Under the pieces are notes generated by a model, which was not told the origin of the DNA, made no database searches, and was given only the letters and a program-made list of their open reading frames with translations. From assembly GCF_000373105.1 (NCBI RefSeq), contig NZ_KB890497.1:1-64000 (forward strand): a stretch of DNA of 64,000 nt. Reading direction: 5' to 3'. The translations under genes were made by a program, and so were the position numbers. Below are positions 1 to 64,000 of the stretch, one piece after another. The number at the start of each line of letters is the position of its first letter. Positions within the stretch are counted from its first letter, which is position 1. The DNA comes from Neolewinella persica DSM 23188. GTDB taxonomy: Bacteria; Bacteroidota; Bacteroidia; Chitinophagales; Saprospiraceae.

Positions 1-189
1 AGAAAACGAATGATCTACGGATCATTCAAACTTTATTTAATCAGCAAACTAGGTCTTTGTATCTATACGAATGACGTTATCGGTTTAGCTGTCTCTCTTA
101 CCCAACTTGTTGATCGTTCACTAAAGAAACGAATCACGCATTAGCAGGGACATCCTTTACGGTTGTCCGCCAGCGTCGATTACAAACTC
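1..189 (+). other. 23S-5S rRNA spacer
   Basis: This stretch precedes the 5S rRNA and holds no coding signal or recognisable tRNA. It does not resemble the 3' end of a 23S gene, so the 23S gene should end just before the window. It contains a small inverted repeat, gatctacggatc, at about 12-23. The assignment as spacer rests only on its position before the 5S gene. Confidence 0.6.
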
Positions 190-301
190 TTTGGTGGTTA
201 TTGCGGGCAGGATCACCTCTTACCATTCCGAACAGAGAAGTTAAGCTGCCCAGCGCCGATGGTACTTGGACTTGATCCCGGGAGAGTAGGTCACCGCCAA
301 T
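190..301 (+). rRNA. rrf: 5S ribosomal RNA
   Basis: The sequence has the hallmarks of bacterial 5S rRNA: a 5' TTTGGTGGTTAT helix strand that pairs with ACCGCCAA at 293-300, the conserved block CATTCCGAACAGAGAAGTTA at about 224-243, and GGGAGAGTAGGTC near the 3' end. Its length, about 112 nt, is normal. It is the last gene of an rRNA operon whose 16S and 23S genes lie before the window. The exact ends are good to a few bases. Confidence 0.95.
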
Positions 302-306
302 TTTTT

Positions 307-347
307 GAAAGCCTCATCGCAACCTTGCGATGGGGCTTTCTCCATTT
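307..347 (+). terminator. Terminator of the rRNA operon
   Basis: The arms GAAAGC-CTCATCGCA (307-321) and TGCGATGGGGCTTTC (326-340) form a strong hairpin with a short loop, flanked by T-rich sequence on both sides, right after the 5S gene. Confidence 0.85.
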
Positions 348-351
348 GGGG

Positions 352-412
352 CAAGTTGTCCAGTTGTCCAGTTATCATGACAACCGTCAACTTGACAACC
401 CGACAACCAAGA
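352..412. repeat. Inverted short-word repeat (GTTGTC / GACAACC)
   Basis: The left part repeats the word GTTGTCCA; the right part repeats TTGACAACC and CGACAACC, its inverse. Together they can fold as a ragged hairpin between the rRNA operon and the subtilisin gene. The same word family recurs at 27580-27661 and 57165-57210. The rest of the gap to 562 shows nothing recognisable. Confidence 0.6.
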
Positions 413-562
413 TTAACCCACCAAAACCAGCCCCCAACACATCTAAATGGCAGATTATCACGTTTTAAGAACAGTCCCCTCGTCTAATCTCCGCCTACAT
501 CCATCGAATGATGGTTGAGATAAAAGCGAGGAAACCTTACCTTAAGACCAAATTATCATCCT

Positions 563-2086
563 ATGCTGATCATTGTTGCCCTCTTACTTTCTCTTTGGTT
601 TTGGCGCCGTAACCTCAAAGACGCCGGAATCTGGATGATCGCTACTTACGCTGGTATGGCCTTCATCGCTTGGTCGGATTACAGCAGTGTTTCCGCCGCC
701 GGTGGTGTCCTGAATGAGGCACTGCCCAGGATTGTTCGCGACTTCTTGCTGCTTGGTATGGTCGGTTTTGTTCAAAGTCTGGCCGTTAACAAGCGGATGC
801 CGATCTGGATGGCAATCGCACTTACGTTGGTCATTTTCGCGCTTGCACATTTTCTGGAATTCGAAAAGCCTCAGTACCCGTCTTCTGCTAACGGAGCGAA
901 CGACGCTACCTCTAGCATCAAATATGATCCGAATGGGGAATTTCTGGTGGAAGTAAACGACGCGCACCAGAGCATCACCTTCGCGGACGAGGCTCGTCAA
1001 CGAGGTTGGTCTATTTCTCCTGCCTTTTACCCGGCCGCAGCCGATCGTACCCAACTTGACAATTACTACGTAGTGGATGTATCTGATGTGGCTGACGCTG
1101 CATCGGAGCTCTCCAGGATGTCTACAGTAGAATATTTTGAGCCCAACGAAATCATTGAAGTGGAACCCTTCATCAGCGGCGAAGCCGGAAGCCTGAAACG
1201 CAACCCATCTCTCAGCATCAACGACCCTAACACGGACCAGCAATGGGCCATGGAGGTGATGCAAATGGAAGCCTACTACCGCTTACTTGCCAGTCAGACG
1301 CCAGTGAAGAAGGCCAGGATTGCCATTCTCGATACGGGCGTTGATGGAAACCATGAGGACATTCAGGGTAATTACTTCTCTGTCGACAAGAAATACGACA
1401 ACGACCCCATGGGCCATGGTACCCACTGTGCCGGTATCGCTGCCGGAGTAACCAACAACAACATCGGTATTGGTAGTCTCGCCGGAACAGGGAAAAAACC
1501 GTTTGTGGAGGTAACCAGTATCAAAGTACTCAGTGCCGGTGGTATGGGGACACAAAAGACCATCATTGCCGGAATCATTGAAGCCGCTGATGAAGGAGCA
1601 GATGTTATTTCCCTATCTCTGGGTGGTCCTAGCAATTCCAGTCGACAGAAGGCCTACAGCCAGGCAGTAAAGTACGCGCACGACCAGGGCGCCATTGTCG
1701 TTTCGGCCGCTGGCAACAGTAACCGTGATGCTAAAGATTACGCTCCTGCTAATGCTACGGGGATGATTACCGTCTCTGCCGTAGACCAGGACCTGAAGCG
1801 TGCGGTATTCACCAACACCGTGAACAACGTTAAGCAAGGCATCGCCGCTCCCGGTGTAGGCATCTTCAGTACTACTCCCGACAACAACTACAAGATCTTT
1901 AGCGGAACAAGCATGGCTTGTCCGTTCGTTGCCGGACTAATCGGTGTCATGCGCTCCGTAAATCCAGACCTGTCAGCAAAGGAAGCTTATAAGATCCTTA
2001 ATCAAACTGGAATGGATGTGGCCGATACTAAGACGATCGGTCGGGTGGTGCAGCCGGAGGCTGCCCTGCGGGCTGCCCTGAAGTAG
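563..2086 (+). CDS. Membrane-anchored S8 family serine peptidase (subtilisin-like)
   Basis: Subtilase with the full catalytic triad: Asp257 in ILDTGVDG, His285 in GHGTHCAG and Ser450 in GTSMACPF, plus the oxyanion-hole Asn in SAAGNSN. Residues 1-100 hold about three hydrophobic segments, so the protein is probably anchored in the inner membrane with the protease domain outside the cytoplasm. Residues about 125-205 look like an I9-type propeptide/inhibitor domain, ending in STVEYFEPNEII just before the mature enzyme. Several N-terminal membrane helices in place of a plain signal peptide are less usual for secreted subtilases. No T9SS C-terminal domain is present. It stands alone between the rRNA operon and the SDR gene. 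The substrate is unknown. Confidence 0.93.
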   Translation: MLIIVALLLSLWFWRRNLKDAGIWMIATYAGMAFIAWSDYSSVSAAGGVLNEALPRIVRDFLLLGMVGFVQSLAVNKRMPIWMAIALTLVIFALAHFLEFEKPQYPSSANGANDATSSIKYDPNGEFLVEVNDAHQSITFADEARQRGWSISPAFYPAAADRTQLDNYYVVDVSDVADAASELSRMSTVEYFEPNEIIEVEPFISGEAGSLKRNPSLSINDPNTDQQWAMEVMQMEAYYRLLASQTPVKKARIAILDTGVDGNHEDIQGNYFSVDKKYDNDPMGHGTHCAGIAAGVTNNNIGIGSLAGTGKKPFVEVTSIKVLSAGGMGTQKTIIAGIIEAADEGADVISLSLGGPSNSSRQKAYSQAVKYAHDQGAIVVSAAGNSNRDAKDYAPANATGMITVSAVDQDLKRAVFTNTVNNVKQGIAAPGVGIFSTTPDNNYKIFSGTSMACPFVAGLIGVMRSVNPDLSAKEAYKILNQTGMDVADTKTIGRVVQPEAALRAALK

Positions 2087-2159
2087 GTTCCTAAAAGTCA
2101 AAACGGTGACAGCAAACCAGTAGCGCCGGGGTATAGAGAGTTTTGTACCTTGTCGGCTT

Positions 2160-2936
2160 ATGGATTTACAACTAAAGAAACGAACCTTCTGCGTTGGTGG
2201 TGCCACCAGCGGACTGGGCCGTGCCGTAGCCGAACGCCTGTTGGCTGAAGGCGCGCAGGTGATCGGAGTAGCTCGAGGCCGGGATGAACTTGATGCGATG
2301 GCCGTCGAATTCGGTAAAGCTTTTACGCCTTACGCCGCCGACCTCACCGACGGTACCGCCATCAGGATACTCAGTGAATACCTGCTTGAAAAAAAGATTG
2401 ACGGCTGTGTCCTCAACGCCGGTGGCCCGCGGACGGGTAGGGTAGAGGAACTGGACATGGAAGACTGGGACCAGGCTTACCACGGTACCCTACGCTGGAA
2501 AATCCAATTAACCAATGCGCTTTTGCCAATGCTGAGAGCTAACGGCGCCGGTCGGTTACTATTCCTCGAGAGCGTATCCATCAAGCAGCCTATCGATAAT
2601 CTGGTACTGAGTAATGCTATGCGCGCTGCGGTAGCGGGCTTCGTCAAAACGCTGAGCCGCGAGATCGGAGCTGATGGCCTGACCGTGAATATCCTCGCGC
2701 CGGGCTATCACGCTACCCCACGCATCACCACGGTACTGGAGAAATCTTCGGAAATACAGGGCATTAGCCTGGAGGAAACCGAAGCTGGTTTTACGGCGGA
2801 AACAGCGGTGAAAAAACTGGGTGATCCTGCAGATTTTGCGGGCATGGCGGCATTCCTGATGTCTCCGATGGCACGTTACATCACTGGGCAGACGGTCACC
2901 GTTGACGGCGGCCTGGTCAGACACATTACTGGATAA
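2160..2936 (+). CDS. SDR family oxidoreductase with altered active site
   Basis: Rossmann-fold short-chain dehydrogenase of classical length (258 aa). The nucleotide-binding glycines are G14, G18 and G20 (GGATSGLG), NAGG is at 86-89, and the C-terminal PG...ITGQTVTVDGG is typical of FabG-like members. The catalytic YxxxK is not conserved: at the expected place the sequence reads S151-N-A-M-R155, so Tyr is Ser and Lys is Arg. A known subgroup of FabG-like SDRs shows the same change, so this is probably not a sequencing error, but normal SDR catalysis is doubtful. The stop codon overlaps the next start (TAATG at 2934-2938), so the cupin gene is probably translationally coupled. Both may act on one small metabolite; the substrate is unknown. 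Confidence 0.88.
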   Translation: MDLQLKKRTFCVGGATSGLGRAVAERLLAEGAQVIGVARGRDELDAMAVEFGKAFTPYAADLTDGTAIRILSEYLLEKKIDGCVLNAGGPRTGRVEELDMEDWDQAYHGTLRWKIQLTNALLPMLRANGAGRLLFLESVSIKQPIDNLVLSNAMRAAVAGFVKTLSREIGADGLTVNILAPGYHATPRITTVLEKSSEIQGISLEETEAGFTAETAVKKLGDPADFAGMAAFLMSPMARYITGQTVTVDGGLVRHITG

Positions 2937-3265
2937 TGAGCTATTTCGTAAACAAAGAACAAGACCTTCCCCTCCAGGAAGTTTTTCCCGGAATCCAGGG
3001 GAGGTTGATTCACACCAAACTGACCACCGTTGCTGATTTCAGCATCGCCGCCGGCACCGTATTACCGACGCACCACCATCCGCACGAACAGACCTCCACC
3101 ATTCTTTCCGGACAGTTCCTGTTCGTGGTCGGAGCGGAAGAACGCCTGCTGCAGGCCGGAGAAGTGGCCGTTATCCCGGGCAACGTACCGCACAGCGGCA
3201 CAGCCCTGACCGACTGCCGGATCATTGATGTTTTTTCACCCGTACGGGAAGATTACCGAATTTGA
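2936..3265 (+). CDS. Cupin domain protein
   Basis: Single-domain cupin of 109 aa. Motif 1 is HHHPHEQTSTILSG, with likely metal ligands among H46-H50 and E51/Q52. Motif 2 is PGNVPHSG with His86. Small cupins of this type are often isomerases, sugar-processing enzymes or metal-dependent dioxygenases; none can be chosen from sequence. It starts inside the stop region of the SDR gene and ends 1 nt before the next gene, so the three form one operon. The pairing with an SDR suggests shared substrate handling, which is inference. Confidence 0.88.
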   Translation: MSYFVNKEQDLPLQEVFPGIQGRLIHTKLTTVADFSIAAGTVLPTHHHPHEQTSTILSGQFLFVVGAEERLLQAGEVAVIPGNVPHSGTALTDCRIIDVFSPVREDYRI

Positions 3266-3266
3266 T

Positions 3267-3767
3267 ATGACCATTCAGGCACTGGGGGAAATACCCGAAA
3301 CACTGTATTTGGCGAGGGATATGAGAATTATTCTTTGGCCCGAAGATCAAATGGGGCATCTTTCCGGTATTGATGCGGCTTTGTTTTTTTCGGGCGCGGA
3401 CGCAGGTGCCAGGGAATTGTTGATTCGCAGTGGCCGACCTGCCATCGACTTTACCACCGAACCTTTTGATCCCGACCTGCTGTACACGGATTACCTGACG
3501 CGCCTGCGGGCGGCACCCCGGACCAATTACCAACCCATCGACTGCAATTTCTACGATAACTTCGAAGCTGCCATCGTGACCCGACGGGCAGTCAAACTGG
3601 TGTATCTGGACCCTTTCGGGAAAGAGATTACTGCAGCTACCAGGCTAAAGGACCTGAAAACGAAACAAACGGAAGAATACGTCCAACTGGAATCCGGCGA
3701 ATGGCTGCGGTTGGACCGTATTGTTCGTGTGGATGGGGAGGCGGCGGGGGCATCCTGTCGGTTTTAG
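3267..3767 (+). CDS. Protein with C-terminal Rof-like (Rho-binding antiterminator) domain
   Basis: The ATG at 3267, one base after the cupin stop, is preferred over an earlier codon at 3225 that would overlap the cupin gene; it gives 166 aa. Residues about 88-155 (NYQPIDCNFYDNFE...YVQLESGEWLRLDRI) match the pattern of E. coli Rof: YQPI-[DN]-C, YDN-x-E, a basic/hydrophobic strand and RLDKI-like end. Rof is a small Sm-like barrel that binds and inhibits transcription terminator Rho. The first 85 residues have no domain I recognise. The assignment is by motif only; it could instead be an unrelated Sm-like RNA-binding protein. It is the last gene of the SDR-cupin operon. Confidence 0.62.
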   Translation: MTIQALGEIPETLYLARDMRIILWPEDQMGHLSGIDAALFFSGADAGARELLIRSGRPAIDFTTEPFDPDLLYTDYLTRLRAAPRTNYQPIDCNFYDNFEAAIVTRRAVKLVYLDPFGKEITAATRLKDLKTKQTEEYVQLESGEWLRLDRIVRVDGEAAGASCRF

Positions 3768-3783
3768 CTGTTGAGATTATCTC

Positions 3784-5814
3784 TCACTCCACCAGTATTT
3801 CATCCACAAACAGCCAACACGGTTCACCCGGTGCGGGGTGCCAGGCTGGGTTTACGTTTTGGCTCTTGATGTCGATTCGAATATAGCGTGCCAGGGTTGG
3901 CTCAGATCGAAGCAAGTGGTTGTGTACCCTAACGTCGGTAGGGCCATCGGCAACAGGTATCTGCTTATCCTGAAACGGCACGTAACGTCTGCCATCTTTA
4001 GAAACGGAAATTTTGATGGACCTGGGAAGGTGGATGTAGGCGTTATGATCTGCAAGCGTGCCGAGCGTTACAACACTTATCTCTTCCTCTTGCCCGAGGT
4101 CTGCGGTAAGGGTTAAATCATCACCCAGGTAGCCTAGCCAGCGACCGTCGCCAAAGCTGCTGCCGCCTTTCCTGAGGTCCTTTAAGGTAACAACGCCCTG
4201 AGCGGTATAATTTTCGTGAGGTTCGACGCTGGCGCGTAAGCGGTCGATGGAGAAGCGTGACTTGATGAAAGTACTTGAGATGGGCTCGCTGTCTTTCCAT
4301 CCGGGCATTGACAAGATCGCCTTTACCTCAGTGGTGGCAAATAGGTAGAAGGGCTCAGTATATTCGGGAGAGTTTTCGTTCGGTATGATTCCATCTGTGG
4401 TGTACTTGATCGTTGCTTTACTGGCTTTAGTGTCGAGCTCAACCAGTAAGGAGTCGGTAAAGAGATCTTGCTCAGCCACGATGACTGGAGGCACTAACCG
4501 GGACTCCCCAAATTGAGCAAAGTCAACCCCGCCAATTATCTCAAATTGAGGGTAGTCAGCTCGCCATTTCTCAAGCCCGGCATTTGCCAGCGGTGTCTCC
4601 CACAGGTAGACTTTTTTCAGACCTTCCAGCTTATTTAATAGTTGTAGTACGGTGCTGTCAACCCGTGTGCCGTAAAGGTTAAGGCTTCTTAAGGAAGGTA
4701 ATTCTTTCAGTCGGGCAATACCTTCACTGCTGATATGACAATTACTCAGATTTATGGTGTTTACATGCTCAAAACGACTGAAGACTTCAAGGTCCTTATC
4801 CGCTATGGAGGAATTCGAAACATCAATAGACTTGATGGTCGGAGCAATCTTGCGTAAATTTTTCAGGTGCTCAGGATTAAAACTTGCGGCATTTCGCAGA
4901 CGCACCGTTACCCATGAATCGTCCAGAGATTGTAAGGAAGCGATTATTCCATATTGTTCCAGGTTCACCAATTGTTGGGCAGCAGGCCTCTCTGGTTGGG
5001 GATGCTGTGCTGCTTGCAAGGCTTCCAGATAGTCGTCTATCTCGGCAGTGGTTTTCAGGTCTTTTACCTGGTGGTCATAGTCCCTCATGTTTTCAATCCA
5101 CCAGGCCAGGAAATTACGCTCTTCGTTGGTCAGCTGTAGCTTTCCACTTGGCGGCATGTGCAACTCGTCCTCTTTTGGCAAGAATACCCGGTTAATGAGC
5201 GGACTTTCGGTAAGCGAACCAGGGAGTAAGATTGCTCCGTTTTCGCCGCCTGCCTGCCAGCCTGCCAGGGTGTGCAACAGTAATTCTCCCTTCAGCTTTT
5301 GTGGGTTATGGCAACTCACGCACTTACGATCAACAATGGGTTTGACCAAATCATTAAAAAGGTGTGCTTCTTCTATGTTCTCGGGAAGTACTACGGTTTT
5401 TACCGCAGAGGGTACAGTTAGAAACCCCTCTCCGTGAGTAAGTGATCCGCCATAATGACCCGTAAGGGTGAGCAATAGAATAAACGCAGTGAAAAGTCCG
5501 CCAAATAGCTTTTGATCGGAGCCGGTACGATAGGCCCAGAGTAGAAGTACCGCGCCTACTGCGGAGCCAATGCCCAAATACTTGTGCCAATTCAGCAAGC
5601 TTTCGTCGTAACCACCATCACTGGCTAGTATCCATCCCGAAACAGCGGATGCGATGGCACTTAGTGCACCAATACTTAATGCGAAGGTGAAATCTGTCTT
5701 ATCCGTTCTTTTGCTAAAAAAGTATTCGAAGCTCCAATGTGTAAAAGCATAGACTAGCACCCCAATCGGGAGGTGTAATAGCAAAGGATGGAAACGGCCT
5801 ATCAACTCTATCAT
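3784..5814 (-). CDS. Membrane c-type cytochrome with LRR and chitobiase-like C-terminal regions
   Basis: 676 aa. Residues 1-125 contain four hydrophobic segments and FHPLLLHLPIG, as in DUF2231 heme/quinone-type membrane domains. One heme c site, CVSCH, lies at 165-169 in a planctomycete-type cytochrome c domain (KPIVDRKCVSCHNP...GELLL). Residues about 290-430 form leucine-rich-repeat-like strands (SLRSLNLYGTRV). About 440-520 resembles a chitobiase/HEX C-terminal domain (ATIKYTTDG..P), and the end is a F5/8-type carbohydrate-binding-like region. It is the last of three genes that share planctomycete-type features with 6028-7509 and 7511-9853. Role inferred: membrane-bound redox partner of an extracytoplasmic degradative or dehydrogenase system. 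Confidence 0.82.
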   Translation of the reverse strand: MIELIGRFHPLLLHLPIGVLVYAFTHWSFEYFFSKRTDKTDFTFALSIGALSAIASAVSGWILASDGGYDESLLNWHKYLGIGSAVGAVLLLWAYRTGSDQKLFGGLFTAFILLLTLTGHYGGSLTHGEGFLTVPSAVKTVVLPENIEEAHLFNDLVKPIVDRKCVSCHNPQKLKGELLLHTLAGWQAGGENGAILLPGSLTESPLINRVFLPKEDELHMPPSGKLQLTNEERNFLAWWIENMRDYDHQVKDLKTTAEIDDYLEALQAAQHPQPERPAAQQLVNLEQYGIIASLQSLDDSWVTVRLRNAASFNPEHLKNLRKIAPTIKSIDVSNSSIADKDLEVFSRFEHVNTINLSNCHISSEGIARLKELPSLRSLNLYGTRVDSTVLQLLNKLEGLKKVYLWETPLANAGLEKWRADYPQFEIIGGVDFAQFGESRLVPPVIVAEQDLFTDSLLVELDTKASKATIKYTTDGIIPNENSPEYTEPFYLFATTEVKAILSMPGWKDSEPISSTFIKSRFSIDRLRASVEPHENYTAQGVVTLKDLRKGGSSFGDGRWLGYLGDDLTLTADLGQEEEISVVTLGTLADHNAYIHLPRSIKISVSKDGRRYVPFQDKQIPVADGPTDVRVHNHLLRSEPTLARYIRIDIKSQNVNPAWHPAPGEPCWLFVDEILVE

Positions 5815-6027
5815 TATACGCTGCTGTAGTTTTATTGGTCAACTATATATACAGATCTCTATCTCATGAGGTGGTTTTGCGTTCGCGAAGCGAATGTGGC
5901 TTTCTCCCATCGCCGCCAGTAAGGGCGAACCCTTGCGGTCGCCCGTACTCCGTACTGCACGCCCTGCACACCCGTACTCCACGCCCTGCACGCCCGTATT
6001 ATCTCCAGGAACCAGGTCTACCATAGC
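5815..6027. repeat. Intergenic gap with short-word repeats
   Basis: This gap splits the cytochrome operon. It holds the hairpin TTCGC-GAA-GCGAA at about 5882-5894, a GGGCGAACCC...GGTCGCCC inverted pair near 5931-5944, and a run of the words CGTACTCC and ACGCCCTGCAC at 5943-5998. Related words occur at 12768-12820 and 13610-13640. Confidence 0.55.
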
Positions 6028-7509
6028 TTATGATAAAATATCATGGATTACATCTCCGCTAACGTCCGTCAGCCGGAAACGCCGGCCCTGGTATTTGTAG
6101 GTAAATTTCTCATGGTTAATACCCAGTTGGTGCAGCAGCGTTGCCTGAAAGTCATGAACATGGACGGGGTTTTCTACGATGTTGTACCCGAACTCGTCAG
6201 TTTTTCCGTAGGTAATCCCCGGCTTCACGCCTCCGCCGGCCATCCAGATGGAAAAGCAGCGCGGGTGGTGGTCACGACCATAATTGGTATCCGTCAAAAG
6301 GCCTTGGGAGTAATTGGTACGGCCAAATTCACCGCCCCAAACAACCAGCGTCTCCTCCAGCATACCTCGTTGCTTCAGGTCCATGATCAAGGCCGCTGAT
6401 GCCTGATCAACGTCTTTCGCCTGATTAGCGATGGCGCCAGGCAAGTTGTCGTGCTGGTCCCACCCCATGTGATAAAGCTGGATGAAACGAACCCCTTTTT
6501 CGGCAAGTCTTCTGGCGAGTAGTGCGTTGGCCGAAAAAGTGCCGGGCTGCATCGATTCTGCTCCGTACATCCGGTAAATATGATCTGGTTCTCCGGAGGT
6601 ATCCATTATTTCCGGGACGGACGACTGCATCCTGTACGCCATCTCGTATTGTGAAATACGGCTGGAGATTTCGGGGTCGCCAAACTCCTCCATGTGCTTT
6701 TGATTCAGGTCGGCGACCAAGTCAATCATCTTCCTGCGCGACTGACGGTTCATGCCCTTCGGGTCCTGCAAAAACAGAACGGGGTCTTTGGCCGAACGAA
6801 ACTGAACCCCCTGATGCAGGGAGTGCAAAAAGCCATTACCCCACAACCTGCTGTACAACGGTTGGCCAAATTTTCGCCCGGTTCCTCTGGAAAGCAATAC
6901 CGTAAAAGTGGGCAGGTTCTCATTCATACTGCCTAATCCGTAACTAAGCCAGGATCCAATGCAGGGCCGACCTGGTTGCTGCGACCCGGTTTGGAAAAAG
7001 GTAATGGCCGGATCGTGGTTTATCGCATCGGTGTGCATGGATTTAATGATGCAAATATCGTCTGCTACTTTTGAGGTATAGGGCAATAGTTCGCTCAATT
7101 CGGAACCACTCTGCCCGTGCTTTTTAAAGGCAAATTGAGAACCTACTAATGGGAAGGCATCCTGGCCGGAAGTCATCCCCGTAAGGCGCTGTCCTCTTCG
7201 TATGCTTTCAGGTAAGTCCTCTCCACGCAGCTTATTGAGCAAAGGCTTGTGATCAAATAGCTCAAATTGTGAAGGTCCTCCACTCTGGAATAAATAGATG
7301 ACACGCTTTGCTTTGGGCGCGAAGTGTAATTTCCCTTCCGAAAGAATACCGTTCAGACTATTGGCAATTTGCTCCTCAGGCATACCACCTCCTCCAAGGC
7401 CACATCCAAGTAGACTCGTTAGTGCTGCCCCTCCAATTCCGAGGGCTGATTTGGAGAGGAATGCCCTCCGGTTCATATTGTACTGCCGGTCTTTTATCTC
7501 CTTATGCAT
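6028..7509 (-). CDS. DUF1501 family protein (sulfatase-like, Tat/lipoprotein signal)
   Basis: 493 aa. The N-terminus NRRAFLSKSALG is a twin-arginine signal, followed by a hydrophobic stretch ending in LLGCG, so the protein is probably exported folded and may be lipid-anchored. The body is DUF1501, an alkaline-phosphatase-superfamily-like fold: FQSGGPSQFELFDHKP early, LLARRLAEKGVRFIQLYHMG in the middle, then WGGEFGRT and GRDHHPRCFSIWMAGGG, where D and H residues fit metal ligands. Start at 7509 keeps 1 nt from the upstream stop; ATG 7476 is possible. DUF1501 genes nearly always follow a DUF1549/DUF1553 cytochrome gene, as here. Known mostly from Planctomycetes, Verrucomicrobia and marine Bacteroidota; substrate not established. 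Confidence 0.9.
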   Translation of the reverse strand: MHKEIKDRQYNMNRRAFLSKSALGIGGAALTSLLGCGLGGGGMPEEQIANSLNGILSEGKLHFAPKAKRVIYLFQSGGPSQFELFDHKPLLNKLRGEDLPESIRRGQRLTGMTSGQDAFPLVGSQFAFKKHGQSGSELSELLPYTSKVADDICIIKSMHTDAINHDPAITFFQTGSQQPGRPCIGSWLSYGLGSMNENLPTFTVLLSRGTGRKFGQPLYSRLWGNGFLHSLHQGVQFRSAKDPVLFLQDPKGMNRQSRRKMIDLVADLNQKHMEEFGDPEISSRISQYEMAYRMQSSVPEIMDTSGEPDHIYRMYGAESMQPGTFSANALLARRLAEKGVRFIQLYHMGWDQHDNLPGAIANQAKDVDQASAALIMDLKQRGMLEETLVVWGGEFGRTNYSQGLLTDTNYGRDHHPRCFSIWMAGGGVKPGITYGKTDEFGYNIVENPVHVHDFQATLLHQLGINHEKFTYKYQGRRFRLTDVSGDVIHDILS

Positions 7510-7510
7510 C

Positions 7511-9853
7511 CTATGATCTGCTTATTGATTCATCTAAATTATAAATAGCGGTAGCCAGCATCGCATAAGCGGCTAGTTCCGGAGCTGGCAAGAGGTCCTT
7601 TTGTGCTGAGTCGCCGATCGCTAAAAAGGTGTTGGCGTTTTCCGGGAGTAATTCAAATTCCTGCTTCTCTTCTTCAAAGTAAGCCGCCAACGCTGCAATT
7701 TGCTCCGCCCCCGGCTGCCTGCTGGTCGCCGCTTTATACATGAAGTTGATCCTGTTTTCCAGACCATCCTGAGCCTCAATGGCCCGGTAGGCCAAGTTGC
7801 GGGCACCTTCGATTACCTGTGGGCTATTCATCATCACCAAAGCCTGCAACGGGGTCGAAGTCGTCTCCCGGCTTACCATGCAGAAGTCACGGGTAACTGC
7901 GTCAAAAGTCATCATGTCCGGCGGGGGCACCGTTCTTTTCCAAAAAGTGTAGAGGCTTCTGCGGTATTGTTTTTCGCCTTTGTCTATTTCATACCCAAAG
8001 GAGCTTCCACCACCACCGCCAACGACTTCTTGCCACAGCCCTGCTGGCTGATATGGCTTTACACTGGGGCCGCCAATCGTCGGCACCAGTAATCCGCTGG
8101 ACGCAAGAATATGGTCCCGGATCTTTTCGGCTGATAGCCTGCTTCTGGTCCCGCGTGCGTACAGATTATTTTCCGGGTCGCTTTCAATCTGCGCTTTAGT
8201 GGAGATCGAACTTTGTTGATAGGTGGAGGATAACAGGATGTACTTCAGGATACTTTTCATATCCCAGCCATTCTCCATAAACTTATAAGCCAGGTGGTCC
8301 AACAACTCAGGGTGAGAGGGTAGGGCACCTTGGGCACCAAAGTCATCGGGTGTGCGCACCAGGCCCCTGTTAAAGCACATCATCCAGAGCCGGTTGACCA
8401 TGACCCTGGAGGTCATGGGGTTGTCCTTATTAAACAACCATTCAGCCAACCCCTTACGGTTTTTCTCGTAACCATCAAAGCTGAGTACGGCCACTGGTGT
8501 GGAAGGGAATACTTCTTGTTTGGGATTATCGTAAGCTCCTCTCCCCAGTACGAAAGTTTGCCTCGGGGTTTTCATCTCCTCCATCACCATCAGCTCAATC
8601 TGCTCTACGGTATCCAGGTTCTGAATAAAGGTGGCTTTTGCTTCAATATTTTCAGTTGTCAGTGTGATGAACGGGCTAGGGGTTTCACTGTACCCTATCA
8701 ATCCTTTTTCAGGAACATTATTAAAAAAGGAATACAGGCTGTAGTAGTCCTCTTGCGAAATGGGATCATATTTATGGTCATGGCATTTGGCACATTCTAC
8801 GGACAGGCCTAAAAAAGCTTTGCCGAAGGTCATGGTCCGATCCGACACATATTCTACCCGGTATTCTTCGGGAATTACGCCACCCTCCTGGGTTATTTTG
8901 TGGTTGCGGTTAAAGCCCGTCGCAATTACCTGCTCCAGACTGGCATCCGGCAATAAGTCTCCGGCCAACTGCCAAATGACGAATTGGTCGTAAGGCATAT
9001 TGTTTTTAAAAGCGTGAAGCACCCAATCGCGCCAGGGCCACATCACCCGTTCCAGATCATCCTGATAGCCGTGGGTATCTGCGTAGCGGGCAACGTCCAT
9101 CCAGAAGGCCGTCATGTTTTCGGCGTAGGCCGGGCTATTCAAATATTGGTCAACTATCTTTTCGTAAGCGTCCTTATCGGTGTCGTTGATGAATGCATCA
9201 ATCTCCTCGGGTGTTGGTGGCAAGCCCCGTACATCAAAAGAAAGCCTCCGAATCAAGAGCTCTTTTTGGGCGCTTTCCGAAGGTTGTTTTCCGGCAGCTT
9301 CAATTTTGGCTAATATGAATTTGTCGATGCCATTGCTGACAAACGCTTCCTGCTCCACCGTCGGTAACTCCGGGTTGCTAATGGGCTGAAAAGACCAATG
9401 GTCTTCATACTCAGCGCCCTGTTCTATCCATTTTTTCAGTACCGCCCGCTCATAGTCATTGAGCGTCAGGTTCGATTCCGGAGGTGGCATCATAGTTGCC
9501 TCGTCCTTTGAAGTTATTCGCTCTACCAGTGTGCTTGCTTCCGGATTACCCGGAACTATAGCATGGTGATCCAGCTTGTCTCCCAGTGCTACTAAAGCGG
9601 CAGCGGCATTACTGAGCGATAACCCTGCTTCAATTTTAGTCTTGTCCGGACCGTGACAGGCATAGCAGCGGTCGGAAAGTATGGGCTTTACGTGGTAGTT
9701 GAAGGAAATCTGATCCGGTAGCGACTTATTCGTACCGGTGCTTTGATTTGAAAAGTCTACAACGGTATTTTCTTCGGTGTTACAGCTTGTTAGTAAACCG
9801 GCTAACCAAATGGTGGCAACACAGGAGCAGAGAACTAGTATTTTTTTGGTCAT
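7511..9853 (-). CDS. Planctomycete-type cytochrome c / DUF1549 / DUF1553 lipoprotein
   Basis: 780 aa, first gene of the operon. The N-terminus ends in LLTSC, a lipobox, so a lipid-anchored extracytoplasmic protein is likely. A planctomycete-type cytochrome c domain follows, with heme site CYACH at 63-67 and MMPPPESNLTLNDYE downstream. DUF1549 covers about 155-360 (DVRGLPPTPEEIDAF; CAKCHDHKYDPISQEDYY holds a second CxxCH). DUF1553 covers about 460-740 (NPMTSRVMVNRLW; TSTPLQALVMMNSPQV). The protein is somewhat short for the family because the region between DUF1549 and DUF1553 is compact. Two heme sites suggest electron transfer to the membrane cytochrome encoded at 3784-5814. Confidence 0.92.
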   Translation of the reverse strand: MTKKILVLCSCVATIWLAGLLTSCNTEENTVVDFSNQSTGTNKSLPDQISFNYHVKPILSDRCYACHGPDKTKIEAGLSLSNAAAALVALGDKLDHHAIVPGNPEASTLVERITSKDEATMMPPPESNLTLNDYERAVLKKWIEQGAEYEDHWSFQPISNPELPTVEQEAFVSNGIDKFILAKIEAAGKQPSESAQKELLIRRLSFDVRGLPPTPEEIDAFINDTDKDAYEKIVDQYLNSPAYAENMTAFWMDVARYADTHGYQDDLERVMWPWRDWVLHAFKNNMPYDQFVIWQLAGDLLPDASLEQVIATGFNRNHKITQEGGVIPEEYRVEYVSDRTMTFGKAFLGLSVECAKCHDHKYDPISQEDYYSLYSFFNNVPEKGLIGYSETPSPFITLTTENIEAKATFIQNLDTVEQIELMVMEEMKTPRQTFVLGRGAYDNPKQEVFPSTPVAVLSFDGYEKNRKGLAEWLFNKDNPMTSRVMVNRLWMMCFNRGLVRTPDDFGAQGALPSHPELLDHLAYKFMENGWDMKSILKYILLSSTYQQSSISTKAQIESDPENNLYARGTRSRLSAEKIRDHILASSGLLVPTIGGPSVKPYQPAGLWQEVVGGGGGSSFGYEIDKGEKQYRRSLYTFWKRTVPPPDMMTFDAVTRDFCMVSRETTSTPLQALVMMNSPQVIEGARNLAYRAIEAQDGLENRINFMYKAATSRQPGAEQIAALAAYFEEEKQEFELLPENANTFLAIGDSAQKDLLPAPELAAYAMLATAIYNLDESISRS

Positions 9854-10147
9854 GGATGGGCTTCCGTAAATATCTCATCAATATAAATCAGTACGGCTAA
9901 TATACGGCAGCCTTTTGCTTTGGTTATGGTGTTAATTAACGGTTGGTCTTTTTGGGGATAGATTTTTGGGCGGGGCCGCAGGTGCGCGGGAAGGACGAAG
10001 GAGCAAAGAGGGGAAGTGGTGAATTATCGGATGCTTCATTGCTTTCCAAACCCTTTTCCTGCACCTGCGTCCGCGCCTGATTTGGTTTATTGGTATTATT
10101 AGTCTGCTGGTCCTATTGGCCCGCACTAACAGACCAATAACACCAAC
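9854..10147. repeat. Intergenic gap with a complete palindromic repeat (family A) and word repeat
   Basis: Family A left arm (GGCGGGGCCGCAGGTGC) is at 9968-9985 and the inverse right arm (TGCACCTGCGTCCGCGCC) at 10060-10077. Between them lie AAGGA/AAAG-rich and TTTTCC-rich segments that partly pair, so the whole 110-bp unit is an imperfect palindrome. From 10081 to 10147 a second repeat follows: TATTGGT-type words, then ACCAATA-type words, an inverted arrangement like 22508-22621. No gene is credible here. Confidence 0.8.
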
Positions 10148-11599
10148 CTACGGCGTCCTAACCCGTGTAGTCTCCTGAATCCAACACTCCACCTTAAACG
10201 AATCGCCTTCCTTGATTCCCCGCTGGAAGATGTCGGACTTAGAGGGCATGTACTGCGTGTACCGGTTAATCAGAGTATTTGCCTTGCCGGTCAAATCCGG
10301 CTGAATCCGCTTGGCCTGCTGCCACTTATCAATGGCTGGCCAGGTGACGATCTGTGAATCAAAGCCGGTGCCTGGTCCGCAAAGCGGACCCGAGCTCGCG
10401 TAGAGCGTGCCAATAAGCATATAAGGCTCACCGGTGTTAGGATCTGCATCGGCAGCCTTGCGGGCGTAGCTGCGGGCCTGACCGAAATTACGCTTGTGAC
10501 TGTAGTAGACCTTGGCGGCGTAGAGGTAGTAGCGTCCCTTTTTCTCCGCATCATCCGTTTCGTTGGCGGCGGCTTCGAATTTTTCTATGGCACAGTTGTA
10601 GTCGCTGCTTTCGAGGCAGTTGAAGGCCTCTTTGAGGGTAGAAGGACCGCTGTTGACGACTACCCGACAATTTGTTTCGTAGGCGGCCTTGAGTTCGTCA
10701 AACTCCGGTGTGCCTTCAGCACACTTGCCGTAGCGCAGTCGGCTGTAGGCGGTGCGGATGGCATCGCAGTCCGTCGGGTTCTCTTTATAATCACCGTAGT
10801 ACTGGTCAATATAGTACTGGCAGTCGTAAAAGTCCTCCACCGTTTCAAAGTACCGGAGGGTTTCGGGGGCGTAGGCATTGATGGTGTTCCAGGCGGTACA
10901 TTCGGAGGCTTTGCACTCCGCCAACCCTTTGGCGAGACGGGCCTTCAGCGCGTCAACGACCATTTTGGCTTCCTCAACGTCGATCTTCCCGTCCCGGTGT
11001 TGCTCTACCACCAGTTTGGACATCGGATTAATGATGAAATAATTGAGTTTTTCGGCACCGTCGATCTCGATACTTTCCTTGAAAAGGGCGTAGATCTCGT
11101 CGTCGGTAGCGGAGCCGGGGTAGGTGTAGTAACTGTCAAAACCCTGGATGGCAGCCATGTAGCCGTTGCCGGGGTAACACCGGCGAGCTTCCTGATAGAG
11201 CATTAAGATGGTATCGCCATAAGCTTCCTTTCTTTCCGGGAAATCCTTAGCTAACTGCGTGTAGAATACGACCCCGTCGGAATAGACGGTCGGTCGCTTA
11301 CCATCGGCGGCCGGGCTGACGGCATAAACTTTTCGCCAGTATTTCATGGCCCCCTTCATGTCCTTACCCTTCAGCCGCTGGCGGTAGATTACGTAGCTGT
11401 CGGTCACATCGTCCGGATTAGGGGCGTCGGAGAATTTTTTACAAGGGCTCAGGTTGTCGTCAGCGGTCGGTTTGGGTGTCGTAGTCGTTGGCGGGGGAGT
11501 TGCCGTAGTCGCCGGCCCGGCAGCCTTGGGCGTACAGGCGAAAAAACAGAGGAGAATCAGGTATCCAAGTAGGTGGAAAGGGGAGATGCGTAGGTTCAT
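10148..11599 (-). CDS. TPR-containing lipoprotein of unknown role
   Basis: 483 aa. The signal peptide ends with LLCFFAC, a likely lipobox, then a Thr/Pro-rich linker (TTATPPPTTTTPKPT). The rest is largely alpha-helical with TPR-like units, clearest at about 345-425 (DYNCAIEKFEAAA, YYLYAAKVYYSHKRNFGQARSYARKAADADP). Cys residues recur in pairs. Similar TPR lipoproteins are common in Bacteroidota and often sit at the outer membrane, but no function can be assigned. It is divergent from serC. Confidence 0.75.
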   Translation of the reverse strand: MNLRISPFHLLGYLILLCFFACTPKAAGPATTATPPPTTTTPKPTADDNLSPCKKFSDAPNPDDVTDSYVIYRQRLKGKDMKGAMKYWRKVYAVSPAADGKRPTVYSDGVVFYTQLAKDFPERKEAYGDTILMLYQEARRCYPGNGYMAAIQGFDSYYTYPGSATDDEIYALFKESIEIDGAEKLNYFIINPMSKLVVEQHRDGKIDVEEAKMVVDALKARLAKGLAECKASECTAWNTINAYAPETLRYFETVEDFYDCQYYIDQYYGDYKENPTDCDAIRTAYSRLRYGKCAEGTPEFDELKAAYETNCRVVVNSGPSTLKEAFNCLESSDYNCAIEKFEAAANETDDAEKKGRYYLYAAKVYYSHKRNFGQARSYARKAADADPNTGEPYMLIGTLYASSGPLCGPGTGFDSQIVTWPAIDKWQQAKRIQPDLTGKANTLINRYTQYMPSKSDIFQRGIKEGDSFKVECWIQETTRVRTP

Positions 11600-11680
11600 A
11601 TCAGTCGTAAAGTTGGTTATCGGTAGTATAAAGATGCTAAAGCCTTTTGATGTAGGCGTACCAGTGGAGCAAAATCGTAT

Positions 11681-11688
11681 TATTTTTG
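11681..11688 (+). promoter_or_regulatory. Possible -7 box upstream of serC
   Basis: TATTTTTG fits the Bacteroidota -7 consensus TAnnTTTG and lies 18 nt before the serC ATG. No -33 TTG is seen at the usual spacing. Confidence 0.5.
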
Positions 11689-11706
11689 CGACTCAATAGC
11701 CCCAAA

Positions 11707-12765
11707 ATGAAAAAACATAACTTTTTCGCCGGTCCGGCGATCCTCCCCGCTTCCGTTTTGAAAGAAGCTGCTGCGGCAGTTACTGACTTCGCCGGTATGG
11801 GCTTGTCCATCCTGGAAATCAGCCACCGGTCTCCTGAATTCGTCGCAGTACTGGACGAAGCAGAAGCCCTCGTCCGTGAGTTACTGGAAGTTTCTGATGA
11901 CTACGGCGTCCTCTTCCTTCCCGGTGGTGCCAGCAGCGAGTTTTACCTCACCGCCATGAACCTGCTTAACGAAGACGAAACGGCTGGTTACATCGATACC
12001 GGAGCTTGGTCGGCCAAGGCCATCAAGGAAGCCAAGAACTTCGGCCACGTCAACGTTCTGGCTAGTAGCAAAGAGGCCAACTACAACTACATACCTTCTG
12101 GGTACGATATTCCCGCTGGCCTGCGCTACGTTCACTTAACGAGTAACAATACCATTTTCGGTACACAGTTCCAGGAATTTCCGGAAACAGATGCTCCGCT
12201 GGTTGCTGACATGTCTTCTGATATCTTCAGCCGCCCGCTGCCCCTGGAACGCTTTGGCGTCATTTACGCTGGTGCGCAGAAGAATATGGGCCCGGCCGGT
12301 GTTGCCCTGGTGATCGTCCGCAAAGATCTGCTCGGCCATGTGAAGCGCGCACTTCCTTCTATGCTGGATTATCGCGTGCACATCAAAGGCCAGTCCAGCT
12401 TTAATACGCCGCCAGTTTATCCCATTTACGTCAGCATGCTGACCCTGCGTTGGGTTAAGGAGCACGGTGGGGTTGCCGCCATGCAAAAGAAAAACGAAGA
12501 CAAGGCGAAGCTGCTCTACGACGAGATCGACCGTAACCCTAAGTTCCGTACCACCGTTGAAGATCCGGCCAGCCGCAGCCTGATGAACGTTTGTTTCGTG
12601 CCGACCGATGAGGCAGACACGAAGCCTTTCCTGGAGGCTGCCGAAGCCGCAGGCTGCGTCGGCATCAAAGGTCACCGCTCAGTGGGCGGTTTCCGGGCCA
12701 GTATCTACAATTCTATGCCGAAGGAAAGTGTGCAGGTATTGGTGGATGTTATGAAGGCGTTTTAA
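11707..12765 (+). CDS. serC: Phosphoserine aminotransferase
   Basis: Class V PLP-dependent aminotransferase that converts 3-phosphohydroxypyruvate to O-phosphoserine in serine biosynthesis, and also acts in the DXP-dependent PLP route in some bacteria. The start at 11707 gives MKKHNFFAGPAILPASVL, the standard SerC N-terminus; a codon at 11686 would add seven unmatched residues. 352 aa, normal for the family. The PLP lysine is K192 in YAGAQKNMGPAG; substrate-site features include GGASSEFY and GHRSVGGFRAS near the C-terminus. No serA or other serine gene is adjacent. Confidence 0.96.
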   Translation: MKKHNFFAGPAILPASVLKEAAAAVTDFAGMGLSILEISHRSPEFVAVLDEAEALVRELLEVSDDYGVLFLPGGASSEFYLTAMNLLNEDETAGYIDTGAWSAKAIKEAKNFGHVNVLASSKEANYNYIPSGYDIPAGLRYVHLTSNNTIFGTQFQEFPETDAPLVADMSSDIFSRPLPLERFGVIYAGAQKNMGPAGVALVIVRKDLLGHVKRALPSMLDYRVHIKGQSSFNTPPVYPIYVSMLTLRWVKEHGGVAAMQKKNEDKAKLLYDEIDRNPKFRTTVEDPASRSLMNVCFVPTDEADTKPFLEAAEAAGCVGIKGHRSVGGFRASIYNSMPKESVQVLVDVMKAF

Positions 12766-13266
12766 TTCGCTTCGCGAATGTTGCAGGTTCGCTTCGCTCA
12801 TGTTGCAGTTGTTGCAGGGGGGGCAGGTGCGCAGGTCGCAATAGGAAAGAGCCTTTTTCTCTCTCACGGTAGTTCTCTGTGCTCCCTTATTGACCGTTCT
12901 GTGCAGCTCTCTGTGGAAACCGAATTACAGTGTAGCAGTTCCGACATAAATACTGTGGGGCCGGCCTGCCCTTCTTTGCTTGCTCCTTTTAGCCCATCCT
13001 TGTACCTGCGTCCCCGCCGTCAAGACTGCCGAACATGAACTACTTGACTACCGACTATTTGACTAATAAGGCGGGATCGCAGGTGCAAAAAAAGGTAACG
13101 TGCAACCTTTTGCCCAGTTGCCTCGTCTATAATATAGAACCTGACACCACCGTCTTCGTCGATGAAATAAAGACGTTAGTCTACAATCACCCGATTGGGG
13201 TATTAAAGGTTTCTTAAATACCTGCGTAAACCTTAACTTGTTAACAAATTGAAAACCCAACATAAA
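12766..13266. repeat. Intergenic gap with several repeats
   Basis: 500 bp without a credible gene. 12768-12820 holds TTCGCTTCGCGAA and repeats of the word GTTGCAG. A degenerate family A pair lies at about 12816-12830 (GGGGCAGGTGC) and 13001-13018 (TGTACCTGCGTCCCCGCC), about 200 bp apart. 13033-13068 repeats TACTTGACTAC/TATTTGACTA words. A single family A left arm (GGCGGGATCGCAGGTGCA) is at 13070-13087. The last 150 bp are AT-rich and probably hold the promoter of the next gene. Confidence 0.65.
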
Positions 13267-13479
13267 ATGTCTTTCCGTAAAGCAAAATGGTCTTCCTTAA
13301 TCTTCGTATTCCTACTCACGCTAAGTGGCTTGAGTTTCGGGTTTTTGGTAGGTCGTAGCCAGCAGGCACGCGCTGACCAGGCAACGGAGCAATTTCAGCT
13401 AATGGGCGAGCAGGTTAAAGCCGGCGGAGCCGTATTGACTAAAAGTGCGGATGTGTTCCGTCGCATGCTCGTTCGGTAA
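13267..13479 (+). CDS. Small membrane-anchored protein
   Basis: 70 aa from ATG 13267; a TTG 18 nt upstream is a weaker start. One hydrophobic segment at about 9-30 (SSLIFVFLLTLSGLSFGFLVG) is followed by a short polar tail (ADQATEQFQLMGEQVKAGG...FRRMLVR). A strong terminator follows directly, which supports a real transcription unit. No family recognised; it may be a signal-anchored periplasmic peptide. Confidence 0.6.
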   Translation: MSFRKAKWSSLIFVFLLTLSGLSFGFLVGRSQQARADQATEQFQLMGEQVKAGGAVLTKSADVFRRMLVR

Positions 13480-13517
13480 GCTGACTTAAACAAAAGCTTT
13501 TCACCATCAAGCATATA

Positions 13518-13561
13518 GGGCTTGTCAGGAATCAGATTTCCTGACAAGCCCTTATTTTTTT
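13518..13561 (+). terminator. Rho-independent terminator
   Basis: A perfect 14-bp stem, GGGCTTGTCAGGAA (13518-13531) with TTCCTGACAAGCCC (13538-13551) and a 6-nt loop, followed by TTATTTTTTT. Confidence 0.92.
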
Positions 13562-13857
13562 ATGCCGGCTGTTGTAGTCCATCAGCGGTTCCTCATGTGG
13601 TTTTTTTAGGGGCGACCCTCGCGGCTACGGACTGCACACATCTTTACATGGCTTCCCGGCAGGGCGGATGTCGCTTCTGTTAATACTATATTAGCTTAGT
13701 CTTTAGAGAGGGCACTCAGGTTCCATATGGGGAATAGCTGGTAGTCCATTGTTTTTCGGTCGTACTCTCTATGAACGATGAACTACGAATGATTTTGTAT
13801 CATCGCAGCAGCATACAGCCATTGCCGGATTTGATGCATTTGCCCTTAAAAACTACT
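13562..13857. other. Intergenic gap, nothing firm
   Basis: It contains GGGGCGACCCTCGCGGCTACGG at about 13610-13631, related to the GGGCGAACCC word repeat at 5931, and otherwise AT-richer sequence with no gene or clear promoter. Confidence 0.4.
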
Positions 13858-14499
13858 ATGACGAATTTTCTCGGCCTTCTTTGTGACCTCGATGGCACCC
13901 TCGCGGATACCGAACCCCAGCATTGTGCCGCCTGGCTGGAGATGTTGGCGGAAACACACCAGCTAAATTACGACGTTCACTGGTTCGAGCAGTGGATCGG
14001 TACCAGCGACCGTACCGTCGCTGCCTGGTTGATCGATAGGCATCAACTGTCCGTTTCTGTGGATACGTTGATCGAAGCCAAACAAATACGGTTTCATGCG
14101 CTGGTCCGTACTGCCGGCAAAGGATTCTCAGGCGTACCGGAACAACTGGCTACCATCAGCCAGCAGTTTCCCTTAGCAATTGCGACGAACAGCGGCCGTA
14201 AGGATGCCGACGTAGTCGTGCCCGCCCTTGGGCTCGACCGATTCACCAAAACCATTGTAACCGCTACTGACGTAGACCACCTCAAACCCGCGCCCGACAT
14301 TTACCTCCTCGCAGCCCGGCAACTGGGCCTGCCGGCGGACCAGTGCATCGCCATCGAAGACAGTGCGCCTGGAGGGATTGCAGCTAAAGCCGCAGGTTGT
14401 TACCTGATCGGACTGAACGACGGGGTGACGGGGGCAGATGAAGTGGTGGCTGATAATGCGGAGGCGCTGGGGCGGGCACTGGCGTTGTTGCTAAAGTAA
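13858..14499 (+). CDS. HAD family hydrolase (beta-phosphoglucomutase-like)
   Basis: 213 aa. Motif I is D10-L-D12-G-T-L-A-D-T near the N-terminus, motif II is AIATNSG, motif III is the Lys in DHLKPAPDIYL, and motif IV is AIEDSAPGG. The cap region between about 17 and 85 is the alpha-helical C1 type seen in beta-phosphoglucomutase and phosphoglycolate phosphatase. Start 13858 puts motif I at the usual place; an upstream ATG at 13771 would add 29 unmatched residues. Substrate cannot be told; sugar phosphates are typical. Confidence 0.88.
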   Translation: MTNFLGLLCDLDGTLADTEPQHCAAWLEMLAETHQLNYDVHWFEQWIGTSDRTVAAWLIDRHQLSVSVDTLIEAKQIRFHALVRTAGKGFSGVPEQLATISQQFPLAIATNSGRKDADVVVPALGLDRFTKTIVTATDVDHLKPAPDIYLLAARQLGLPADQCIAIEDSAPGGIAAKAAGCYLIGLNDGVTGADEVVADNAEALGRALALLLK

Positions 14500-14543
14500 C
14501 CACTAAGGCATTAAGGGCACTAAGGTCTACACTAAGGGTAAGG
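14498..14543. repeat. Repeat family B (CACTAAGG words)
   Basis: The sequence repeats ACTAAGG/ATTAAGGG/ACTAAGGG and begins on the stop codon of the HAD gene. Closely similar copies occur at 46726-46769 and 62531-62565. The remaining sequence to 14655 is AT-rich and probably holds the promoter of the next gene. Confidence 0.75.
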
Positions 14544-14655
14544 GTGGGGCGTTGGAGTAATCATAGGGGCATTTAGGAGAGGGTGTCCTCAATCAAGCGC
14601 CTATTGGTCACCAATACATTTTAAATATTACCAAATTTATAAACGAACCAGCGAA

Positions 14656-15132
14656 ATGAAGAAAATTAGAATCTCCGTACTTGCGGTAGTCATAGCTTTT
14701 TTGACACTATCATTTAGCTCATTACAGGCACAAGAATTTGAGGAATTGAACAGAGATTCTATCACTTGCCTGGTTAAGCGCTATTATGATTTGAATAAGA
14801 AGATTTTTGCGAGGAATTCAACGGTGGATGATATTGACAATGTGTTCAATCTTTTCACGGATGATTTTACCTATGTCCATCCTAAATATGGTGGTACCTA
14901 TACAAGAGAAACATTATACAGCGGGTACGTAAGGAACCAGGAAAATGGAGGATACGACGGCAAGGTGGTAGATGTTAAAATAATCAATATGATTGTTGGT
15001 TTAAACGCTATTGCCGTTGAAAAGAAATTTGTGGAGAAAACAAAAAATGGCCTGTTAGAAGAGGGACAACCTGAGATGACGCTGTTTGAGTTTAGAAGCA
15101 ATAAGATTGCTAGAATATTTGAGTACTGGTAG
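14656..15132 (+). CDS. Secreted NTF2-like (SnoaL-type) protein
   Basis: 158 aa. A clear signal peptide (KKIRISVLAVVIAFLTLSFS, then SSLQAQ) is followed by a compact domain with the NTF2-like pattern: an N-terminal helix, FTDDFTYVHPKYGGTYTRE, then strands ending in MTLFEFRSNKIARIFEYW, typical of the SnoaL fold's last strand. Such proteins are ligand-binding or small isomerase/hydrolase domains. It stands alone between the HAD gene and dinB. No catalytic assignment. Confidence 0.78.
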   Translation: MKKIRISVLAVVIAFLTLSFSSLQAQEFEELNRDSITCLVKRYYDLNKKIFARNSTVDDIDNVFNLFTDDFTYVHPKYGGTYTRETLYSGYVRNQENGGYDGKVVDVKIINMIVGLNAIAVEKKFVEKTKNGLLEEGQPEMTLFEFRSNKIARIFEYW

Positions 15133-15261
15133 CATTCAGTCTTACGACCGTTTCCTTCTCCTAATCGACCGTTTCCTTTTTAAATTAACACTTTTTGTTT
15201 GTTTTTCGTGCATGCGTAGCCGTTATTTGCAACTAATTGCATTAACAACTCCGCAAAACAC

Positions 15262-16395
15262 ATGTTCCAAAAAGCCATCCTCCATTTGGATATGGACGCC
15301 TTCTTCGCGTCTGTGGAAATCATGAAAAACAGCCAATTGATTGGTTTGCCGGTAATTGTGGGTGGGACGGGCGGCAGGGGAGTGGTCAGTTCCTGCAGTT
15401 ATGAGGCCCGTCATTTCGGGATTCATGCGGGGATGCCAATGGCGGTGGCGCTCCGCCGGTGCCCGGCGGCGAAGGTGATCCGGGGGGACTACGAGGACTA
15501 TGAGAGGCACTCCGCCATCGTTACGGAAATCATTGCCGAGGAAGGGCCGCTGTTTGAGAAGGCTTCGATCGATGAGTTTTACGTTGATATCTCGGGCATG
15601 GACCAATATATCGGTTGCGTCCAGTGGAGCAAGGATTTAAGGGCGCGGATTAGCCGGGAGACGGGCCTGCCGCTGTCGGCCGGGCTGGCAATCAACAAAC
15701 TGGTGTCGAAAGTCCGTGCCGGAGAGGCGAAGCCAAACGGCTCGGGCTGGGTGGCTGAGGGAGCGGAGCGGGCCTTTCTTTCTCCGTTGCCGGTCCGTAA
15801 AATTCCTTCGGTTGGCCGGGAAACGGCCCGTAAACTTAGCCTCCTCGGTATCCGTAAGACGGGGACGTTGAGCCAGGTGCCCGTCAATCTGCTGGAGCGG
15901 GAGTTCGGTAAACCCGGCCGGGAGCTGCACCGGCGGGCCAACGGCATCGATCACCGACCGGTAATACCCTTTACTGATCGCAAATCGTTCTCCGCCGAGC
16001 ATACCTTTCAAACGGACACCATTGATGTGGAAGCCCTCCGTCGTTGCCTCCGGGACCTGACGATGCGCCTTGGCTATGACCTCCGCCAGGCGGGAAAGCT
16101 TACGGCAGGCGTAACGGTGAAGATTCGCTACACCGATTTTAATACGTACACCAAAAGCCGGCGCATCAGGTACACTGCCCATGACCAGCAACTACTGCCC
16201 GTGGTGGACAGGTTGTTTACTGACCTGTTCTCCCGCCGGCAGTGCATCCGTCTGGTGGGTGTCCGTTTTGATCGCCTGGCGGCGGGCCACACCCAGCTGG
16301 ACCTGTTTACGGATACGGAGGAAGACAGTGCCTTGTTGGGGGCCTTGGATCGGGTACGCAAGCGGTTTGGTCGAGGAAGTATCGGGCGAGGGTAG
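15262..16395 (+). CDS. dinB: DNA polymerase IV (Y-family)
   Basis: 377 aa. Translesion DNA polymerase. Catalytic acidic residues are D10 in HLDMDAFFASVE and D104/E105 in ASIDEFYVDISG. The helix-hairpin-helix thumb region (IPSVGRETARKLSLLGI) and little-finger domain follow. QLDLF at about 345-349 matches a beta-clamp binding motif, placed internally rather than at the extreme C-terminus. The gap before it (15133-15261) has a direct repeat CGACCGTTTCCTT. No umuD or imuA neighbour is present. Confidence 0.95.
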   Translation: MFQKAILHLDMDAFFASVEIMKNSQLIGLPVIVGGTGGRGVVSSCSYEARHFGIHAGMPMAVALRRCPAAKVIRGDYEDYERHSAIVTEIIAEEGPLFEKASIDEFYVDISGMDQYIGCVQWSKDLRARISRETGLPLSAGLAINKLVSKVRAGEAKPNGSGWVAEGAERAFLSPLPVRKIPSVGRETARKLSLLGIRKTGTLSQVPVNLLEREFGKPGRELHRRANGIDHRPVIPFTDRKSFSAEHTFQTDTIDVEALRRCLRDLTMRLGYDLRQAGKLTAGVTVKIRYTDFNTYTKSRRIRYTAHDQQLLPVVDRLFTDLFSRRQCIRLVGVRFDRLAAGHTQLDLFTDTEEDSALLGALDRVRKRFGRGSIGRG

Positions 16396-16525
16396 AGGAG
16401 AATTCGCTCGTCCGCGAGGGGAATCTTTGTGATACTTTCTGATCTATCGGCGGATAAGTCAGATCCTACGTCGCGCCTTGGCCGACGAGGAATCTTCCCC
16501 AGTGTGTTATATCGCTCAGGTTAGT
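16396..16525. other. Intergenic gap with imperfect inverted segments
   Basis: Contains GAGGGGAATCTT at about 16416 and GAGGAATCTTCCCC near 16488-16501, which can partly pair, between dinB and the LytTR gene. It could be a terminator-like fold but lacks a T run. Confidence 0.3.
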
Positions 16526-16533
16526 CATCTTTG
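16526..16533 (+). promoter_or_regulatory. -7 box of the LytTR gene
   Basis: CATCTTTG (consensus TAnnTTTG, one mismatch) ends 6 nt before the ATG at 16540, so the transcript would have almost no leader. Confidence 0.45.
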
Positions 16534-16539
16534 CTCTAC

Positions 16540-17319
16540 ATGAAAATTCCTGCTCTAACCATCAACCTCAGTTTCTGGGCGCACTTCCGTTTGGGGCTGG
16601 TGATTGCGGTGTGGTTGGTCGCTTTTCTGGTTTTGATCGGGCCATTTGACGGGGCAGAGCTCTCGTTAGCTATCCGTGCAAGGTTGATGCCGCCCTACGG
16701 TATGATCTTTCTCCTGGCCTATATGCCGATGGTTTGGTTACAGAATTTCCTGCACCGCCAACTGGGCTACTGGAACCTGCTAACCGAGACAATCATCGTT
16801 TTGGGAGCTTACCTGATTTGTTTGTTGCTGACCTACGCCTATTACAAATCACCGGTAATGAACGGCACCATGGACTTTGGAACATTTACTGCTTCCGTTT
16901 TTATCCCAACGGTATTGATCCTTAGCTTTATCCTACTGTTTGGCCGGTGGTTCATCAGCAGGAAGGAGTTGGCGGCCGTACCAGAGGCCTTTCCGAAATT
17001 ACTCGCCTTGCGTGGGGACAATCGACATGATGTGCTCCGGCTTTTGCCGGAGCAGCTGGTTTGTGTGCTCAGCGCCCAAAACTACGCGGAGGTTTACTAC
17101 TTGCTCGATGGTGAATTGAAAAAGCAGTTACTTCGTACGACGCTCACTAAACTGGACCGGGAGGTGCCTGACCTACTTCGCGTACATCGGTCTGCTCTGG
17201 TCAATCCCGCACATTTTGTGCGGTGGGAAGGTGCTACCGAAGCCGTGTTTTATACCGTGGAAGTTCCGGTCTCAAAGCAATATCGGAAGCAGTTGATGAC
17301 GGCTTTGGCGAAGGAGTGA
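16540..17319 (+). CDS. Membrane LytTR family DNA-binding regulator
   Basis: 259 aa. Four hydrophobic segments occupy about residues 15-145, then a LytTR domain covers about 165-258 (LPEQLVCVLSAQNYAEVYYLLDG, LLRVHRSALVNPAHFVRWEG, VPVSKQYRKQL). LytTR domains bind direct DNA repeats. The typical response-regulator receiver domain is replaced by a membrane sensor-like part, an arrangement found in many Bacteroidota. ATG 16540 is chosen over a TTG at 16531 that lies inside the -7 box. No histidine kinase is adjacent, so it may sense a membrane signal directly. Confidence 0.88.
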   Translation: MKIPALTINLSFWAHFRLGLVIAVWLVAFLVLIGPFDGAELSLAIRARLMPPYGMIFLLAYMPMVWLQNFLHRQLGYWNLLTETIIVLGAYLICLLLTYAYYKSPVMNGTMDFGTFTASVFIPTVLILSFILLFGRWFISRKELAAVPEAFPKLLALRGDNRHDVLRLLPEQLVCVLSAQNYAEVYYLLDGELKKQLLRTTLTKLDREVPDLLRVHRSALVNPAHFVRWEGATEAVFYTVEVPVSKQYRKQLMTALAKE

Positions 17320-17327
17320 TGCCGGAG

Positions 17328-17402
17328 GGCCGGAGGGCCGTCTCTCGTAGCGAGGGGTCAGTGAAGGACCATAGGTCCGAGCGCAGCCCCTCGTTTTCGT
17401 TA
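17328..17402. repeat. Repeat family C (GGCCGGAGG...CCCCTCG TTTTCGTT)
   Basis: Starts GGCCGGAGGGCCG and contains the arms CGAGGGG (17351-17357) and CCCCTCG (17387-17393), followed by TTTTCGTT. A second copy with the same ends and a different loop is at 25532-25607. The T-rich end means it may double as a terminator for the LytTR gene. Confidence 0.7.
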
Positions 17403-17549
17403 GCGCAATAAGGGCACTCCCTCCTTTTGGTTAACAAGGAAAGCTTTCCCCATCCCTCAAAACCCCATTTTCATCCCAAAGCCAATGAAATAGCGGGTAC
17501 AGAGGGCTACCTGCCCTTAGTTTTGTTGGGTAATCAAAAATACCGAACG

Positions 17550-18626
17550 ATGCAGCGTACCCTTATTGTCCTCCTTTTTATCGCCTTTGCGAACCTACTA
17601 AACGCCCAACAAAACTTCCTTGACGATGCCGTTAACAACGGTTATTGCGCTGGCATCGCCGCCGGTATCATGGCGGATGGAGAAATCAGTTGGCAAGGTA
17701 ATGCGGGCTTTGCTGATCGAGAGGCTGAAACTGCCTTCTTTGGGGAAACCATCAACCGCACAGCCTCCATCGCAAAACCGATGACGGCCGTTGCGGTCAT
17801 GCAATTGGCGGAGCAGGGTAAGCTTGATCTTGATGCCCCGGTAGGTAATTATCTACCGGCCTTCGCTGCTGGAGATAAGGCGGAGGTAACCGTGCGACAC
17901 TTAATGCAACATGCTTCGGGTATTCGTGGATACGAGAAGAATAAGGAAAGACAGAATTACGTGAATTACCCGACGCTGACCGACGCCATGAAGGTTTTCA
18001 TGGACAGTAAACTGGCTTTTACGCCAGGCACCGACTATTCTTACACCACCTACGGTTACGTAGTCCTGGGCGTACTGATCGAAGTGGTTTCCGGAAAGAC
18101 TTACGAAGCGTATCTGCAGGAAAACGTTTGGACACCGGCAGGGATGACCCGGACTGGCTTGGAAAAGGCAGGTGTCGACTATCCGGGAAAGGCTGCCCTG
18201 TACCACCAGCTAAAACCAGGAAAGATCAAACCTGCTAAGGCGACCGATCTGAGTGACCGGGTGCCGGGAGGCGGTATCCAGTCGACGGTAGATGATTTGT
18301 TGCGGTTCGGTGCCGCCGTCCTTGATGGCACCTTGGTCACGCCCGAGAGCCTGGCGGCAATGACCGCAGACAGTGGCCTGAAAAAGGAAGATAATGGCTA
18401 CGGTATGGGCTGGTACCTCTACGGCGAGAACGAGATTGTGGGAGCGCTCTTTGGGCACAACGGTGAGCAGCTGGGGTGTTCTTCATTCTTATTCCTGATA
18501 CCTGAGACGAATTCTGTTGTGGCGATCGTCTCTAATACATCCGGCGCCAAAAGAGAAGTCGGGGATATATTGAACCATCTGTTTTCGGTCGTTGTAGCGC
18601 AACAAAGAGCTAAGGGTGGAGAGTAG
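17550..18626 (+). CDS. Secreted serine hydrolase (class C beta-lactamase family)
   Basis: 358 aa. A signal peptide (MQRTLIVLLFIAFANLLNAQ) precedes a beta-lactamase/DD-peptidase fold domain. The nucleophile is S73 in S-I-A-K76; YTTYGY supplies the YxN-like element; GHNG near residue 305 replaces KTG, as in the esterase/peptidase branch. Start 17550 gives the signal peptide; the upstream ATG 17427 adds 41 residues of unlikely sequence. Enzymes of this branch act on D-amino-acid peptides or esters, and beta-lactam resistance cannot be inferred. It stands alone. Confidence 0.88.
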   Translation: MQRTLIVLLFIAFANLLNAQQNFLDDAVNNGYCAGIAAGIMADGEISWQGNAGFADREAETAFFGETINRTASIAKPMTAVAVMQLAEQGKLDLDAPVGNYLPAFAAGDKAEVTVRHLMQHASGIRGYEKNKERQNYVNYPTLTDAMKVFMDSKLAFTPGTDYSYTTYGYVVLGVLIEVVSGKTYEAYLQENVWTPAGMTRTGLEKAGVDYPGKAALYHQLKPGKIKPAKATDLSDRVPGGGIQSTVDDLLRFGAAVLDGTLVTPESLAAMTADSGLKKEDNGYGMGWYLYGENEIVGALFGHNGEQLGCSSFLFLIPETNSVVAIVSNTSGAKREVGDILNHLFSVVVAQQRAKGGE

Positions 18627-18838
18627 GAGTTTGGTTTAGCTGTTTACTGTGTAGTGGGGCGGGGGCGCAGGTGCAGGGGGAGTTGTTGGGCGGTGCCCGT
18701 TGCGGCGCTGCGCGCCGCTAGCGTGGCCTCACCTCCGGAGCCTTAACGTGTATGGGGCTCACCCCGGATTGCGGCCGCTACCGCTAGCCTACATCCGGGG
18801 ATATTCAGGGTCGACCCCTACGGGGTCATCTGAACCGC
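18627..18838. repeat. Intergenic gap with family A arm, hairpins and family D
   Basis: 18656-18675 is a single family A left arm (GGGCGGGGGCGCAGGTGCA). 18702-18718 is a perfect hairpin GCGGCGC-TGC-GCGCCGC. 18762-18769 CCCCGGAT and 18793-18800 ATCCGGGG form family D, also found at 45451-45491. 18811-18826 holds GACCCC-TAC-GGGGTC. The gap lies between convergent genes, so these hairpins may act as terminators. Confidence 0.65.
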
Positions 18839-19879
18839 CTAAAACGAATCAACCACCAACACCCCCCGGTGCTCAAATGCATTCATCTTCGGTAGGGCTA
18901 CCGCTGCTTCGGCAAGGCTGATGGTTCGTTCAATGAGTTTTTCCGGATGCAGCTTTCCGTTACTGATCATCTCCAGCATTTCAGGATACTTGTGGGCCTG
19001 CATACCATGGCTGCCGAAGATCTCCAGTTCGTGTGCCAGCACTTTGTCCATCGGTATGTTCGGGTGCTGGTGGTCGCCGGTCATGAGGCCGATCTGGATA
19101 TGGCGGCCGCGTTTTCTGAGGTTGGCAATGGAGTTGAAGCACGTCTCCTGGCTACCCAGGGCATCCAGGGAAACGTGTGCACCGCCTTTTGTCAGGTCCT
19201 TGATCTCTTCCACCACGTCGGCGCTATTTGCTCCGTTTACGGTGGCAAAGGCGCCGAGGCTTTGGGCAAAACGAAGTGTCTCTTCACTAATGTCTACTCC
19301 AATCACCTGTGCCCCCAGGGCACTGGCGATCATGATCGCCGAAAGCCCCACACCACCGCAGCCATGTACCACTACGTACTGCCCGCCAGTAACCCGACCC
19401 TGCTGAACGATGGCACGGTAAGAAGTGATGAATCGACACCCAAGCGTTGCCGCAGCAACGGAGCTGATCTCCGGAGGGATCTTTACGAGGTTGGTATCCG
19501 CAAAGTCGATGGCCACGTACTCAGCAAAGGAGCCCCAATGGGTAAAACCCGGCTGAGATTGATGGTCACAAACCTGATGATTACCGGAATTACATTCTCC
19601 GCAAGTACCACAACCACAGACGAAAGGTACCGTGACGCGGTCGCCTACTTTGAAGTTTCGTACTTGCTTACCAACTGCGGCTATCGTACCGGCCAGCTCG
19701 TGCCCCGGTACGTGGGGGAGAGTAATGTCGGTGTCGTGTCCTACCCAGCCGTGCCAGTCGCTACGGCAAAGACCGGTGGCTTCTACTGCAATGACCACGC
19801 CCTTATCCTTTGGGCTTGGATCGGGGAGAATTTCGATGGTGATGGCCCCTTGAAAATTACGGTAAAGTGCTGCTTTCAT
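18839..19879 (-). CDS. Zinc-dependent alcohol dehydrogenase family protein
   Basis: 346 aa, medium-chain dehydrogenase. Catalytic zinc ligands are C38 and H60-E61 (PHVPGHE). The structural zinc is bound by C90, C93, C96 and C104 ([17 protein letters not shown]). The NAD(P) fold has [14 protein letters not shown] and ends in a conserved VGVDIS strand; D after VIGV suggests NAD preference. The closest pattern is the broad-range alcohol dehydrogenase / threonine-dehydrogenase-like group. Oxidises an alcohol to an aldehyde or ketone; substrate unknown. No neighbour in a pathway. Confidence 0.92.
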
Positions 19880-20230
19880 AGTTTGATATTGGTAGGTGAT
19901 GACGGTTGACAGGGACCAAATGTAATGGTGATTTGACGAATGCGCTTCGAATTATTCTATGCGTATGTATCAGAAATTGAACAAGCAGATTAAAAGAAGA
20001 TAAGGCCTTAACCGCTTTAATCGCAGGTCTAAACAGTCTTCTTTTTCCGTGCTCCTTTAATACTTTTCCCTGCACCTGCGACCGCGCCCTGCATATAAGC
20101 ATACTTGTATGTAATGCATGTGCCTACACCCTTTACATATAAGTACGTTTATATGTTTTCAACACAAAGTCTTACCAAATTCTCAGGAACCTCCCTAAAC
20201 CTTCCCCCGTTCAAGCGGTTACTACATCCT
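19880..20230. repeat. Divergent intergenic gap with family A right arm
   Basis: The right arm TGCACCTGCGACCGCGCC is at 20071-20087; a worn left arm (TAATCGCAGGTCT) may remain at about 20018-20030, with TTTTCC/CCTTTAATAC between. 20096-20160 is AT-rich with repeated CATATAAG/ATACTTGTA words and probably holds the glgX promoter. Confidence 0.6.
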
Positions 20231-22507
20231 ATGATCGAGACCATCAAAATCTGTGATGAGCAGGAAATACGTGCCTACGGAAAATTTGGAGATATAGAGG
20301 TTTGGCCCGGAAAGCCTTACCCATTGGGTGCTACCTGGTCACCTGCAGGCGTGAATTTTGCGGTGTTCAGCGAACATGCCACCAGAATCGATCTATGTCT
20401 GTTTCCCGAAAAAGGGACAAAGCATAAGCGTTACCGTATTCAGCTGATGGAGCAAACGGACCTGGTCTGGCACTGCTTCATCCCTAAACTGGAGACGGGT
20501 TGGCGTTATGGTTTCCGTGCCTTTGGCGAGTGGAACCCGGGGGAAGGGAAAATTTTCAACCCGAACAAGCTGTTAATCGATCCTTACACCAAGGCCATCG
20601 ACGGTACCATTGACTGGCACGATGCGGTATACCCTTACCCCATTCATGACGAGGATACTGACCGTTACCTGAAAATGGATGAACAGGACTCCGCGCCTTA
20701 TCTGACCAAAGGAGTGGTCATTGATACCAGCTATGATTGGGAGGGAGTAAAACGGCCGGAGCTGCCGATGCACCAAACGATCATCTACGAAGCTCACGTT
20801 AAAGGTTTTACGGAGCTAAACGACCAAGTGCCTGAAAAACTGAGGGGGACTTACGCTGGATTAGCACACCCCTCGGTCATCGAATACCTGAAAAACCTGG
20901 GGGTGACGGCGATCGAGTTAATGCCCGTCCACCACTTCGTGCAGGACGATCGCCTGGTCAAAATGGGCTTACGGAATTACTGGGGATACAACAGCCAGAG
21001 TTTCTTCGCTCCGCATGCCGATTATGCGTCCAGTGGTCACGCCGGCCAGCAAGTGCGGGAGTTCAAGGATATGGTCAAAAAATACCATAAGGCCGGGTTG
21101 GAGGTTATTCTCGATGTGGTGTACAACCATACCGCAGAGGGCAATCACTATGGCCCGATGATTGGGATGAAAGGCCTCGACAACTGGAGTTATTACCGGC
21201 TGAAGCAGGACGATAAGCGGTACTACATGGATTATACGGGAACGGGTAACACCGTGAACATGATGCACCCGCGTACTCTGCAACTGGTGATGGACAGCCT
21301 CCGGTACTGGGTAACGGAAATGAAGGTCGACGGTTTCCGCTTTGACCTGGCCAGTGCGCTGGCCCGCGGCCTGTTTGAAGTAGGGAAACTGAGTACTTTC
21401 CTGGATACCATCCACCAGGATCCGGTCATCAGCCAGGTAAAATTGATCGCGGAGCCTTGGGACGTAGGCCCAGGTGGCTACCAGGTAGGTAACTTCCCCG
21501 TACTGTGGTCGGAGTGGAACGGTAAGTACCGTGACAACATCCGCTCCTTCTGGCGTGGCGATGAAGTAGGCGTAGGAGAGTTGGCCTACCGCCTCAGCGG
21601 CTCGTCGGACCTGTACGAGATCGGAGGGCGCCGACCATCAGCCAGTATTAACTTCATCACTGCCCACGATGGCTTTACCTTACGGGACCTCTACAGCTAC
21701 AACGAAAAACACAACCTGGCCAACGGTGAAGACAACCGGGATGGCGAAAGCCATAACATCAGCTGGAACTGTGGTACGGAAGGCCCGACGGAAAACCCCC
21801 AGATAAACGCCCTGCGCAGTAAGATGCAGCGTAATATGCTGGCAACACTTTTCTTGAGTCAGGGCGTTCCGATGCTGACGATGGGCGACGAATACGGACG
21901 AACTCAGGGCGGAAACAATAACGCTTACTGCCAGGACAATGAGATCAGCTGGTTTAACTGGGACTGGACTGAAGAACAGCAGAAGCTGCATGATTTCACT
22001 AAGGCATTGATCAAAATCCGTAAGGAAAATCCCATTTTCCATCGTCGACGGTTCTTCAACGGCCGGAAGATGGAAGACAACACGCTGGGAGATATCCTCT
22101 GGATCAACGCCACGGGGACGGAAATGACCCAACAAGACTGGTCGGACTCCCGTACCGGCAGCCTGGGGATGATCCTGAACGGCGGGGCTATGGTTGAATT
22201 CGATGAACAGGGGACCCCGGTCAAAGACGACATCTTCCTGTTGATCCTCAATGCCTGGCGGGAGGGCGTCAATTTCACCCTGCCTGGGGTCAAGGACCTC
22301 ACACACTGGAAATGCGTTATCAATACGGAAAAAGACAGCATTTCTACTGAGGAGGAAACACCAGCAAATACTGAGATCATTCTTGCACCCCGTTCCCTTT
22401 CACTCTACAGACTTAAAACGATGGAAGCCAACCGTACGCCGGAAGGTAAGTTGATGGTTAATATAGTGGACCAGGTTCGGAAGTTGTGGGAGATGATCCA
22501 AGAATAG
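20231..22507 (+). CDS. glgX: Glycogen debranching protein (GlgX type)
   Basis: 758 aa, GH13 isoamylase family. An N-terminal CBM48-like domain (GATWSPAGVNFAVFSEHATRIDLCLF) precedes the catalytic barrel. The nucleophile is D372 in VDGFRFDLA, the acid/base E408 in IAEPWDVG, and the third acid D480 in TAHDGFTL; DVVYNHT is conserved region I. It hydrolyses alpha-1,6 branches of glycogen after phosphorylase action. The ATG at 20231 is chosen because an earlier codon at 20105 adds residues unlike the family. No other glycogen gene is adjacent. Confidence 0.94.
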   Translation: MIETIKICDEQEIRAYGKFGDIEVWPGKPYPLGATWSPAGVNFAVFSEHATRIDLCLFPEKGTKHKRYRIQLMEQTDLVWHCFIPKLETGWRYGFRAFGEWNPGEGKIFNPNKLLIDPYTKAIDGTIDWHDAVYPYPIHDEDTDRYLKMDEQDSAPYLTKGVVIDTSYDWEGVKRPELPMHQTIIYEAHVKGFTELNDQVPEKLRGTYAGLAHPSVIEYLKNLGVTAIELMPVHHFVQDDRLVKMGLRNYWGYNSQSFFAPHADYASSGHAGQQVREFKDMVKKYHKAGLEVILDVVYNHTAEGNHYGPMIGMKGLDNWSYYRLKQDDKRYYMDYTGTGNTVNMMHPRTLQLVMDSLRYWVTEMKVDGFRFDLASALARGLFEVGKLSTFLDTIHQDPVISQVKLIAEPWDVGPGGYQVGNFPVLWSEWNGKYRDNIRSFWRGDEVGVGELAYRLSGSSDLYEIGGRRPSASINFITAHDGFTLRDLYSYNEKHNLANGEDNRDGESHNISWNCGTEGPTENPQINALRSKMQRNMLATLFLSQGVPMLTMGDEYGRTQGGNNNAYCQDNEISWFNWDWTEEQQKLHDFTKALIKIRKENPIFHRRRFFNGRKMEDNTLGDILWINATGTEMTQQDWSDSRTGSLGMILNGGAMVEFDEQGTPVKDDIFLLILNAWREGVNFTLPGVKDLTHWKCVINTEKDSISTEEETPANTEIILAPRSLSLYRLKTMEANRTPEGKLMVNIVDQVRKLWEMIQE

Positions 22508-22621
22508 TCTTATTGGGCCGTTGGTGCTATTGGGACTATTGGTATCTTGTGGCTGGGTCAATGCCCTAGCGGACTAACAGACCAATAAAACCAACAGACC
22601 AATAAGACCAACAGACCAATT
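22508..22621. repeat. Inverted short-word repeat (TATTGG / CCAATA)
   Basis: The left arm uses words such as TATTGGGCC, CTATTGGG and CTATTGGT; the right arm repeats ACAGACCAATA four times with small changes. The two arms are inverse in kind, with CTTGTGGCTGGG in the loop. The same family is seen at 10081-10147 and, as one arm, at 42722-42750. Confidence 0.75.
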
Positions 22622-22623
22622 GT

Positions 22624-23118
22624 ATGCAGCTGCTCAACGAAAAACAGATCGCTCAGAAAGTCAACCGTATGGCCGTGGAAATCCTTGAGCGGAATACCGA
22701 GGAAGACGAACTGTACCTGATTGGCATCAACAACCGGGGTATGGAGTTTGCCCGCCGATTATTGGCGGTGTTACATGAGCTTTCTTCTGCGCCGATAGGC
22801 TTGCGGCAACTGACGATCAGCCCAGCCAGCCCGCTGGTACCCGGACCATTGTTGGAAGGGAATCTGGCGGAGCTCGAAGGTAAGGCTGTTCTGCTGGTGG
22901 ATGATGTTGCCAATACCGGCCGTACGTTATTCTATGCCCTCAAACCATTGCAGAATATTCTACCCAGCAAGATTGAAGTTGCGGTGCTTGTGGACCGCCG
23001 GCATAAGTCATGGCCCGTATACGTGACCTACCGCGGTATGGACCTCTCAACAACCATCGGGGACAACGTCCTGGTCAACTTCGGAGGAGGTGAGGGGGAT
23101 GTGGCGGTGTTGGAATAG
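22624..23118 (+). CDS. Phosphoribosyltransferase family protein (PyrR-like)
   Basis: 164 aa, type I phosphoribosyltransferase. The PRPP-binding motif is VLLVDDVANTGRT at 89-101 with the acidic pair D93-D94. Other PyrR-like traits are IGINNRGMEFA (PPi loop), the RR in DRRHKSWPVYVTYRGMDL, and the length. PyrR regulates pyrimidine genes by RNA binding and has weak uracil phosphoribosyltransferase activity. No pyr genes are adjacent, and the RNA-binding face cannot be judged, so it may be a stand-alone enzyme. Confidence 0.8.
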   Translation: MQLLNEKQIAQKVNRMAVEILERNTEEDELYLIGINNRGMEFARRLLAVLHELSSAPIGLRQLTISPASPLVPGPLLEGNLAELEGKAVLLVDDVANTGRTLFYALKPLQNILPSKIEVAVLVDRRHKSWPVYVTYRGMDLSTTIGDNVLVNFGGGEGDVAVLE

Positions 23119-23296
23119 AATAGTCAGAGAGTCAAGGAGTGGAGCTCCTCACGAAATTCTTCAGTTACATCGTCATCTTCTGAACTGTAGCTTTTTCTAA
23201 TGCATGACCTAGACGCTATGCGTTGAGCACTACACTCGAAGCATAGCGTCTAGACCTGACTACGTGACTACTTGACTCCCTGACTGTTTGACTCTT
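23119..23296. repeat. Convergent gap with inverted words and a perfect hairpin
   Basis: A perfect 13-bp inverted repeat, CTAGACGCTATGC (23209-23221) and GCATAGCGTCTAG (23241-23253), lies in the middle. Outside it, AGTCAGAGAGTCAAGGAGT words on the left face TGACTACTTGACTCCCTGACT words on the right, so the whole gap is a nested palindrome between two convergent genes. Confidence 0.75.
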
Positions 23297-25447
23297 TTAC
23301 TTAACCAAAGTCATCTCCTCCACCAGATGCGGAGCTCCTCCCAGCTTATCGATCAGGAAAAGTACGTAGCGAATATCAACCATGATGTTCCGGCAAATTG
23401 ACGGGTCGTAATTCACGTCACTCATGGTGCTTTGCCAGGTGCGGTCGAAGTTGAGTCCGACGAGCTGCCCTTCACCGTTGAGGGCCGGGCTGCCACTATT
23501 ACCACCGGTAGTATGGTTGGAGCCAAGGAAGCAGACGGGGAGTTTACCGTTTGTCATGGCATATTTGCCGTAGTCTTTGGCCTTATGGAGGTCGACTAAC
23601 TTTAACGGCAGGTCAAACTCATAGTCGCCGGGCTTGTACTTGGCGATAACGCCGTCGAGGTCGGTGACGAAATCGAATTTTTTGCCGTCGAGCCCTTTAA
23701 AACCCTCTACTTTACCGTAGCTGACGCGCATGGTGGAATTGGCATCAGGGTACAGTCGTTTCTCGGGGAAGAAAAGGAGCAGGCCCTTCATATACTTTCG
23801 CTGCAGCGGCGCTGCGCGCTGCTGGTACTCGTTATAAATGTCAACGACCCTTTTCTCATTGTGCATGTTCAACTGTGCGGCGTACTGGTAGCCAATGTCA
23901 CCACGAATCAGGTTCAGAGCGTTTTCAGGATCATCCTGCAACAGTTTCACCAGGCGATCACCTTTCGTGAGGTAGCTGCGTTCAAAGAGATCGGTAATCA
24001 TCCGGTTCATGGAACCGGCGAATTCGACTTGATCTTTTACGTAGAAACTCAGGTGTTCATCTGGTACCATTTCGTAATAAACCGGCAGTAAAGCTTTAGC
24101 TACTTGTTGGTCTACCTTTGGATTATATCCGCTGTAGAAGCCCTCTAAGTAATTGATGATACCGGGGAGACGCTGCCTGAAGGCTTCGATGCCACTCGCA
24201 TCGGCAATCTTGACTTGCCGACGGAGGATGTTGGCGATCCGAAAGAGGTCGATGTTGTAGTTCAGTTCGGCGGCATAAGCATTGGTTTTAGCCACGTCCT
24301 CTTGCCTGCTGATGAGATCGTTGAGTTCACCAATGAGCGGTTTGTAGGTGGCCTGCTCTCCCGGTTTAGCTCGCAGGCGGGTCAGGAACTCACGCTCCAT
24401 GGCCAAACGGTTTTTGATGCCGTCAACGGCCGCAACGCCCTCGCTTTCTCCGCGCCATTTCTTCCAGGAATTGGCGATGCGTGCCTGTTTACTGGCGTAG
24501 TCGATCTTAATTTGTTTGTCGGCGCGCATGGCCGAATCGATCACGGCGAGGCTACGGTCGCGCATGCCGATGCGGATGGGGTTAATGACCTCCGTACGCT
24601 GTTTCATGGCTTCTGCTGTCAGGTATTGGTCGGTGCGGCCGGGGAACCCGAAGATCATGGAGAAGTCGCCTGGCTTCACGCCTTTGAGGCTAACTTCCAG
24701 ATGTTTTTTAGGCTTCATTGGCACGTTGTCGGCCGAATAATCTGCCGGGCTGCCGTCTGGGGCAGTGTAGATGCGGAAGAGGCTGAAATCACCAGTGTGA
24801 CGGGGCCATTCCCAATTGTCGGTGTCGGCACCGTATTTGCCAATGGAAGAGGGTGGGGCACCCACCAGGCGTACGTCGGTGTATTTTTTAGTAATGAAGG
24901 CGAAGTACTGATTACCATCGTAGAACGGTTTTACGATCAGCTCTTCATGGTCTTTCAACTTGAATTTTTCCCGGAGTTCTTTCAGATTTTCTGCGACTTT
25001 GGCGGAGCGATCTGCTTCCGACATATCGTCTTCAACGTTGTCCAGGACGCGCTTGGTGACGTCTTCAATTCGTTCGATGAAGGTGACGAAAAGGCCAGCG
25101 TTGGGCTTTTCGTCGGCCTTGGTTTGGGCGTAAAAACCATCTTGTAGCAAGTTATCTTCCAGGCTGGAGTGGCTCTGGATGGCGCTGAAGCCACAGTGGT
25201 GGTTCGTGAGAACGAGGCCCTGATCACTGATGACCTCGCCGGTACAGAAACCGCCGAAGTGGACGATGGCATCTTTAAGACTGCCCTGGTTGATGCTGTA
25301 AACATCGTCGGCAGTGATCTTCATTCCCATGCCTTTCATTTCTTCCTCATTGAGGTTTTCGAGCAGTAAAGGAAGCCACATTCCGCCGCCGGCAGCAAGC
25401 AGGAGAGGAAAGCAAAAGGTGAAAAGTAGGAGGAATAATTTATGCAT
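23297..25447 (-). CDS. S46 family dipeptidyl-peptidase (DPP7/DPP11 type)
   Basis: 716 aa, periplasmic exopeptidase releasing dipeptides from oligopeptide N-termini. Signal peptide at 1-20. The chymotrypsin-like half has the catalytic His in LTNHHCGFSAIQ (H84) and catalytic Ser651 in TTGGNSGSPALNG; a helical lid domain lies between. 18 residues after the Ser is Arg669 (GLNFDRTW), which by spacing matches the Arg673 of P. gingivalis DPP11 that selects Asp/Glu at P1; DPP7 has Gly there. Such enzymes feed amino acids in peptide-using Bacteroidota. Confidence 0.92.
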   Translation of the reverse strand: MHKLFLLLFTFCFPLLLAAGGGMWLPLLLENLNEEEMKGMGMKITADDVYSINQGSLKDAIVHFGGFCTGEVISDQGLVLTNHHCGFSAIQSHSSLEDNLLQDGFYAQTKADEKPNAGLFVTFIERIEDVTKRVLDNVEDDMSEADRSAKVAENLKELREKFKLKDHEELIVKPFYDGNQYFAFITKKYTDVRLVGAPPSSIGKYGADTDNWEWPRHTGDFSLFRIYTAPDGSPADYSADNVPMKPKKHLEVSLKGVKPGDFSMIFGFPGRTDQYLTAEAMKQRTEVINPIRIGMRDRSLAVIDSAMRADKQIKIDYASKQARIANSWKKWRGESEGVAAVDGIKNRLAMEREFLTRLRAKPGEQATYKPLIGELNDLISRQEDVAKTNAYAAELNYNIDLFRIANILRRQVKIADASGIEAFRQRLPGIINYLEGFYSGYNPKVDQQVAKALLPVYYEMVPDEHLSFYVKDQVEFAGSMNRMITDLFERSYLTKGDRLVKLLQDDPENALNLIRGDIGYQYAAQLNMHNEKRVVDIYNEYQQRAAPLQRKYMKGLLLFFPEKRLYPDANSTMRVSYGKVEGFKGLDGKKFDFVTDLDGVIAKYKPGDYEFDLPLKLVDLHKAKDYGKYAMTNGKLPVCFLGSNHTTGGNSGSPALNGEGQLVGLNFDRTWQSTMSDVNYDPSICRNIMVDIRYVLFLIDKLGGAPHLVEEMTLVK

Positions 25448-25531
25448 GTTCGAGTAGATGATTTGATGAATCCGGAAAAGTAACGTCGTGAGGGCGGCTT
25501 GCGTTGTGTTGGGGAGAGCAGAGGGTGTGGC

Positions 25532-25607
25532 AGGGCCGGAGGTCCGCCTCTTGTAGCGAGGGGCAAGCGCCGATCCGAAGGATCAGTGTGGCCCTCGTTT
25601 TCGTTGG
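25532..25607. repeat. Repeat family C, second copy
   Basis: GGCCGGAGGTCCGCCTC at the start and GCCCTCGTTTTCGTTGG at the end match the copy at 17328-17402; the middle differs (GCCGATCCGAAGGATCAG, itself partly palindromic). It abuts family A at 25611. Confidence 0.7.
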
Positions 25608-25610
25608 TTA

Positions 25611-25762
25611 GGCGGGGCCGCAGGTGCAAAGTAAGGATAAAGGCAAGCCGAACACGACGCCACCAGCAGCGGTTGGAGCTAGAAATCAATAACGCTACGC
25701 AGAACAATGCTGAAACAAACCCTGCTTCTTTTACTCTTTTTATGCACCTGCGCTTCGACGCC
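25611..25762. repeat. Family A palindromic repeat spanning a gene start
   Basis: Left arm GGCGGGGCCGCAGGTGCA at 25611-25628, followed by AAGGATAAAGG; right arm TGCACCTGCGCTTCGACGCC at 25743-25762. The right arm lies inside the coding region that starts at 25707 and encodes part of its signal peptide (LCTCAS). Confidence 0.75.
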
Positions 25763-26666
25763 GCTCAGCGTAAAAGCCAACTCCATTGGCTCCGGCCAAC
25801 TCTTCGCGAACGATACTGAACCAGATGAGCCTAGTATCCGGAAAATCAGCGTAGTGAACCACCTGGGCCGGGAGCACTTCCGAATTAAGACCGCTAAGGC
25901 CACCTATTTCTACGATCCGGTCGCCGGAGGCTTTAGTTCTATTTTTGACAAACTCGGCAATGATTGGGTGAGCTACAACGACGACGAAGCCCCCGAATAC
26001 CCAGCTGCCGCTGCCACCAAATACCGCGGTTTACCTAACCTGGTGTACGGAGGGGATGACGATGGCGTTGGCCACCCCGGCCACCAGAAATGTGAAAGCC
26101 GCGTCGTAGGCCGAAATCGAATTCATACCGTTTCTCTCTCGGGGGAGTGGGCCTGGACCTGGACGTTCTACTCCAATGCCGCAAAACTCGAAGTAGAGAA
26201 AGCACCCGACGACCAGCCTTATTGGTTCCTCTACGAAGGTCCCGCCGGCGGTAAATATCAACCCCGGTCAACTTTCTGGGCTACCGACCTGACCGACCCC
26301 AGCTACGTGATTCATGACCATTTCGCCAACAAAATCTATCGTGCCCAGCACCGATACATGTATTTCGGAGAGGACCACGTCCCCTATGTTTTTTTCATGA
26401 TGCAAACGACCCCGGACACCAAGCCGGATCACATCAGCTACCTCGGAAATGAAGAAATAGGTGCCCGTGACAGCCCCGATGGTATGATCGTAGCTGGGTT
26501 TGGCCGTGCTGAAAATGCTACTCCTTTACTGACCGGGCCCAATACTTTTATCATTGGCCTGACCCGGTACAACGCAAAAGATCCCCTCTCCATAGGACGA
26601 ACCCGCCAACGGTTAGAAAAACTAGCCCGGAAAAGAAGTCGATCGTCGAAGCTATTAATTCCTTGA
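25707..26666 (+). CDS. Secreted protein of unknown function
   Basis: 319 aa. The signal peptide (MLKQTLLLLLFLCTCAS...) is partly encoded by a family A repeat arm. The mature part is rich in aromatic residues and predicted strands: HFRIKTAKATYFYDPVAGGFSS, GNDWVSYNDDEAPE, WAWTWTFYSNAAKLEVEK, FLYEGPAGG, YMYFGEDHVPYVFFMMQTT. This looks like a beta-sandwich that may bind carbohydrate. I do not recognise a family. The C-terminus ends in a basic helix (RTRQRLEKLARKRSRSSK) and lacks a T9SS domain. Confidence 0.7.
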   Translation: MLKQTLLLLLFLCTCASTPLSVKANSIGSGQLFANDTEPDEPSIRKISVVNHLGREHFRIKTAKATYFYDPVAGGFSSIFDKLGNDWVSYNDDEAPEYPAAAATKYRGLPNLVYGGDDDGVGHPGHQKCESRVVGRNRIHTVSLSGEWAWTWTFYSNAAKLEVEKAPDDQPYWFLYEGPAGGKYQPRSTFWATDLTDPSYVIHDHFANKIYRAQHRYMYFGEDHVPYVFFMMQTTPDTKPDHISYLGNEEIGARDSPDGMIVAGFGRAENATPLLTGPNTFIIGLTRYNAKDPLSIGRTRQRLEKLARKRSRSSKLLIP

Positions 26667-26731
26667 TTTTGGGTAAGACATCGCACAAAATGCTACTACG
26701 AGTGTTGTATTAGTATAAATTACCCCAATAG

Positions 26732-27559
26732 ATGTCAGAAGCTATCACGCCGCCAACTAGTTTTAACGAAGCCAAGAAATCACAAACCATCTACCGTAAC
26801 ATTTGGGGCGGTGATGATTTGCACGTCGGGCTGTACGACGAAGCCGACCTTACCCCTTTTGAGGCCGCCCGGGCCACTACGGACCGGATGTTGCGCCTTT
26901 TTCCCAAAATTAACCGCAGTACCCGGATCCTAATCCTGATGTCCGGCTTCGGTACTGCTGCCCGCTACATCGCTGAAACCCACAACTGTAAAGTCGATTG
27001 TCTCAACGATGACAATGAGCAGAACGCCTTTAACCAGGCTGAAATCGACAAGCTGGAACTCACCAAAAAGGTAATCGTTACCTACGGTTCTGTGGAGTAT
27101 ATGCCCTATGCGCCGGATACTTTCGACTACGTAATCGCTCAGGACAGTTTCAGTATTACGGACCAAAAGGAGCCTATGTTCCGCGCCATTCACCGGGTCA
27201 TGAAACCTGAAGGCCGCCTGGTTTTCAGTGCCATCCTGGCTAATGAAGACCTCCCTGAAAGCGTTAATGCCCGAATCGCTGAACTGCCGGTAGAGGAGTT
27301 AACTACCCTCAGTCAGTATGAAATGGACGCTAAACGCGGCTTTTTTCAGCAAATCTTTACCATCGAAAGACCACAGCATCTGGCCACTCACTTCACGAAA
27401 CTTGCCGCAATCCTGCGGGAAAATGAAGCCAAACTGGTAAAGCAAAGTAGCCGGGCCTTCGTGGATGCACGACTTAAGGCCTGCGAAGACTTTACCGCCC
27501 TGGGGCAGGAAGGACACCTTGGGTGGGGCATCCTGTTGTTTCAGAAGTTGAACGGGTAA
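26732..27559 (+). CDS. SAM-dependent methyltransferase (sarcosine/dimethylglycine N-methyltransferase-like)
   Basis: 275 aa. The N-terminal pattern QTIYRNIWGGDDLHVGLYD is typical of SDMT enzymes, which methylate sarcosine and dimethylglycine to glycine betaine. SAM-binding motif I is degenerate (ILILMSGFGTAARYIAE), with motif II acid CLNDD, then VEYMPYAPDTFDYVIAQDSF and the post-motif HRVMKPEGRLVFSA. The usual partner, glycine/sarcosine N-methyltransferase, is not next to it, so either it is elsewhere or the substrate differs. It may support osmotic tolerance, which is inference. Confidence 0.8.
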   Translation: MSEAITPPTSFNEAKKSQTIYRNIWGGDDLHVGLYDEADLTPFEAARATTDRMLRLFPKINRSTRILILMSGFGTAARYIAETHNCKVDCLNDDNEQNAFNQAEIDKLELTKKVIVTYGSVEYMPYAPDTFDYVIAQDSFSITDQKEPMFRAIHRVMKPEGRLVFSAILANEDLPESVNARIAELPVEELTTLSQYEMDAKRGFFQQIFTIERPQHLATHFTKLAAILRENEAKLVKQSSRAFVDARLKACEDFTALGQEGHLGWGILLFQKLNG

Positions 27560-27579
27560 AGCAGCCAAAGGCTGCATCA

Positions 27580-27661
27580 AGTTGTGGGGCTGTCAAGGTT
27601 TTAGGTGTCGGGGTATCTGGCAACTAGAAAACTTGACAACCAGAGAACCTGACAACCTGAC
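27580..27661. repeat. Inverted short-word repeat (GTTGT / GACAACC)
   Basis: AGTTGTGGGGCTGTCAAGG-type words on the left and ACTTGACAACC, CCTGACAACC on the right, between convergent genes. Related to 352-412. Confidence 0.65.
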
Positions 27662-27663
27662 CA

Positions 27664-28314
27664 TTATCCTCCCAGTTGCCAGATCAACTGATTAATAAAG
27701 AAGAACAGCACGAGGTAGATCCACAACCCGTCCAGAAAATGCCAATACATGGTAAGGAGGCGGAGGTTGAGCCGTTTGTCGGGGTCAGAGAAGTAGACCA
27801 GGACAGATACGGGTTCTTTCATGTATTTCCTTGCCTTGTAAAGGAAAACACCAAGAAATGGGATACCACCAATGACGTGGGCGAAATGTAATCCGCTAAT
27901 GACGTAGAGGTAGCCAGCGGAATTGTCGGACGTAATGTACACCTGTTGATCGAAAAGCTGGTACCAGGCGATGCATTGCATCACCAGGAAAAAAATGGAT
28001 AGCCCCATGGTATACCACAACATATTGGTGTACTGTCTGGTATCATCAGCGAGGTAGGCTCGCTTGGCCCGAATCATGGTGTAACTTCCAGCAAGTAGAA
28101 TTGCTGTGTTGAAGACAAACAGAATGGGCAGTTTGATGGGGGGGAGGTTGCTCTGGATCCTGGTGTAAACAAATGCGGCGGTCAGGGCCAGGAACAGCAT
28201 GGTCAGGCTGAAGAGCAACAGCGTCAGAAAGACATTCTTGGGGTGAAAGGCGAAGCCGTCATTTTGTTGATCCGCTTCGTCAACTTGGGGCAGTTCGTAG
28301 GGCCGGTTTTCCAT
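27664..28314 (-). CDS. Cytochrome c oxidase subunit III-like protein
   Basis: 216 aa with five hydrophobic segments and COX3 hallmarks: FVYTRI near helix 1, SGLHFAHVIGGIPFLGVFLYKAR in helix 3/4, and a C-terminal YWHFLDGLWIYLVLFFF. It belongs to the heme-copper oxidase subunit III family of short type, which supports assembly and stability of the oxidase. Subunits I, II and IV are not adjacent, so it is an isolated paralogue or a split operon. Followed by two tiny genes on the same strand. Confidence 0.9.
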   Translation of the reverse strand: MENRPYELPQVDEADQQNDGFAFHPKNVFLTLLLFSLTMLFLALTAAFVYTRIQSNLPPIKLPILFVFNTAILLAGSYTMIRAKRAYLADDTRQYTNMLWYTMGLSIFFLVMQCIAWYQLFDQQVYITSDNSAGYLYVISGLHFAHVIGGIPFLGVFLYKARKYMKEPVSVLVYFSDPDKRLNLRLLTMYWHFLDGLWIYLVLFFFINQLIWQLGG

Positions 28315-28371
28315 AATCAGATAGTCAGGGAGTCAAGAAATCAGGTAGTTGTGGCCATTCTGTTTGACTAC
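28315..28371. repeat. Short-word repeat (AGTCAGGGAGTCAAG / TTGACTACTTAA)
   Basis: AGTCAGGGAGTCAAGAAATCAGG faces TGTTTGACTACTT, an inverted pair of the same family as 23119-23296. A similar pair lies at 28537-28600 (AGTCAGAGAGTCGGGGGAGTCAAAC facing ACTGTTTAACTCCTGAGG). The two flank the DUF2256 gene. Confidence 0.6.
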
Positions 28372-28530
28372 TTAACGATCTGACGGATTGACGGTATTCT
28401 TATTTCGTATGCATTTTTCGGAGCAATACTTCACGTCATCCCAGTTCTTCTCCCATTTCTTGCGCCAGGAGAAGGAAAGACCACAAACGGGGCAAACTTT
28501 GGTGGGGAGGTGGGGCTTTTTGTGCGCCAT
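28372..28530 (-). CDS. DUF2256 zinc-ribbon-like small protein
   Basis: 52 aa. The protein starts [20 protein letters not shown] and continues [20 protein letters not shown]. The pattern CPVC-x(9)-W-x(10)-YCSEKC is that of DUF2256, a small cysteine-rich protein (four Cys, probably one zinc) found next to photolyase or oxidoreductase genes in many bacteria. The reading frame, family match and flanking repeats all support it. Confidence 0.88.
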
Positions 28531-28597
28531 TGCTTTAGTCAGAGAGTCGGGGGAGTCAAACAGTCATTGCAGTACTGTTTAACTCCTGAGGACTTCC

Positions 28598-28768
28598 CTA
28601 TTTCTTAGATAGCTTAACAATCTCATCCATTACCGCCTCTGCTTCGGTGAGCTTGGCAGCGTAGCCTTTTAGGTCGCCGTTACGTTGAAGCTGCATGGCT
28701 TCTTCAAGCAGACGTTCGTGCTTTTTATCTAATTCTTTGGTGGGATTTTTCTTGAATAGTCCAAACAT
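28598..28768 (-). CDS. DUF6435 family small protein
   Basis: 56 aa from ATG 28768, which gives the typical start MFGLFKKNPTKELDKKHERL; a longer form from 28816 adds residues not found in the family. It is a two-helix, highly charged protein (EEAMQLQRNGDLKGYAAKLTEAEAVMDEI). Function unknown; DUF6435 is common in Bacteroidota and gamma-proteobacteria. Confidence 0.82.
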   Translation of the reverse strand: MFGLFKKNPTKELDKKHERLLEEAMQLQRNGDLKGYAAKLTEAEAVMDEIVKLSKK

Positions 28769-28831
28769 AGTCGATTGATTTTTAGGTGTAACGGGGTAAG
28801 GTAATGATGGTTGCAAGATCAGTGCTTTTTC

Positions 28832-28899
28832 GGCGCGGGCGCAGGTGTGAAAAGAACATTGCCCTTAAAAGTCTTTTCATTGCACCTGCGGCCGCGCCC
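28832..28899. repeat. Family A palindromic repeat, compact copy
   Basis: Left arm GGCGCGGGCGCAGGTGTGAA at 28832-28851 and right arm TTGCACCTGCGGCCGCGCCC at 28880-28899, with AAAAGAACATTG and CCCTTAAAAGTCTTTTC between. At 68 bp it is the shortest complete pair in the window and shows the palindrome most clearly. Confidence 0.85.
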
Positions 28900-28907
28900 A
28901 GAAATAT

Positions 28908-30587
28908 TTAGCGGATCAGTAAGATATTGCCATCGATCCGCTCCTCATGCCCGTCGATGAAGCGGACCAATAATTGAAAAACGTAGTAACCTGCCGGACG
29001 CTCCTGCCCTTCCCAGGCTTCCGCCGTGGGGGAATTAAATACCAAATTTCCCCATCGGTCAAATACCCGGAGACCCCGTAAATTTTCCACGCCCGGGCCG
29101 GGGTACGCACGCCAAACGTCGTTGAGCCCATCGGCATTGGGACTAAAGACATCGGGCAAATACAACGACCGATCGGGTAACACGGAAACTCTGATGGAAT
29201 CACTCGCGGTACAACCACTTTCTGGGTCGAGCACCGTAGCGGTGAACACGCCCGAAACCATGGGCAGCAGGCTGGGGGAGGGGCAATCATTACAACTCAG
29301 TCCTTCCGCCGGTGACCAACTTATGAGGGCCGATGGTACAATAGTGGTGAGCTGCAAATCAGTGCGCTCTCCAAACGCAACGACGGCTGGCGAAGCGCTG
29401 ATGCGAAGGTCGAAATCAATCGCCTGGCAGTCGCAGTCCGGGTCAAGTTCATCGATTAGTCCGTCGCCGTCATCATCAAACCCGTTGGTACAGTTTTCTG
29501 GCTGTGGTCCGCAGTCAAGCGTGATGGGTAGGGTGCGGCTGAGAATCTGGCAGTTGTCGGGACCGGTGATCCAGACGGAAAAATTTTGCCCCCGCGCTGC
29601 GTTATAGGCCAGAGGCAAACACTCTTCCGTTGCGCCAACGATGGCTGCGCTGTCCTGATACCATTGGTAAGACCAGACCCCGGGTGGGGAATTTGTGCAT
29701 AGAAGCAGATCCTGATCGCAGCTCCGGGGGAAGAACGTTATGTCGGCCTCAATGGGGTCGAGGTCGGCGGCCTTCAGGCTTACGTTATCGATAGCCCAGT
29801 ACGTCAGGTTTTCCGCCAAAGTATCTTCTCCGGCCTGGCAGCAGTCGGAGGCGATGGCCAGGTAGCGGTAATTAGCACCGGCAACGAAGCTTGTGACGTA
29901 GTTAGTGAAACTGGCCCGGCGACCCTTCACGATATTTATGGTAGCCAGTTGGTCCCACGCCGGAGCTTCGGAATAGCACCGTTCAGGAGAGACTTGCAAC
30001 TGGGTGCCGCTTCGGCTGCCGAGGATGACGATGCGGTGAACGGCGGCCTCATTGATGCCGTCCAGCCCGGCTTCCGGAAGCGAGAAATTAGCTGCGAAGC
30101 GGTAGGCAAGGCCGCTTTCAAGCGCATCATCTAGCTGGGTAGCCAGGTATTCTTCCTGTTGGCGTTGGCTTTCGTTCGCTCGGCCGTAACCGCCAACGCC
30201 CTGATAATTGCCGGTTGCACCATCGACGTAGCCGATGTTGACGGCGGGGTTCGCGGCCGTGTAGCATGGGGTGTGGAGGTTGACGCTCTCCTGTTGCCAG
30301 CCGAGGGGGCAATTGTCGCTGCTGAAAAGAGACACACAGCCTGTACACTCCGCAATATCGGCCAGTTCCTCGAATCCGCCGTTGGTGATCAACTCCGGGC
30401 CAATGGGCAGGGGGCGGGGGTGGCAGCTGCAGTCCGGATCGCGGAGGTCGGTCATTCCGTCACCGTCGTCGTCTAAGCCGTTGCTGCAATCTTCCCGGGA
30501 GAGCGGCGTCGGGCGTATGTTACTTGTTTCGCCGGGATGCGCCGCCAACAAAAAACAGCTCGTCAGGCCGATTAAGAGTAAGCGCAT
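28908..30587 (-). CDS. Secreted protein with T9SS type B (gliding-motility) C-terminal domain
   Basis: 559 aa. Signal peptide at 1-16 (LLLIGLTSCFLLAA). Two Ca-binding-like segments of MopE/thrombospondin-3 type occur: CSNGLDDDGDGMTDLRDPDC at about 34-53 and CTNGFDDDGDGLIDELDPDC at about 366-385. Between them lie an 'ITNGGFEE' carbohydrate-binding-like domain and PKD/Ig-like sequence. The C-terminus (LPDVFSPNADGLNDVW, then LRVFDRWGNLVF and PAGYYVFQL) is the CHU_C / gliding-motility-associated domain, a T9SS type B export signal. It is probably a cell-surface or released protein, perhaps an adhesin; no enzyme domain is seen. Confidence 0.92.
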   Translation of the reverse strand: MRLLLIGLTSCFLLAAHPGETSNIRPTPLSREDCSNGLDDDGDGMTDLRDPDCSCHPRPLPIGPELITNGGFEELADIAECTGCVSLFSSDNCPLGWQQESVNLHTPCYTAANPAVNIGYVDGATGNYQGVGGYGRANESQRQQEEYLATQLDDALESGLAYRFAANFSLPEAGLDGINEAAVHRIVILGSRSGTQLQVSPERCYSEAPAWDQLATINIVKGRRASFTNYVTSFVAGANYRYLAIASDCCQAGEDTLAENLTYWAIDNVSLKAADLDPIEADITFFPRSCDQDLLLCTNSPPGVWSYQWYQDSAAIVGATEECLPLAYNAARGQNFSVWITGPDNCQILSRTLPITLDCGPQPENCTNGFDDDGDGLIDELDPDCDCQAIDFDLRISASPAVVAFGERTDLQLTTIVPSALISWSPAEGLSCNDCPSPSLLPMVSGVFTATVLDPESGCTASDSIRVSVLPDRSLYLPDVFSPNADGLNDVWRAYPGPGVENLRGLRVFDRWGNLVFNSPTAEAWEGQERPAGYYVFQLLVRFIDGHEERIDGNILLIR

Positions 30588-30658
30588 AATGGTTGGGTTC
30601 TAAGGCGTAGTGAAGGAGCTTGTTCTTAGTGGCCGACAGCTCTTGTCGGTACAACCTT

Positions 30659-31087
30659 TTATCCGTTAAGCTGCTTGGCAAAAAGGCGGGATATGTCTTT
30701 AAACGCTTTGAATTCCAACGCATTGCCGGCGGGATCATAGAAAAACATCGTGTTTTGCTCACCGGGCAGGCCGGTGAAGCGCACGTAGGGCTCGATTTCG
30801 AATTTGACACCTTTACCACGCAGTCTCTCGGCAAAATCGTCGAATTGTTGCCATTCGAGTACGACGCCGAAATGAGGCACGGGGACGTGCTTTCCGTCTA
30901 CTTCGTTGCGGTGGTCTGCTTCCTGCTTTTTCGGGGCCAGGTGAGCGACAAGCTGATGACCGAACAGGTCAAAATCAATCCATTCCGTATCGGTGCGGCC
31001 TTCAGGACAGCCGAGTACGGTACCGTAGAAATGGCGGGCAGCTTCAAGGTCGTCTACCGGTACGGCGAGGTGGAAAGGTTGGATCAT
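30659..31087 (-). CDS. VOC family protein (glyoxalase/bleomycin-resistance fold)
   Basis: 142 aa. It starts [20 protein letters not shown], with the first VOC metal-ligand His at 6. A second half begins [20 protein letters not shown], and the end [17 protein letters not shown] supplies the conserved Glu ligand. Two beta-alpha-beta-beta-beta modules fit one VOC domain pair. Enzyme role (dioxygenase, isomerase, glutathione transferase) cannot be told. Confidence 0.88.
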
Positions 31088-31319
31088 GGCTTCATGGATT
31101 AAATGGTGAGGGAGTATTTTGCGGGGCTAAAGTACGGTGCTGGAACATATTTTAGGGGCGCGGCCGCAGGTGCAAAGGGCGGATAATGGAAAAAGGCTGA
31201 AGGGCCATGAGCTGGTCGCGTTTCTTGCAGATGGGTGGTAAAAAAAACCGCCACCAACTCCGGCCACCACTGTGCGAGCCGAACTAAGCTTTTCTTTCCG
31301 CTAAAACGTTAAATTACTC
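31088..31319. repeat. Divergent gap with a family A left arm
   Basis: GGGGCGCGGCCGCAGGTGCA at 31155-31174, followed by AAGGGCGGATAATGGAAAAAGG. No right arm is seen. The rest has no gene. Confidence 0.7.
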
Positions 31320-31349
31320 TTTGGACCTGATCTAAATAGCTTACTTTTG
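31320..31349 (+). promoter_or_regulatory. Bacteroidota-type promoter of the PepSY gene
   Basis: TTTG at 31320-31323 (-33) and TACTTTTG at 31342-31349 (-7, a full TAnnTTTG match) with an 18-nt spacer, 40 nt before the start codon. Confidence 0.6.
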
Positions 31350-31388
31350 CTGCCCGAAATTAATAATTACCCCAAAATCGAGTTTTTC

Positions 31389-31904
31389 ATGGCTAACAAA
31401 GAACCTCTTTCGATCAAAATGCGCGTCATCCACCGTTACCTCGGCTTTTTCCTGGCCGGCGTGATGGCCATGTACGCCATTAGCGGTATCGTACTGATCT
31501 TCCGGAATAACGACACCTTCAAGCAGGAAATAAAGATTGAACAAACGGTAGCGGCTGAACTGAGCGGACCAGCGCTCGGGCAGGCCATCAAGTTTAAGAA
31601 CCTGAAGTTCACGCGCACCGAAGGCGATATGGATTACTTCGACGACGGCAGCTATAACCGGGCTACCGGAGAAGTGACCTATTCTAAAAAGGAGTTGCCC
31701 TTCGTATTGGACAAGCTCACGCACCTGCACAAGGCAACCACTAAGGATCCACTCTACTTTCTCAACATCTTCTTTGGGTTGAGCCTGTTGTTTTTTGTAA
31801 TTTCTGCTTTCTGGATGTACATGCCAGGGGGAAAGATCTTGCGTAAGGGTTTACTTTTCACCGCAGGGGGAATTATCCTCATCCTGATTATGCTATTTGT
31901 GTAA
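31389..31904 (+). CDS. PepSY-associated membrane protein
   Basis: 171 aa. One N-terminal membrane helix (LGFFLAGVMAMYAISGIVLIF) precedes a periplasmic region with a PepSY-like stretch (AIKFKNLKFTRTEGDMDYFD...YNRATGEVTYSKKELPFV), then two C-terminal helices. The FHKW-type motif LTHLHKATTKDP before the second helix is typical of PepSY_TM proteins, linked to iron reduction or uptake in Bacteroidota. ATG 31389 is chosen; 31347 would overlap the -7 box. The downstream PP2C-like gene is 20 nt away. Confidence 0.8.
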   Translation: MANKEPLSIKMRVIHRYLGFFLAGVMAMYAISGIVLIFRNNDTFKQEIKIEQTVAAELSGPALGQAIKFKNLKFTRTEGDMDYFDDGSYNRATGEVTYSKKELPFVLDKLTHLHKATTKDPLYFLNIFFGLSLLFFVISAFWMYMPGGKILRKGLLFTAGGIILILIMLFV

Positions 31905-31911
31905 TTAGGCC

Positions 31912-31919
31912 CAACTTTG
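31912..31919 (+). promoter_or_regulatory. Possible -7 box of the PP2C-like gene
   Basis: CAACTTTG (one mismatch to TAnnTTTG) ends 4 nt before ATC 31924, the proposed start codon. Confidence 0.45.
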
Positions 31920-31923
31920 CGCT

Positions 31924-32661
31924 ATCGAAATTCTGACCTACTCCCAGATCGGGACACATCATACCGATCATAACGAAGATGCTTTTATTTCCGAAGAAAT
32001 AACCGATCGTCACCAGCTGCTCGCGGTGATGGACGGCTGCTCTATGGGAGAGGACCCTCATTTCGCTGCTGGCCTTATCCGTAAAATACTGCGTCGAATT
32101 GCGCGACAGACGAACCTTAGGACGTTTGCCGAACGTACCAACCCCACTAGCGTTGAACTTCTGAAAGCGACACTGGGCGCCCTCTTTGCCGACCTCCGTC
32201 GGCTCAAGGCTGACCTGGATCTCTCCGACACGGAAATACTCAGTACCCTAATGCTGGCCATAGTGAATACCCGCGATTGTTCTGCCGAAATTGTGGTTAT
32301 CGGGGACGGCGTTATTGCCTGTGACGAGGAAATTTTAGAGTTTAATCAGGAGAATAAACCTGATTACCTCGGTTATCATCTGGCGGAGGATTTTGAAGAT
32401 TACTGGAACAGCCTGACGCAACGTGTTTCTGCCAGCGACTTTCTGGACCTGGCGATGGCTTCCGATGGTGTTTTTTCTTTTAAAGCCTTCAGTCATGATT
32501 CCTACCGACCGGTCACGGAAGACGAGCTGCTCACTTATCTCCTCCTTGACCGGGAAGAAGGGCCTGCCGAAAATACTTACCGCAGAAAACTAATGTACAT
32601 CAGTAATACTTTTGGCCTAAAGGCTTCGGATGATTTGACGGTAGTGAGGCTATCCTACTAG
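31924..32661 (+). CDS. PP2C-like protein phosphatase with non-canonical start (ATC proposed)
   Basis: 245 aa if started at ATC 31924. The first ATG/GTG of the frame is GTG 32026, but the conserved part begins earlier: ILTYSQIGTHHTDHNEDAFI carries the PP2C motif with metal-binding Asp, and LLAVMDGCSMG is the second. From the in-frame stop at 31906 to GTG 32026 there is no ATG, GTG or TTG; candidates are ATC 31924, ATT 31930 and CTG 31933. ATC sits exactly where relatives have Met. Later motifs are VVIGDGVI, DFLDLAMASDGVFSF and SDDLTVVRLSY. Predicted Ser/Thr phosphatase, probably Mn/Mg-dependent; kinase partner unknown. See findings. Confidence 0.8.
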   Translation: MEILTYSQIGTHHTDHNEDAFISEEITDRHQLLAVMDGCSMGEDPHFAAGLIRKILRRIARQTNLRTFAERTNPTSVELLKATLGALFADLRRLKADLDLSDTEILSTLMLAIVNTRDCSAEIVVIGDGVIACDEEILEFNQENKPDYLGYHLAEDFEDYWNSLTQRVSASDFLDLAMASDGVFSFKAFSHDSYRPVTEDELLTYLLLDREEGPAENTYRRKLMYISNTFGLKASDDLTVVRLSY

Positions 32662-32816
32662 CGGATTTCTCTGCGCAGCTGACCATTCAGGTCGAACACT
32701 TCGTATTGGTCCACGTTGTTTACTATGACTTCAACTACTGTTTTATAAAGAAGCCAGGTGAAGACATAAGCTTTGTCAGCAGGGCGGAGTATTTTACCAA
32801 CAAAACCATAAAACGA
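32658..32816 (-). pseudogene. Possible gene remnant without start codon
   Basis: An open frame of 53 codons on the minus strand ends in VDQYEVFDLNGQLRREIR and a TAG stop that overlaps the end of the PP2C-like gene. It is blocked upstream by another TAG and has no ATG, GTG or TTG. The C-terminal phrase resembles the last strands of a secreted-protein sorting domain, so it may be the decayed 3' end of a gene. Weak evidence. Confidence 0.3.
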
Positions 32817-33032
32817 CTACTTCTGGATTTCTTGCAGGTTGGATTTATGAGAGAAAAAAACCGATAAAACTAAAGATTTAAGGAGGGGAAATTGGCAAAT
32901 AAACCAGGTTCGGATAGGAGTTAAATAAAAATATTTTATTTGTATCGAGTACATTTTTTGAGAAAACACATAACAGTTATCAATCGTCTAACACAACTAA
33001 GTTTATCCCGGCCTGCCTTAAGCAGGCCCTGG
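32817..33032 (+). other. AT-rich leader with a hairpin before the TPR regulator
   Basis: The region 32820-32950 is AT-rich and probably holds the promoter. A perfect hairpin GGCCTGC-CTTAA-GCAGGCC at 33011-33029 ends 3 nt before the ATG at 33033, so it may affect translation. Confidence 0.45.
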
Positions 33033-34667
33033 ATGGAATATTGCTCTTGCACGGGTAATAAAAGCGTATTTTTCACCTGCTTAATTCTTATCTTTTTCTT
33101 AGTTGGGGGAGGTAATGAAATATGCGGCCAGGTTAATTATAGCACCAGTTATAAAATAAACGATCCTGCTCCCGCTACTTTGGGCTTATCTCCTGAGGAG
33201 AGGTATCGGCGGCACGAGGAATTTCTTCAAAAGGCTGAGGCAGAAGGCGATACCTTGTTAATGATACACGGATACAATTACATGTTCAGGGAGGAGGTGC
33301 GCCGTGAGGATTTTCCCGCAGCGACAACGTACCTGGTGCAGGCGGAATATCTGGCCGAACGAAGTAATAAACCCGTATACCTGGGAGCGGTGGCCTTCCT
33401 GAGGGGGCAGTTGCACGCCTTACTCAAGCAAACGGATGAAGGTATTGCCGCTTATTTCAATGCCCGGGATAAGTGTCGGCTGGCCGGAGATAGCCTCTGT
33501 GTTGGCAGAAGTCTGGAACAGTTAAGCGCGATGTATTTGTTCAAGCGTAAGGCGGATACCATTGAGCTATTTTATGAGCAAGCTATAGTTTTGCTGGAAA
33601 AGTACGGAGGTGAGAGCGACGTAGCAATAGCTAAAACTAATTTCGCCCGTTACTTAAATATGCGGTTTCGATCTGACGAAGCAATTCCATTGTTAAAAGA
33701 AGTGATTGAGATCCGGGAAAGAGGGACCAATGGACGTTCTATCACCCTTGCTAATAATAGCCTTGCCGAGGCCTACTGGCGCACCGGTCAGTATGATAAA
33801 GCGATAGCCCAATATAATAAAAGTTTGCAAATTTCCCGGAATTATGGCCTTGTAGAAGGCAGGATTGGCATTTATGCGGGGCTGGAGCAGGTGTACATTA
33901 AGCTAGGAAATTATCAGAAGGCATACCTGTATAAAGATTCTTCCCTGGCCATACGGGATACGCTTATCGGTAAAAGAACTGTTCAGCAGATTTCGGAAAT
34001 TGAAAGTAAGTTCAATACTGCCAAAAAGGAATTGGAACTGGCTACTGCAGAAAAGAATTTAGTCCTTTCAAATGCACGATCAGAGCGCTTTTTATGGATC
34101 GTGTGCGGACTGGGAATTTTACTCTTTTTCACAGTTTTTATTTGGAGATTACAGGTGCGAATCGCTAAAAAAAGAATTGAAGAAGGAAGTAAAAACCTGA
34201 GAAGACTAACCCGGCAACTGCTGGAAAAGAATACGGCCATATTGGTGGGAGAGAAAAAGCTTAGCGAGGTAGAAGATACCGAGGTTGAGACTGATGAGGA
34301 GTCACCTGATGGTGAGCTGGATCCGCTGGCGGAGCCAGAGCTTGAGCACTACAATATTTTGGATCGTACCATCCTTACTGAAGAAGATTGGGCGGATTTC
34401 AAGGTGTACTTTGAAGAAACCCACCCCGGGTTTCTCAAAAAGCTTCGTACTTCTTTCAATGATATGACCACCGCTGAACAGCGGCTTTTCTTGCTATTGA
34501 AACTGAAATTGACTTCCAGGGAAATTGCCACTATTCTAGGTATTTCCTCGGGGGGCGTGAAGAAGACCCGAAACAGATTGCGCAAACGATTAGCATTGGC
34601 AACCGAAGATTCTCTGGAGGAGCACGTTGACAACTTTGGTAAAGGAAGTTACCGCCAGGTTGCTTAA
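33033..34667 (+). CDS. TPR membrane protein with C-terminal helix-turn-helix (regulator)
   Basis: 544 aa from ATG 33033; an upstream TTG at 32940 would extend it across the leader hairpin. A hydrophobic N-terminal segment is followed by TPR repeats at about 90-330 (for example NSLAEAYWRTGQYDKAIAQYNKSL). A coiled-coil stretch (EIESKFNTAKKELELATAEK), one membrane helix (FLWIVCGLGILLFFTVFIW) and a second coiled coil follow. The end is a LuxR/GerE-like HTH (LKLTSREIATILGISSGGVKKTRNRLRKRL). This layout (periplasmic TPR sensor, membrane helix, cytoplasmic DNA-binding tail) is common in Bacteroidota; the target genes are unknown. Confidence 0.82.
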   Translation: MEYCSCTGNKSVFFTCLILIFFLVGGGNEICGQVNYSTSYKINDPAPATLGLSPEERYRRHEEFLQKAEAEGDTLLMIHGYNYMFREEVRREDFPAATTYLVQAEYLAERSNKPVYLGAVAFLRGQLHALLKQTDEGIAAYFNARDKCRLAGDSLCVGRSLEQLSAMYLFKRKADTIELFYEQAIVLLEKYGGESDVAIAKTNFARYLNMRFRSDEAIPLLKEVIEIRERGTNGRSITLANNSLAEAYWRTGQYDKAIAQYNKSLQISRNYGLVEGRIGIYAGLEQVYIKLGNYQKAYLYKDSSLAIRDTLIGKRTVQQISEIESKFNTAKKELELATAEKNLVLSNARSERFLWIVCGLGILLFFTVFIWRLQVRIAKKRIEEGSKNLRRLTRQLLEKNTAILVGEKKLSEVEDTEVETDEESPDGELDPLAEPELEHYNILDRTILTEEDWADFKVYFEETHPGFLKKLRTSFNDMTTAEQRLFLLLKLKLTSREIATILGISSGGVKKTRNRLRKRLALATEDSLEEHVDNFGKGSYRQVA

Positions 34668-34686
34668 GGCTTGCGTTAAAAATGGA

Positions 34687-35226
34687 TTACACTTGCCGGT
34701 AAAGCACGGATAATTGATGAACCGTAATACCCGTAGCCACTGCAACGTTCAGGCTGTGCTTAGTTCCGAATTGCTCAATCTCAATGGTGCCGTCGGCCGC
34801 ATCGATAAGGGACTGGGAGACACCGTTCACTTCATTTCCGACCACCAGGACCAGATGCTGGTTGGCTGGCGCGACGAAGTCGCGCAACCGCACACTTTGC
34901 TCTGTTTGTTCCAAACATTGCACCTGCGCACCGTCGCCCCTTAACGCTTGCACCAGGCTAACGGAATCCTCATGGTGGCTCCAGGAAACCGTCTCTGTGG
35001 CCCCCAATGCTGTTTTCAGAATATCCCGATGGGGTGGGGTTGCGGTGATGCCACAGAGGTAGACATGCTTCAGCGCAAAGCAATCCGCCGTGCGAAAAAT
35101 ACTGCCTACGTTGTTGGCAGACCGGATATCATCGAGCAAAATGGATACCGTTATTTTTTCGGTGCCCGCATATTCCGTCGGTGTGAGGCGCTGTAACTCA
35201 GCCATGGATTTTTTACGATGCGTCAT
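34687..35226 (-). CDS. TrmH family (SpoU) RNA methyltransferase
   Basis: 179 aa, SPOUT-fold 2'-O-methyltransferase. Motif 1 NNVGSIFRTADCF, motif 2 LVLVVGNEVNGVS and motif 3 IEQFGTKHSLNVAVATGI are all present and contain the knot and SAM-binding loop. It probably methylates a tRNA or rRNA ribose. Start 35226 fits the basic N-terminus of relatives; 35205 is also possible. It is divergent from the small secreted protein at 35281. Confidence 0.93.
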   Translation of the reverse strand: MTHRKKSMAELQRLTPTEYAGTEKITVSILLDDIRSANNVGSIFRTADCFALKHVYLCGITATPPHRDILKTALGATETVSWSHHEDSVSLVQALRGDGAQVQCLEQTEQSVRLRDFVAPANQHLVLVVGNEVNGVSQSLIDAADGTIEIEQFGTKHSLNVAVATGITVHQLSVLYRQV

Positions 35227-35240
35227 TCAGAAGAATTTTC

Positions 35241-35248
35241 TATTTTAG
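35241..35248 (+). promoter_or_regulatory. Possible -7 box (TATTTTAG)
   Basis: A variant of TAnnTTTG, 32 nt before the start at 35281. The same TAnnTTAG form occurs at 38922-38929 and, on the minus strand, at 59307-59314. Confidence 0.35.
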
Positions 35249-35280
35249 CGAGGAGATTTTTTCAGGAAAGACCTGAGCTG

Positions 35281-35652
35281 ATGAAAACATTAATGTTGTT
35301 AACCTTCCTAATAACTGCCACAAATTTCGTGGTGGCTCAACCTGCTGCCAGGTCGTCGGCAACGGCTATCCGGTTTATATCAAGCAAAGGTTTGGTAACT
35401 AAAGCAGACCCGTCTTCTTCTCATGCGGGCCCAAAAGTAAAGAATCCCCAGGCCGCGGGCCGTGCCGGGCACGCAGAAGTTATAATCCTGCCGCAGAATC
35501 GGCAGCAACTCAAAGGCCCCAGGTACAAAAACCTTAAACGTTCCCGTTGGTCTGGAAAAAGGAAAGCAAAAAAGGTTACTGTCTTGCGTAAGCGGTTAAG
35601 CGGACCGCGTTTTAAGAACCGGTCGGTGCGCACGGTCCCACGGCAGTATTGA
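35281..35652 (+). CDS. Small basic secreted protein
   Basis: 123 aa from ATG 35281. A signal peptide (MKTLMLLTFLITATNFVVAQ) is followed by a strongly basic, low-complexity tail with repeated GPRYKNLKRSRWSGKRK and SGPRFKNRSVRTVPRQY. No family recognised. High charge suggests binding to a polyanion such as extracellular polysaccharide, which is inference. An earlier ATG at 35218 adds 21 residues. Confidence 0.65.
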   Translation: MKTLMLLTFLITATNFVVAQPAARSSATAIRFISSKGLVTKADPSSSHAGPKVKNPQAAGRAGHAEVIILPQNRQQLKGPRYKNLKRSRWSGKRKAKKVTVLRKRLSGPRFKNRSVRTVPRQY

Positions 35653-35735
35653 GAAAGCGTTGTAACGAATGCGGTACCAGAAGGTATAAAGGTTTGTAGC
35701 TCCGGCAATGATGTCGGGGTAAAAAACACCATACC

Positions 35736-36314
35736 ATGACTAACCGAACAAACACTTTTCTTGGCCTTCTGGCAGCTTTCCTGGTCTTCTTTAGCTGTGC
35801 CTGTGATCCTTGTGGGGGAGAGCAAGGAGCTATAGAAATAGACTTTTCTGACCGTACCGCACCAGATCTTTATTGGCAGATCGTAACCCGAACTACTACG
35901 CCTTCGGGGCCCATCAGCGCAATCAGTATCGTCAATGATTCAGATTATTCCCTTTCTATGACCCAAAATGACGTCGTTGAAATAACGCTGCTGGGGGAAG
36001 ACAACGAAAGTGGTATCGAATGGCTAAATCTTCAGGGGGGCTTTGGTTACACTTGTTCCAGGCCCGATGCTGCCATTGCTTTAAGTGGCATTGTTCCGGG
36101 TAACCGGGTCTTCTTCAATTTCGCGGAAGGCGAGTGCGCCCTGGCCGAGGCGGAGTATCCCGTTTATATCATCGATGGCTCTAACCTTTGTGTCAACGAT
36201 TACCCGAACCTGACCAGCGGCGGCTACGTACTGACGGGCTCCGGAGCTAACTCAAATATTATTATTCGCCAGGATTACCGGATCACGATCAATATCCTGA
36301 ACGCAGCGATTTAG
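35736..36314 (+). CDS. Putative lipoprotein of unknown function
   Basis: 192 aa. The N-terminus (LLAAFLVFFSCACDPC) looks like a lipoprotein signal with Cys near 22. The mature part is acidic, predicted beta-rich, with no known motif (VEITLLGEDNESGIEWLNLQGGFGYTC). It stands alone with the small basic protein upstream. Confidence 0.65.
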   Translation: MTNRTNTFLGLLAAFLVFFSCACDPCGGEQGAIEIDFSDRTAPDLYWQIVTRTTTPSGPISAISIVNDSDYSLSMTQNDVVEITLLGEDNESGIEWLNLQGGFGYTCSRPDAAIALSGIVPGNRVFFNFAEGECALAEAEYPVYIIDGSNLCVNDYPNLTSGGYVLTGSGANSNIIIRQDYRITINILNAAI

Positions 36315-36355
36315 GAAGACTCTAGCTCCTTTCGGGGAAGCCTGCAACACAAGTT

Positions 36356-36373
36356 GGCGCGGTCGCAGGTGCA
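36356..36373. repeat. Family A left arm
   Basis: GGCGCGGTCGCAGGTGCA followed by AAGAAAGTTTAAGGG, 64 nt before the next gene. No right arm found. Confidence 0.75.
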
Positions 36374-36436
36374 AAGAAAGTTTAAGGGCAAACCGTGCCA
36401 ACTTCCTGAAGGCCACGGTGTTTCACTGGAAAACCC

Positions 36437-37135
36437 ATGCACCCAACTTATACCGTCCAGCTGCTTTCGAGCAAGAAAATCCGGGAAATACCCGGAGATT
36501 GGACAACGAAAGATTATCTCCAAATTCTCGAGTTGACCGAATACGGCGATACCGCCGAATTGTCTCCCGCTGACGCTGAAGAGATGGCCAAAATGTCATT
36601 GGCAGATATGCCCAAAGACGAAGCAGCTCTGTTGCTACTCAACTATATTTTCCCGGAGGGTACCCTCACCAAGGGACAGCTAGAGAACTGCGCTCAGGAA
36701 ATGGATACGGAATCCCTGTGGGAAGAATATCCAGAGCCTGACAAACACCGTCAGTTTTTTCGGGCCGCCAGTTTGCTCTATGATGCCTTTAACGGAGGAT
36801 TCCCTAAACCTGAGGCCTGCCGGCTTGAATTGCGTATTACTTCGGTTAAAACGGCAGGACGGACATTTCTAAATGATCCCGAAGCAGCTTTCTTACTTAG
36901 GCTCCTGGCAGCAGGAATGGACGGCCACGCTTTACTCCACCGGCTTTTCGAGAAGGAGCTGACCGGATCATCTTTTCCCAGCGCTCCATTCATTATTTGG
37001 GAGACAAGTGTCGTCATTGATGGTGATGATCACCTGATTACGGTGACCAGCTCAGATTACTGGCTGGAAGCCTACAACCCAGTAGCTGTGTACGAAACTA
37101 AGGCCTGGGAGGATGAAGTCCCGGAAGAGGATTAG
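36437..37135 (+). CDS. Hypothetical acidic protein
   Basis: 232 aa, cytoplasmic-looking, acidic and mostly helical (LSPADAEEMAKMSLADMPKDEAALLLLNYIFPEG). The C-terminal part is predicted strands (SSFPSAPFIIWETSVVIDGDDHLITVTSSDYWLEAYN). I do not recognise a family. A strong terminator follows. Confidence 0.7.
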   Translation: MHPTYTVQLLSSKKIREIPGDWTTKDYLQILELTEYGDTAELSPADAEEMAKMSLADMPKDEAALLLLNYIFPEGTLTKGQLENCAQEMDTESLWEEYPEPDKHRQFFRAASLLYDAFNGGFPKPEACRLELRITSVKTAGRTFLNDPEAAFLLRLLAAGMDGHALLHRLFEKELTGSSFPSAPFIIWETSVVIDGDDHLITVTSSDYWLEAYNPVAVYETKAWEDEVPEED

Positions 37136-37157
37136 TACAACTCTGGTAATAATAACG

Positions 37158-37194
37158 AAAACAGCCACCGCTACAACGTAACGGTGGCTGTTTT
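37158..37194. terminator. Bidirectional terminator
   Basis: A perfect 13-bp stem, AAAACAGCCACCG (37158-37170) and CGGTGGCTGTTTT (37182-37194), with A and T runs on either side. It serves both the gene at 36437 and rpoD, which converge here. Confidence 0.92.
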
Positions 37195-37243
37195 ATAGTA
37201 TAGAAATCTAAAGGCCGATGGCCATCTAAAAGCAAAGTACTAA

Positions 37244-38113
37244 TTAATTACCAAGGTAATTCTTCAGCAGCTTAGAACGGTTGGCTCCGCGCAGTTTGTT
37301 GATGGCCTTGTCCTTAATCTGGCGTACCCGCTCACGGGTCAGGCCAAACTTTTCGCCAATATCTTCGAGGCTCATGGGGTGCTCAACGCCAATACCGTAG
37401 TACAGCTTGATCACGTCACACTGGCGTTCCGTAAGGGTGCCGAGGCTACGGTCGATTTCGCGACGGAGGGATTCTTTGTATTCCAACGCAGAGTCCGTGC
37501 CTGGAGTGGCAGTGTTGGCCAGTACGTCGAGGAGGCTGTTGTCTTCGCCTTCTACGAACGGAGCGTCCATAGAAACGTGACGGGCAGCAACGCCAAGGGT
37601 AGTTTCTACTTCCTCGGGAGCGATTTCCAGTTGGGTAGCAAGTTCTTCGCTGCTGGGCTCACGCTCAAACTGCTGCTCCAACATGGAGAAAGCCTTGTTG
37701 ATCTTGTTAAGGCTGCCTACTTTGTTGAGAGGAAGACGGACAATCCGGCTTTGCTCAGCAAGCGCCTGTAGGATCGACTGGCGAATCCACCAAACGGCGT
37801 AGGAGATGAATTTGAAGCCACGGGTTTCATCAAAGCGCTGTGCGGCCTTGATGAGTCCGAGATTACCTTCGTTAATCAGGTCACTCAGGGAAAGACCCTG
37901 GTTCTGGTATTGTTTGGCTACGGAGACCACAAAACGAAGGTTGGCCTTCGTAAGTTTTTCAAGCGCGATCTGGTCTCCCTGCTTGATCCGCTTTGCCAGG
38001 TCAACTTCCTCCTCGGGGGGCAGTAGATCTACTTTACCGATTTCTTGCAGGTATTTTTCGAGCGACTGACTCTCGCGATTCGTGATCGACTTAGTTATTT
38101 TTAGCTGTCTCAT
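37244..38113 (-). CDS. rpoD: Primary RNA polymerase sigma factor
   Basis: 289 aa. Region 1.2/2 starts [20 protein letters not shown]; regions 2.2-2.4 include [18 protein letters not shown] and [13 protein letters not shown]; region 3 and region 4 end in [19 protein letters not shown]. The missing region 1.1 and the short length are typical of Bacteroidota primary sigma factors, which read the unusual -33 TTG / -7 TAnnTTTG promoters. Start 38113 is chosen because the upstream codon 38203 extends through the promoter. Confidence 0.96.
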
Positions 38114-38142
38114 ACAGGATTGACGTTTTTTAAAAGCGCGCG

Positions 38143-38173
38143 CAAAATTACGGGTTTTTTCCCTAAAAATCAA
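38143..38173 (-). promoter_or_regulatory. rpoD promoter
   Basis: On the minus strand, TTG (38171-38173), a 20-nt spacer and TAATTTTG (38143-38150) match the Bacteroidota -33/-7 consensus, 30 nt before the rpoD ATG. Confidence 0.7.
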
Positions 38174-38308
38174 TAGCTTATAGCTAAAATCTGCCGCACA
38201 CATAACCCAAACAACAAATAGGCATAATAGGTTGGCTTGAAAAAGAATTTTGGTAGTCTCGTTTTATTTACCTTAATTGCCCCACTTCATCCCTCCCAAA
38301 TAACTGAT

Positions 38309-38689
38309 ATGGAACGCGTTAAGTTTACTTACGAATTTATCTGCCGGGCTTCCCCGGCAATTGTCTATCAATTTCTCACTGACCCCGCCTGTATTACCAG
38401 ATGGTTTTGCGACGAAGTAGATGTCAATGACCAGACCTATACCTTCGTATGGGAAGGTTCTGCTGAAATTGCAGAATTGATCGAAGACAAAGAAGCGGAC
38501 ATGGTTCGTTTCTCCTGGGAAGATTCCGATGATGATGACGAATACCTGGAATTTAACATTACCAGAAGTCCGGTAACGGGCGAAACCATTGTCTACGTCA
38601 CCGACTTTGCTGATGACGATGAAGTCGAAGATCAGCGTGCATTATGGGAGTCGCAGCTCACCCGCATGAAGGCCAAGATGGGCGGATAA
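38309..38689 (+). CDS. START-like (SRPBCC) domain protein
   Basis: 126 aa from ATG 38309. It begins ERVKFTYEFICRASPAIVYQF and continues LTDPACITRWFCDEV, the typical AHSA1/START-like opening, then strands and a C-terminal helix (DQRALWESQLTRMKAKMGG). An upstream ATG at 38237 adds a hydrophobic stretch that is not conserved. Very acidic (DSDDDDEYLEF). The fold binds hydrophobic ligands; ligand unknown. It is commonly next to rpoD-type genes only by chance. Confidence 0.85.
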   Translation: MERVKFTYEFICRASPAIVYQFLTDPACITRWFCDEVDVNDQTYTFVWEGSAEIAELIEDKEADMVRFSWEDSDDDDEYLEFNITRSPVTGETIVYVTDFADDDEVEDQRALWESQLTRMKAKMGG

Positions 38690-38921
38690 GTTTAGTCTGA
38701 CGGCCTTGTCGCCTTGTGGCGCAAGAAAAAACGGAAAGCCTGCTTCGTCAAATTGATTGGTACAGTTCTTATTTTACTTTCTTACGGTAATGCTTACGAG
38801 CGGAGCAAGTCCCTTTGTGCGGTAGTCATTAGCTTCGCTACTGCCTGCGGCGGTCGGTTATTCTCTCCTTCAATTATTCACCATTTGATGGCTGGCACGA
38901 CTGTTTCAACGGGTAAGTACT

Positions 38922-38929
38922 TATTTTAG
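38922..38929 (+). promoter_or_regulatory. Possible -7 box before the AddB-like gene
   Basis: TATTTTAG, a variant of TAnnTTTG, at the edge of a short dispersed repeat (TTGATTCGCGTTAC at 38933-38946) that also occurs at 60676-60689 and inverted near 60277. Confidence 0.35.
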
Positions 38930-38962
38930 CTCTTGATTCGCGTTACAAGACTACCTCAATAC

Positions 38963-41860
38963 ATGACCATACTCTTAGGCCTGACCCTTTCCGATCCTAA
39001 AACCCTTCCCGCGCTGTCAGCTAATACGTCTCGTATAGCAGCTATGTCTCCTGCCGGACTACTGCGTTACCTCGAAGGGTTCTATGCTTTGGGCGCGCCG
39101 GCGATTAACCGAGAGGCACTTCGTACGGAACAGTACCGGCAGTTGATCAATGCCCACCAGGAAACCAGCGATCGCGTTCCTTTTTATCAGGCTTCCTTTA
39201 AGGCGGATCAAGGTGCTACTGCCGCGGAACTCCTCTCACGTCGCGACGAATTACTGGCGGCAGGATACCGCTTATCTGCAGCGTCGGCAAAGGAAACGCC
39301 AGAACGTATCACCGTTCTGCATGAGCTCGAAGCATTATTGTATGACGATCGGTACGATTTTCAACTCCTGCCCGGGACGACAGACCGCCTGATCCTACTA
39401 CTGGCGGCTCTCGCCGAGAAACGTCATCCCCGGCTTACCATTCTGGTCAATGAACCCCGGCATTTACTGCCCCCTGGCTTCCGCCGTTTGCTGACCTCCC
39501 TGGAGGAGGCCGGGGATACGGTCAGCCAACTACCGGAGCCAGAAGCTCCGGTGATCAATAATGACCTGGGCCGTTGGCAACGAAAACTTAGCGGGCTGAA
39601 AACGCCCACTACCGGCCAACCGTCTCTCTTTGATGCGATCTCTACGGATAACGCACCAGTTGAGCTGGTTGGAGATGGCTCCCTTATCCTGTTGAGGGCA
39701 GAGCGGGAGACCCATCTCGCGGCTTACCTGGCACGCTTACTTCGGGACAACAAAGAATGGCGGCCCGGGATTTTGCTTTCCCTACGAACGCAGACGCTCG
39801 ATAATGCCCTGATAGCTGAAGGGCTGCCCAGTTTGGGGATACCTTCAGCGAGTCTGGCCCGGCCCAGCCTCCAGGTACTTAAACTCATTACCACTTTTCT
39901 ATGGGATCCTATTGAGATCGAACGGGTAATGGAATTCGTCAGCCTGGTAACTAAACCGCTACACTGGCGGCTGGGGCAACGCATCGCTGAGTTCCTGGCG
40001 GATACGCCGGGCCTTTTTGGCCCACGTTGGTACGGCATGCTGAACGGCTATTTTACGGAGATGGAGGAAAAACGCGGCTGGTCAAAGACCCGGATCGATT
40101 CCACCAGAGCGCAATATGACAGTTGGTTTGATCGCCGCCGCTATCCCCGCGATCAGAAAGTTCCTAAGTTTGACCTGCGTGACCTGCTCAACTCCCTGAG
40201 AGAATGGGCACTTGAAGCCTATTCAGACAGTAAGAAAAAAGACAAGGATCAAACGTCCGGACAGGAGAACACCGGCTTACTGGTGCTGGCCGCCCAGGCG
40301 CAGCGCGCCATGGAGTTGCTCGACGTACAACCGGAGACGGAACTCAATTACCTCGATGTAGAACGCCTTATTCGTACGGTATATGAGCCGGCGCCCACCC
40401 AGTTTCAGTATAAAGAAGATGGCGCGCCGGATACCGTATTTGCCCCGGCCTCCGTCCTGAAATTGCCAGATGGCGATGCCCCGGAGCGGGTGGTCTGGTG
40501 GGATTTCATCGAACATGAACCCGACTATTTCTTCAGTCGGTATTACCCCGATGAGCTGGCTTGGCTGAAAGATAAAAAGGTAGAACTGAATGGTCCGGAC
40601 CAACAGAATGAGCTCTCCACCTGGCGGCAGCTTCGGCCGGTGCTCCATGCCCGCCAACAATTAATTCTTTGTTTGCCGGAGCGGGTCGACGGTAGTGTAG
40701 TCGAAGCACATCCGTTGCTGGGTGACCTCGAAGCTGCTTTTTCCGACGGGGCGCTGGACCGCATCACCGTGGCGGTAGATGCTGCGGGCGAACGCCCCGC
40801 AGTGTTGGCGGGCTACAAGACTCCGGGCTTTGCTCCGGTACCGGTCCAACCATTAGCCGGGCCAGTGGCCCAGTTGCATATTGATCGGCCGCAGGCCATC
40901 AGAGAACGTGATCCGGAAACACCAACGGCGTTGGAGGATTTGCTGTACTACCCGTACAAGTGGGTCTTCCGCCATCAACTTAAGTTGAAAGGCAGGCCTA
41001 TCCTTTCCGTTGCCGGAGAAAACCGACTGCGCGGAAATCTCAGTCATCTATTCATCGAACAATTGCTGAACACAATCAGGGAGGAAGACCGGGAATACAA
41101 ACGGGAAGATGTCCGAAAATGGATTGACAATAACTGGCTTCGACTTCTGAGAAATGAGGGCGCTATCTTGTTGGAGTATGGTCAGGAGCCGGAACGGGTA
41201 CAGTTTGTCCGCACGATGCAGTACGCGGCCTGGTCGCTGGTGCATTATATCCAGGCGAATGGCTGGAAGATACTTGGGTCGGAAGAAGTACTTGCTGGTG
41301 AACTGGAACGAATGGGTGGGCAACCCGTCAAAGGCCGGGCAGATCTGGTGCTTGAACGTGCGCATAACGGTACCAGCGAAGTGGCCATTGTTGACCTGAA
41401 GTGGCGGGGAAAAACGGTTTTCAAGAACCTGTTGCGTAATGCCAAGGACGTACAATTGTGTCTTTACGCGGAGTTCGTTCACCAACACATGGAGATGAAT
41501 AAGGAGGGGAAGCTTAGCCGCAAAGGAGGGACGCCGCCGCAAACGGTTCATACCGCCTATTACGTGCTGCGGGATGCCTTGATGGTGGCCCGTAATGAAC
41601 TGGCATTTGCCAATATCGAGACCGTAGCGGGTTCGGAAGAGGCCGGTGCCGTACAGGTGGAAACGCTGAAGAAGATTCGGGCGACGGCCAACTGGCGTTG
41701 GGATCAATTCCGGGAAGGAGTGGTGGAGGTCCGGTGCCAGGAAACCCTTGGCGATCTCGAAGACCTATATCTAGACCTTAACCATGATGACCTGTTGGAA
41801 ATGGAAGAAGGGGATGCCCGTTTTGATGATTACCGGAGCTTGATTGGGCTGGTGCGATAG
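38963..41860 (+). CDS. PD-(D/E)XK nuclease family protein (AddB/RecB-like)
   Basis: 965 aa from ATG 38963. It resembles inactivated-helicase/nuclease proteins of the AddB type. Near the C-terminus the nuclease motifs appear in order: LRGNLSHLFIEQLL (the His/Glu helix), KGRADLVLE (first Asp), then EVAIVDLKWRG (D-x-K). No Walker A motif is obvious, so the helicase part is divergent or dead. The usual AddA partner is not in view. Predicted role: DNA end processing for double-strand break repair. A later ATG at 39044 would remove 27 residues. Confidence 0.82.
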   Translation: MTILLGLTLSDPKTLPALSANTSRIAAMSPAGLLRYLEGFYALGAPAINREALRTEQYRQLINAHQETSDRVPFYQASFKADQGATAAELLSRRDELLAAGYRLSAASAKETPERITVLHELEALLYDDRYDFQLLPGTTDRLILLLAALAEKRHPRLTILVNEPRHLLPPGFRRLLTSLEEAGDTVSQLPEPEAPVINNDLGRWQRKLSGLKTPTTGQPSLFDAISTDNAPVELVGDGSLILLRAERETHLAAYLARLLRDNKEWRPGILLSLRTQTLDNALIAEGLPSLGIPSASLARPSLQVLKLITTFLWDPIEIERVMEFVSLVTKPLHWRLGQRIAEFLADTPGLFGPRWYGMLNGYFTEMEEKRGWSKTRIDSTRAQYDSWFDRRRYPRDQKVPKFDLRDLLNSLREWALEAYSDSKKKDKDQTSGQENTGLLVLAAQAQRAMELLDVQPETELNYLDVERLIRTVYEPAPTQFQYKEDGAPDTVFAPASVLKLPDGDAPERVVWWDFIEHEPDYFFSRYYPDELAWLKDKKVELNGPDQQNELSTWRQLRPVLHARQQLILCLPERVDGSVVEAHPLLGDLEAAFSDGALDRITVAVDAAGERPAVLAGYKTPGFAPVPVQPLAGPVAQLHIDRPQAIRERDPETPTALEDLLYYPYKWVFRHQLKLKGRPILSVAGENRLRGNLSHLFIEQLLNTIREEDREYKREDVRKWIDNNWLRLLRNEGAILLEYGQEPERVQFVRTMQYAAWSLVHYIQANGWKILGSEEVLAGELERMGGQPVKGRADLVLERAHNGTSEVAIVDLKWRGKTVFKNLLRNAKDVQLCLYAEFVHQHMEMNKEGKLSRKGGTPPQTVHTAYYVLRDALMVARNELAFANIETVAGSEEAGAVQVETLKKIRATANWRWDQFREGVVEVRCQETLGDLEDLYLDLNHDDLLEMEEGDARFDDYRSLIGLVR

Positions 41861-41874
41861 AGCCTCAGTTTTTT

Positions 41875-41971
41875 GGGGCGGGGCCGCAGGTGTAGCGCAA
41901 AGGATAAAGGGAGCAAAGGATAAAAGGAAGGTCTGCTTCAATTAACATTTCCCAGCACCTGCGGCCGCGCC
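41875..41971. repeat. Family A palindromic repeat, complete copy
   Basis: Left arm GGGGCGGGGCCGCAGGTGTA (41875-41894), two AAAGGATAAAGG-type words, then right arm AGCACCTGCGGCCGCGCC (41954-41971), between convergent genes. Confidence 0.85.
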
Positions 41972-41979
41972 TTCTTATG

Positions 41980-42693
41980 CTACGAAAGTACCAGCGGACC
42001 GAATATCTCCATCCAAAGCCAGTAACCAACTAATCCACCAATGGCCCCTCCGGCAATAAAGGCGTTTCGCTCCTTTCTTGGAATTAAGCTGAAGAGTACG
42101 TAGGAAACAATCATTGTACCCAAAAGGCCAAATAGTACAGGGAATTCCCATCCTTTCAGTTGCAACATTTGAGAAAGGTGATGTTCATCACCAGAGAATC
42201 GAAAAGAAATTTTAGTCCCTTTATAAAGCCACCCAATAATGGAAGCAAGAGGATTGAAGATTTCCCGTAGCCAGAATAAGGCCAAGAAAACAGCTAACCA
42301 GTCGATCCATTTAAAAGAGAATGTTCGTCGTTCAATGGAGCGGAAGCGTAAAACTAAAAGTCCAACCAAGCCGGTAGCCATGGTTTGAATGGGACCACCT
42401 GCCGTCATCCAAAACACATGCTGCAGCCTGGCAGCTTCCAGCTGGTAGTATTCGGCTCTTGAGGGGAAGTCGATATCTTCTTCTATTTCACCACCGTATC
42501 GGATTAAGATGGCATTGAGGCGATCATCTAGCGGGCCCGAGTGCCAGGTCATACTGCCGTAATGTAACGTTGTTTGGTACCCAAGCCATCTGGCCACCGC
42601 AATATGACCCAGCTCATGGGTTAGGGTGCCAACAATGGTAAATACCACAAACAGCCCGGCAAACAGTAAACTGCGCCGGAAAGTGAATGACAT
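41980..42693 (-). CDS. M50-like membrane metalloprotease
   Basis: 237 aa. H26-E-L-G-H30 (TLTHELGHIAVARWLGY) is the zinc site in the first membrane segment, and five to six hydrophobic segments follow. The family includes site-2 proteases. The second zinc ligand, usually in an NPDG-like motif, is not obvious (FNPLASIIGWLYKG is a candidate), so activity is uncertain. It precedes dnaA in gene order but lies downstream of it on the same strand. Confidence 0.78.
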   Translation of the reverse strand: MSFTFRRSLLFAGLFVVFTIVGTLTHELGHIAVARWLGYQTTLHYGSMTWHSGPLDDRLNAILIRYGGEIEEDIDFPSRAEYYQLEAARLQHVFWMTAGGPIQTMATGLVGLLVLRFRSIERRTFSFKWIDWLAVFLALFWLREIFNPLASIIGWLYKGTKISFRFSGDEHHLSQMLQLKGWEFPVLFGLLGTMIVSYVLFSLIPRKERNAFIAGGAIGGLVGYWLWMEIFGPLVLS

Positions 42694-42721
42694 TAGTCCG
42701 CGATTTAATTTTTTTCTGTGG

Positions 42722-42750
42722 AATGGTCCAATAGCACCAACAGACCACTA
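42722..42750. repeat. Short-word repeat arm (CCAATAGCACCAACAGACC)
   Basis: One arm of the CCAATA/ACAGACC family seen at 22508-22621 and 10081-10147, just after the dnaA stop. Confidence 0.5.
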
Positions 42751-42753
42751 CGC

Positions 42754-44172
42754 CTAAAGCACCATATCTCCCTCTCCCTGGCCAATCCGGATCTTCCGTT
42801 CCAATTCACCGAGTGATTTGCGGATATCGTCATTGGTTTCCATCAGGTCCTTAACTGTCTTGATGGAGTAGAGAACGGTGGAGTGGTCGCGGCCACCAAA
42901 CATGCGGCCGATGGATTTGAGGCTCTGGTCGGTGTATTGCTTGACCAGGAACATGCTGATCTGGCGGGCAAGTACCACCTGTCGCCTGCGCGTGGCGCTG
43001 GCCAGGTTCTCGACTTCGAGGTTGTAATATTCGGCGACGGTGCGCTGGATTACCTCAGGAGTTACTTCTTTATTGATCTCGGTAACGAAGTTCTTGAGTA
43101 CATCCTTTGCGAGCTTCAGGTCGATCTCGTCACTCCCCATTACCCCCTGGTGGAGCACCAGGTTGTTCAGTACGCCTTCGAGCTGGCGGATGTTGTGCTG
43201 GATGTGGAAGCAAATGAATTCAGCAACGTTGGCTGGAATATCGACTTCGGTATTGTCAGCCTTTGATTTCAGGATGGCCATGCGGGTTTCCAGCGCAGGC
43301 ATGCTCAGGTCGGCACTCAGGCCCCACTGGAAGCGGCTGCGCAGGCGCTCTTCGATGTCTAGTTCGATGATCGGGCGGTCACAGGTCATGACCACAGCCT
43401 TGTTGTTTTGGCGCAAAACGTTGAATAGGTTGAAGAAGACGTCTTGAGTCTTCTTACGCTTCACGAGTTGCTGGATGTCATCTACTAATAGTACGTCGAC
43501 GTTCTGGTACCAGTTGACCAGGTCGTTAGTCGTGTTGGAACCGATTGAGCTTACCAGCTGATTAGTGAAAGTGTCGGTACTGACGTACAGGACCGCTTTA
43601 TTCGGAAACTTATTGCTGATGTAATTACCGATGGCCTGGAGCAGGTGGGTTTTACCGAGGCCTACGTTTCCGTGGACAACCAGGGGGTTGAAGGCGGTAT
43701 TGGCCGGATTGTCGGCCACCGCCTTAGCAGCGTTGCGTGCCAGGCTGTTACAATCGCCTTCGATAAAGTTGTCGAAGGTGTAACGGGGGTCGAGGTTACT
43801 TGGAATACGCGGGCGGGTGACGCCGGGAATGACGAAGGGGTTGCCCGGTGCAGGCTTGGGGCCGGGAGCTCCCGTCGCAGTGTTCCCATTTTTACCGTTT
43901 ACGGCATTGTTCTTGTTGTCCTGGCGGTTGGGGTTGATCCGGTATTGCAGGCGGCCAGAAGTCCCTAAGGCTTTGTTCAGGCTACTCTTCAATACATCAA
44001 TGTAGTGCTCTTCCAGCCATTCGTAGAATAACCGGTGAGGGACCTGAATGGTTAGTTCATTACTTTTTAGTGCAATCGGTCGTATCGGAGCAAACCAAGT
44101 ATTGAAGCTCTGCGGGTCAACGCTTTGCTGAATGGTTTGCAGACAATTGTTCCAAATTACGTTATGATCCAT
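42754..44172 (-). CDS. dnaA: Chromosomal replication initiator DnaA
   Basis: 472 aa from ATG 44172, which gives the normal N-terminus (MDHNVIWNNCLQTIQQSV); ATG 44214 would add 14 residues. Domain III has Walker A GNVGLGKTHLL, Walker B VDVLLVDDIQ and sensor motifs CDRP and LRSRFQWGL. Domain IV ends with QSLKSIGRMFGGRDHSTVLY, the DnaA-box binding signature. A linker of about 45 residues rich in Asn/Gly/Pro forms domain II. No dnaN or recF neighbour follows. Confidence 0.97.
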   Translation of the reverse strand: MDHNVIWNNCLQTIQQSVDPQSFNTWFAPIRPIALKSNELTIQVPHRLFYEWLEEHYIDVLKSSLNKALGTSGRLQYRINPNRQDNKNNAVNGKNGNTATGAPGPKPAPGNPFVIPGVTRPRIPSNLDPRYTFDNFIEGDCNSLARNAAKAVADNPANTAFNPLVVHGNVGLGKTHLLQAIGNYISNKFPNKAVLYVSTDTFTNQLVSSIGSNTTNDLVNWYQNVDVLLVDDIQQLVKRKKTQDVFFNLFNVLRQNNKAVVMTCDRPIIELDIEERLRSRFQWGLSADLSMPALETRMAILKSKADNTEVDIPANVAEFICFHIQHNIRQLEGVLNNLVLHQGVMGSDEIDLKLAKDVLKNFVTEINKEVTPEVIQRTVAEYYNLEVENLASATRRRQVVLARQISMFLVKQYTDQSLKSIGRMFGGRDHSTVLYSIKTVKDLMETNDDIRKSLGELERKIRIGQGEGDMVL

Positions 44173-44507
44173 TATATTTCCCAGTTGCACAGGTGTAGTG
44201 TTCCAAGCCGGCACAGGTGATGCCGATCAGTTAAAAAAAAGTGTATTAGATCAGTAAGTTAAACAGTAAAAAAGGGAGACCGTGGGGTCATTACAGGATT
44301 CCGAAAGGCCTCGATAGGGTGGCTGGAAACCGGCATAGGTCGGTGTACTTCTCCATCGCCGTTGCTCTTTCGGCGGAGGGCAAATATGGGGACAAACAGG
44401 TCACCTACGCAAGTAATCCGCTGCTTATTTAGGCAGAATTATCTTTGGCGGGGATTATCGCCCAAATCGGCAATTTTGTCATAAGCAGGACGCGCTTAAA
44501 CCACTTT
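44173..44507. other. Gap upstream of dnaA
   Basis: 335 bp. No cluster of TTATNCACA DnaA boxes is visible on either strand, so nothing supports an origin here. The dnaA promoter must lie in this gap; a CATATTTG -7-like box on the minus strand at 44381-44388 is the best candidate. Confidence 0.4.
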
Positions 44508-45434
44508 TTATACCCGCAAATTATTGCAAGCCACACAACGTCGCTTACTGTTGCCGGGAAAAGTGATGTCCATTCTTCCAAGACGCAGTCCGCCGAAGCC
44601 TACCTGATTTACGATTACAGGGTCCCCTTGCTCGTTATTTACTACCGTTGGCTCATTGAGAAAGGTGTGGGTGTGGCCGCCAAGAATGATGTCGATGTCT
44701 TTTGAGGCTGCAGCTAATTTGACATCGTCCACTTTGTCCTCCCGATATTTGTATCCCAGATGGCTCAGGCAGATGATGAGGTCACACTTCTTTTCACGGC
44801 GGAGCATTGCTGCAACGGTATTGCCCCGATCGATGGGGTCCTGGTATTTGGTATTCCCGAAAAGGTCATCAGGAACCAGGCCGTCCAGTTCAATGCCGAG
44901 ACCGAAGATGCCAATTTTCAGACCACCGCGTTCAAGGATTTGGTAGTCCATTGTTTTACCCGCAAGCGGGGTGCCCTTAAAGTCGTAGTTAGCCGTTAGC
45001 ATTGGGAAGTCGGCGTGCTTAAGTTGGGTGACGAGGTTTTCCATCCCTCCGTCGAAGTCGTGGTTGCCGATGGTCGCAGCGTCATATCCCATCTGGGTCA
45101 TCAACTTCATTTCCAGTTCTCCGGCGAAGAAGTTGAAGTAGGGGGTGCCCTGAAAAATGTCACCACTGTCCAACAGGATCACGTTGGGTTCGGCCGCCCG
45201 GATTTGTTCGATGAGCCGAAGGCGGCGTACCGCGCCACCCTGGTTGGCGTTTCGACCACCATCGTCCGGGAACGGCTCGATACGGCTGTGCCAATCGTTG
45301 GTATGCAGGATCGTGAGTCTGGGAGCGGCCGGATTCAGCAGGCCGGCAGCGCCGGCCAGGCCAGGGACGAGCAAAAGACCGCCGCCGATGGCGGCTTTGC
45401 GGAGGAAGAAGCGACGGGAGGTGGTGGTAGACAT
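44508..45434 (-). CDS. Metallophosphatase subunit of a split 5'-nucleotidase
   Basis: 308 aa from ATG 45434, giving a twin-arginine signal (TTTSRRFFLRKAAIGGG). The calcineurin-like phosphoesterase motifs are complete: HTNDWHS, LLDSGDIFQG, GNHDFDGG, CLSHLG and GGHTHTFL. This is the catalytic half of UshA-type enzymes, which cleave nucleotides or UDP-sugars in the periplasm. The substrate-binding half is the separate upstream gene at 45528-46274. The Tat signal fits metal loading in the cytoplasm. Confidence 0.9.
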   Translation of the reverse strand: MSTTTSRRFFLRKAAIGGGLLLVPGLAGAAGLLNPAAPRLTILHTNDWHSRIEPFPDDGGRNANQGGAVRRLRLIEQIRAAEPNVILLDSGDIFQGTPYFNFFAGELEMKLMTQMGYDAATIGNHDFDGGMENLVTQLKHADFPMLTANYDFKGTPLAGKTMDYQILERGGLKIGIFGLGIELDGLVPDDLFGNTKYQDPIDRGNTVAAMLRREKKCDLIICLSHLGYKYREDKVDDVKLAAASKDIDIILGGHTHTFLNEPTVVNNEQGDPVIVNQVGFGGLRLGRMDITFPGNSKRRCVACNNLRV

Positions 45435-45449
45435 GATGGGGTGGGGTGA

Positions 45450-45492
45450 ACCCCGGATTGTACTCGCGCTACGCACTCATTTCGTCCGGGGG
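45450..45492. repeat. Repeat family D (CCCCGGA ... TCCGGGG)
   Basis: CCCCGGA (45451-45457) and TCCGGGG (45485-45491) around a GCGCTACGCACTC loop. A similar unit is at 18762-18800. It lies between the two nucleotidase genes. Confidence 0.6.
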
Positions 45493-45527
45493 GGATCATA
45501 AAGGGGGAGTTGCTCCGCGACCCGTAA

Positions 45528-46274
45528 TTACAGCTTCATGCGTTTGCCTTCAACTTTGATGCTGATGGGGTCAGTGATCTTTTCGGCGTATTCGATCAGG
45601 AGATCGCGGATGAGTAGGCCACTTTTGATTTTGGGCAATTCTTTCAGCATACTAGTATTGCTGCCGCCGTTAGCCACATAGTCAGGAAGTGCGATGGTGT
45701 AGACCTGATTGGGATCAATGGCTTTACCTCCAATTTTGACGTCGAGTCCGCTGCCGGACGAGATGACGGAGAGGCCGGCACTTACTGGCCAGCCACCATC
45801 GTTGGCGATGTGGCTGATGAATTCTTTGAACACCTTACCGTTGAGTTCCATCAGTACGAGTTCATTGTCGAAGGGCATCAACTCATAAATTTCGGAAACA
45901 AGCAGTGGGCCCGTACCGATCTCGCCAACCCGGATACCTCCCTGATTAAGGGTAGCAAAGACAATGTTGCGATCGGGGAAACTGCCAGCTGCGGCCTGAG
46001 CAAAAAGATCTGCTACCCAGTTGCCAAGGGTGCTTTCTGGTTGCCCTTTTTTGAGCGGTGTTTTTACCGTCGCCAACTGCCGATTCATTTTGTCGTCGAG
46101 TTGGGCTTTGTAGGGGGCGATGGTTGAAACCATTCTTTGCACCTGCGGCCCCGCCTGATCAGCCTCGAGCTTGTCGGAAACCGAATAGAAACGAGGTTGT
46201 ACTGTGGGCGAAGAAAGCGGTGCCCGACAGCCGAAACCGAGCAAAAGGAGGAATATGTACAGGAGGTTACGCAT
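45528..46274 (-). CDS. 5'-nucleotidase C-terminal domain lipoprotein
   Basis: 248 aa. The N-terminus ends in LLLGFGC, a lipobox. The body matches the substrate-binding domain of UshA: LGNWVADLFAQAA, TLNQGGIRVGEIGTGPLLVSEIYELMPFDNELVLMEL cut at usual motifs, SAGLSVI and ALPDYVANGGS. A family A repeat arm (46138-46156) lies in frame near residue 40 and encodes A-G-P-Q-V-Q-R. Upstream DUF423 overlaps its start by a few bases, so all three minus-strand genes form one operon. Confidence 0.88.
   Translation of the reverse strand: MRNLLYIFLLLLGFGCRAPLSSPTVQPRFYSVSDKLEADQAGPQVQRMVSTIAPYKAQLDDKMNRQLATVKTPLKKGQPESTLGNWVADLFAQAAAGSFPDRNIVFATLNQGGIRVGEIGTGPLLVSEIYELMPFDNELVLMELNGKVFKEFISHIANDGGWPVSAGLSVISSGSGLDVKIGGKAIDPNQVYTIALPDYVANGGSNTSMLKELPKIKSGLLIRDLLIEYAEKITDPISIKVEGKRMKL
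46138..46156. repeat. Family A arm inside a coding region
   Basis: TGCACCTGCGGCCCCGCCT on the plus strand; on the coding strand it reads G-GCG-GGG-CCG-CAG-GTG-CAA-AG, in frame, encoding AGPQVQ. Confidence 0.8.
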
Positions 46275-46668
46275 TGGCGCTCAAATTACGGCGGGTTGCC
46301 AGAAAGAGCAGTACCCAACCGGCAATAAAAAAGAGTCCGCCGATCGGGGTGACTGGGCCCAGAAAGGCTACCGGAAGCCCGATGACGGTCTTGAGGGAAA
46401 GTAAATACAGGGAGCCGGAGAATAACAAGATGCCCAGGGCCCAGACGAGTACGGCCTGCCGTAAACGCTTTTGATCAATGCCGGGTAGGACCGACAGGGC
46501 GACTGCCAGCCCAATGGCAAAAACGTGGTAAAAATGGTAGCGCACGCCAGTGCCAAAAGTTTCCAGTTGTTCGGGGGCAACGAGTTCCTTGAGTCCGTGA
46601 GCACCAAAGGCCCCAATGCCGACGGCCAGGGCGCCGAGAAGTGCGCAGAGACGAAGTTGATTGGTCAT
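46267..46668 (-). CDS. DUF423 family membrane protein
   Basis: 133 aa with four hydrophobic segments and the family's signature LGALAVGIGAFGAHGLK at the N-terminus, LETFGTGVRYHFYHVFAIGLA, and TPIGGLFFIAGWVLL at the end. Function unknown. Its stop overlaps the start of the 5'-nucleotidase lipoprotein gene by 8 nt. Confidence 0.93.
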   Translation of the reverse strand: MTNQLRLCALLGALAVGIGAFGAHGLKELVAPEQLETFGTGVRYHFYHVFAIGLAVALSVLPGIDQKRLRQAVLVWALGILLFSGSLYLLSLKTVIGLPVAFLGPVTPIGGLFFIAGWVLLFLATRRNLSANA

Positions 46669-46725
46669 GCGGGCGAAGGTAGGGTAGTAGCGGGTGTTTT
46701 GTGTCTGGATTTTGTTAGATAATCT

Positions 46726-46769
46726 TAACCACTAAGGCATTAAGAGAGCAAGGGCAACACTAAGGGAAA
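46726..46769. repeat. Repeat family B (CACTAAGG words)
   Basis: TTAACCACTAAGGCATTAAG followed by CACTAAGGGAAAG; near-identical to the start of the copy at 14498-14543. Confidence 0.75.
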
Positions 46770-46933
46770 GAAGAAATTGAGAGCAGGGAGCCAGACTCGA
46801 TTTCTTTGCCAAGTGCTATTCCTATTCTAAGTGAAGATATTAGTGTCTTAATGGTTGTTCTATTTGAGGAGGTAACTTCGCAGGTCGAGGAACTTTTCTC
46901 CGTTCCGATCATTCCCGGCCCGGATGCTGTTGT

Positions 46934-46941
46934 TACCTTAG
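46934..46941 (+). promoter_or_regulatory. Possible -7 box before the NTT-like gene
   Basis: TACCTTAG, the same form as the aroK box. It lies 44 nt before the proposed ATC start at 46985. Confidence 0.3.
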
Positions 46942-46984
46942 CCGCAGCCCACTTTGGCAGTCACAACTTTTCACTCCCAGTAAC

Positions 46985-49831
46985 ATCAAAACGCTCCAGC
47001 GATTTATCGGCAAGGTCCTCCGCGTGCGCCCCGGCGAAGGGAAGCTGGTATTACTGTTACAGGTACAGATATTCCTGATCATCGCGGTATTGTTGCTGGC
47101 AAAACCTGCCGGAAATGCGATTTTTCTGTCCCGCTTTGGTTCTGCGGCCTTGCCTTATATGTTTATCCTGACGGCCGTTGTGGCCGCAATGATCTCAACG
47201 GCTTATTCCCAGGCACTGCGTTTTTTCTCTATCCTACGGGTTAATCTTTGGAGCCTGGGGCTTTGTCTGGTGATCTTATTGACCTTTTCCATACTGGTTC
47301 CCATACCGGGTTCGCGAGACATCGTCGCGGTTGGCTTATACCTATGGGTAGCCCTTTTTGGCGTGTTGGCTGCCTCACAGTTCTGGATGATGGCCAGCCT
47401 GGTCTTTGACGTCCGGCAAGCGAAGCGACTCTTCGGCCCCATCGGTGCCGGTGCCATCGCCGGCGGTATCGCCGGAGGGTATTTGGCGTCCATCATTGTG
47501 GCAAATTTTGGTGTTCGCTACTTGCTTTACTTTGCGACACTCTGCCTCATTCCGATAATGCTGATCAGCATTTTTATCTGGAAGCGATACATTGCGAACA
47601 AAGAATCTCAGCTGGCGCGTAAGAAAAAGACGGCGCGTTTGCGGGAGTCTCCCCACCAACTGATCATGGGCTCCAAGCACCTGTTGTTGCTTTGTGGCAT
47701 CATTGCCACCAGTGTGATTACGGCAAAGCTGGTGGACTATCAATTCTCAGCCCTGGCCTCAGAACGCTTTGCCGATGAAGATCGGCTGACGTCCTTCTTC
47801 GGCTTCTGGTTTTCAACCTTCAACGTCATTGGCCTGGTCATTCAACTTTTAATTACGCAACGGATTGTCCAGCGGATGGGGGTCAGCGGAGCGCTGGCTT
47901 TTCTGCCAGCAGGCCTGGGCCTTGGTGGCCTCGTCATGTTTCTGGTTCCCGGCCTTGGTACGGCCATTTTTAGCAGGCTGGTGGATGGTAGCCTTAAGCA
48001 AAGCCTGCATCGCGCCGGGGTGGAAATGTTGTTCCTGCCGGTAAGCTCTGCTGTAAAGGAACGAATCAAGACTTATATCGATGTACTGATTGATTCGGTG
48101 GCCGGAGGTTTGGGAGGGCTGCTTTTACTGCTTTTGGTGGACGGTCTCGGGATATCAATCGTAGGCATCAGCGTACCCGTAGTGATCTTCTCCGCGGCCT
48201 GGCTTTTTTGCGTGTTTTTAATCCGGGAAGAATACCTAGATGCCTTTCGGGATCAACTGCGGCATCACCGACCGCAGGAGCGACCAAATCGCAGCAAATC
48301 CCGACACAAGGAGGTACTGGAGGGCTTTTTGCGTGTGCTCGAGGATGCTAAAATGGACCAAAACAATAAGCAGCTGCTTTACGTCCTGGAACGAACGGAG
48401 AACATTACAGAAGAAAGATTTAAGAAGCCCATCCAGGATCTACTTACCCACGCCGTTCCACACGTTCGTGCCCGGGCATTGAGGAACCTGAGTTTGCGGG
48501 AGGGGAGTCCTGAAATTCTATCCAGCGTAATTCCGCTGTTGGTGGATGAAGATCTAGGCGTTAGAAACGCTGCTATGGAATACTGCATTTCCCACCACCT
48601 GGAAGAAACGGAGGAGTTGATCCGGGAACAGTTAAAGAGCCCCGAGAGCAGCATTGCCGGTACCGCCATCGTCCAGTTGATGGTAGAAACCAGGGCTAAT
48701 CCCGAAATGCGGGAGTATTGGAACCTGGCCTACGAATTTAATCGCCGGGTAGCCGAGCTAAAGTGGCTTACCGGGACCGAAGCCTCTGCCTGGCGGAGTA
48801 AGCTGTTGAAAGCCGCTGGCAGATCCGGTTCTGATCTTGGTAAAGACTTCATTGAGGCACAGCTGGAGAGCAAGGACGCTGATGCCGCCCGGGAAGCAAT
48901 TATCGCCGCTGGCGAACGCCTTGACGAGCGCTACCTGCTACGACTGATCGACTTCCTGTCGGAAGCTCCTTTCCGACCCCACGCCAAATCAGCCCTCGAA
49001 CAATTCGGTCTTGGGTTGGTAATCATCTTGCCCAGTTACCTGAAAAGACGAATTATTGACCTCGAAGACATTCGTCGGCTCCCCGCAGTACTGGAACGCA
49101 TCAACAGCCAGCAAACGGTTGATTTACTCTTTGCAATGATCGAAAGGTTTAATCCTTATGATTTGGAACTTAGGCTTGAGACACTCAAGGCATTGAATGC
49201 CATGAAGCGGGATTTTCCGTTGCTTAAAATGCCCACGAAGCGAATTTTTCGCCACATCCTTTCGGAGGTTAACACTTACCAGACCACCATCAATACCCTG
49301 GAAGCGCAGCTCCGCCTGCGCGGCTCTGAAAATGCGCAGGAACTGCAGGAAGCAAGGAATGGTCTTCTGAATTTACTGAACCAACGACAGGATGGTAACC
49401 TTGACCGGCTATTCCGCCTGCTCGGACTTCGGTATCAACCGGCCGACATCATCCCGATCTACCGTGGTCTCCAGGCCGCTGAACGCAAGGAAAAAATCAG
49501 CGCTCTGGAGTTTCTGGAAATCCTACTGGAAAATGATATTAAACGATTGGTGATTCCGGTGATCGAACGTGGCGTAAGGCTCTCCGATCCTGATCTGACC
49601 GGGCCTTCTCCCAGCCCGGAACAACTTTCAGAAGTGCAGTTCAAGAACTTTAAGCGCATTTTGCGGGGTAGGGATACCCGACTTAAACTGTCCGTCATTT
49701 ATGTGATCGGCCAATTGAAGGAGCACCGGTACTTACCCCTGTTGCTCCGGCAGCTGGAGGCATCGGATAAGCGGGTGCGGGATATGGCTAAAAAATCTTT
49801 TGACTCGGTGTTTGCTACCGTGGAAATTTAG
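46985..49831 (+). CDS. NTT-like (ATP/ADP-carrier family) transporter with HEAT repeats; non-canonical start
   Basis: 948 aa if started at ATC 46985; the first standard start is GTG 47024. Residues before the GTG (KTLQRFIGKVLRV) join to RPGEGKLVLLLQVQ in the way family members begin, and no ATG, GTG or TTG precedes them in frame. About twelve hydrophobic segments fill the first 420 residues (ALPYMFILTAVVAAM, GPIGAGAIAGGIAGGYLAS), as in MFS-fold nucleotide carriers. From about 440 on there are HEAT-like helical repeats (DLGVRNAAMEYCISHHLEE, RYLPLLLRQLEASDKRVRDMAK). Transport substrate is unknown; free-living Bacteroidota do not need ATP import, so a regulatory or lipid role is possible. Confidence 0.78.
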   Translation: MKTLQRFIGKVLRVRPGEGKLVLLLQVQIFLIIAVLLLAKPAGNAIFLSRFGSAALPYMFILTAVVAAMISTAYSQALRFFSILRVNLWSLGLCLVILLTFSILVPIPGSRDIVAVGLYLWVALFGVLAASQFWMMASLVFDVRQAKRLFGPIGAGAIAGGIAGGYLASIIVANFGVRYLLYFATLCLIPIMLISIFIWKRYIANKESQLARKKKTARLRESPHQLIMGSKHLLLLCGIIATSVITAKLVDYQFSALASERFADEDRLTSFFGFWFSTFNVIGLVIQLLITQRIVQRMGVSGALAFLPAGLGLGGLVMFLVPGLGTAIFSRLVDGSLKQSLHRAGVEMLFLPVSSAVKERIKTYIDVLIDSVAGGLGGLLLLLLVDGLGISIVGISVPVVIFSAAWLFCVFLIREEYLDAFRDQLRHHRPQERPNRSKSRHKEVLEGFLRVLEDAKMDQNNKQLLYVLERTENITEERFKKPIQDLLTHAVPHVRARALRNLSLREGSPEILSSVIPLLVDEDLGVRNAAMEYCISHHLEETEELIREQLKSPESSIAGTAIVQLMVETRANPEMREYWNLAYEFNRRVAELKWLTGTEASAWRSKLLKAAGRSGSDLGKDFIEAQLESKDADAAREAIIAAGERLDERYLLRLIDFLSEAPFRPHAKSALEQFGLGLVIILPSYLKRRIIDLEDIRRLPAVLERINSQQTVDLLFAMIERFNPYDLELRLETLKALNAMKRDFPLLKMPTKRIFRHILSEVNTYQTTINTLEAQLRLRGSENAQELQEARNGLLNLLNQRQDGNLDRLFRLLGLRYQPADIIPIYRGLQAAERKEKISALEFLEILLENDIKRLVIPVIERGVRLSDPDLTGPSPSPEQLSEVQFKNFKRILRGRDTRLKLSVIYVIGQLKEHRYLPLLLRQLEASDKRVRDMAKKSFDSVFATVEI

Positions 49832-49912
49832 TAGGTAGTGGGTAGACGGGCTTCGCCCCTGGTAGCAACACCCACTACTTACTATCCACTACCGAGGTTG
49901 CGCAGCAACCGC
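49832..49912. repeat. Inverted short-word repeat (GTAGTGGGTAG / CCACTACC)
   Basis: TAGGTAGTGGGTAGACGGG on the left faces CACCCACTACTTACTATCC and ACTACCGAGG on the right, between convergent genes. Confidence 0.65.
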
Positions 49913-51214
49913 CTACTCCCCCGTTCCCAAACTCTCCGAAGGATCCTCCACATTGGCCGTATTCCTGATCAACTTGTCGATTCGGGTAGCCAGCAGTTGG
50001 TGATCATAAGCAGAGTTCCGGCTGAGGACGTTGGTCATCAGCGCAACGAGGTAACGGGTGCCGTCAGGTTGTTCGACGATACAAACTGAGTTCATGTAGT
50101 TCATCCGGTTGCCTTTGTATTTGCCGCAGCTGGTGCCGGGAATACAGCCATAAAGTGAGCCGGACTTGAAGTAGACCGCCGCACTATCGAGAACTGGTGC
50201 GTGGGCGTACCGGATGCGCCGGTCAGTCATGTACATTAATCGCTTGATTTCCAGGCTCGAGGGTGCATCTACTATTCGCCCTGATTCAAGTGCAGTAAGC
50301 CATTTCATCAGGCCACGGGGGGAGCTGGCGCTGCCGCCCTGCGGCGGAACGATACCACTTGCTCCCCGGGTAAACATGGTGCCGACCCTGAACTCATCTG
50401 GTCCGATACCCATGTGTCGGAGAGGTTCGCTTATGACGCTCTTGGAAAGGTCGCGGAGTTCTCCCCGCGGTGTTTTTTTGAAGTAGTCCTCGGCTTCCTG
50501 CCGGGTCAATTCGGGGTACTTCGGACCAAATACGCGCATCAGGATGGCCTCGCGCCAAACCACGCTTGCTGCGCCATTATTGCTGACCGAAAGCATGTGA
50601 TCGATCCACTCGTAGAGGGTGAATTCGTGTTGTTGGTTGACCTGCGGACGGCTGTACCGTTCGGTCTCCGGATCGTATTCCGGGATGGTATGGTGGTCGT
50701 ATACGGCGAAAGGCCCGCCTTTTACCACCCGGCTTTTCAATAGGTTCCAACGGGATTGAACGCTGTCGACAAACACGTTTTCCAGCTCGCACATCAGAGC
50801 GGTGACCACGGCTAGTTTCCCAACGCTCCCGGGTTGGTAGCTCAGGTTGGCGTTTCGCTCCAGGTACCGTGGTTCACGACCATCGGTAATGTCCATGATC
50901 GCCAAAGAGTAAGCGCGGCCACCGTTAGGAATCATCTTCTCCAGTTCACTTTCCAGGTCTGCATCTCTTGAGACCAGGTTTGAGTCGATTTCCCTGCCCA
51001 TAAGGTTTAACTTCACGTAAGGAAGCGAATATCGGGCGCCGTAGGGTAGTGTTTTGGTGAACTGGGCCGAATCCATCCTCTCTAGTCGAACTAACCGGCG
51101 AATAGCTGTTTTTTCCACACCACCAATTACGGGGTAGCTTTCGATTCTTTGCCATGGGAAGAGGGCAATAAATAATATGGCGAGGGAAGCCAGGTAGGGA
51201 AGAAATTTTTTCAA
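49913..51214 (-). CDS. Class A beta-lactamase-like serine hydrolase
   Basis: 433 aa with an N-terminal membrane anchor (FLPYLASLAILFIALFPW). The penicillin-binding fold motifs are S130-V-G-K133, SNN in LSVSNNGAAS and KSG in YFKSGSLYG. The spacing between SxxK and SNN is long, and the protein is longer than true beta-lactamases, so a cell-wall D,D-peptidase or inactive relative is as likely as resistance. It stands alone, convergent with the NTT-like gene. Confidence 0.82.
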   Translation of the reverse strand: MKKFLPYLASLAILFIALFPWQRIESYPVIGGVEKTAIRRLVRLERMDSAQFTKTLPYGARYSLPYVKLNLMGREIDSNLVSRDADLESELEKMIPNGGRAYSLAIMDITDGREPRYLERNANLSYQPGSVGKLAVVTALMCELENVFVDSVQSRWNLLKSRVVKGGPFAVYDHHTIPEYDPETERYSRPQVNQQHEFTLYEWIDHMLSVSNNGAASVVWREAILMRVFGPKYPELTRQEAEDYFKKTPRGELRDLSKSVISEPLRHMGIGPDEFRVGTMFTRGASGIVPPQGGSASSPRGLMKWLTALESGRIVDAPSSLEIKRLMYMTDRRIRYAHAPVLDSAAVYFKSGSLYGCIPGTSCGKYKGNRMNYMNSVCIVEQPDGTRYLVALMTNVLSRNSAYDHQLLATRIDKLIRNTANVEDPSESLGTGE

Positions 51215-51276
51215 GGAAGGAGGATTTAATCGAAGAATTTAAGATGCCTTAAGAGGCATTCAATCGGTAGTTAAAA

Positions 51277-51369
51277 GGGGCGCGGCCGCAGGTGCAAGGG
51301 AAAGTTATAACCTGCAACCTGCAACTTGCAACCTGCAACCTGCAACCTGCAACCTGCAACTTGCAACCT
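51277..51369. repeat. Family A left arm plus tandem CCTGCAA repeat
   Basis: GGGGCGCGGCCGCAGGTGCA at 51277-51296, then from 51309 to 51369 a 7-bp unit (ACCTGCA / ACTTGCA) repeated about eight times with two T-variants. It resembles a microsatellite and lies between convergent-oriented ends just after the PPDK-like stop. Confidence 0.85.
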
Positions 51370-51373
51370 CGAC

Positions 51374-54286
51374 CTACAGCGCTACTTCAAGGTCATAGTA
51401 CACATCATCCCGTTTTACCGGACTAATGCTTTCCAGGTAACCCGATGCCTGAGCGCGTTGGTTCTCTACGAATGGACGAATCTGGAACAGCCACATTTTA
51501 TTGTTCTGAAAACCGAGTTCTACATCCCATGGGCCGTTCGTCTCCTCACCAGCGGATTCGGGCATGATCCGTTCCACGGTTGCTGCTAATTCATGCAGGT
51601 CCTTGAGGTTGTCAGGGCTAAGGATGCGTTGATTAAACGGAGCGGGGAGCATGATGGAGCCGCCAGTTACGGGTAAACGCCGGTGGAGGCGTTCCCGGGC
51701 GGGACTGAGCAAAGTCGTTCGCCCATACTTATCGAGTAAATAGGCTTCAGCGGCCTGTCCGTCTACGGCGCCGCCGGCGCCGCGGCTGAAGGCTACCGTC
51801 ACGTCATCCTGTCGGCCGGAGGATACGCCCTTGGTGATCATTACGCCGGAGTAATCGACGTCAACCGTTGGGATGATCAGGATACTGGGGAATACGTTCT
51901 CTGGGTTAAGTAGCAGACGTTGCCGCCATTTATAGCTTCGCTCGGTGTAAGGGCTGGCCCAAACCTCTTTAATCCCTTCCATGATCTTAGCTTCTTCGAC
52001 TACGTTGAAAACCGTTTTGTTCAGTCCCGCACCGGTGAAATCCGCCAGGTCTTCCATATTAGTATCGGACCGGAGGAAAACCGGTGCCTTGCCCAACGGC
52101 TCGTTGAAGACTGCCTGGAAGCTGTCTCGTAATGCCCGGACCAATTCAGGTTGAATGGTGATCTGACCAATGGCTTCCCGTAAAGTGGCTAGTTGAGCCA
52201 GGGAGTAAGCTTCTACGTCTTCATCCGCGTCGCCGTCAGCTTCCATCTGCCGGGCCGTGGCGAAGCGGCTGTTTAGAAATTCCCAGTAGGATTCTCCTCC
52301 CTGCCCCGGCATCGGCTGGTTCAGGTGATCGCGGAAAATGCCGAAAGGGATGACGAGGCCTTCCACCACATTGTCGGGGAAGAGCGCCTTGAGCTGGCCA
52401 AGGTTAGCAGCTTTGGGCCCGGCCAGTTTACCGGAGTCCTTACTGCGGATCTCCCGCATGTTCAAAACGCGATTTACGTCGAGCCGAAGTTGATCTGTAG
52501 GAACGGTTACCCGCTGGTTGCTCCGCTCCCGTACGGCAAAGAGTTCTTGCTCCTCTGACGACATTGATTTGGCGGGCTTCATGATCACGGTGCCACCATT
52601 GGATACGGCATAGAAGACCTCACCACCATCATACTTTTTGAGCGCGGCGAACTGTTCGTCGGTTAAGACGGCGTTAGGTATCCCGAGGTTGCGGGCCAGG
52701 AGCTGAACGTGGCTGACCATATTTCCCTCGTTTACCGTAGCAATGCCGCCAACGGGTTTGAGGTCTGCGGGTGGGGTGGCAAAGATGTATATGTCGGTAG
52801 GGTTAACTTCCATTTCGTCCGGGTTGCCTTCCACTACGTGCAGGATGCCTTTGGCGTAGCCGGGGTTAAGTCCACGAAGAGAGCCCTGGTTGGGGACGTC
52901 AAGGAAATCATTGCGGAGGTTTCCGGCTTCCGCAATCCAGTCGCCCAGTCGGCCAACTTCATTGCCAAGCGGCAACAAAACGGAACCGCGGATGCGATCG
53001 TCTAGGAAACCGTGAGCTTTGGGTTCGAATTTAGCGTAGCGGTCCACGACTTCTCCGAAGGTGCCACGGTTGGTGGACACACCCCATTCCACAAAACGGC
53101 GGGCGTTGTCGAGGTAATCGGTGGCCTGGTTGGGCCATACCAGTTGGTAATTGAGGTCACCAAGCAGCGGCTGCGCCGCTGCGAACTCCCACTCTTCGAC
53201 AAATCCGGCACCTGCAGCCGCTTCAGACAGGTAACAGATCTTTTCCATTAACTCCCGGGCGTTGCCAGGTTTCCAGTTCCCTGCTTCGTTGAAAATCATG
53301 CGTTCGAGAGCGACACTGATGTCCATAACCTCCAGGCGATAATAGGGGCTTTCTTTCATTAAGCCCTGACGGATGGTCCACATCAGGTCCGCAGCGGCGC
53401 TCAGGCGGTCAATGGTGTTAGGGTTATCAGGGTCAAAAGCGTGCTGGACGGTAAAGGTTTTGATGCGGTCTTTAAGGCCGTTTTTTTCAGGGATAGTGGC
53501 GTTGATCGCAGCAATTTCAGCCACCATATCCTGATTAAGGTAAGCGGTACGGATATCGGCCGCAAGGGTTTTCATCAGACCCACGAGGTTGCGTTTTTCT
53601 AATTCAGCTTGATTCTCTGCCAGGAATTTCTCCACAGCCTTAGCATCTTTTCCCTCAGGTTGCCCGTGAATTTTGATTCGAAGCTCCATGAATTTGCCAT
53701 ACTTGTCGGCAATGGTTTTTGAATCAGTCCTGACCTTCTGCGTCAGGTCATTGTCTTTGCGGTGAGGAACATCTCTCACTGATTGGCGAACGAGGTAGAA
53801 GTTTTCTTTCAATGCCCCTTCCTTACTCATCATCCAGTTGAGGTACTCCCGGCCCCAGGCCATCTCATCTTCTATCTGGAACGCGCCGCGGTAATATTGG
53901 GCCTTGCGTAATACCCAACCGTCATCAATGGCCGCCAGGTAGTTGCCGAGCATGTATTGCTTAAGGCGGCTGTGGTCATTAGGTTCGTCCCAGAAAGCGT
54001 CTTTATTGGTGTTCGTAAGGATTTGGCCCAGGAAGATGTGCTCCTTTTTGCCCAGTGCGATGACCTCATCTTTGTAGCGGGCATGCTGGTGGTTGTCTTC
54101 ACTAACGGTAGGACAACCTTCGGAGGGGGGGACGGTGAGCCCACTGGCACAAAACCACATAATGTCACGATACGGTCCACGGGGATCTTCCTGGTATTTG
54201 TCGATCAGGGCAGCTATATCGGTTTGCGCACCGAGGGGAATACTCGCAAAAAAAGAAAAAAAAAGAAGGTGGAGGAAAAGACGCAT
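51374..54286 (-). CDS. Secreted PEP/pyruvate-binding domain protein (PPDK/GWD-like)
   Basis: 970 aa from ATG 54286, giving a signal peptide (MRLFLHLLFFSFFASIPLGAQ). A swivelling phospho-His domain lies in the middle (GIATVNEGNMVSHVQLLARN, with the likely His in SHVQLL). The C-terminal third matches the PPDK N-terminal ATP-grasp region (PVFLRSDTNMEDLADFTGAG, PSILIIPTVDVDYSGVMITKG). The domain order is reversed relative to PPDK and resembles the PEP-synthase-like part of glucan water dikinases. A signal peptide on an ATP-using enzyme is odd; see findings. Confidence 0.85.
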   Translation of the reverse strand: MRLFLHLLFFSFFASIPLGAQTDIAALIDKYQEDPRGPYRDIMWFCASGLTVPPSEGCPTVSEDNHQHARYKDEVIALGKKEHIFLGQILTNTNKDAFWDEPNDHSRLKQYMLGNYLAAIDDGWVLRKAQYYRGAFQIEDEMAWGREYLNWMMSKEGALKENFYLVRQSVRDVPHRKDNDLTQKVRTDSKTIADKYGKFMELRIKIHGQPEGKDAKAVEKFLAENQAELEKRNLVGLMKTLAADIRTAYLNQDMVAEIAAINATIPEKNGLKDRIKTFTVQHAFDPDNPNTIDRLSAAADLMWTIRQGLMKESPYYRLEVMDISVALERMIFNEAGNWKPGNARELMEKICYLSEAAAGAGFVEEWEFAAAQPLLGDLNYQLVWPNQATDYLDNARRFVEWGVSTNRGTFGEVVDRYAKFEPKAHGFLDDRIRGSVLLPLGNEVGRLGDWIAEAGNLRNDFLDVPNQGSLRGLNPGYAKGILHVVEGNPDEMEVNPTDIYIFATPPADLKPVGGIATVNEGNMVSHVQLLARNLGIPNAVLTDEQFAALKKYDGGEVFYAVSNGGTVIMKPAKSMSSEEQELFAVRERSNQRVTVPTDQLRLDVNRVLNMREIRSKDSGKLAGPKAANLGQLKALFPDNVVEGLVIPFGIFRDHLNQPMPGQGGESYWEFLNSRFATARQMEADGDADEDVEAYSLAQLATLREAIGQITIQPELVRALRDSFQAVFNEPLGKAPVFLRSDTNMEDLADFTGAGLNKTVFNVVEEAKIMEGIKEVWASPYTERSYKWRQRLLLNPENVFPSILIIPTVDVDYSGVMITKGVSSGRQDDVTVAFSRGAGGAVDGQAAEAYLLDKYGRTTLLSPARERLHRRLPVTGGSIMLPAPFNQRILSPDNLKDLHELAATVERIMPESAGEETNGPWDVELGFQNNKMWLFQIRPFVENQRAQASGYLESISPVKRDDVYYDLEVAL

Positions 54287-54369
54287 GAGCCGGAGGGGGT
54301 TAATAAATCTAAAAGGCGTTGACAAGGTACGAAGTTTGGTCACGCAAAATTAAGTCTCTACCCATTTTG

Positions 54370-54377
54370 TACCTTTG
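54370..54377 (+). promoter_or_regulatory. -7 box of the haloperoxidase gene
   Basis: TACCTTTG, an exact TAnnTTTG, 34 nt before ATG 54412. Confidence 0.6.
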
Positions 54378-54411
54378 CTCTGCATAATCCTATAACTGAA
54401 ACAACCTTAAA

Positions 54412-56634
54412 ATGGCTACTTGGAAAAACCGCGTTGCTCTCCCTGCTCTTCTTTTGCTGTGTTTCTGCACCTGCGTCCGCGCCCAAAATCCGGACCATTC
54501 AGTGGCAAGGCTTTGGAACGAAGAAATGCTGGAAGGGATACGGAACGATTTTGCCCGCCCGGTTGTGCACGCCCGTAATCTTTACCACGTATCCGCAGCC
54601 ATGTATGACTCGTGGAGTTTGGTCAATAAAAAAGGAACGACCTGCCTGATGGGGACCATACAGGCAGGACAGGAGCTGCCCGTTGAACATTGGAACATCG
54701 AAGCGTTTGATGACCCGGTTGCCGCGAGTAATGAAGCCGTCAGCTATGCCGCCTTCCGGATGCTTAACCATCGGTATTTCAGGTCACCAAATGCCGCCAC
54801 AACCCTTCCCCGGTTCACGGCTTTGATGGAGGAGCTGGGTTATGATCCCGGCTACACCGGGGTAGACTACACCGGAGGAAACCCTGCTGATATTGGTAAC
54901 TATGTGGCCCAAAAAATCATTGAATTTGGAATGCGCGACGGTAGTAATGAAGCCGGTGATTACCAAAACATCAACTATCCGGATCCGGTTAACCGTCCGC
55001 TGATTTTCAACAGCGTTTTCTCCATTTTCTCGGTAGTAGACCCTAATCACTGGCAGACCTTGCAGTTCCCCGGAACCATTATCGACCAATCCGGACAAGC
55101 GATCGGTGATTCCCTACTGGCTTTTCTGGGGGCAGAATGGGGTCATGTGACGCCCTTTGCCCTTGATGAAGAGGACCGGACGGACCCAACGGTGGCCAAC
55201 CCCATCCGTGGCAACAACCCCGTTTACCATGATCCGGGCTCCCCACCGCTGTTTTCCAGTTCTGACCAGGAAAGTTTTGATATGTATCGCTGGGGTTTTG
55301 AAATGGTCATGAAATGGAGCAGCCACCTCGATCCCTCTGATGGGGTCATGTGGGACATCTCTCCGGGTGCCCGTGGAAATTTCCAGGGAGACTATCCAAC
55401 TGATTTTGCCGATTACCCGGCCTTTTACCGGGAGCATGAAGGTGGCACCTTCGGGGCAAACGGCCACGCGCTAAACCCAGCTACCGGAGCGCCTTACCCG
55501 GAAAATATTGTACCCCGGGGAGATTACGCCCGGGTCCTGGCTGAATTCTGGGCCGACGGCCCCACCAGTGAAACGCCACCCGGACACTGGTTCACCATTT
55601 TGAACAAAGTGATGGATCACCCGCTTTTCGAGCGTCGTTTTGCCGGCGTCGGGGAAGTTATGGACAACCTGGAGTATGACGTAAAGGCCTATCTCACCCT
55701 TGGTGGTGCCATGCATGATTCTGCCATCTCAGCCTGGAGCATAAAGGGGAAGTACGATTATGCCCGGCCGATAACGGCCATCCGCTGGATGGCTAAGAAC
55801 GGACAGGCTACCGATATTGACGGCCGGAATTACAACCGGAATGGTTTCAAGTTGGATGATGGATTCATAGAAGAACTTACGGACCCCTCGGAATTAGAGA
55901 ACAATGCGACTCTGGCATTGACGAAGGTAAAATCGTGGATCGGCCCCCAGGCCATTGATGACCCAACTACCGACGTAGCCGGCGTAGGGTGGATCAACGC
56001 GGCAATGTGGATGCCTTACCAGCGACCTAACTTCGTGACCCCCAATTTCGCAGGGTACATCTCCGGCCATTCAACCTTTAGCAGCGCGGCCGCCACCGTG
56101 ATGACCTCAATAACGGGATCGCCTTACTTCCCAGGTGGAGTTGGGGAGTTTGTGGCGAAGAAGGATTCTTTCCTCGTCTTTGAAAAAGGACCCAGCGTGG
56201 ATGTTGTCCTGCAGTGGGCAACTTACCGGGACGCCTCCGACCAAACGAGCCTTAGCCGCATCTGGGGCGGAATTCACCCACCCGCAGATGACGTGCCAGG
56301 CCGGATCATCGGTATAGATATTGGTACAGAAACATTTGCTGCCGCCGAAGCCATCTTCAACGGTAACCTGAGCAGTAACCGATCGGAACCAGTTGTCGCC
56401 ACCCAGCTAAAGACTTACCCGAACCCCGCAAAGCGTGGCGAAGTAATTTCACTGGAAATTCCCGTTGCGCCCCGCGGTGAAGGACTTGTTGTTTATGATG
56501 TAAACGGACGTAATGTGATGGACCTTAAAGTGACCACCAACAGGGTCCTGGTGCCGACAGTTGACCTCGCCAGGGGAATGTACTTCGTGCGGTCCGTCGA
56601 CGGCCAGTGGGGAAGTGCTTTCCAGGTATGGTAG
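54412..56634 (+). CDS. Vanadium-dependent haloperoxidase-like PAP2 protein with T9SS type A domain
   Basis: 740 aa. The signal peptide ends in LLCFCTCVRAQ, encoded by a family A repeat arm. The PAP2/haloperoxidase active-site motifs are AGYISGHSTFSSAA (His at 553, acid/base) and RIWGGIHPPADDVPGR (His at 622, vanadate or phosphate ligand, with flanking Arg). Earlier, RPITAIRWMAKNG supplies the first Arg. The C-terminal 80 residues (LKTYPNPAKRGEVISLEI...LARGMYFVR) are a T9SS type A sorting domain, so the protein is exported and probably surface-anchored. It may oxidise halides or act as a phosphatase; which one cannot be told. Confidence 0.92.
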   Translation: MATWKNRVALPALLLLCFCTCVRAQNPDHSVARLWNEEMLEGIRNDFARPVVHARNLYHVSAAMYDSWSLVNKKGTTCLMGTIQAGQELPVEHWNIEAFDDPVAASNEAVSYAAFRMLNHRYFRSPNAATTLPRFTALMEELGYDPGYTGVDYTGGNPADIGNYVAQKIIEFGMRDGSNEAGDYQNINYPDPVNRPLIFNSVFSIFSVVDPNHWQTLQFPGTIIDQSGQAIGDSLLAFLGAEWGHVTPFALDEEDRTDPTVANPIRGNNPVYHDPGSPPLFSSSDQESFDMYRWGFEMVMKWSSHLDPSDGVMWDISPGARGNFQGDYPTDFADYPAFYREHEGGTFGANGHALNPATGAPYPENIVPRGDYARVLAEFWADGPTSETPPGHWFTILNKVMDHPLFERRFAGVGEVMDNLEYDVKAYLTLGGAMHDSAISAWSIKGKYDYARPITAIRWMAKNGQATDIDGRNYNRNGFKLDDGFIEELTDPSELENNATLALTKVKSWIGPQAIDDPTTDVAGVGWINAAMWMPYQRPNFVTPNFAGYISGHSTFSSAAATVMTSITGSPYFPGGVGEFVAKKDSFLVFEKGPSVDVVLQWATYRDASDQTSLSRIWGGIHPPADDVPGRIIGIDIGTETFAAAEAIFNGNLSSNRSEPVVATQLKTYPNPAKRGEVISLEIPVAPRGEGLVVYDVNGRNVMDLKVTTNRVLVPTVDLARGMYFVRSVDGQWGSAFQVW
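54466..54483. repeat. Family A right arm inside a signal-peptide codon region
   Basis: TGCACCTGCGTCCGCGCC in frame encodes C-T-C-V-R-A, directly at the predicted cleavage site. Confidence 0.85.
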
Positions 56635-56648
56635 TTGAAAACAAAGAA

Positions 56649-56679
56649 CCCCGCCAGTACATCCGGCGGGGCTCGTTCC
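56649..56679 (+). terminator. Terminator hairpin after the haloperoxidase gene
   Basis: CCCCGCC (56649-56655) and GGCGGGG (56665-56671) with a 9-nt loop, then CTCGTT. The T run is weak. Confidence 0.65.
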
Positions 56680-57209
56680 AACTTACTGATACCAAATAAA
56701 TCGTTGTAGGGGAACCTACTTATTTCTTTGTGGAGCGTGTTGATTGATGGTATACGTCCAAGCTTGGTTTGGTAAAATTAGGCAACAGCATGCGCCCTCA
56801 CAAGCAAAACGAGCAAAAAGTCTATAATTTCTCTTAAGGCGTTTTATGTAATTTTTTTGCTGAAACGCAAGATATATAGCTCCTTAAGTATTGTATTTAT
56901 ATTTAATGTGTTGCTAGGGTTGATCTGAAGGCGCAGTAAGCAGCGCAAGATTTTTCATATACCTACTTATACGCAATTAGTGAGCAGATGGAATTCAGTT
57001 GTCTGGTTGCCAGGTTATCTTCACTACGCATGCCATGAGAAGTCCGGGGCGGACGCCTTGTTCTTGGTACCGACGGCCTTTCTTTCAAGGTGTCCCGTAG
57101 GTATTCTACGTCTTTCGAGATTGAATCAGTAATAATTATCAAAGCAGCCTGACAGACGGAAACGAAGTAACCGACAACCAGATAAGCCGACAACTCGAAA
57201 ATCCGACAA
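56680..57209. other. Long convergent gap, mostly featureless
   Basis: 530 bp, AT-rich between 56700 and 56960. 57165-57210 repeats CCGACAACC/GCCGACAACTC words. An 86-codon minus-strand frame at 56963-57223 lacks any recognisable feature and is not called. Confidence 0.5.
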
Positions 57210-58607
57210 TTACTTCCGGGCATTCATCAGCATCCGATAGGCAGCGGCGAAGTTAGGTTGTCCGTATCCACGCTCATTGTCAGGCTTATCGGCCTGGTCG
57301 GCGGTTGCTCTTACGGCATCCATCAGTTCTTTGTTGGTGGCGTCGGGAACGGCTTGCCGGAGGCAGGCCATCAGCCCGGCCACCAGTGGCGAGGCGAGGC
57401 TGGTGCCGTTTGCCCCGGTCAGTCCTTGTCCGTTGGCGGAAACGGCTACAACGTTTACGCCAAGAGCGGAAACATCAGGTTTGGTCCTGCCATCTGCTGT
57501 AGGGCCAAAGCTGCTGAAATAGGCACGGCTACCGTCTGCATTCAGGGCACCGATGGAAAAGGCCTCTGGAGAATCTGCTGGCGTACCGACATATTTCCAT
57601 TCGTCTGCACCGGAGTTGCCGGCACTGGTAACGATGATCATTCCCCGCTGAAAGGCGTGGGTGATGGCGACACTTGCCGGGCTGGTCTTGCCATCCAGGT
57701 CTTCATATTTGTAGTTCATGTCCTTCGAACTGAAGGTGGTATAACCCAGCGAGGAATTCACCACGTCAACGCCAATGCTGTCGGCTAGTTCGAGCGCGAC
57801 GGCGTAATTGATCTCTTCCAACCGATGTTCCCCCCGGCCATTTTCCGTTTTGAATAAGACGTAACGCGCTTCGGGGGCGGTACCAATGAAAAAGAAAGGG
57901 TGATGCGCTGCCATTGTGCTGAGCACTGTGGCACCGTGGGTGGAGCCGTCTAACGCAGTGTCATCCTGTTCTACTAAGTCGTAATTTGCGGGTATGGCTG
58001 CTTTGTCGTCGTAGCCGAGAAAGTCTTTATAGCTTACGTTGGGGAAACCTCCGTCGAAAACAGCGACTAAAACGCCCTTACCCCGGAAGCCCCAACCGTG
58101 CAGGCTGTCTCCTTTCATGCCCGAAATGTTGCCCCAGGCATTACCGTAGAATCTTTCAGATATGGGAACCGACTCAACCACGGGCGCTGGCCGTTCCAGA
58201 TTCGGGATGATGGGTTTTAGCGATGCCCGATCATACTGAACCGGGGCGACAAGTTTTACCTCCGTGACAGAATTGAGCTTGCGAAGTGCTTTCACTTGCT
58301 GGCCCGCGGCGGAGACGACTACACCGTTCATCCATTTGCTTTTAAGCCAGAGTTTCGCCCCGGTACCGTTAACCTCATTGAGGTAAGCAGGGCTAAGCGG
58401 CAGGTCAAGTTCGGTAATCGGGCTGTTGTGCGCAGCGCGGCGAAGCAGCGCGCGTTCACTCAGAAAAGCAGCCGGATCTTCGATGGAGTAAGGGGTGTCC
58501 TTTTTGTCCTTGAAGGTGACCAGGTACATGCCCGTTTCTTCCGTGTTCTTTTGGGCGTTAGAGGTGGCCAGCGGTAGCAGGAAGACTAGTAGAAGTAAGT
58601 AACGCAT
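57210..58607 (-). CDS. Secreted S8 family serine peptidase (subtilisin-like)
   Basis: 465 aa. Signal peptide MRYLLLLVFLLPLATSNAQ. Catalytic triad: D185 in VAVFDGGF, H224 in GSTHGATVLS and S403 in NGTSLASPLVAG; the oxyanion Asn is in TSAGNSG. A pro-region of about 120 residues precedes it (YLVTFKDKKDTPYSIEDPAAF). No C-terminal sorting domain, so it may stay periplasmic or be lipid-independent. It differs from the first subtilisin at 563 by having a plain signal peptide. Confidence 0.93.
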   Translation of the reverse strand: MRYLLLLVFLLPLATSNAQKNTEETGMYLVTFKDKKDTPYSIEDPAAFLSERALLRRAAHNSPITELDLPLSPAYLNEVNGTGAKLWLKSKWMNGVVVSAAGQQVKALRKLNSVTEVKLVAPVQYDRASLKPIIPNLERPAPVVESVPISERFYGNAWGNISGMKGDSLHGWGFRGKGVLVAVFDGGFPNVSYKDFLGYDDKAAIPANYDLVEQDDTALDGSTHGATVLSTMAAHHPFFFIGTAPEARYVLFKTENGRGEHRLEEINYAVALELADSIGVDVVNSSLGYTTFSSKDMNYKYEDLDGKTSPASVAITHAFQRGMIIVTSAGNSGADEWKYVGTPADSPEAFSIGALNADGSRAYFSSFGPTADGRTKPDVSALGVNVVAVSANGQGLTGANGTSLASPLVAGLMACLRQAVPDATNKELMDAVRATADQADKPDNERGYGQPNFAAAYRMLMNARK

Positions 58608-58732
58608 AGTTTTCAGGAGGTCAATTTGAGTAGGTAGTCATCAGGCGAGCCGTAAAATGACTGTTGCGGGGATTCAACGACGAATTGGGAAGGTTAGTTT
58701 TTGGGGGCGTGGGATTTAGCGGGATTTTATGC

Positions 58733-58752
58733 GGGGCGGGGCCGCAGGTGCA
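58733..58752. repeat. Family A left arm
   Basis: GGGGCGGGGCCGCAGGTGCA, in the gap between the subtilisin start and the aroK stop. Confidence 0.8.
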
Positions 58753-58801
58753 GCGAATTGATGAAAGGCAGGGTAGGGCACTCGCGAAATAATTTTTAGG
58801 A

Positions 58802-59302
58802 CTAAAACCTATTGACCAAAGTACACGCCACGTCTCCGTCAGCCTCCGGGCCATGGAGATGAATAGCCGCTTGTTCATAAATCGGTCGGCGGTCGGCCAG
58901 CTTGTCGACCACCAGTTTCCGGAGCGCCGTGCCGGATTGCAGGAGAGGGCGATGGTCCCGACCGGCTTCGAGGCGGTCGAGTAGGACTTCCAGGTCGGGA
59001 TCGAGGAAGACGGTGGTGCCGTTGGCGTTCATCCAGGCCATGTTGTCGTGGAAGCAGGGGGCTCCGCCCCCGGTGGCCAGTACGAAGGCGGGGAGGGCGG
59101 CGGTGGCGCGCAGCGCCTCGGTCTCCAGCCGGCGGAACGCAGCTTCGCCGGCTTCTGCGAAAATGGCCGAGATGGATTTACCGGCGGTACCTTCGATCTC
59201 TGCGTCGAGGTCGATGAAGGGCACACCAAGTTCGATGGCCAGGCGGCTGCCGACGTAGGATTTGCCGCAGCCCATGAAGCCGGTCAGGTAGATCTTTTTG
59301 AT
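58802..59302 (-). CDS. aroK: Shikimate kinase; ATC start proposed
   Basis: 166 aa if started at ATC 59302. The enzyme phosphorylates shikimate in aromatic amino acid synthesis. The P-loop GFMGCGKS, DLDAEIE (Mg/shikimate), FRRLE and LATGGGAP motifs, and the lid Arg in RDHRPLL, are present. The first ATG in frame (59275) is the Met of the P-loop itself and would delete beta-strand 1. Upstream in frame the sequence reads ATC-AAA-AAG-ATC-TAC-CTG-ACC, giving KKIYLTGFMGCGKS; no ATG, GTG or TTG exists back to the stop. ATC lies where relatives have their Met, 4 nt after a TACCTTAG box. See findings. Confidence 0.88.
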   Translation of the reverse strand: MKKIYLTGFMGCGKSYVGSRLAIELGVPFIDLDAEIEGTAGKSISAIFAEAGEAAFRRLETEALRATAALPAFVLATGGGAPCFHDNMAWMNANGTTVFLDPDLEVLLDRLEAGRDHRPLLQSGTALRKLVVDKLADRRPIYEQAAIHLHGPEADGDVACTLVNRF

Positions 59303-59306
59303 GAGG

Positions 59307-59314
59307 CTAAGGTA
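59307..59314 (-). promoter_or_regulatory. -7 box of aroK
   Basis: On the minus strand TACCTTAG, then CCTC, then ATC. If transcription starts about 5 nt after the box, the transcript begins at or next to the proposed start codon. Confidence 0.45.
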
Positions 59315-59431
59315 GTACTTAGTCTTTAGTTAACAGACAATAGTGGTCTACGATAGATTTACGGCCTAACAAGAGCACGTTAATATTCAAACTTAGTCTA
59401 ATAAGTGCTGGAATCCCCACCCCGGAAGGCG

Positions 59432-59439
59432 TAATTTTG
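59432..59439 (+). promoter_or_regulatory. -7 box of ppa
   Basis: TAATTTTG, an exact TAnnTTTG, 26 nt before the ppa ATG. Confidence 0.6.
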
Positions 59440-59465
59440 CGGCCGAATCCCAAAACCAGATTAAC

Positions 59466-60191
59466 ATGGCTCACGAAGCTTACGATAAACTATGGAAACT
59501 CATCGGACTGCGTTACAAATCGCACCCCTGGCACGGTATCGAGATTGGCAGCCGTACACCGGAAGTAGTTACTTCCTTTATTGAGGTTATTCCCTCCGAT
59601 ACGGTAAAATACGAGGTGGACAAGAAGACTGGCTACCTCAAGATCGATCGGCCACAGAAGTTCTCCAACATCGTCCCGGCCCTCTACGGCTTTATTCCCC
59701 GGACGTATTGCAAAGAAAGAGTGGCCGCTTATTGCATGGAGCAAACTGGGCGTAAGGACATCGTTGGTGACGATGACCCGCTGGATATCTGCGTCCTGAC
59801 GGAGCGGGAAGTCACGCACGGAAACATCATCGTTAAAGCCAAGGTCATCGGTGGGTTTAGGATGCTGGACGGCGGCGAAGCCGACGATAAGATCATTGCC
59901 GTACTGGACAACGACGAAGTGTACAGTGCCTGGGACGACGTGAAGGAGTTGCCCCCGAGCATTGTACGCAGGTTACAGCACTATTTTCTGACCTATAAGT
60001 CTTTACCGGACGAGACGGCGAAATGTGAGATCACCGACGTCTACGGCCGGGAAGAAGCATACGAAGTTATTCGCCGCAGCCAAGAAGATTATGCCGCAGC
60101 GTACGGTAACCTGGAGGAGGTGATGTCGGTCACGCTGATGGAAGCGATGGACTTTAGTACGCGGCGGACGGAGATTCTTAAGGATTTATAG
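59466..60191 (+). CDS. ppa: Inorganic pyrophosphatase (family I)
   Basis: 241 aa. Hydrolyses pyrophosphate to phosphate in the cytoplasm and so drives biosynthesis. The family I pattern is present: EVIPSDTVKYEVDKKTGYLKID cut at usual residues, YGFIPRTYC, and the metal-binding DPLDICVL (with GDDDPLD) motif, then GGEADDKIIAV. Longer than the E. coli enzyme (about 175 aa), as in other Bacteroidota. It is divergent from aroK. Confidence 0.95.
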   Translation: MAHEAYDKLWKLIGLRYKSHPWHGIEIGSRTPEVVTSFIEVIPSDTVKYEVDKKTGYLKIDRPQKFSNIVPALYGFIPRTYCKERVAAYCMEQTGRKDIVGDDDPLDICVLTEREVTHGNIIVKAKVIGGFRMLDGGEADDKIIAVLDNDEVYSAWDDVKELPPSIVRRLQHYFLTYKSLPDETAKCEITDVYGREEAYEVIRRSQEDYAAAYGNLEEVMSVTLMEAMDFSTRRTEILKDL

Positions 60192-60275
60192 TTCATAGTT
60201 CAGTAGTCTGTAGTTCAATAGCCTGAAGCAAGGGCTCCATATCCATGAACTATAGAGTATGAACTATTGAACTAC
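60189..60275. repeat. Inverted short-word repeat (TAGTTCA / TGAACTA)
   Basis: GTTCATAGTTCAGTAGTCTG and TAGTTCAATAG on the left face ATGAACTATAG, ATGAACTATTGAACTAC on the right. It begins on the ppa stop codon. Confidence 0.7.
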
Positions 60276-60697
60276 TAACGCGAATCAAGAGCTAAAACCA
60301 GAAAATTGGACGCTTGGAGGTAGGGTATACAAAATTTCGTCTAGAACCTCTAAAAGTCGCCTCTCCCCCAGCCCCTCTCCCCCGGAGAGGGGTGACCCAA
60401 GCATCAGTGTTTTCAGGCGAAATGGAGGAAGGATTCACGCTCAAAACTCAAGTAAATACAACCATCTAAGCTGCTTGAGACGATACAGCAAGGCAGTAGC
60501 CGCAGCGTAGTTTAGTTCCCCTCTCCGGGGGAGAGGGGTTAGGGGAGAGGCGACTTCGCACAGGGTTAAGTCTCTAAATATCGGACACCCTTGCTCGGAG
60601 GTTACTACCGACAAAATTGCTGCGCAATTCCGTCGATCGCAACGCTCCGAGCGTCTGCACTTGGCCTTTTAGCCTTTGATTCGCGTTACTAGACTAG
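60275..60697. mobile_element. Nested inverted-repeat element (MITE-like)
   Basis: Outer ends: CTAACGCGAATCAAGAGC (60275-60292, then TAAAA) is inverse to TTTTAGCCTTTGATTCGCG (60667-60685, then TTAC). Inside lies a larger inverted pair: 60356-60392 (GTCGCCTCTCCCCCAGCCCC...) and 60518-60554 (...GGGGAGAGGCGAC), 37 bp each with about three mismatches and each itself palindromic (CTCTCCCCCGGAGAG). About 125 bp lie between. No coding capacity is seen. The outer repeat also occurs alone at 38924-38953. Confidence 0.6.
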
Positions 60698-60709
60698 CAA
60701 CTAATTACC

Positions 60710-60717
60710 TACATTTG
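60710..60717 (+). promoter_or_regulatory. -7 box of the DUF1573-yajC-ybbR operon
   Basis: TACATTTG, an exact TAnnTTTG, 28 nt before ATG 60746. Confidence 0.6.
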
Positions 60718-60745
60718 CCCTTCGGCGAAAAACCTCCCGCTACGT

Positions 60746-61243
60746 ATGAAATTGATCTTTCAGGTTCTACTCCCTGCTTTTCTTCTTTCCCTGCTCCTAA
60801 GTTGTGAGTCTGGACCCGCGTCCGCGCCGGATAATGGAACAGATGTGTCGGAACTCGGCCCGAATGCTGCCTTGATTCGTAACCCGGTAGATGCCGGGGT
60901 GGACAATATCGATACGGTAAACGTGGCGAAATTATCCTTTGCTGAAGCCAACAAATTTACTTTTGGAAGTGTAAAAGAGGGGGAAGTCGTCAACCATGAT
61001 TTTACCTTTACCAATACTGGTAAGGTGCCGTTGTTGATTACAAAAGCCCGATCTACCTGTGGCTGCACGGTCCCTGCTTATCCCGAGCAACCCGTTGCTC
61101 CGGGAGAGGGAGGGGTCATCTCGGTGGCCTTCGACACAAAAAACAAATACGGACAGCAAACCAAAGCCGTCACGATTACTGCAAATACTTATCCTGCCTC
61201 CACTGTTGTGTACATTGATGGCACCGTAATAAAAGAAAAATAA
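60746..61243 (+). CDS. DUF1573 lipoprotein
   Basis: 165 aa. The signal ends in LLLSCESG, a lipobox. The DUF1573 domain is recognised by FTFTNTGKVPLLITKARSTCGCTVPAYP and GVISVAFDTK, an Ig-like (ASH/MSP-type) fold. Codons just after the lipobox (SGPASAPD) lie in a worn family A arm at 60813-60829. In many Bacteroidota a DUF1573 gene sits directly upstream of yajC, as here (2-nt gap). Function unknown. Confidence 0.9.
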   Translation: MKLIFQVLLPAFLLSLLLSCESGPASAPDNGTDVSELGPNAALIRNPVDAGVDNIDTVNVAKLSFAEANKFTFGSVKEGEVVNHDFTFTNTGKVPLLITKARSTCGCTVPAYPEQPVAPGEGGVISVAFDTKNKYGQQTKAVTITANTYPASTVVYIDGTVIKEK

Positions 61244-61245
61244 CC

Positions 61246-61560
61246 ATGGAATCTCTCTTTCTTCAAGCTTCAGGCAGTCCACTCACGGGTTTGCTGCCAA
61301 TGTTTTTGATGCTCGGTGTCATCGTCGTTTTCATGGTACTGCCACAACGTAAAAAGGCCAAGGAACAAAAAAACTTCGAGGAGGCGCTGGATAAGGGCAA
61401 TGAGGTGGTTACCGCCAGCGGTATGCTGGGGCGGATCGACAAAATCGAAGGGGCCATCGTTACCCTCAACGTGGGGAATAAGACGTACATTCGGGTAACA
61501 AAAAATTCTATCTCAAAGGGGCTTACTGATGCCGTTCACGCTAAAGACACTGACAAGTAA
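61246..61560 (+). CDS. yajC: Preprotein translocase subunit YajC
   Basis: 104 aa. One membrane helix (LLPMFLMLGVIVVFMVLP) followed by the family's cytoplasmic signature QRKKAKEQKNFEEALDKGNEVVTASGMLGRIDKIE. YajC associates with SecDF. It starts 2 nt after the DUF1573 stop and overlaps the next gene by 32 nt. Confidence 0.95.
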   Translation: MESLFLQASGSPLTGLLPMFLMLGVIVVFMVLPQRKKAKEQKNFEEALDKGNEVVTASGMLGRIDKIEGAIVTLNVGNKTYIRVTKNSISKGLTDAVHAKDTDK

Positions 61561-62497
61561 GAATCCGCTGGGGCAAATGACACCGGAAGACCGGAATATT
61601 TTGCTCATTTGCCTGGGTGCTGCGCTGGTTTTTTGGCTGATCCTGAATTTATCCCGCGATTATGACATCAACCGTAGTGTTGAGGTCAACTATCTGGTGG
61701 ACCCCGAGCGGGTGCTGGTAGGGAGAATGCCCGAGCAGCTCGAAGCAAAAGTTAATGGAAACGGCTGGAACCTGATCTGGGAAAGTATGCGGCCCGGTAA
61801 CCTTCCGGTCGAAATTGACGTACGTAACCGGGACAACCTCCGGCTCACCAGCACCGATCTTTTGCGGCAAATCAGCCGGAAGCTCTCCAGCTCTAAACTC
61901 ACGCCCGAACTCCCCGGCTTTGAATCGATTCCCATCCTGACCACCCCGAAAGAGGGTAAGCGGGTACCCATTGTCAGTAAAGTTAAGTTGCAGTTTGCAG
62001 AAGGTCATATGGCCCTGGAAGCTCCAGTCATCACGCCCGACAGTATCACGATAACCGGCGCAACGGATGCGCTGGAAGGTGTTGAGGAATGGCCAACTTT
62101 AGGTCTTATTTTGAAAGACGTAAACGAAGACATCGATAACATTGTAGGCCTTGAACCCTCCGAGGAAGGGATTACCTTATCCCGTCAGGAGGTGCGCGTT
62201 CAACTCAATGTAGAAGCTTTTATCCAGGAAAAAATCACCGTTCCCGTCACCGTTGAAAATGCTCCGGTAGACCAGGCCTTCGAGTATTCCCCAAAGGAGG
62301 TCCAATTAGTCATCAGCCTGCCGCAACGTGCGTTCGGCAGCTTTCGGCCCAGTGATTTTTTGTTGGTTGCTGACCTTTCCGGACATGCTTCCGGAACCAG
62401 CTATAATACCGTACCGCTAACTTTGGTACGGAAGCCCGGTACGGTTGTCGGGGCTCGGTTTTCGCCTCGGGTGGTGGAGTATTATCTGGTGGAGTAG
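61529..62497 (+). CDS. YbbR-like domain protein
   Basis: 322 aa from ATG 61529 (306 aa if ATG 61577). An N-terminal membrane anchor (ILLICLGAALVFWLILNLS) is followed by YbbR-like repeats (VNYLVDPERVLVGRMPEQLEAKVNG; VTVENAPVDQAFEYSPKEVQLVIS). In Gram-positives YbbR (CdaR) controls diadenylate cyclase; in Bacteroidota the gene usually lies between yajC and coaE. Here coaE is missing and repeat B follows instead. Confidence 0.88.
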   Translation: MPFTLKTLTSKNPLGQMTPEDRNILLICLGAALVFWLILNLSRDYDINRSVEVNYLVDPERVLVGRMPEQLEAKVNGNGWNLIWESMRPGNLPVEIDVRNRDNLRLTSTDLLRQISRKLSSSKLTPELPGFESIPILTTPKEGKRVPIVSKVKLQFAEGHMALEAPVITPDSITITGATDALEGVEEWPTLGLILKDVNEDIDNIVGLEPSEEGITLSRQEVRVQLNVEAFIQEKITVPVTVENAPVDQAFEYSPKEVQLVISLPQRAFGSFRPSDFLLVADLSGHASGTSYNTVPLTLVRKPGTVVGARFSPRVVEYYLVE

Positions 62498-62530
62498 GTG
62501 TGGGTGTACTTTACTCATGACGCGGCAGAG

Positions 62531-62565
62531 AACCATTAAGGCACTAAGGGCTACACCAAGGGAAG
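62531..62565. repeat. Repeat family B (CACTAAGG words)
   Basis: ACCATTAAGGCACTAAGGGC followed by TACACCAAGGG, the third copy of the family seen at 14498 and 46726. Confidence 0.7.
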
Positions 62566-62602
62566 GCTGGCTACCAAGAAAACGAGCGCAGCGAGATTTA
62601 GT

Positions 62603-64000
62603 CTATCTCCGCGAGCGAATCACCGAAACTGGCATTAGTTCATCATAAGTTCCCGTCAGCGTAGGCGTCTGGATGTTACCGGTATAACGGCGGACTTCGC
62701 GGTGAACAAAGTTGAACAGTTCCTGGATGGAAACGAGCTTATCGCCATTGCTGTCGGCTTCTCCCTGCATACCCCGGATGAGGTAGTGGCTGAAGATACC
62801 GGACCGGAGCCCACCGTCTTCTAGGCTGATCTCTTCGCCCTTGCTGGAGAGCAGAAGCGCGGTGGAGGCCTGGGCATTGTTCAGCGCGTCGTAGTAAGCA
62901 TTCAGGGTGGCATCAACACCGCCGCCTCCGATACCACCTCCTTTAGCATTGTCCCTACCGCCAAGGCTGCCACTGTGGCAAGCATCGGCGATGACGAGTT
63001 TGTGGCGTGCACGGCTCGCCATCAAAGCGTCGCGCAATTGGTAGTGTTCGAGGCGATTGACGAATCCGTCGTAGTCGACGGGTAGGAAGGATCCCTTTAA
63101 ACCGTGACCGCTGAAATAAAAGAGGATGACATCGTTTTCATCGGCACGTCGGTAAGTTTCCCGCATGGCCATGATGATGTTGCGGTGGGTGGCGTCCTCG
63201 TCAATAAGCACTTTTACCTGCTCGTTGGGCAGGGCCCCTCCTTCCACACTGCGGAGGAAACCGGCAAGTTGGTAAGCGTCATCGTCGGTGTACTTGAGGG
63301 TCCGCATATGGGTGTACCGGGCTGCACCCACGACGACAGCCCATACTTTCACCGTTGGGTCGAAATCGGGGGTTATATTCTGAGCCGGGCGGCCCATGGC
63401 GGAAAATATTTTTCGGTAGAGCGCGCCGTTACGCCATATGCCTCCGTGCATTTCGCCGTCGGCGTAATACATAATGCCTAATCCTTCCGGCTGGTGGTTA
63501 TTGAATCCACCGTGGTAGGTATTGCCGTTTGTGTAAGCCACCGTTCCGTTTCCAGCGGGTAGGCTGGAATTCACCTTGCCGTAGAAGGTGGTGCCATTGG
63601 GGTAGCGATACTTGCCCCGGTTGTTGTCTCCACAACCTCCATTACAATCAGGAGCGGCAGCAAGGTCACCCTGGAAACCAAGGGAGGACCAGTCGGCGTG
63701 GAAATTGTCACCTTCCCAGTCTCCGGAGAGTTCGGTTCCGTCTTCGAAGATCATTTTGCCCCGTCCGTCCCGCTGATTATTTTTCCATTGCCCGATGTAC
63801 TTGTCGCCATTAGCGTACTGCATGGTGCCATTACCCGTAAGATTAGTGCCGTCAGTTTCCCCTTCGTAATAGTCGTTATTAGCAAAAGTGAAAGCGACTT
63901 CTCCTTTCAATCGGTCGAAGGCCCAGGTGGCTTTCATTTCATTCTTATTGGCGAAGGTTATGGTGCCTTCTCCATGACGTTTGCCCTGGTGGAAACCACC
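62603..64000 (-). CDS. MORN-repeat caspase-family protease, 5' end cut by the window
   Basis: At least 465 aa; the frame runs off the right edge, so the true start is outside. Residues up to about 200 hold MORN-like repeats (GNGTMQYANGDKYIGQWKNN, NGTTFYGKVNSSLPAGNGTV). A peptidase C14 caspase domain follows, with the catalytic His in ILFYFSGHGL and Cys in VIADACHSGSLGG. Between them the usual VGAARYTHMRTLKYTDDDAYQLA is seen, and after the Cys a Gly-rich loop and GIFSHYLIRGM. It is probably an orthocaspase-like cysteine protease specific for basic P1; bacterial members act in stress or self-killing systems. No signal peptide can be judged. Confidence 0.9.
   Translation of the reverse strand, partial: GGFHQGKRHGEGTITFANKNEMKATWAFDRLKGEVAFTFANNDYYEGETDGTNLTGNGTMQYANGDKYIGQWKNNQRDGRGKMIFEDGTELSGDWEGDNFHADWSSLGFQGDLAAAPDCNGGCGDNNRGKYRYPNGTTFYGKVNSSLPAGNGTVAYTNGNTYHGGFNNHQPEGLGIMYYADGEMHGGIWRNGALYRKIFSAMGRPAQNITPDFDPTVKVWAVVVGAARYTHMRTLKYTDDDAYQLAGFLRSVEGGALPNEQVKVLIDEDATHRNIIMAMRETYRRADENDVILFYFSGHGLKGSFLPVDYDGFVNRLEHYQLRDALMASRARHKLVIADACHSGSLGGRDNAKGGGIGGGGVDATLNAYYDALNNAQASTALLLSSKGEEISLEDGGLRSGIFSHYLIRGMQGEADSNGDKLVSIQELFNFVHREVRRYTGNIQTPTLTGTYDELMPVSVIRSRR

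Follow-up and report, generated by a model that had tools for sequence, protein, structure and literature searches.

An evenly spaced, asymmetric 18-nt repeat with lineage dialects in Neolewinella: a putative self-identifying tag for DNA uptake

A short motif recurs on both strands of the first 64,000 nt of contig NZ_KB890497.1 of Neolewinella persica DSM 23188 (the window), where a first-pass annotation read it as a palindromic element resembling REP sequences or Rickettsia palindromic elements (RPE). The locus raises the question of what the unit of this repeat is, how its copies arise and what might maintain so many of them.

A dispersed family of single arms

In the window, 19 sites matched the motif with at most three mismatches, compared with a mean of 0.07 and a largest count of 2 in 100 dinucleotide shuffles, and a weight matrix at a score of at least 12 recovered the identical 19 arms (Table 1). 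The dispersed repeat is real, as had been claimed. The repeat unit is a single asymmetric arm, ttttngGGCGcGGcCGCAGGTGCAangnaagg, with an 18-nt core and about 36 bits of information; T-rich and purine-rich sides lie around the core and the motif as a whole is not palindromic. Exact matches to GGCGSGGNCGCAGGTGCA numbered 857 across the 7.08-Mb genome (415/442 between the strands), with 0 for the reversed-pattern control. The motif is hugely over-represented across the whole genome, neither confined to the window nor present at a chance count, and the predicted family of hundreds of copies was borne out (hundreds to thousands). In 464 kb the matrix identified 156 arms, about one per 3 kb, compared with 2 in a Markov control, and the score distribution was nearly empty in the middle, with 157 arms at scores of at least 8 and 151 at scores of at least 18. 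In the original locus list, seven starts had been displaced by 1–2 bases, the arm at 3393 had been overlooked, and two listed sites, 12816 (score −1.2) and 25743 (score −3.9), were rejected as arms by their weight-matrix scores.

Table 1. Arms of the repeat in the 64,000-nt window; the seven starts that differ from the original list are marked as corrected
Feature	Position	Strand	Evidence
Solo arm in predicted gene 3228-3767 (reads GADAGA)	3393..3410	+	mismatch search and matrix
Facing pair, left arm (corrected start)	9969..9986	+	mismatch search and matrix; fold
Facing pair, right arm (partner 9969)	10060..10077	-	mismatch search and matrix; fold
Arm back to back with 13070	13001..13018	-	mismatch search and matrix
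Arm back to back with 13001	13070..13087	+	mismatch search and matrix
Solo arm, convergent gap (corrected start)	18658..18675	+	mismatch search and matrix
Solo arm, divergent gap	20071..20088	-	mismatch search and matrix
Solo arm, divergent gap	25611..25628	+	mismatch search and matrix
Facing pair, left arm, weaker (score 24)	28832..28849	+	mismatch search and matrix; fold
Facing pair, right arm (partner 28832)	28881..28898	-	mismatch search and matrix; fold
Solo arm, intergenic (corrected start)	31157..31174	+	mismatch search and matrix
Solo arm, intergenic	36356..36373	+	mismatch search and matrix
Facing pair, left arm, convergent gap (corrected start)	41877..41894	+	mismatch search and matrix; fold
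Facing pair, right arm (partner 41877), convergent gap	41954..41971	-	mismatch search and matrix; fold
Solo arm adjoining predicted gene start	46138..46155	-	mismatch search and matrix
Solo arm, intergenic (corrected start)	51279..51296	+	mismatch search and matrix
Solo arm in signal-peptide-like reading LLLLCFCTCVRAQ of ORF 54412-56634; gene caller's start 54526	54466..54483	-	mismatch search and matrix
Solo arm, intergenic (corrected start)	58735..58752	+	mismatch search and matrix
Weaker arm (score 19) in lipoprotein-signal-like reading, ORF 60746-61243; gene caller's start 60845 (corrected start)	60811..60828	-	mismatch search and matrix

Coding copies, dialects and phage contigs

Arms were intergenic in 100 of the 156 cases and inside genes in 56; coding arms numbered 52, compared with a mean of 9.7 and a maximum of 15 in 20 synonymous-codon shuffles. 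Coding arms were compared with orthologues in pairs of at least 50 % identity and at least 60 % coverage, with an arm score of at least 14 and more than 8 columns between the arm and the alignment ends. Arms present only in N. persica comprised 13 cases in six genes, which are not independent; eight had no indel within 4 residues and five had indels of 2–3 residues. A further 23 cases were shared and six were found only in the relative (four without an indel, two with 2-residue gaps). An 18-nt insertion was never seen at a coding arm in the orthologue alignments. Among 19 MtaB-like orthologues (rows absent for G009 and G019), 15 contained GANAGAK-type arms, and the arm-less rows read KKNPDAK, KKNADAK, GVNEEAK and KLNPQAR at equal length. 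For CysRS, 18 of 20 loci were aligned, with L188 and L189, two pieces of a broken gene in G011, omitted and rows absent for G009, G011 and G018. The comparison applies to coding copies, intergenic orthologous gaps being too few and too diverged to align. These alignments indicate that coding arms arise through point substitution, replacing the aligned codons of the orthologues.

Of 20 genus relatives, 18 had the spelling of N. persica in at least 10 copies, and its count was 0 in each of 39 genomes from other genera. Comparison of the genus sequences indicates that lineage-specific dialects are present, with whole-genome counts of 545 (G013), 252 (G001), 459 (G010), 438 (G019) and 282 (G004) and with spellings as divergent as GCCGCAGGTGCA and CAAAGTAGCA. 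The core of the G010 dialect is nearly unrelated, and its 459 copies compare with 0 in the remaining 20 genus genomes. Arm density across 20 genus genomes was 1.75–4.65 per 10 kb (at least 3.0 in 11), although dialect definition is weak for G006, G012, G015, G016 and G020, and up to 4 matches in reversed or Markov controls came from matrices trained on short samples. Agreement with phylogeny, in a tree of two proteins from the 17 genomes having both, was loose: the sisters G001 and G006 were alike in spelling, and G013 fell within the N. persica clade with weak support. In word-enrichment tests on 11 genomes from other genera (13–120 kb each), no dispersed word was as strong as those of the clearest genus genomes, a test that is weak in that the motif was not (clearly) the top word in short samples of G006, G007, G012, G015, G016 and G020. 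The strongest such word, TTACGGAAGT, occurred 6 times in 120 kb of G036 (z 8.9), compared with z of 13–35 in N. persica, G001, G010 and G013. Contexts were inspected for six of the 11 genomes; stretches of G024, G027 and G030 were too short to include.

Phage contigs with several arms each were detected, one of which had integrase, terminase and portal-like genes. Viral stretches numbered 71; among the 24 listed, 20 contained at least two arms at a score of at least 20, two of these (L309 and L320) being overlapping micro-repeats. The contigs were selected for carrying the motif, and their assignment to a host depends on it. These contigs recall the uptake signal sequences (USS) that are described as accumulating in Pasteurellaceae prophages (PMC6776037).

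The origin by point change inside genes, together with the differing spelling in relatives, makes a 'self' tag for DNA uptake the most likely explanation, and there is good reason to regard the motif as a putative self-identifying tag of the uptake-sequence kind. Competent cells of the genus would bind motif-bearing extracellular DNA and import it for recombination at the homologous place. Because alleles with a better motif would be taken up more often, biased transformation (molecular drive) would let the motif build up at sites where coding permits. A shift in the receptor would then bring about a shift in dialect, and the divergence between GCCGCAGGTGCA and CAAAGTAGCA suggests that the receptor was probably replaced inside one genus.

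Spacing, pairing and other explanations

The arms are strand-balanced, widespread and evenly spaced. In 360 kb the coefficient of variation of arm spacing was 0.55, compared with 0.92 for random placement, and none of 1000 random sets was as even; values were below random in seven of seven stretches, with p≤0.02 in three. Even spacing and the intergenic preference would also be expected if the motif were bound by a chromosome-organising or replication/repair protein (nucleoid-associated, Chi- or KOPS-like) and its spacing kept by selection, and presence on phage contigs would suit a repair or protection site too. This possibility is nevertheless unlikely. Chi- and KOPS-like roles were rejected on strand balance, with 59 forward and 61 reverse arms within 360 kb of one GC-skew sign; proteins of these kinds usually need less than about 36 bits of information; and G010 departs from the rest at hundreds of sites together, a pattern easier to explain by self-reinforcing drive. 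An iterated word driven by methylation or mismatch repair and kept by a DNA methyltransferase is a poorer candidate, with little probability. HIP1 of cyanobacteria is likewise highly iterated genome-wide, with alternates replacing it in some lineages (PMC4390886), but it is an 8-nt palindrome linked to methyltransferases, whereas the arm has an asymmetric 18-nt core with distinct flanks and even spacing.

The first-pass annotation had proposed five two-armed loci; only three facing pairs (9969/10060, 28832/28881 and 41877/41954) and one back-to-back pair (13001−/13070+) were found. The facing pairs are able to form hairpins, as suggested, with fold z of −2.5, −6.8 and −3.6. Within 300 bp, 23 facing and four back-to-back pairs were detected in 464 kb, the facing pairs differing from the terminator pairs of DUS (DNA uptake sequences) and USS in their loops of 31–250 nt and A-rich outer flanks, and 46 of 156 arms belonged to a facing pair. 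Samples from G001 and G013 lacked the facing bias: both had 0 facing pairs, and back-to-back pairs numbered 2 in G001 and 1 in G013. REP/BIME and Rickettsia palindromic elements are also dispersed in hundreds of copies, mostly intergenic and partly inverted, with RPE present in coding frames as well, and the dispersed, mostly intergenic copies and foldable facing pairs described here would accord with a mobile palindromic or MITE-like element of which single arms are remnants. However, those elements spread by inserting, while the coding copies in Neolewinella substitute existing codons without an element-length insertion. No weak facing partner (score >5) was detected within 300 bp of any of 100 solo arms, and solo arms scored as highly as paired arms (medians 34.8 and 33.2), so single arms do not appear to be remnants. 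A mobile palindrome is rejected for the coding copies by the orthologue alignments and, given also the solo-arm result, the even spacing and the coordinated dialects, is very improbable overall.

Transcription terminators or other RNA hairpins are the least probable explanation: facing pairs can form stems, and inverted pairs of the Neisseriaceae DNA uptake sequence (DUS) are linked to terminators (PMC3630211), but 110 of 156 arms are outside facing pairs, loops are long, the T-rich stretch preceding the left arm means that an A-rich flank and no U tract follows the right arm, convergent gaps are not favoured (10 of 100 intergenic arms compared with 43 of 290 of all gaps), and none of 17 terminator-like sites in 9001–29000 overlapped an arm in a scan permitting 3–8-nt loops only.

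A role as gene-start regulator was rejected. Among the 110 unpaired arms, 15 forward and 14 reverse lay within 100 bp before a start and 13 and 9 within 100 bp after a stop, so orientation at gene borders does not account for the facing pairs. The only orientation bias was in the first 75 nt of genes, where 0 arms were forward and 8 reverse, a pattern compatible with signal-peptide codons. For 70 of 100 solo arms, the top-scoring weak facing partner on the inside outscored that on the outside (medians −13.9 and −18.0, with no score >5), a difference perhaps due to base composition.

Known uptake systems and competence genes

Uptake sequences are described as known in Neisseriaceae and Pasteurellaceae only, both of them Proteobacteria, with lengths of ca. 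9–12 nt (PMC12616744). The self tag proposed for Neolewinella resembles USS in its strong core and softer flanks, evolution by point mutation, lineage dialects and, perhaps, accumulation in phages of the host (PMC7811141, PMC6776037, PMC12616744). It differs in being unrelated in sequence and phylum (Bacteroidota), in a core twice as long, in long-looped pairs and in a density of about one per 3 kb instead of about one per kb (PMC7811141). With DUS it shares dialects, high counts, inverted pairs and copies inside genes (PMC3630211); however, DUS are shorter, are bound by the type IV minor pilin ComP and form terminator-associated pairs. Among the matches listed from titles and abstract starts in the open-access literature (bioRxiv being outside this scope), there were no uptake sequences for Neolewinella, Lewinella or Saprospiraceae and nothing on competence in Lewinella.

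ComEC was detected in 21 of 21 genus genomes and DprA in 20 of 21, but ComEC presence is not discriminating since 16 of 19 genomes from other genera have it too. Uptake through DUS and USS uses type IV pili, whereas no full-length PilB/PilT-type ATPase was detected in the 21 genus genomes, the only matches being partial T2SSE ones that covered no more than about 85 of 370 positions and in some cases lay at the family cut-off. The putative receptor would therefore be of another kind, probably other than a type IV pilin. On balance we favour, with somewhat less assurance than the tag itself, a third, independent origin of self-recognition in DNA uptake, which would lie in Bacteroidota, without type IV pili, and act through another receptor that was probably replaced within one genus. 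Riemerella columbina, another member of the phylum, is described as favouring DNA of its own kind, and no motif has been confirmed for it (PMC7965970).

If true, such convergence in another phylum, in a system that apparently lacks type IV pili, would suggest transformation drive to be a general result of evolution. It would also hint at a second type of DNA receptor and make this multi-dialect genus a testbed for receptor–motif co-evolution. DUF5689 is a protein family essential for transformation in Riemerella. It was not found in 20 of the 21 genus genomes, a point against the uptake reading, and the sole genome with a DUF5689 protein was G010, the bearer of the unrelated dialect.

Abundance, arrangement and range of the motif

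The motif GGCGCGGCCGCAGGTGCA had 19 matches in the window against 0.07 expected (up to three mismatches). In the whole 7.08-Mb genome of Neolewinella persica, 857 exact copies of GGCGSGGNCGCAGGTGCA were found (415 and 442 on the two strands), while the same word read backwards gave none. A 400-kb sample of the genome was analysed together with the window. What was conserved there was a single asymmetric arm, in which T-rich sequence precedes the core GGCG[C/G]GGNCGCAGGTGCA and approximately 20 purine-rich bases follow it. A weight matrix detected 156 arms at a score of at least 10, compared with two each for a Markov control and the reversed matrix, and this count was nearly independent of threshold (157 at score 8, 151 at score 18). 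Neighbouring arms within 300 bp were mostly facing (23, with loops of 31–250 nt), with four back to back and one in the same direction. The remaining 110 arms lay outside facing pairs. Extrapolation would place the genome-wide total at roughly 1,900–2,400 arms.

Over 360 kb of one contig, in which GC skew kept a constant sign, arms were divided 59/61 between strands, with a difference of at most 3 within any 60-kb block. After merging arms up to 300 bp apart (97 units), mean spacing was 3.7 kb with a CV of 0.55. When units were placed at random with an unchanged coding share, the CV was 0.92±0.10, and none of 1000 placements reached 0.55; the longest stretch without an arm was 9.8 kb, compared with 20 kb on average under random placement. 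A different gene mask also gave a CV below random in all seven stretches, which came from four genomes (P≤0.02 in three, two from N. persica and one from the relative G010; 0.07–0.17 in the remaining four).

The N. persica spelling was present in all 20 same-genus relatives (1 to 535 copies per genome, at least 10 in 18 of them), being at chance level in G001 (one copy) and G010 (two copies), and had no copies in any of 39 other-genus genomes of the family and order. Among the 80 stretches listed from a scan of a named genome collection, 57 were Neolewinella, Lewinella, Saprospiraceae or 'Bacteroidia bacterium' records and 22 were lone matches in other taxa.

Copies within genes

A simple gene caller placed 56 of the 156 arms in coding sequence, with densities of 13.0 per 10 kb in noncoding and 1.45 in coding DNA. 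Coding arms occurred in either orientation and in every reading frame (GADAGA, APAAAP and CTCGRAQ are examples), and the reverse reading suits signal-peptide ends (Table). At a score of at least 16 there were 52 coding arms, against a mean of 9.7 (maximum 15) over 20 synonymous-codon shuffles.

Orthologues of an MtaB-like protein, found in 19 of the 21 genus genomes (N. persica included), aligned without gaps around the arm, which was present in 15 (GANAGAK, GGNAGAK or GGNAGAR) and absent from four (KKNPDAK, KKNADAK, GVNEEAK, KLNPQAR). Among 18 aligned CysRS sequences, eight had the arm and ten did not, two of the latter with small indels. Gene pairs between N. persica and its relatives, from the stretches compared, contained 13 arms specific to N. 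persica, which are not independent because they come from six genes; eight had no indel within four residues and five had indels of 2–3 residues there. A further 23 N. persica arms were shared with the relative, and six were specific to the relative (four without an indel, two with two-residue gaps). No 18-nt insertion was seen at an arm among these coding comparisons. For coding copies, the alignments point to an origin through point mutation, not insertion.

Dialects in relatives and occurrence in phages

Low counts of the N. persica spelling were frequently accompanied by different spellings. G013 had 545 copies of GGCGCTGNCGCAGGTGC, compared with 26 in N. persica and at most 132 elsewhere (G005), and G001 had 252 of GGCGGAGCGCAGGTA, with no more than five in any other genome of the genus. 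The word GGCGSGGNCGCGGGWGC occurred 438 times in G019, 282 in G004 and 162 in N. persica; the N. persica spelling occurred 78 and 20 times, respectively, in the first two. The G010 motif, ttttggctnnCAAAGTAGCAatg, has a nearly unrelated core: GCTNNCAAAGTAGCA had 459 copies there, none in N. persica and the 19 other genus genomes, and at most two in any of 39 others. The behaviour seen in N. persica recurred in G010, which had 3.5 arms per 10 kb, including arms within genes, some at signal-peptide-like ends (TATLLAQ), and a facing bias (7 vs 2) not seen in smaller samples from G001 (0 vs 2) or G013 (0 vs 1). Densities in 20 genus genomes were 1.75–4.65 per 10 kb (at least 3.0 in 11), some being rough because training samples were small, with up to four control matches. 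In a tree of 17 genomes, G001 and G006 were sisters with similar spellings and G013 fell within the N. persica clade with weak support. Dialects of G006, G012, G015, G016 and G020 were weakly defined. A weak dispersed word, TTACGGAAGT, occurred six times in 120 kb of G036, from another genus (stretches L268–L273).

The exact pattern was present in 71 IMG/VR stretches. At least two arms (score of at least 20) were found in 20 of these, or in 18 if two that consist of overlapping micro-repeats are set aside. Some of the stretches are nearly identical to one another or belong to the same contig, and their arm density is biased because all were selected for the pattern. L314 carried four arms in 10.9 kb, three within ORFs, together with terminase, portal-like, head-protease and integrase genes. 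L329 and L331 form one contig with tape-measure, tail and endolysin genes, and L311 also has several copies. The motif might help in assigning uncultured phages to hosts.

Comparison with uptake sequences

Taken together, its abundance, the point-mutation origin of coding copies, dialects, strand balance, even spacing, tolerance within genes and, probably, presence in phages of the host make the motif resemble uptake sequences. Point mutation is also the reported mode of evolution of USS (PMC7811141), and USS accumulation has been reported in phages lysogenising Pasteurellaceae (PMC6776037). As far as the sequence can show, the motif would work like DUS and USS. It is, as far as we can tell, not a member of either by descent, since its sequence is unrelated, the phylum is another one, the receptor probably differs, and the terminator and type IV pilus features were not found. 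If true, this would be a third origin of uptake sequences, in a phylum other than Proteobacteria and with type IV pili apparently not involved.

ComEC was found in all 21 genus genomes and 16 of 19 others, and DprA in 20 of 21, the exception being 55 % complete. T2SSE-family matches in the genus spanned at most ~85 of 370 positions, some at the family cut-off score; full-length matches occurred in two genomes of other families. The partial matches appear to be nucleotide-binding motifs of other ATPases, and therefore no pilus ATPase was found in the genus genomes. Riemerella transformation requires ComEC, DprA, ComF, RecA and four more proteins, one with DUF5689 (PMC8459023). DUF5689 was found in 15 of 19 other-genus genomes and in G010, which also has the unrelated dialect (Table), but in none of the remaining 20 genus genomes.

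Other repeats were observed in the window (Table).

Table. Signal-like readings of arms, the DUF5689 match and other repeats
Position	Feature	Detail
ORF at 54412	Reverse reading of arm at signal-peptide-like end	LLLLCFCTCVRAQ
ORF at 60746	Reverse reading of arm	Lipoprotein-like signal
G010 contig C115:8691-10592	Sole DUF5689 match in 21 genus genomes	Three domain matches, 708-aa frame
10117-10153	Intergenic-looking word	Like CCAATAAGACCAACAGA
22565-22635	Intergenic-looking word	Like CCAATAAGACCAACAGA; tandem
42728-42764	Intergenic-looking word	Like CCAATAAGACCAACAGA
38924-38953	30-nt word	TTTTAGC...GATTCGCGTTAC
60667-60696	30-nt word	Second copy
60272-60297	30-nt word	Inverted copy
60354-60556	Inverted repeat	39-nt arms 125 nt apart, 95 % complementary
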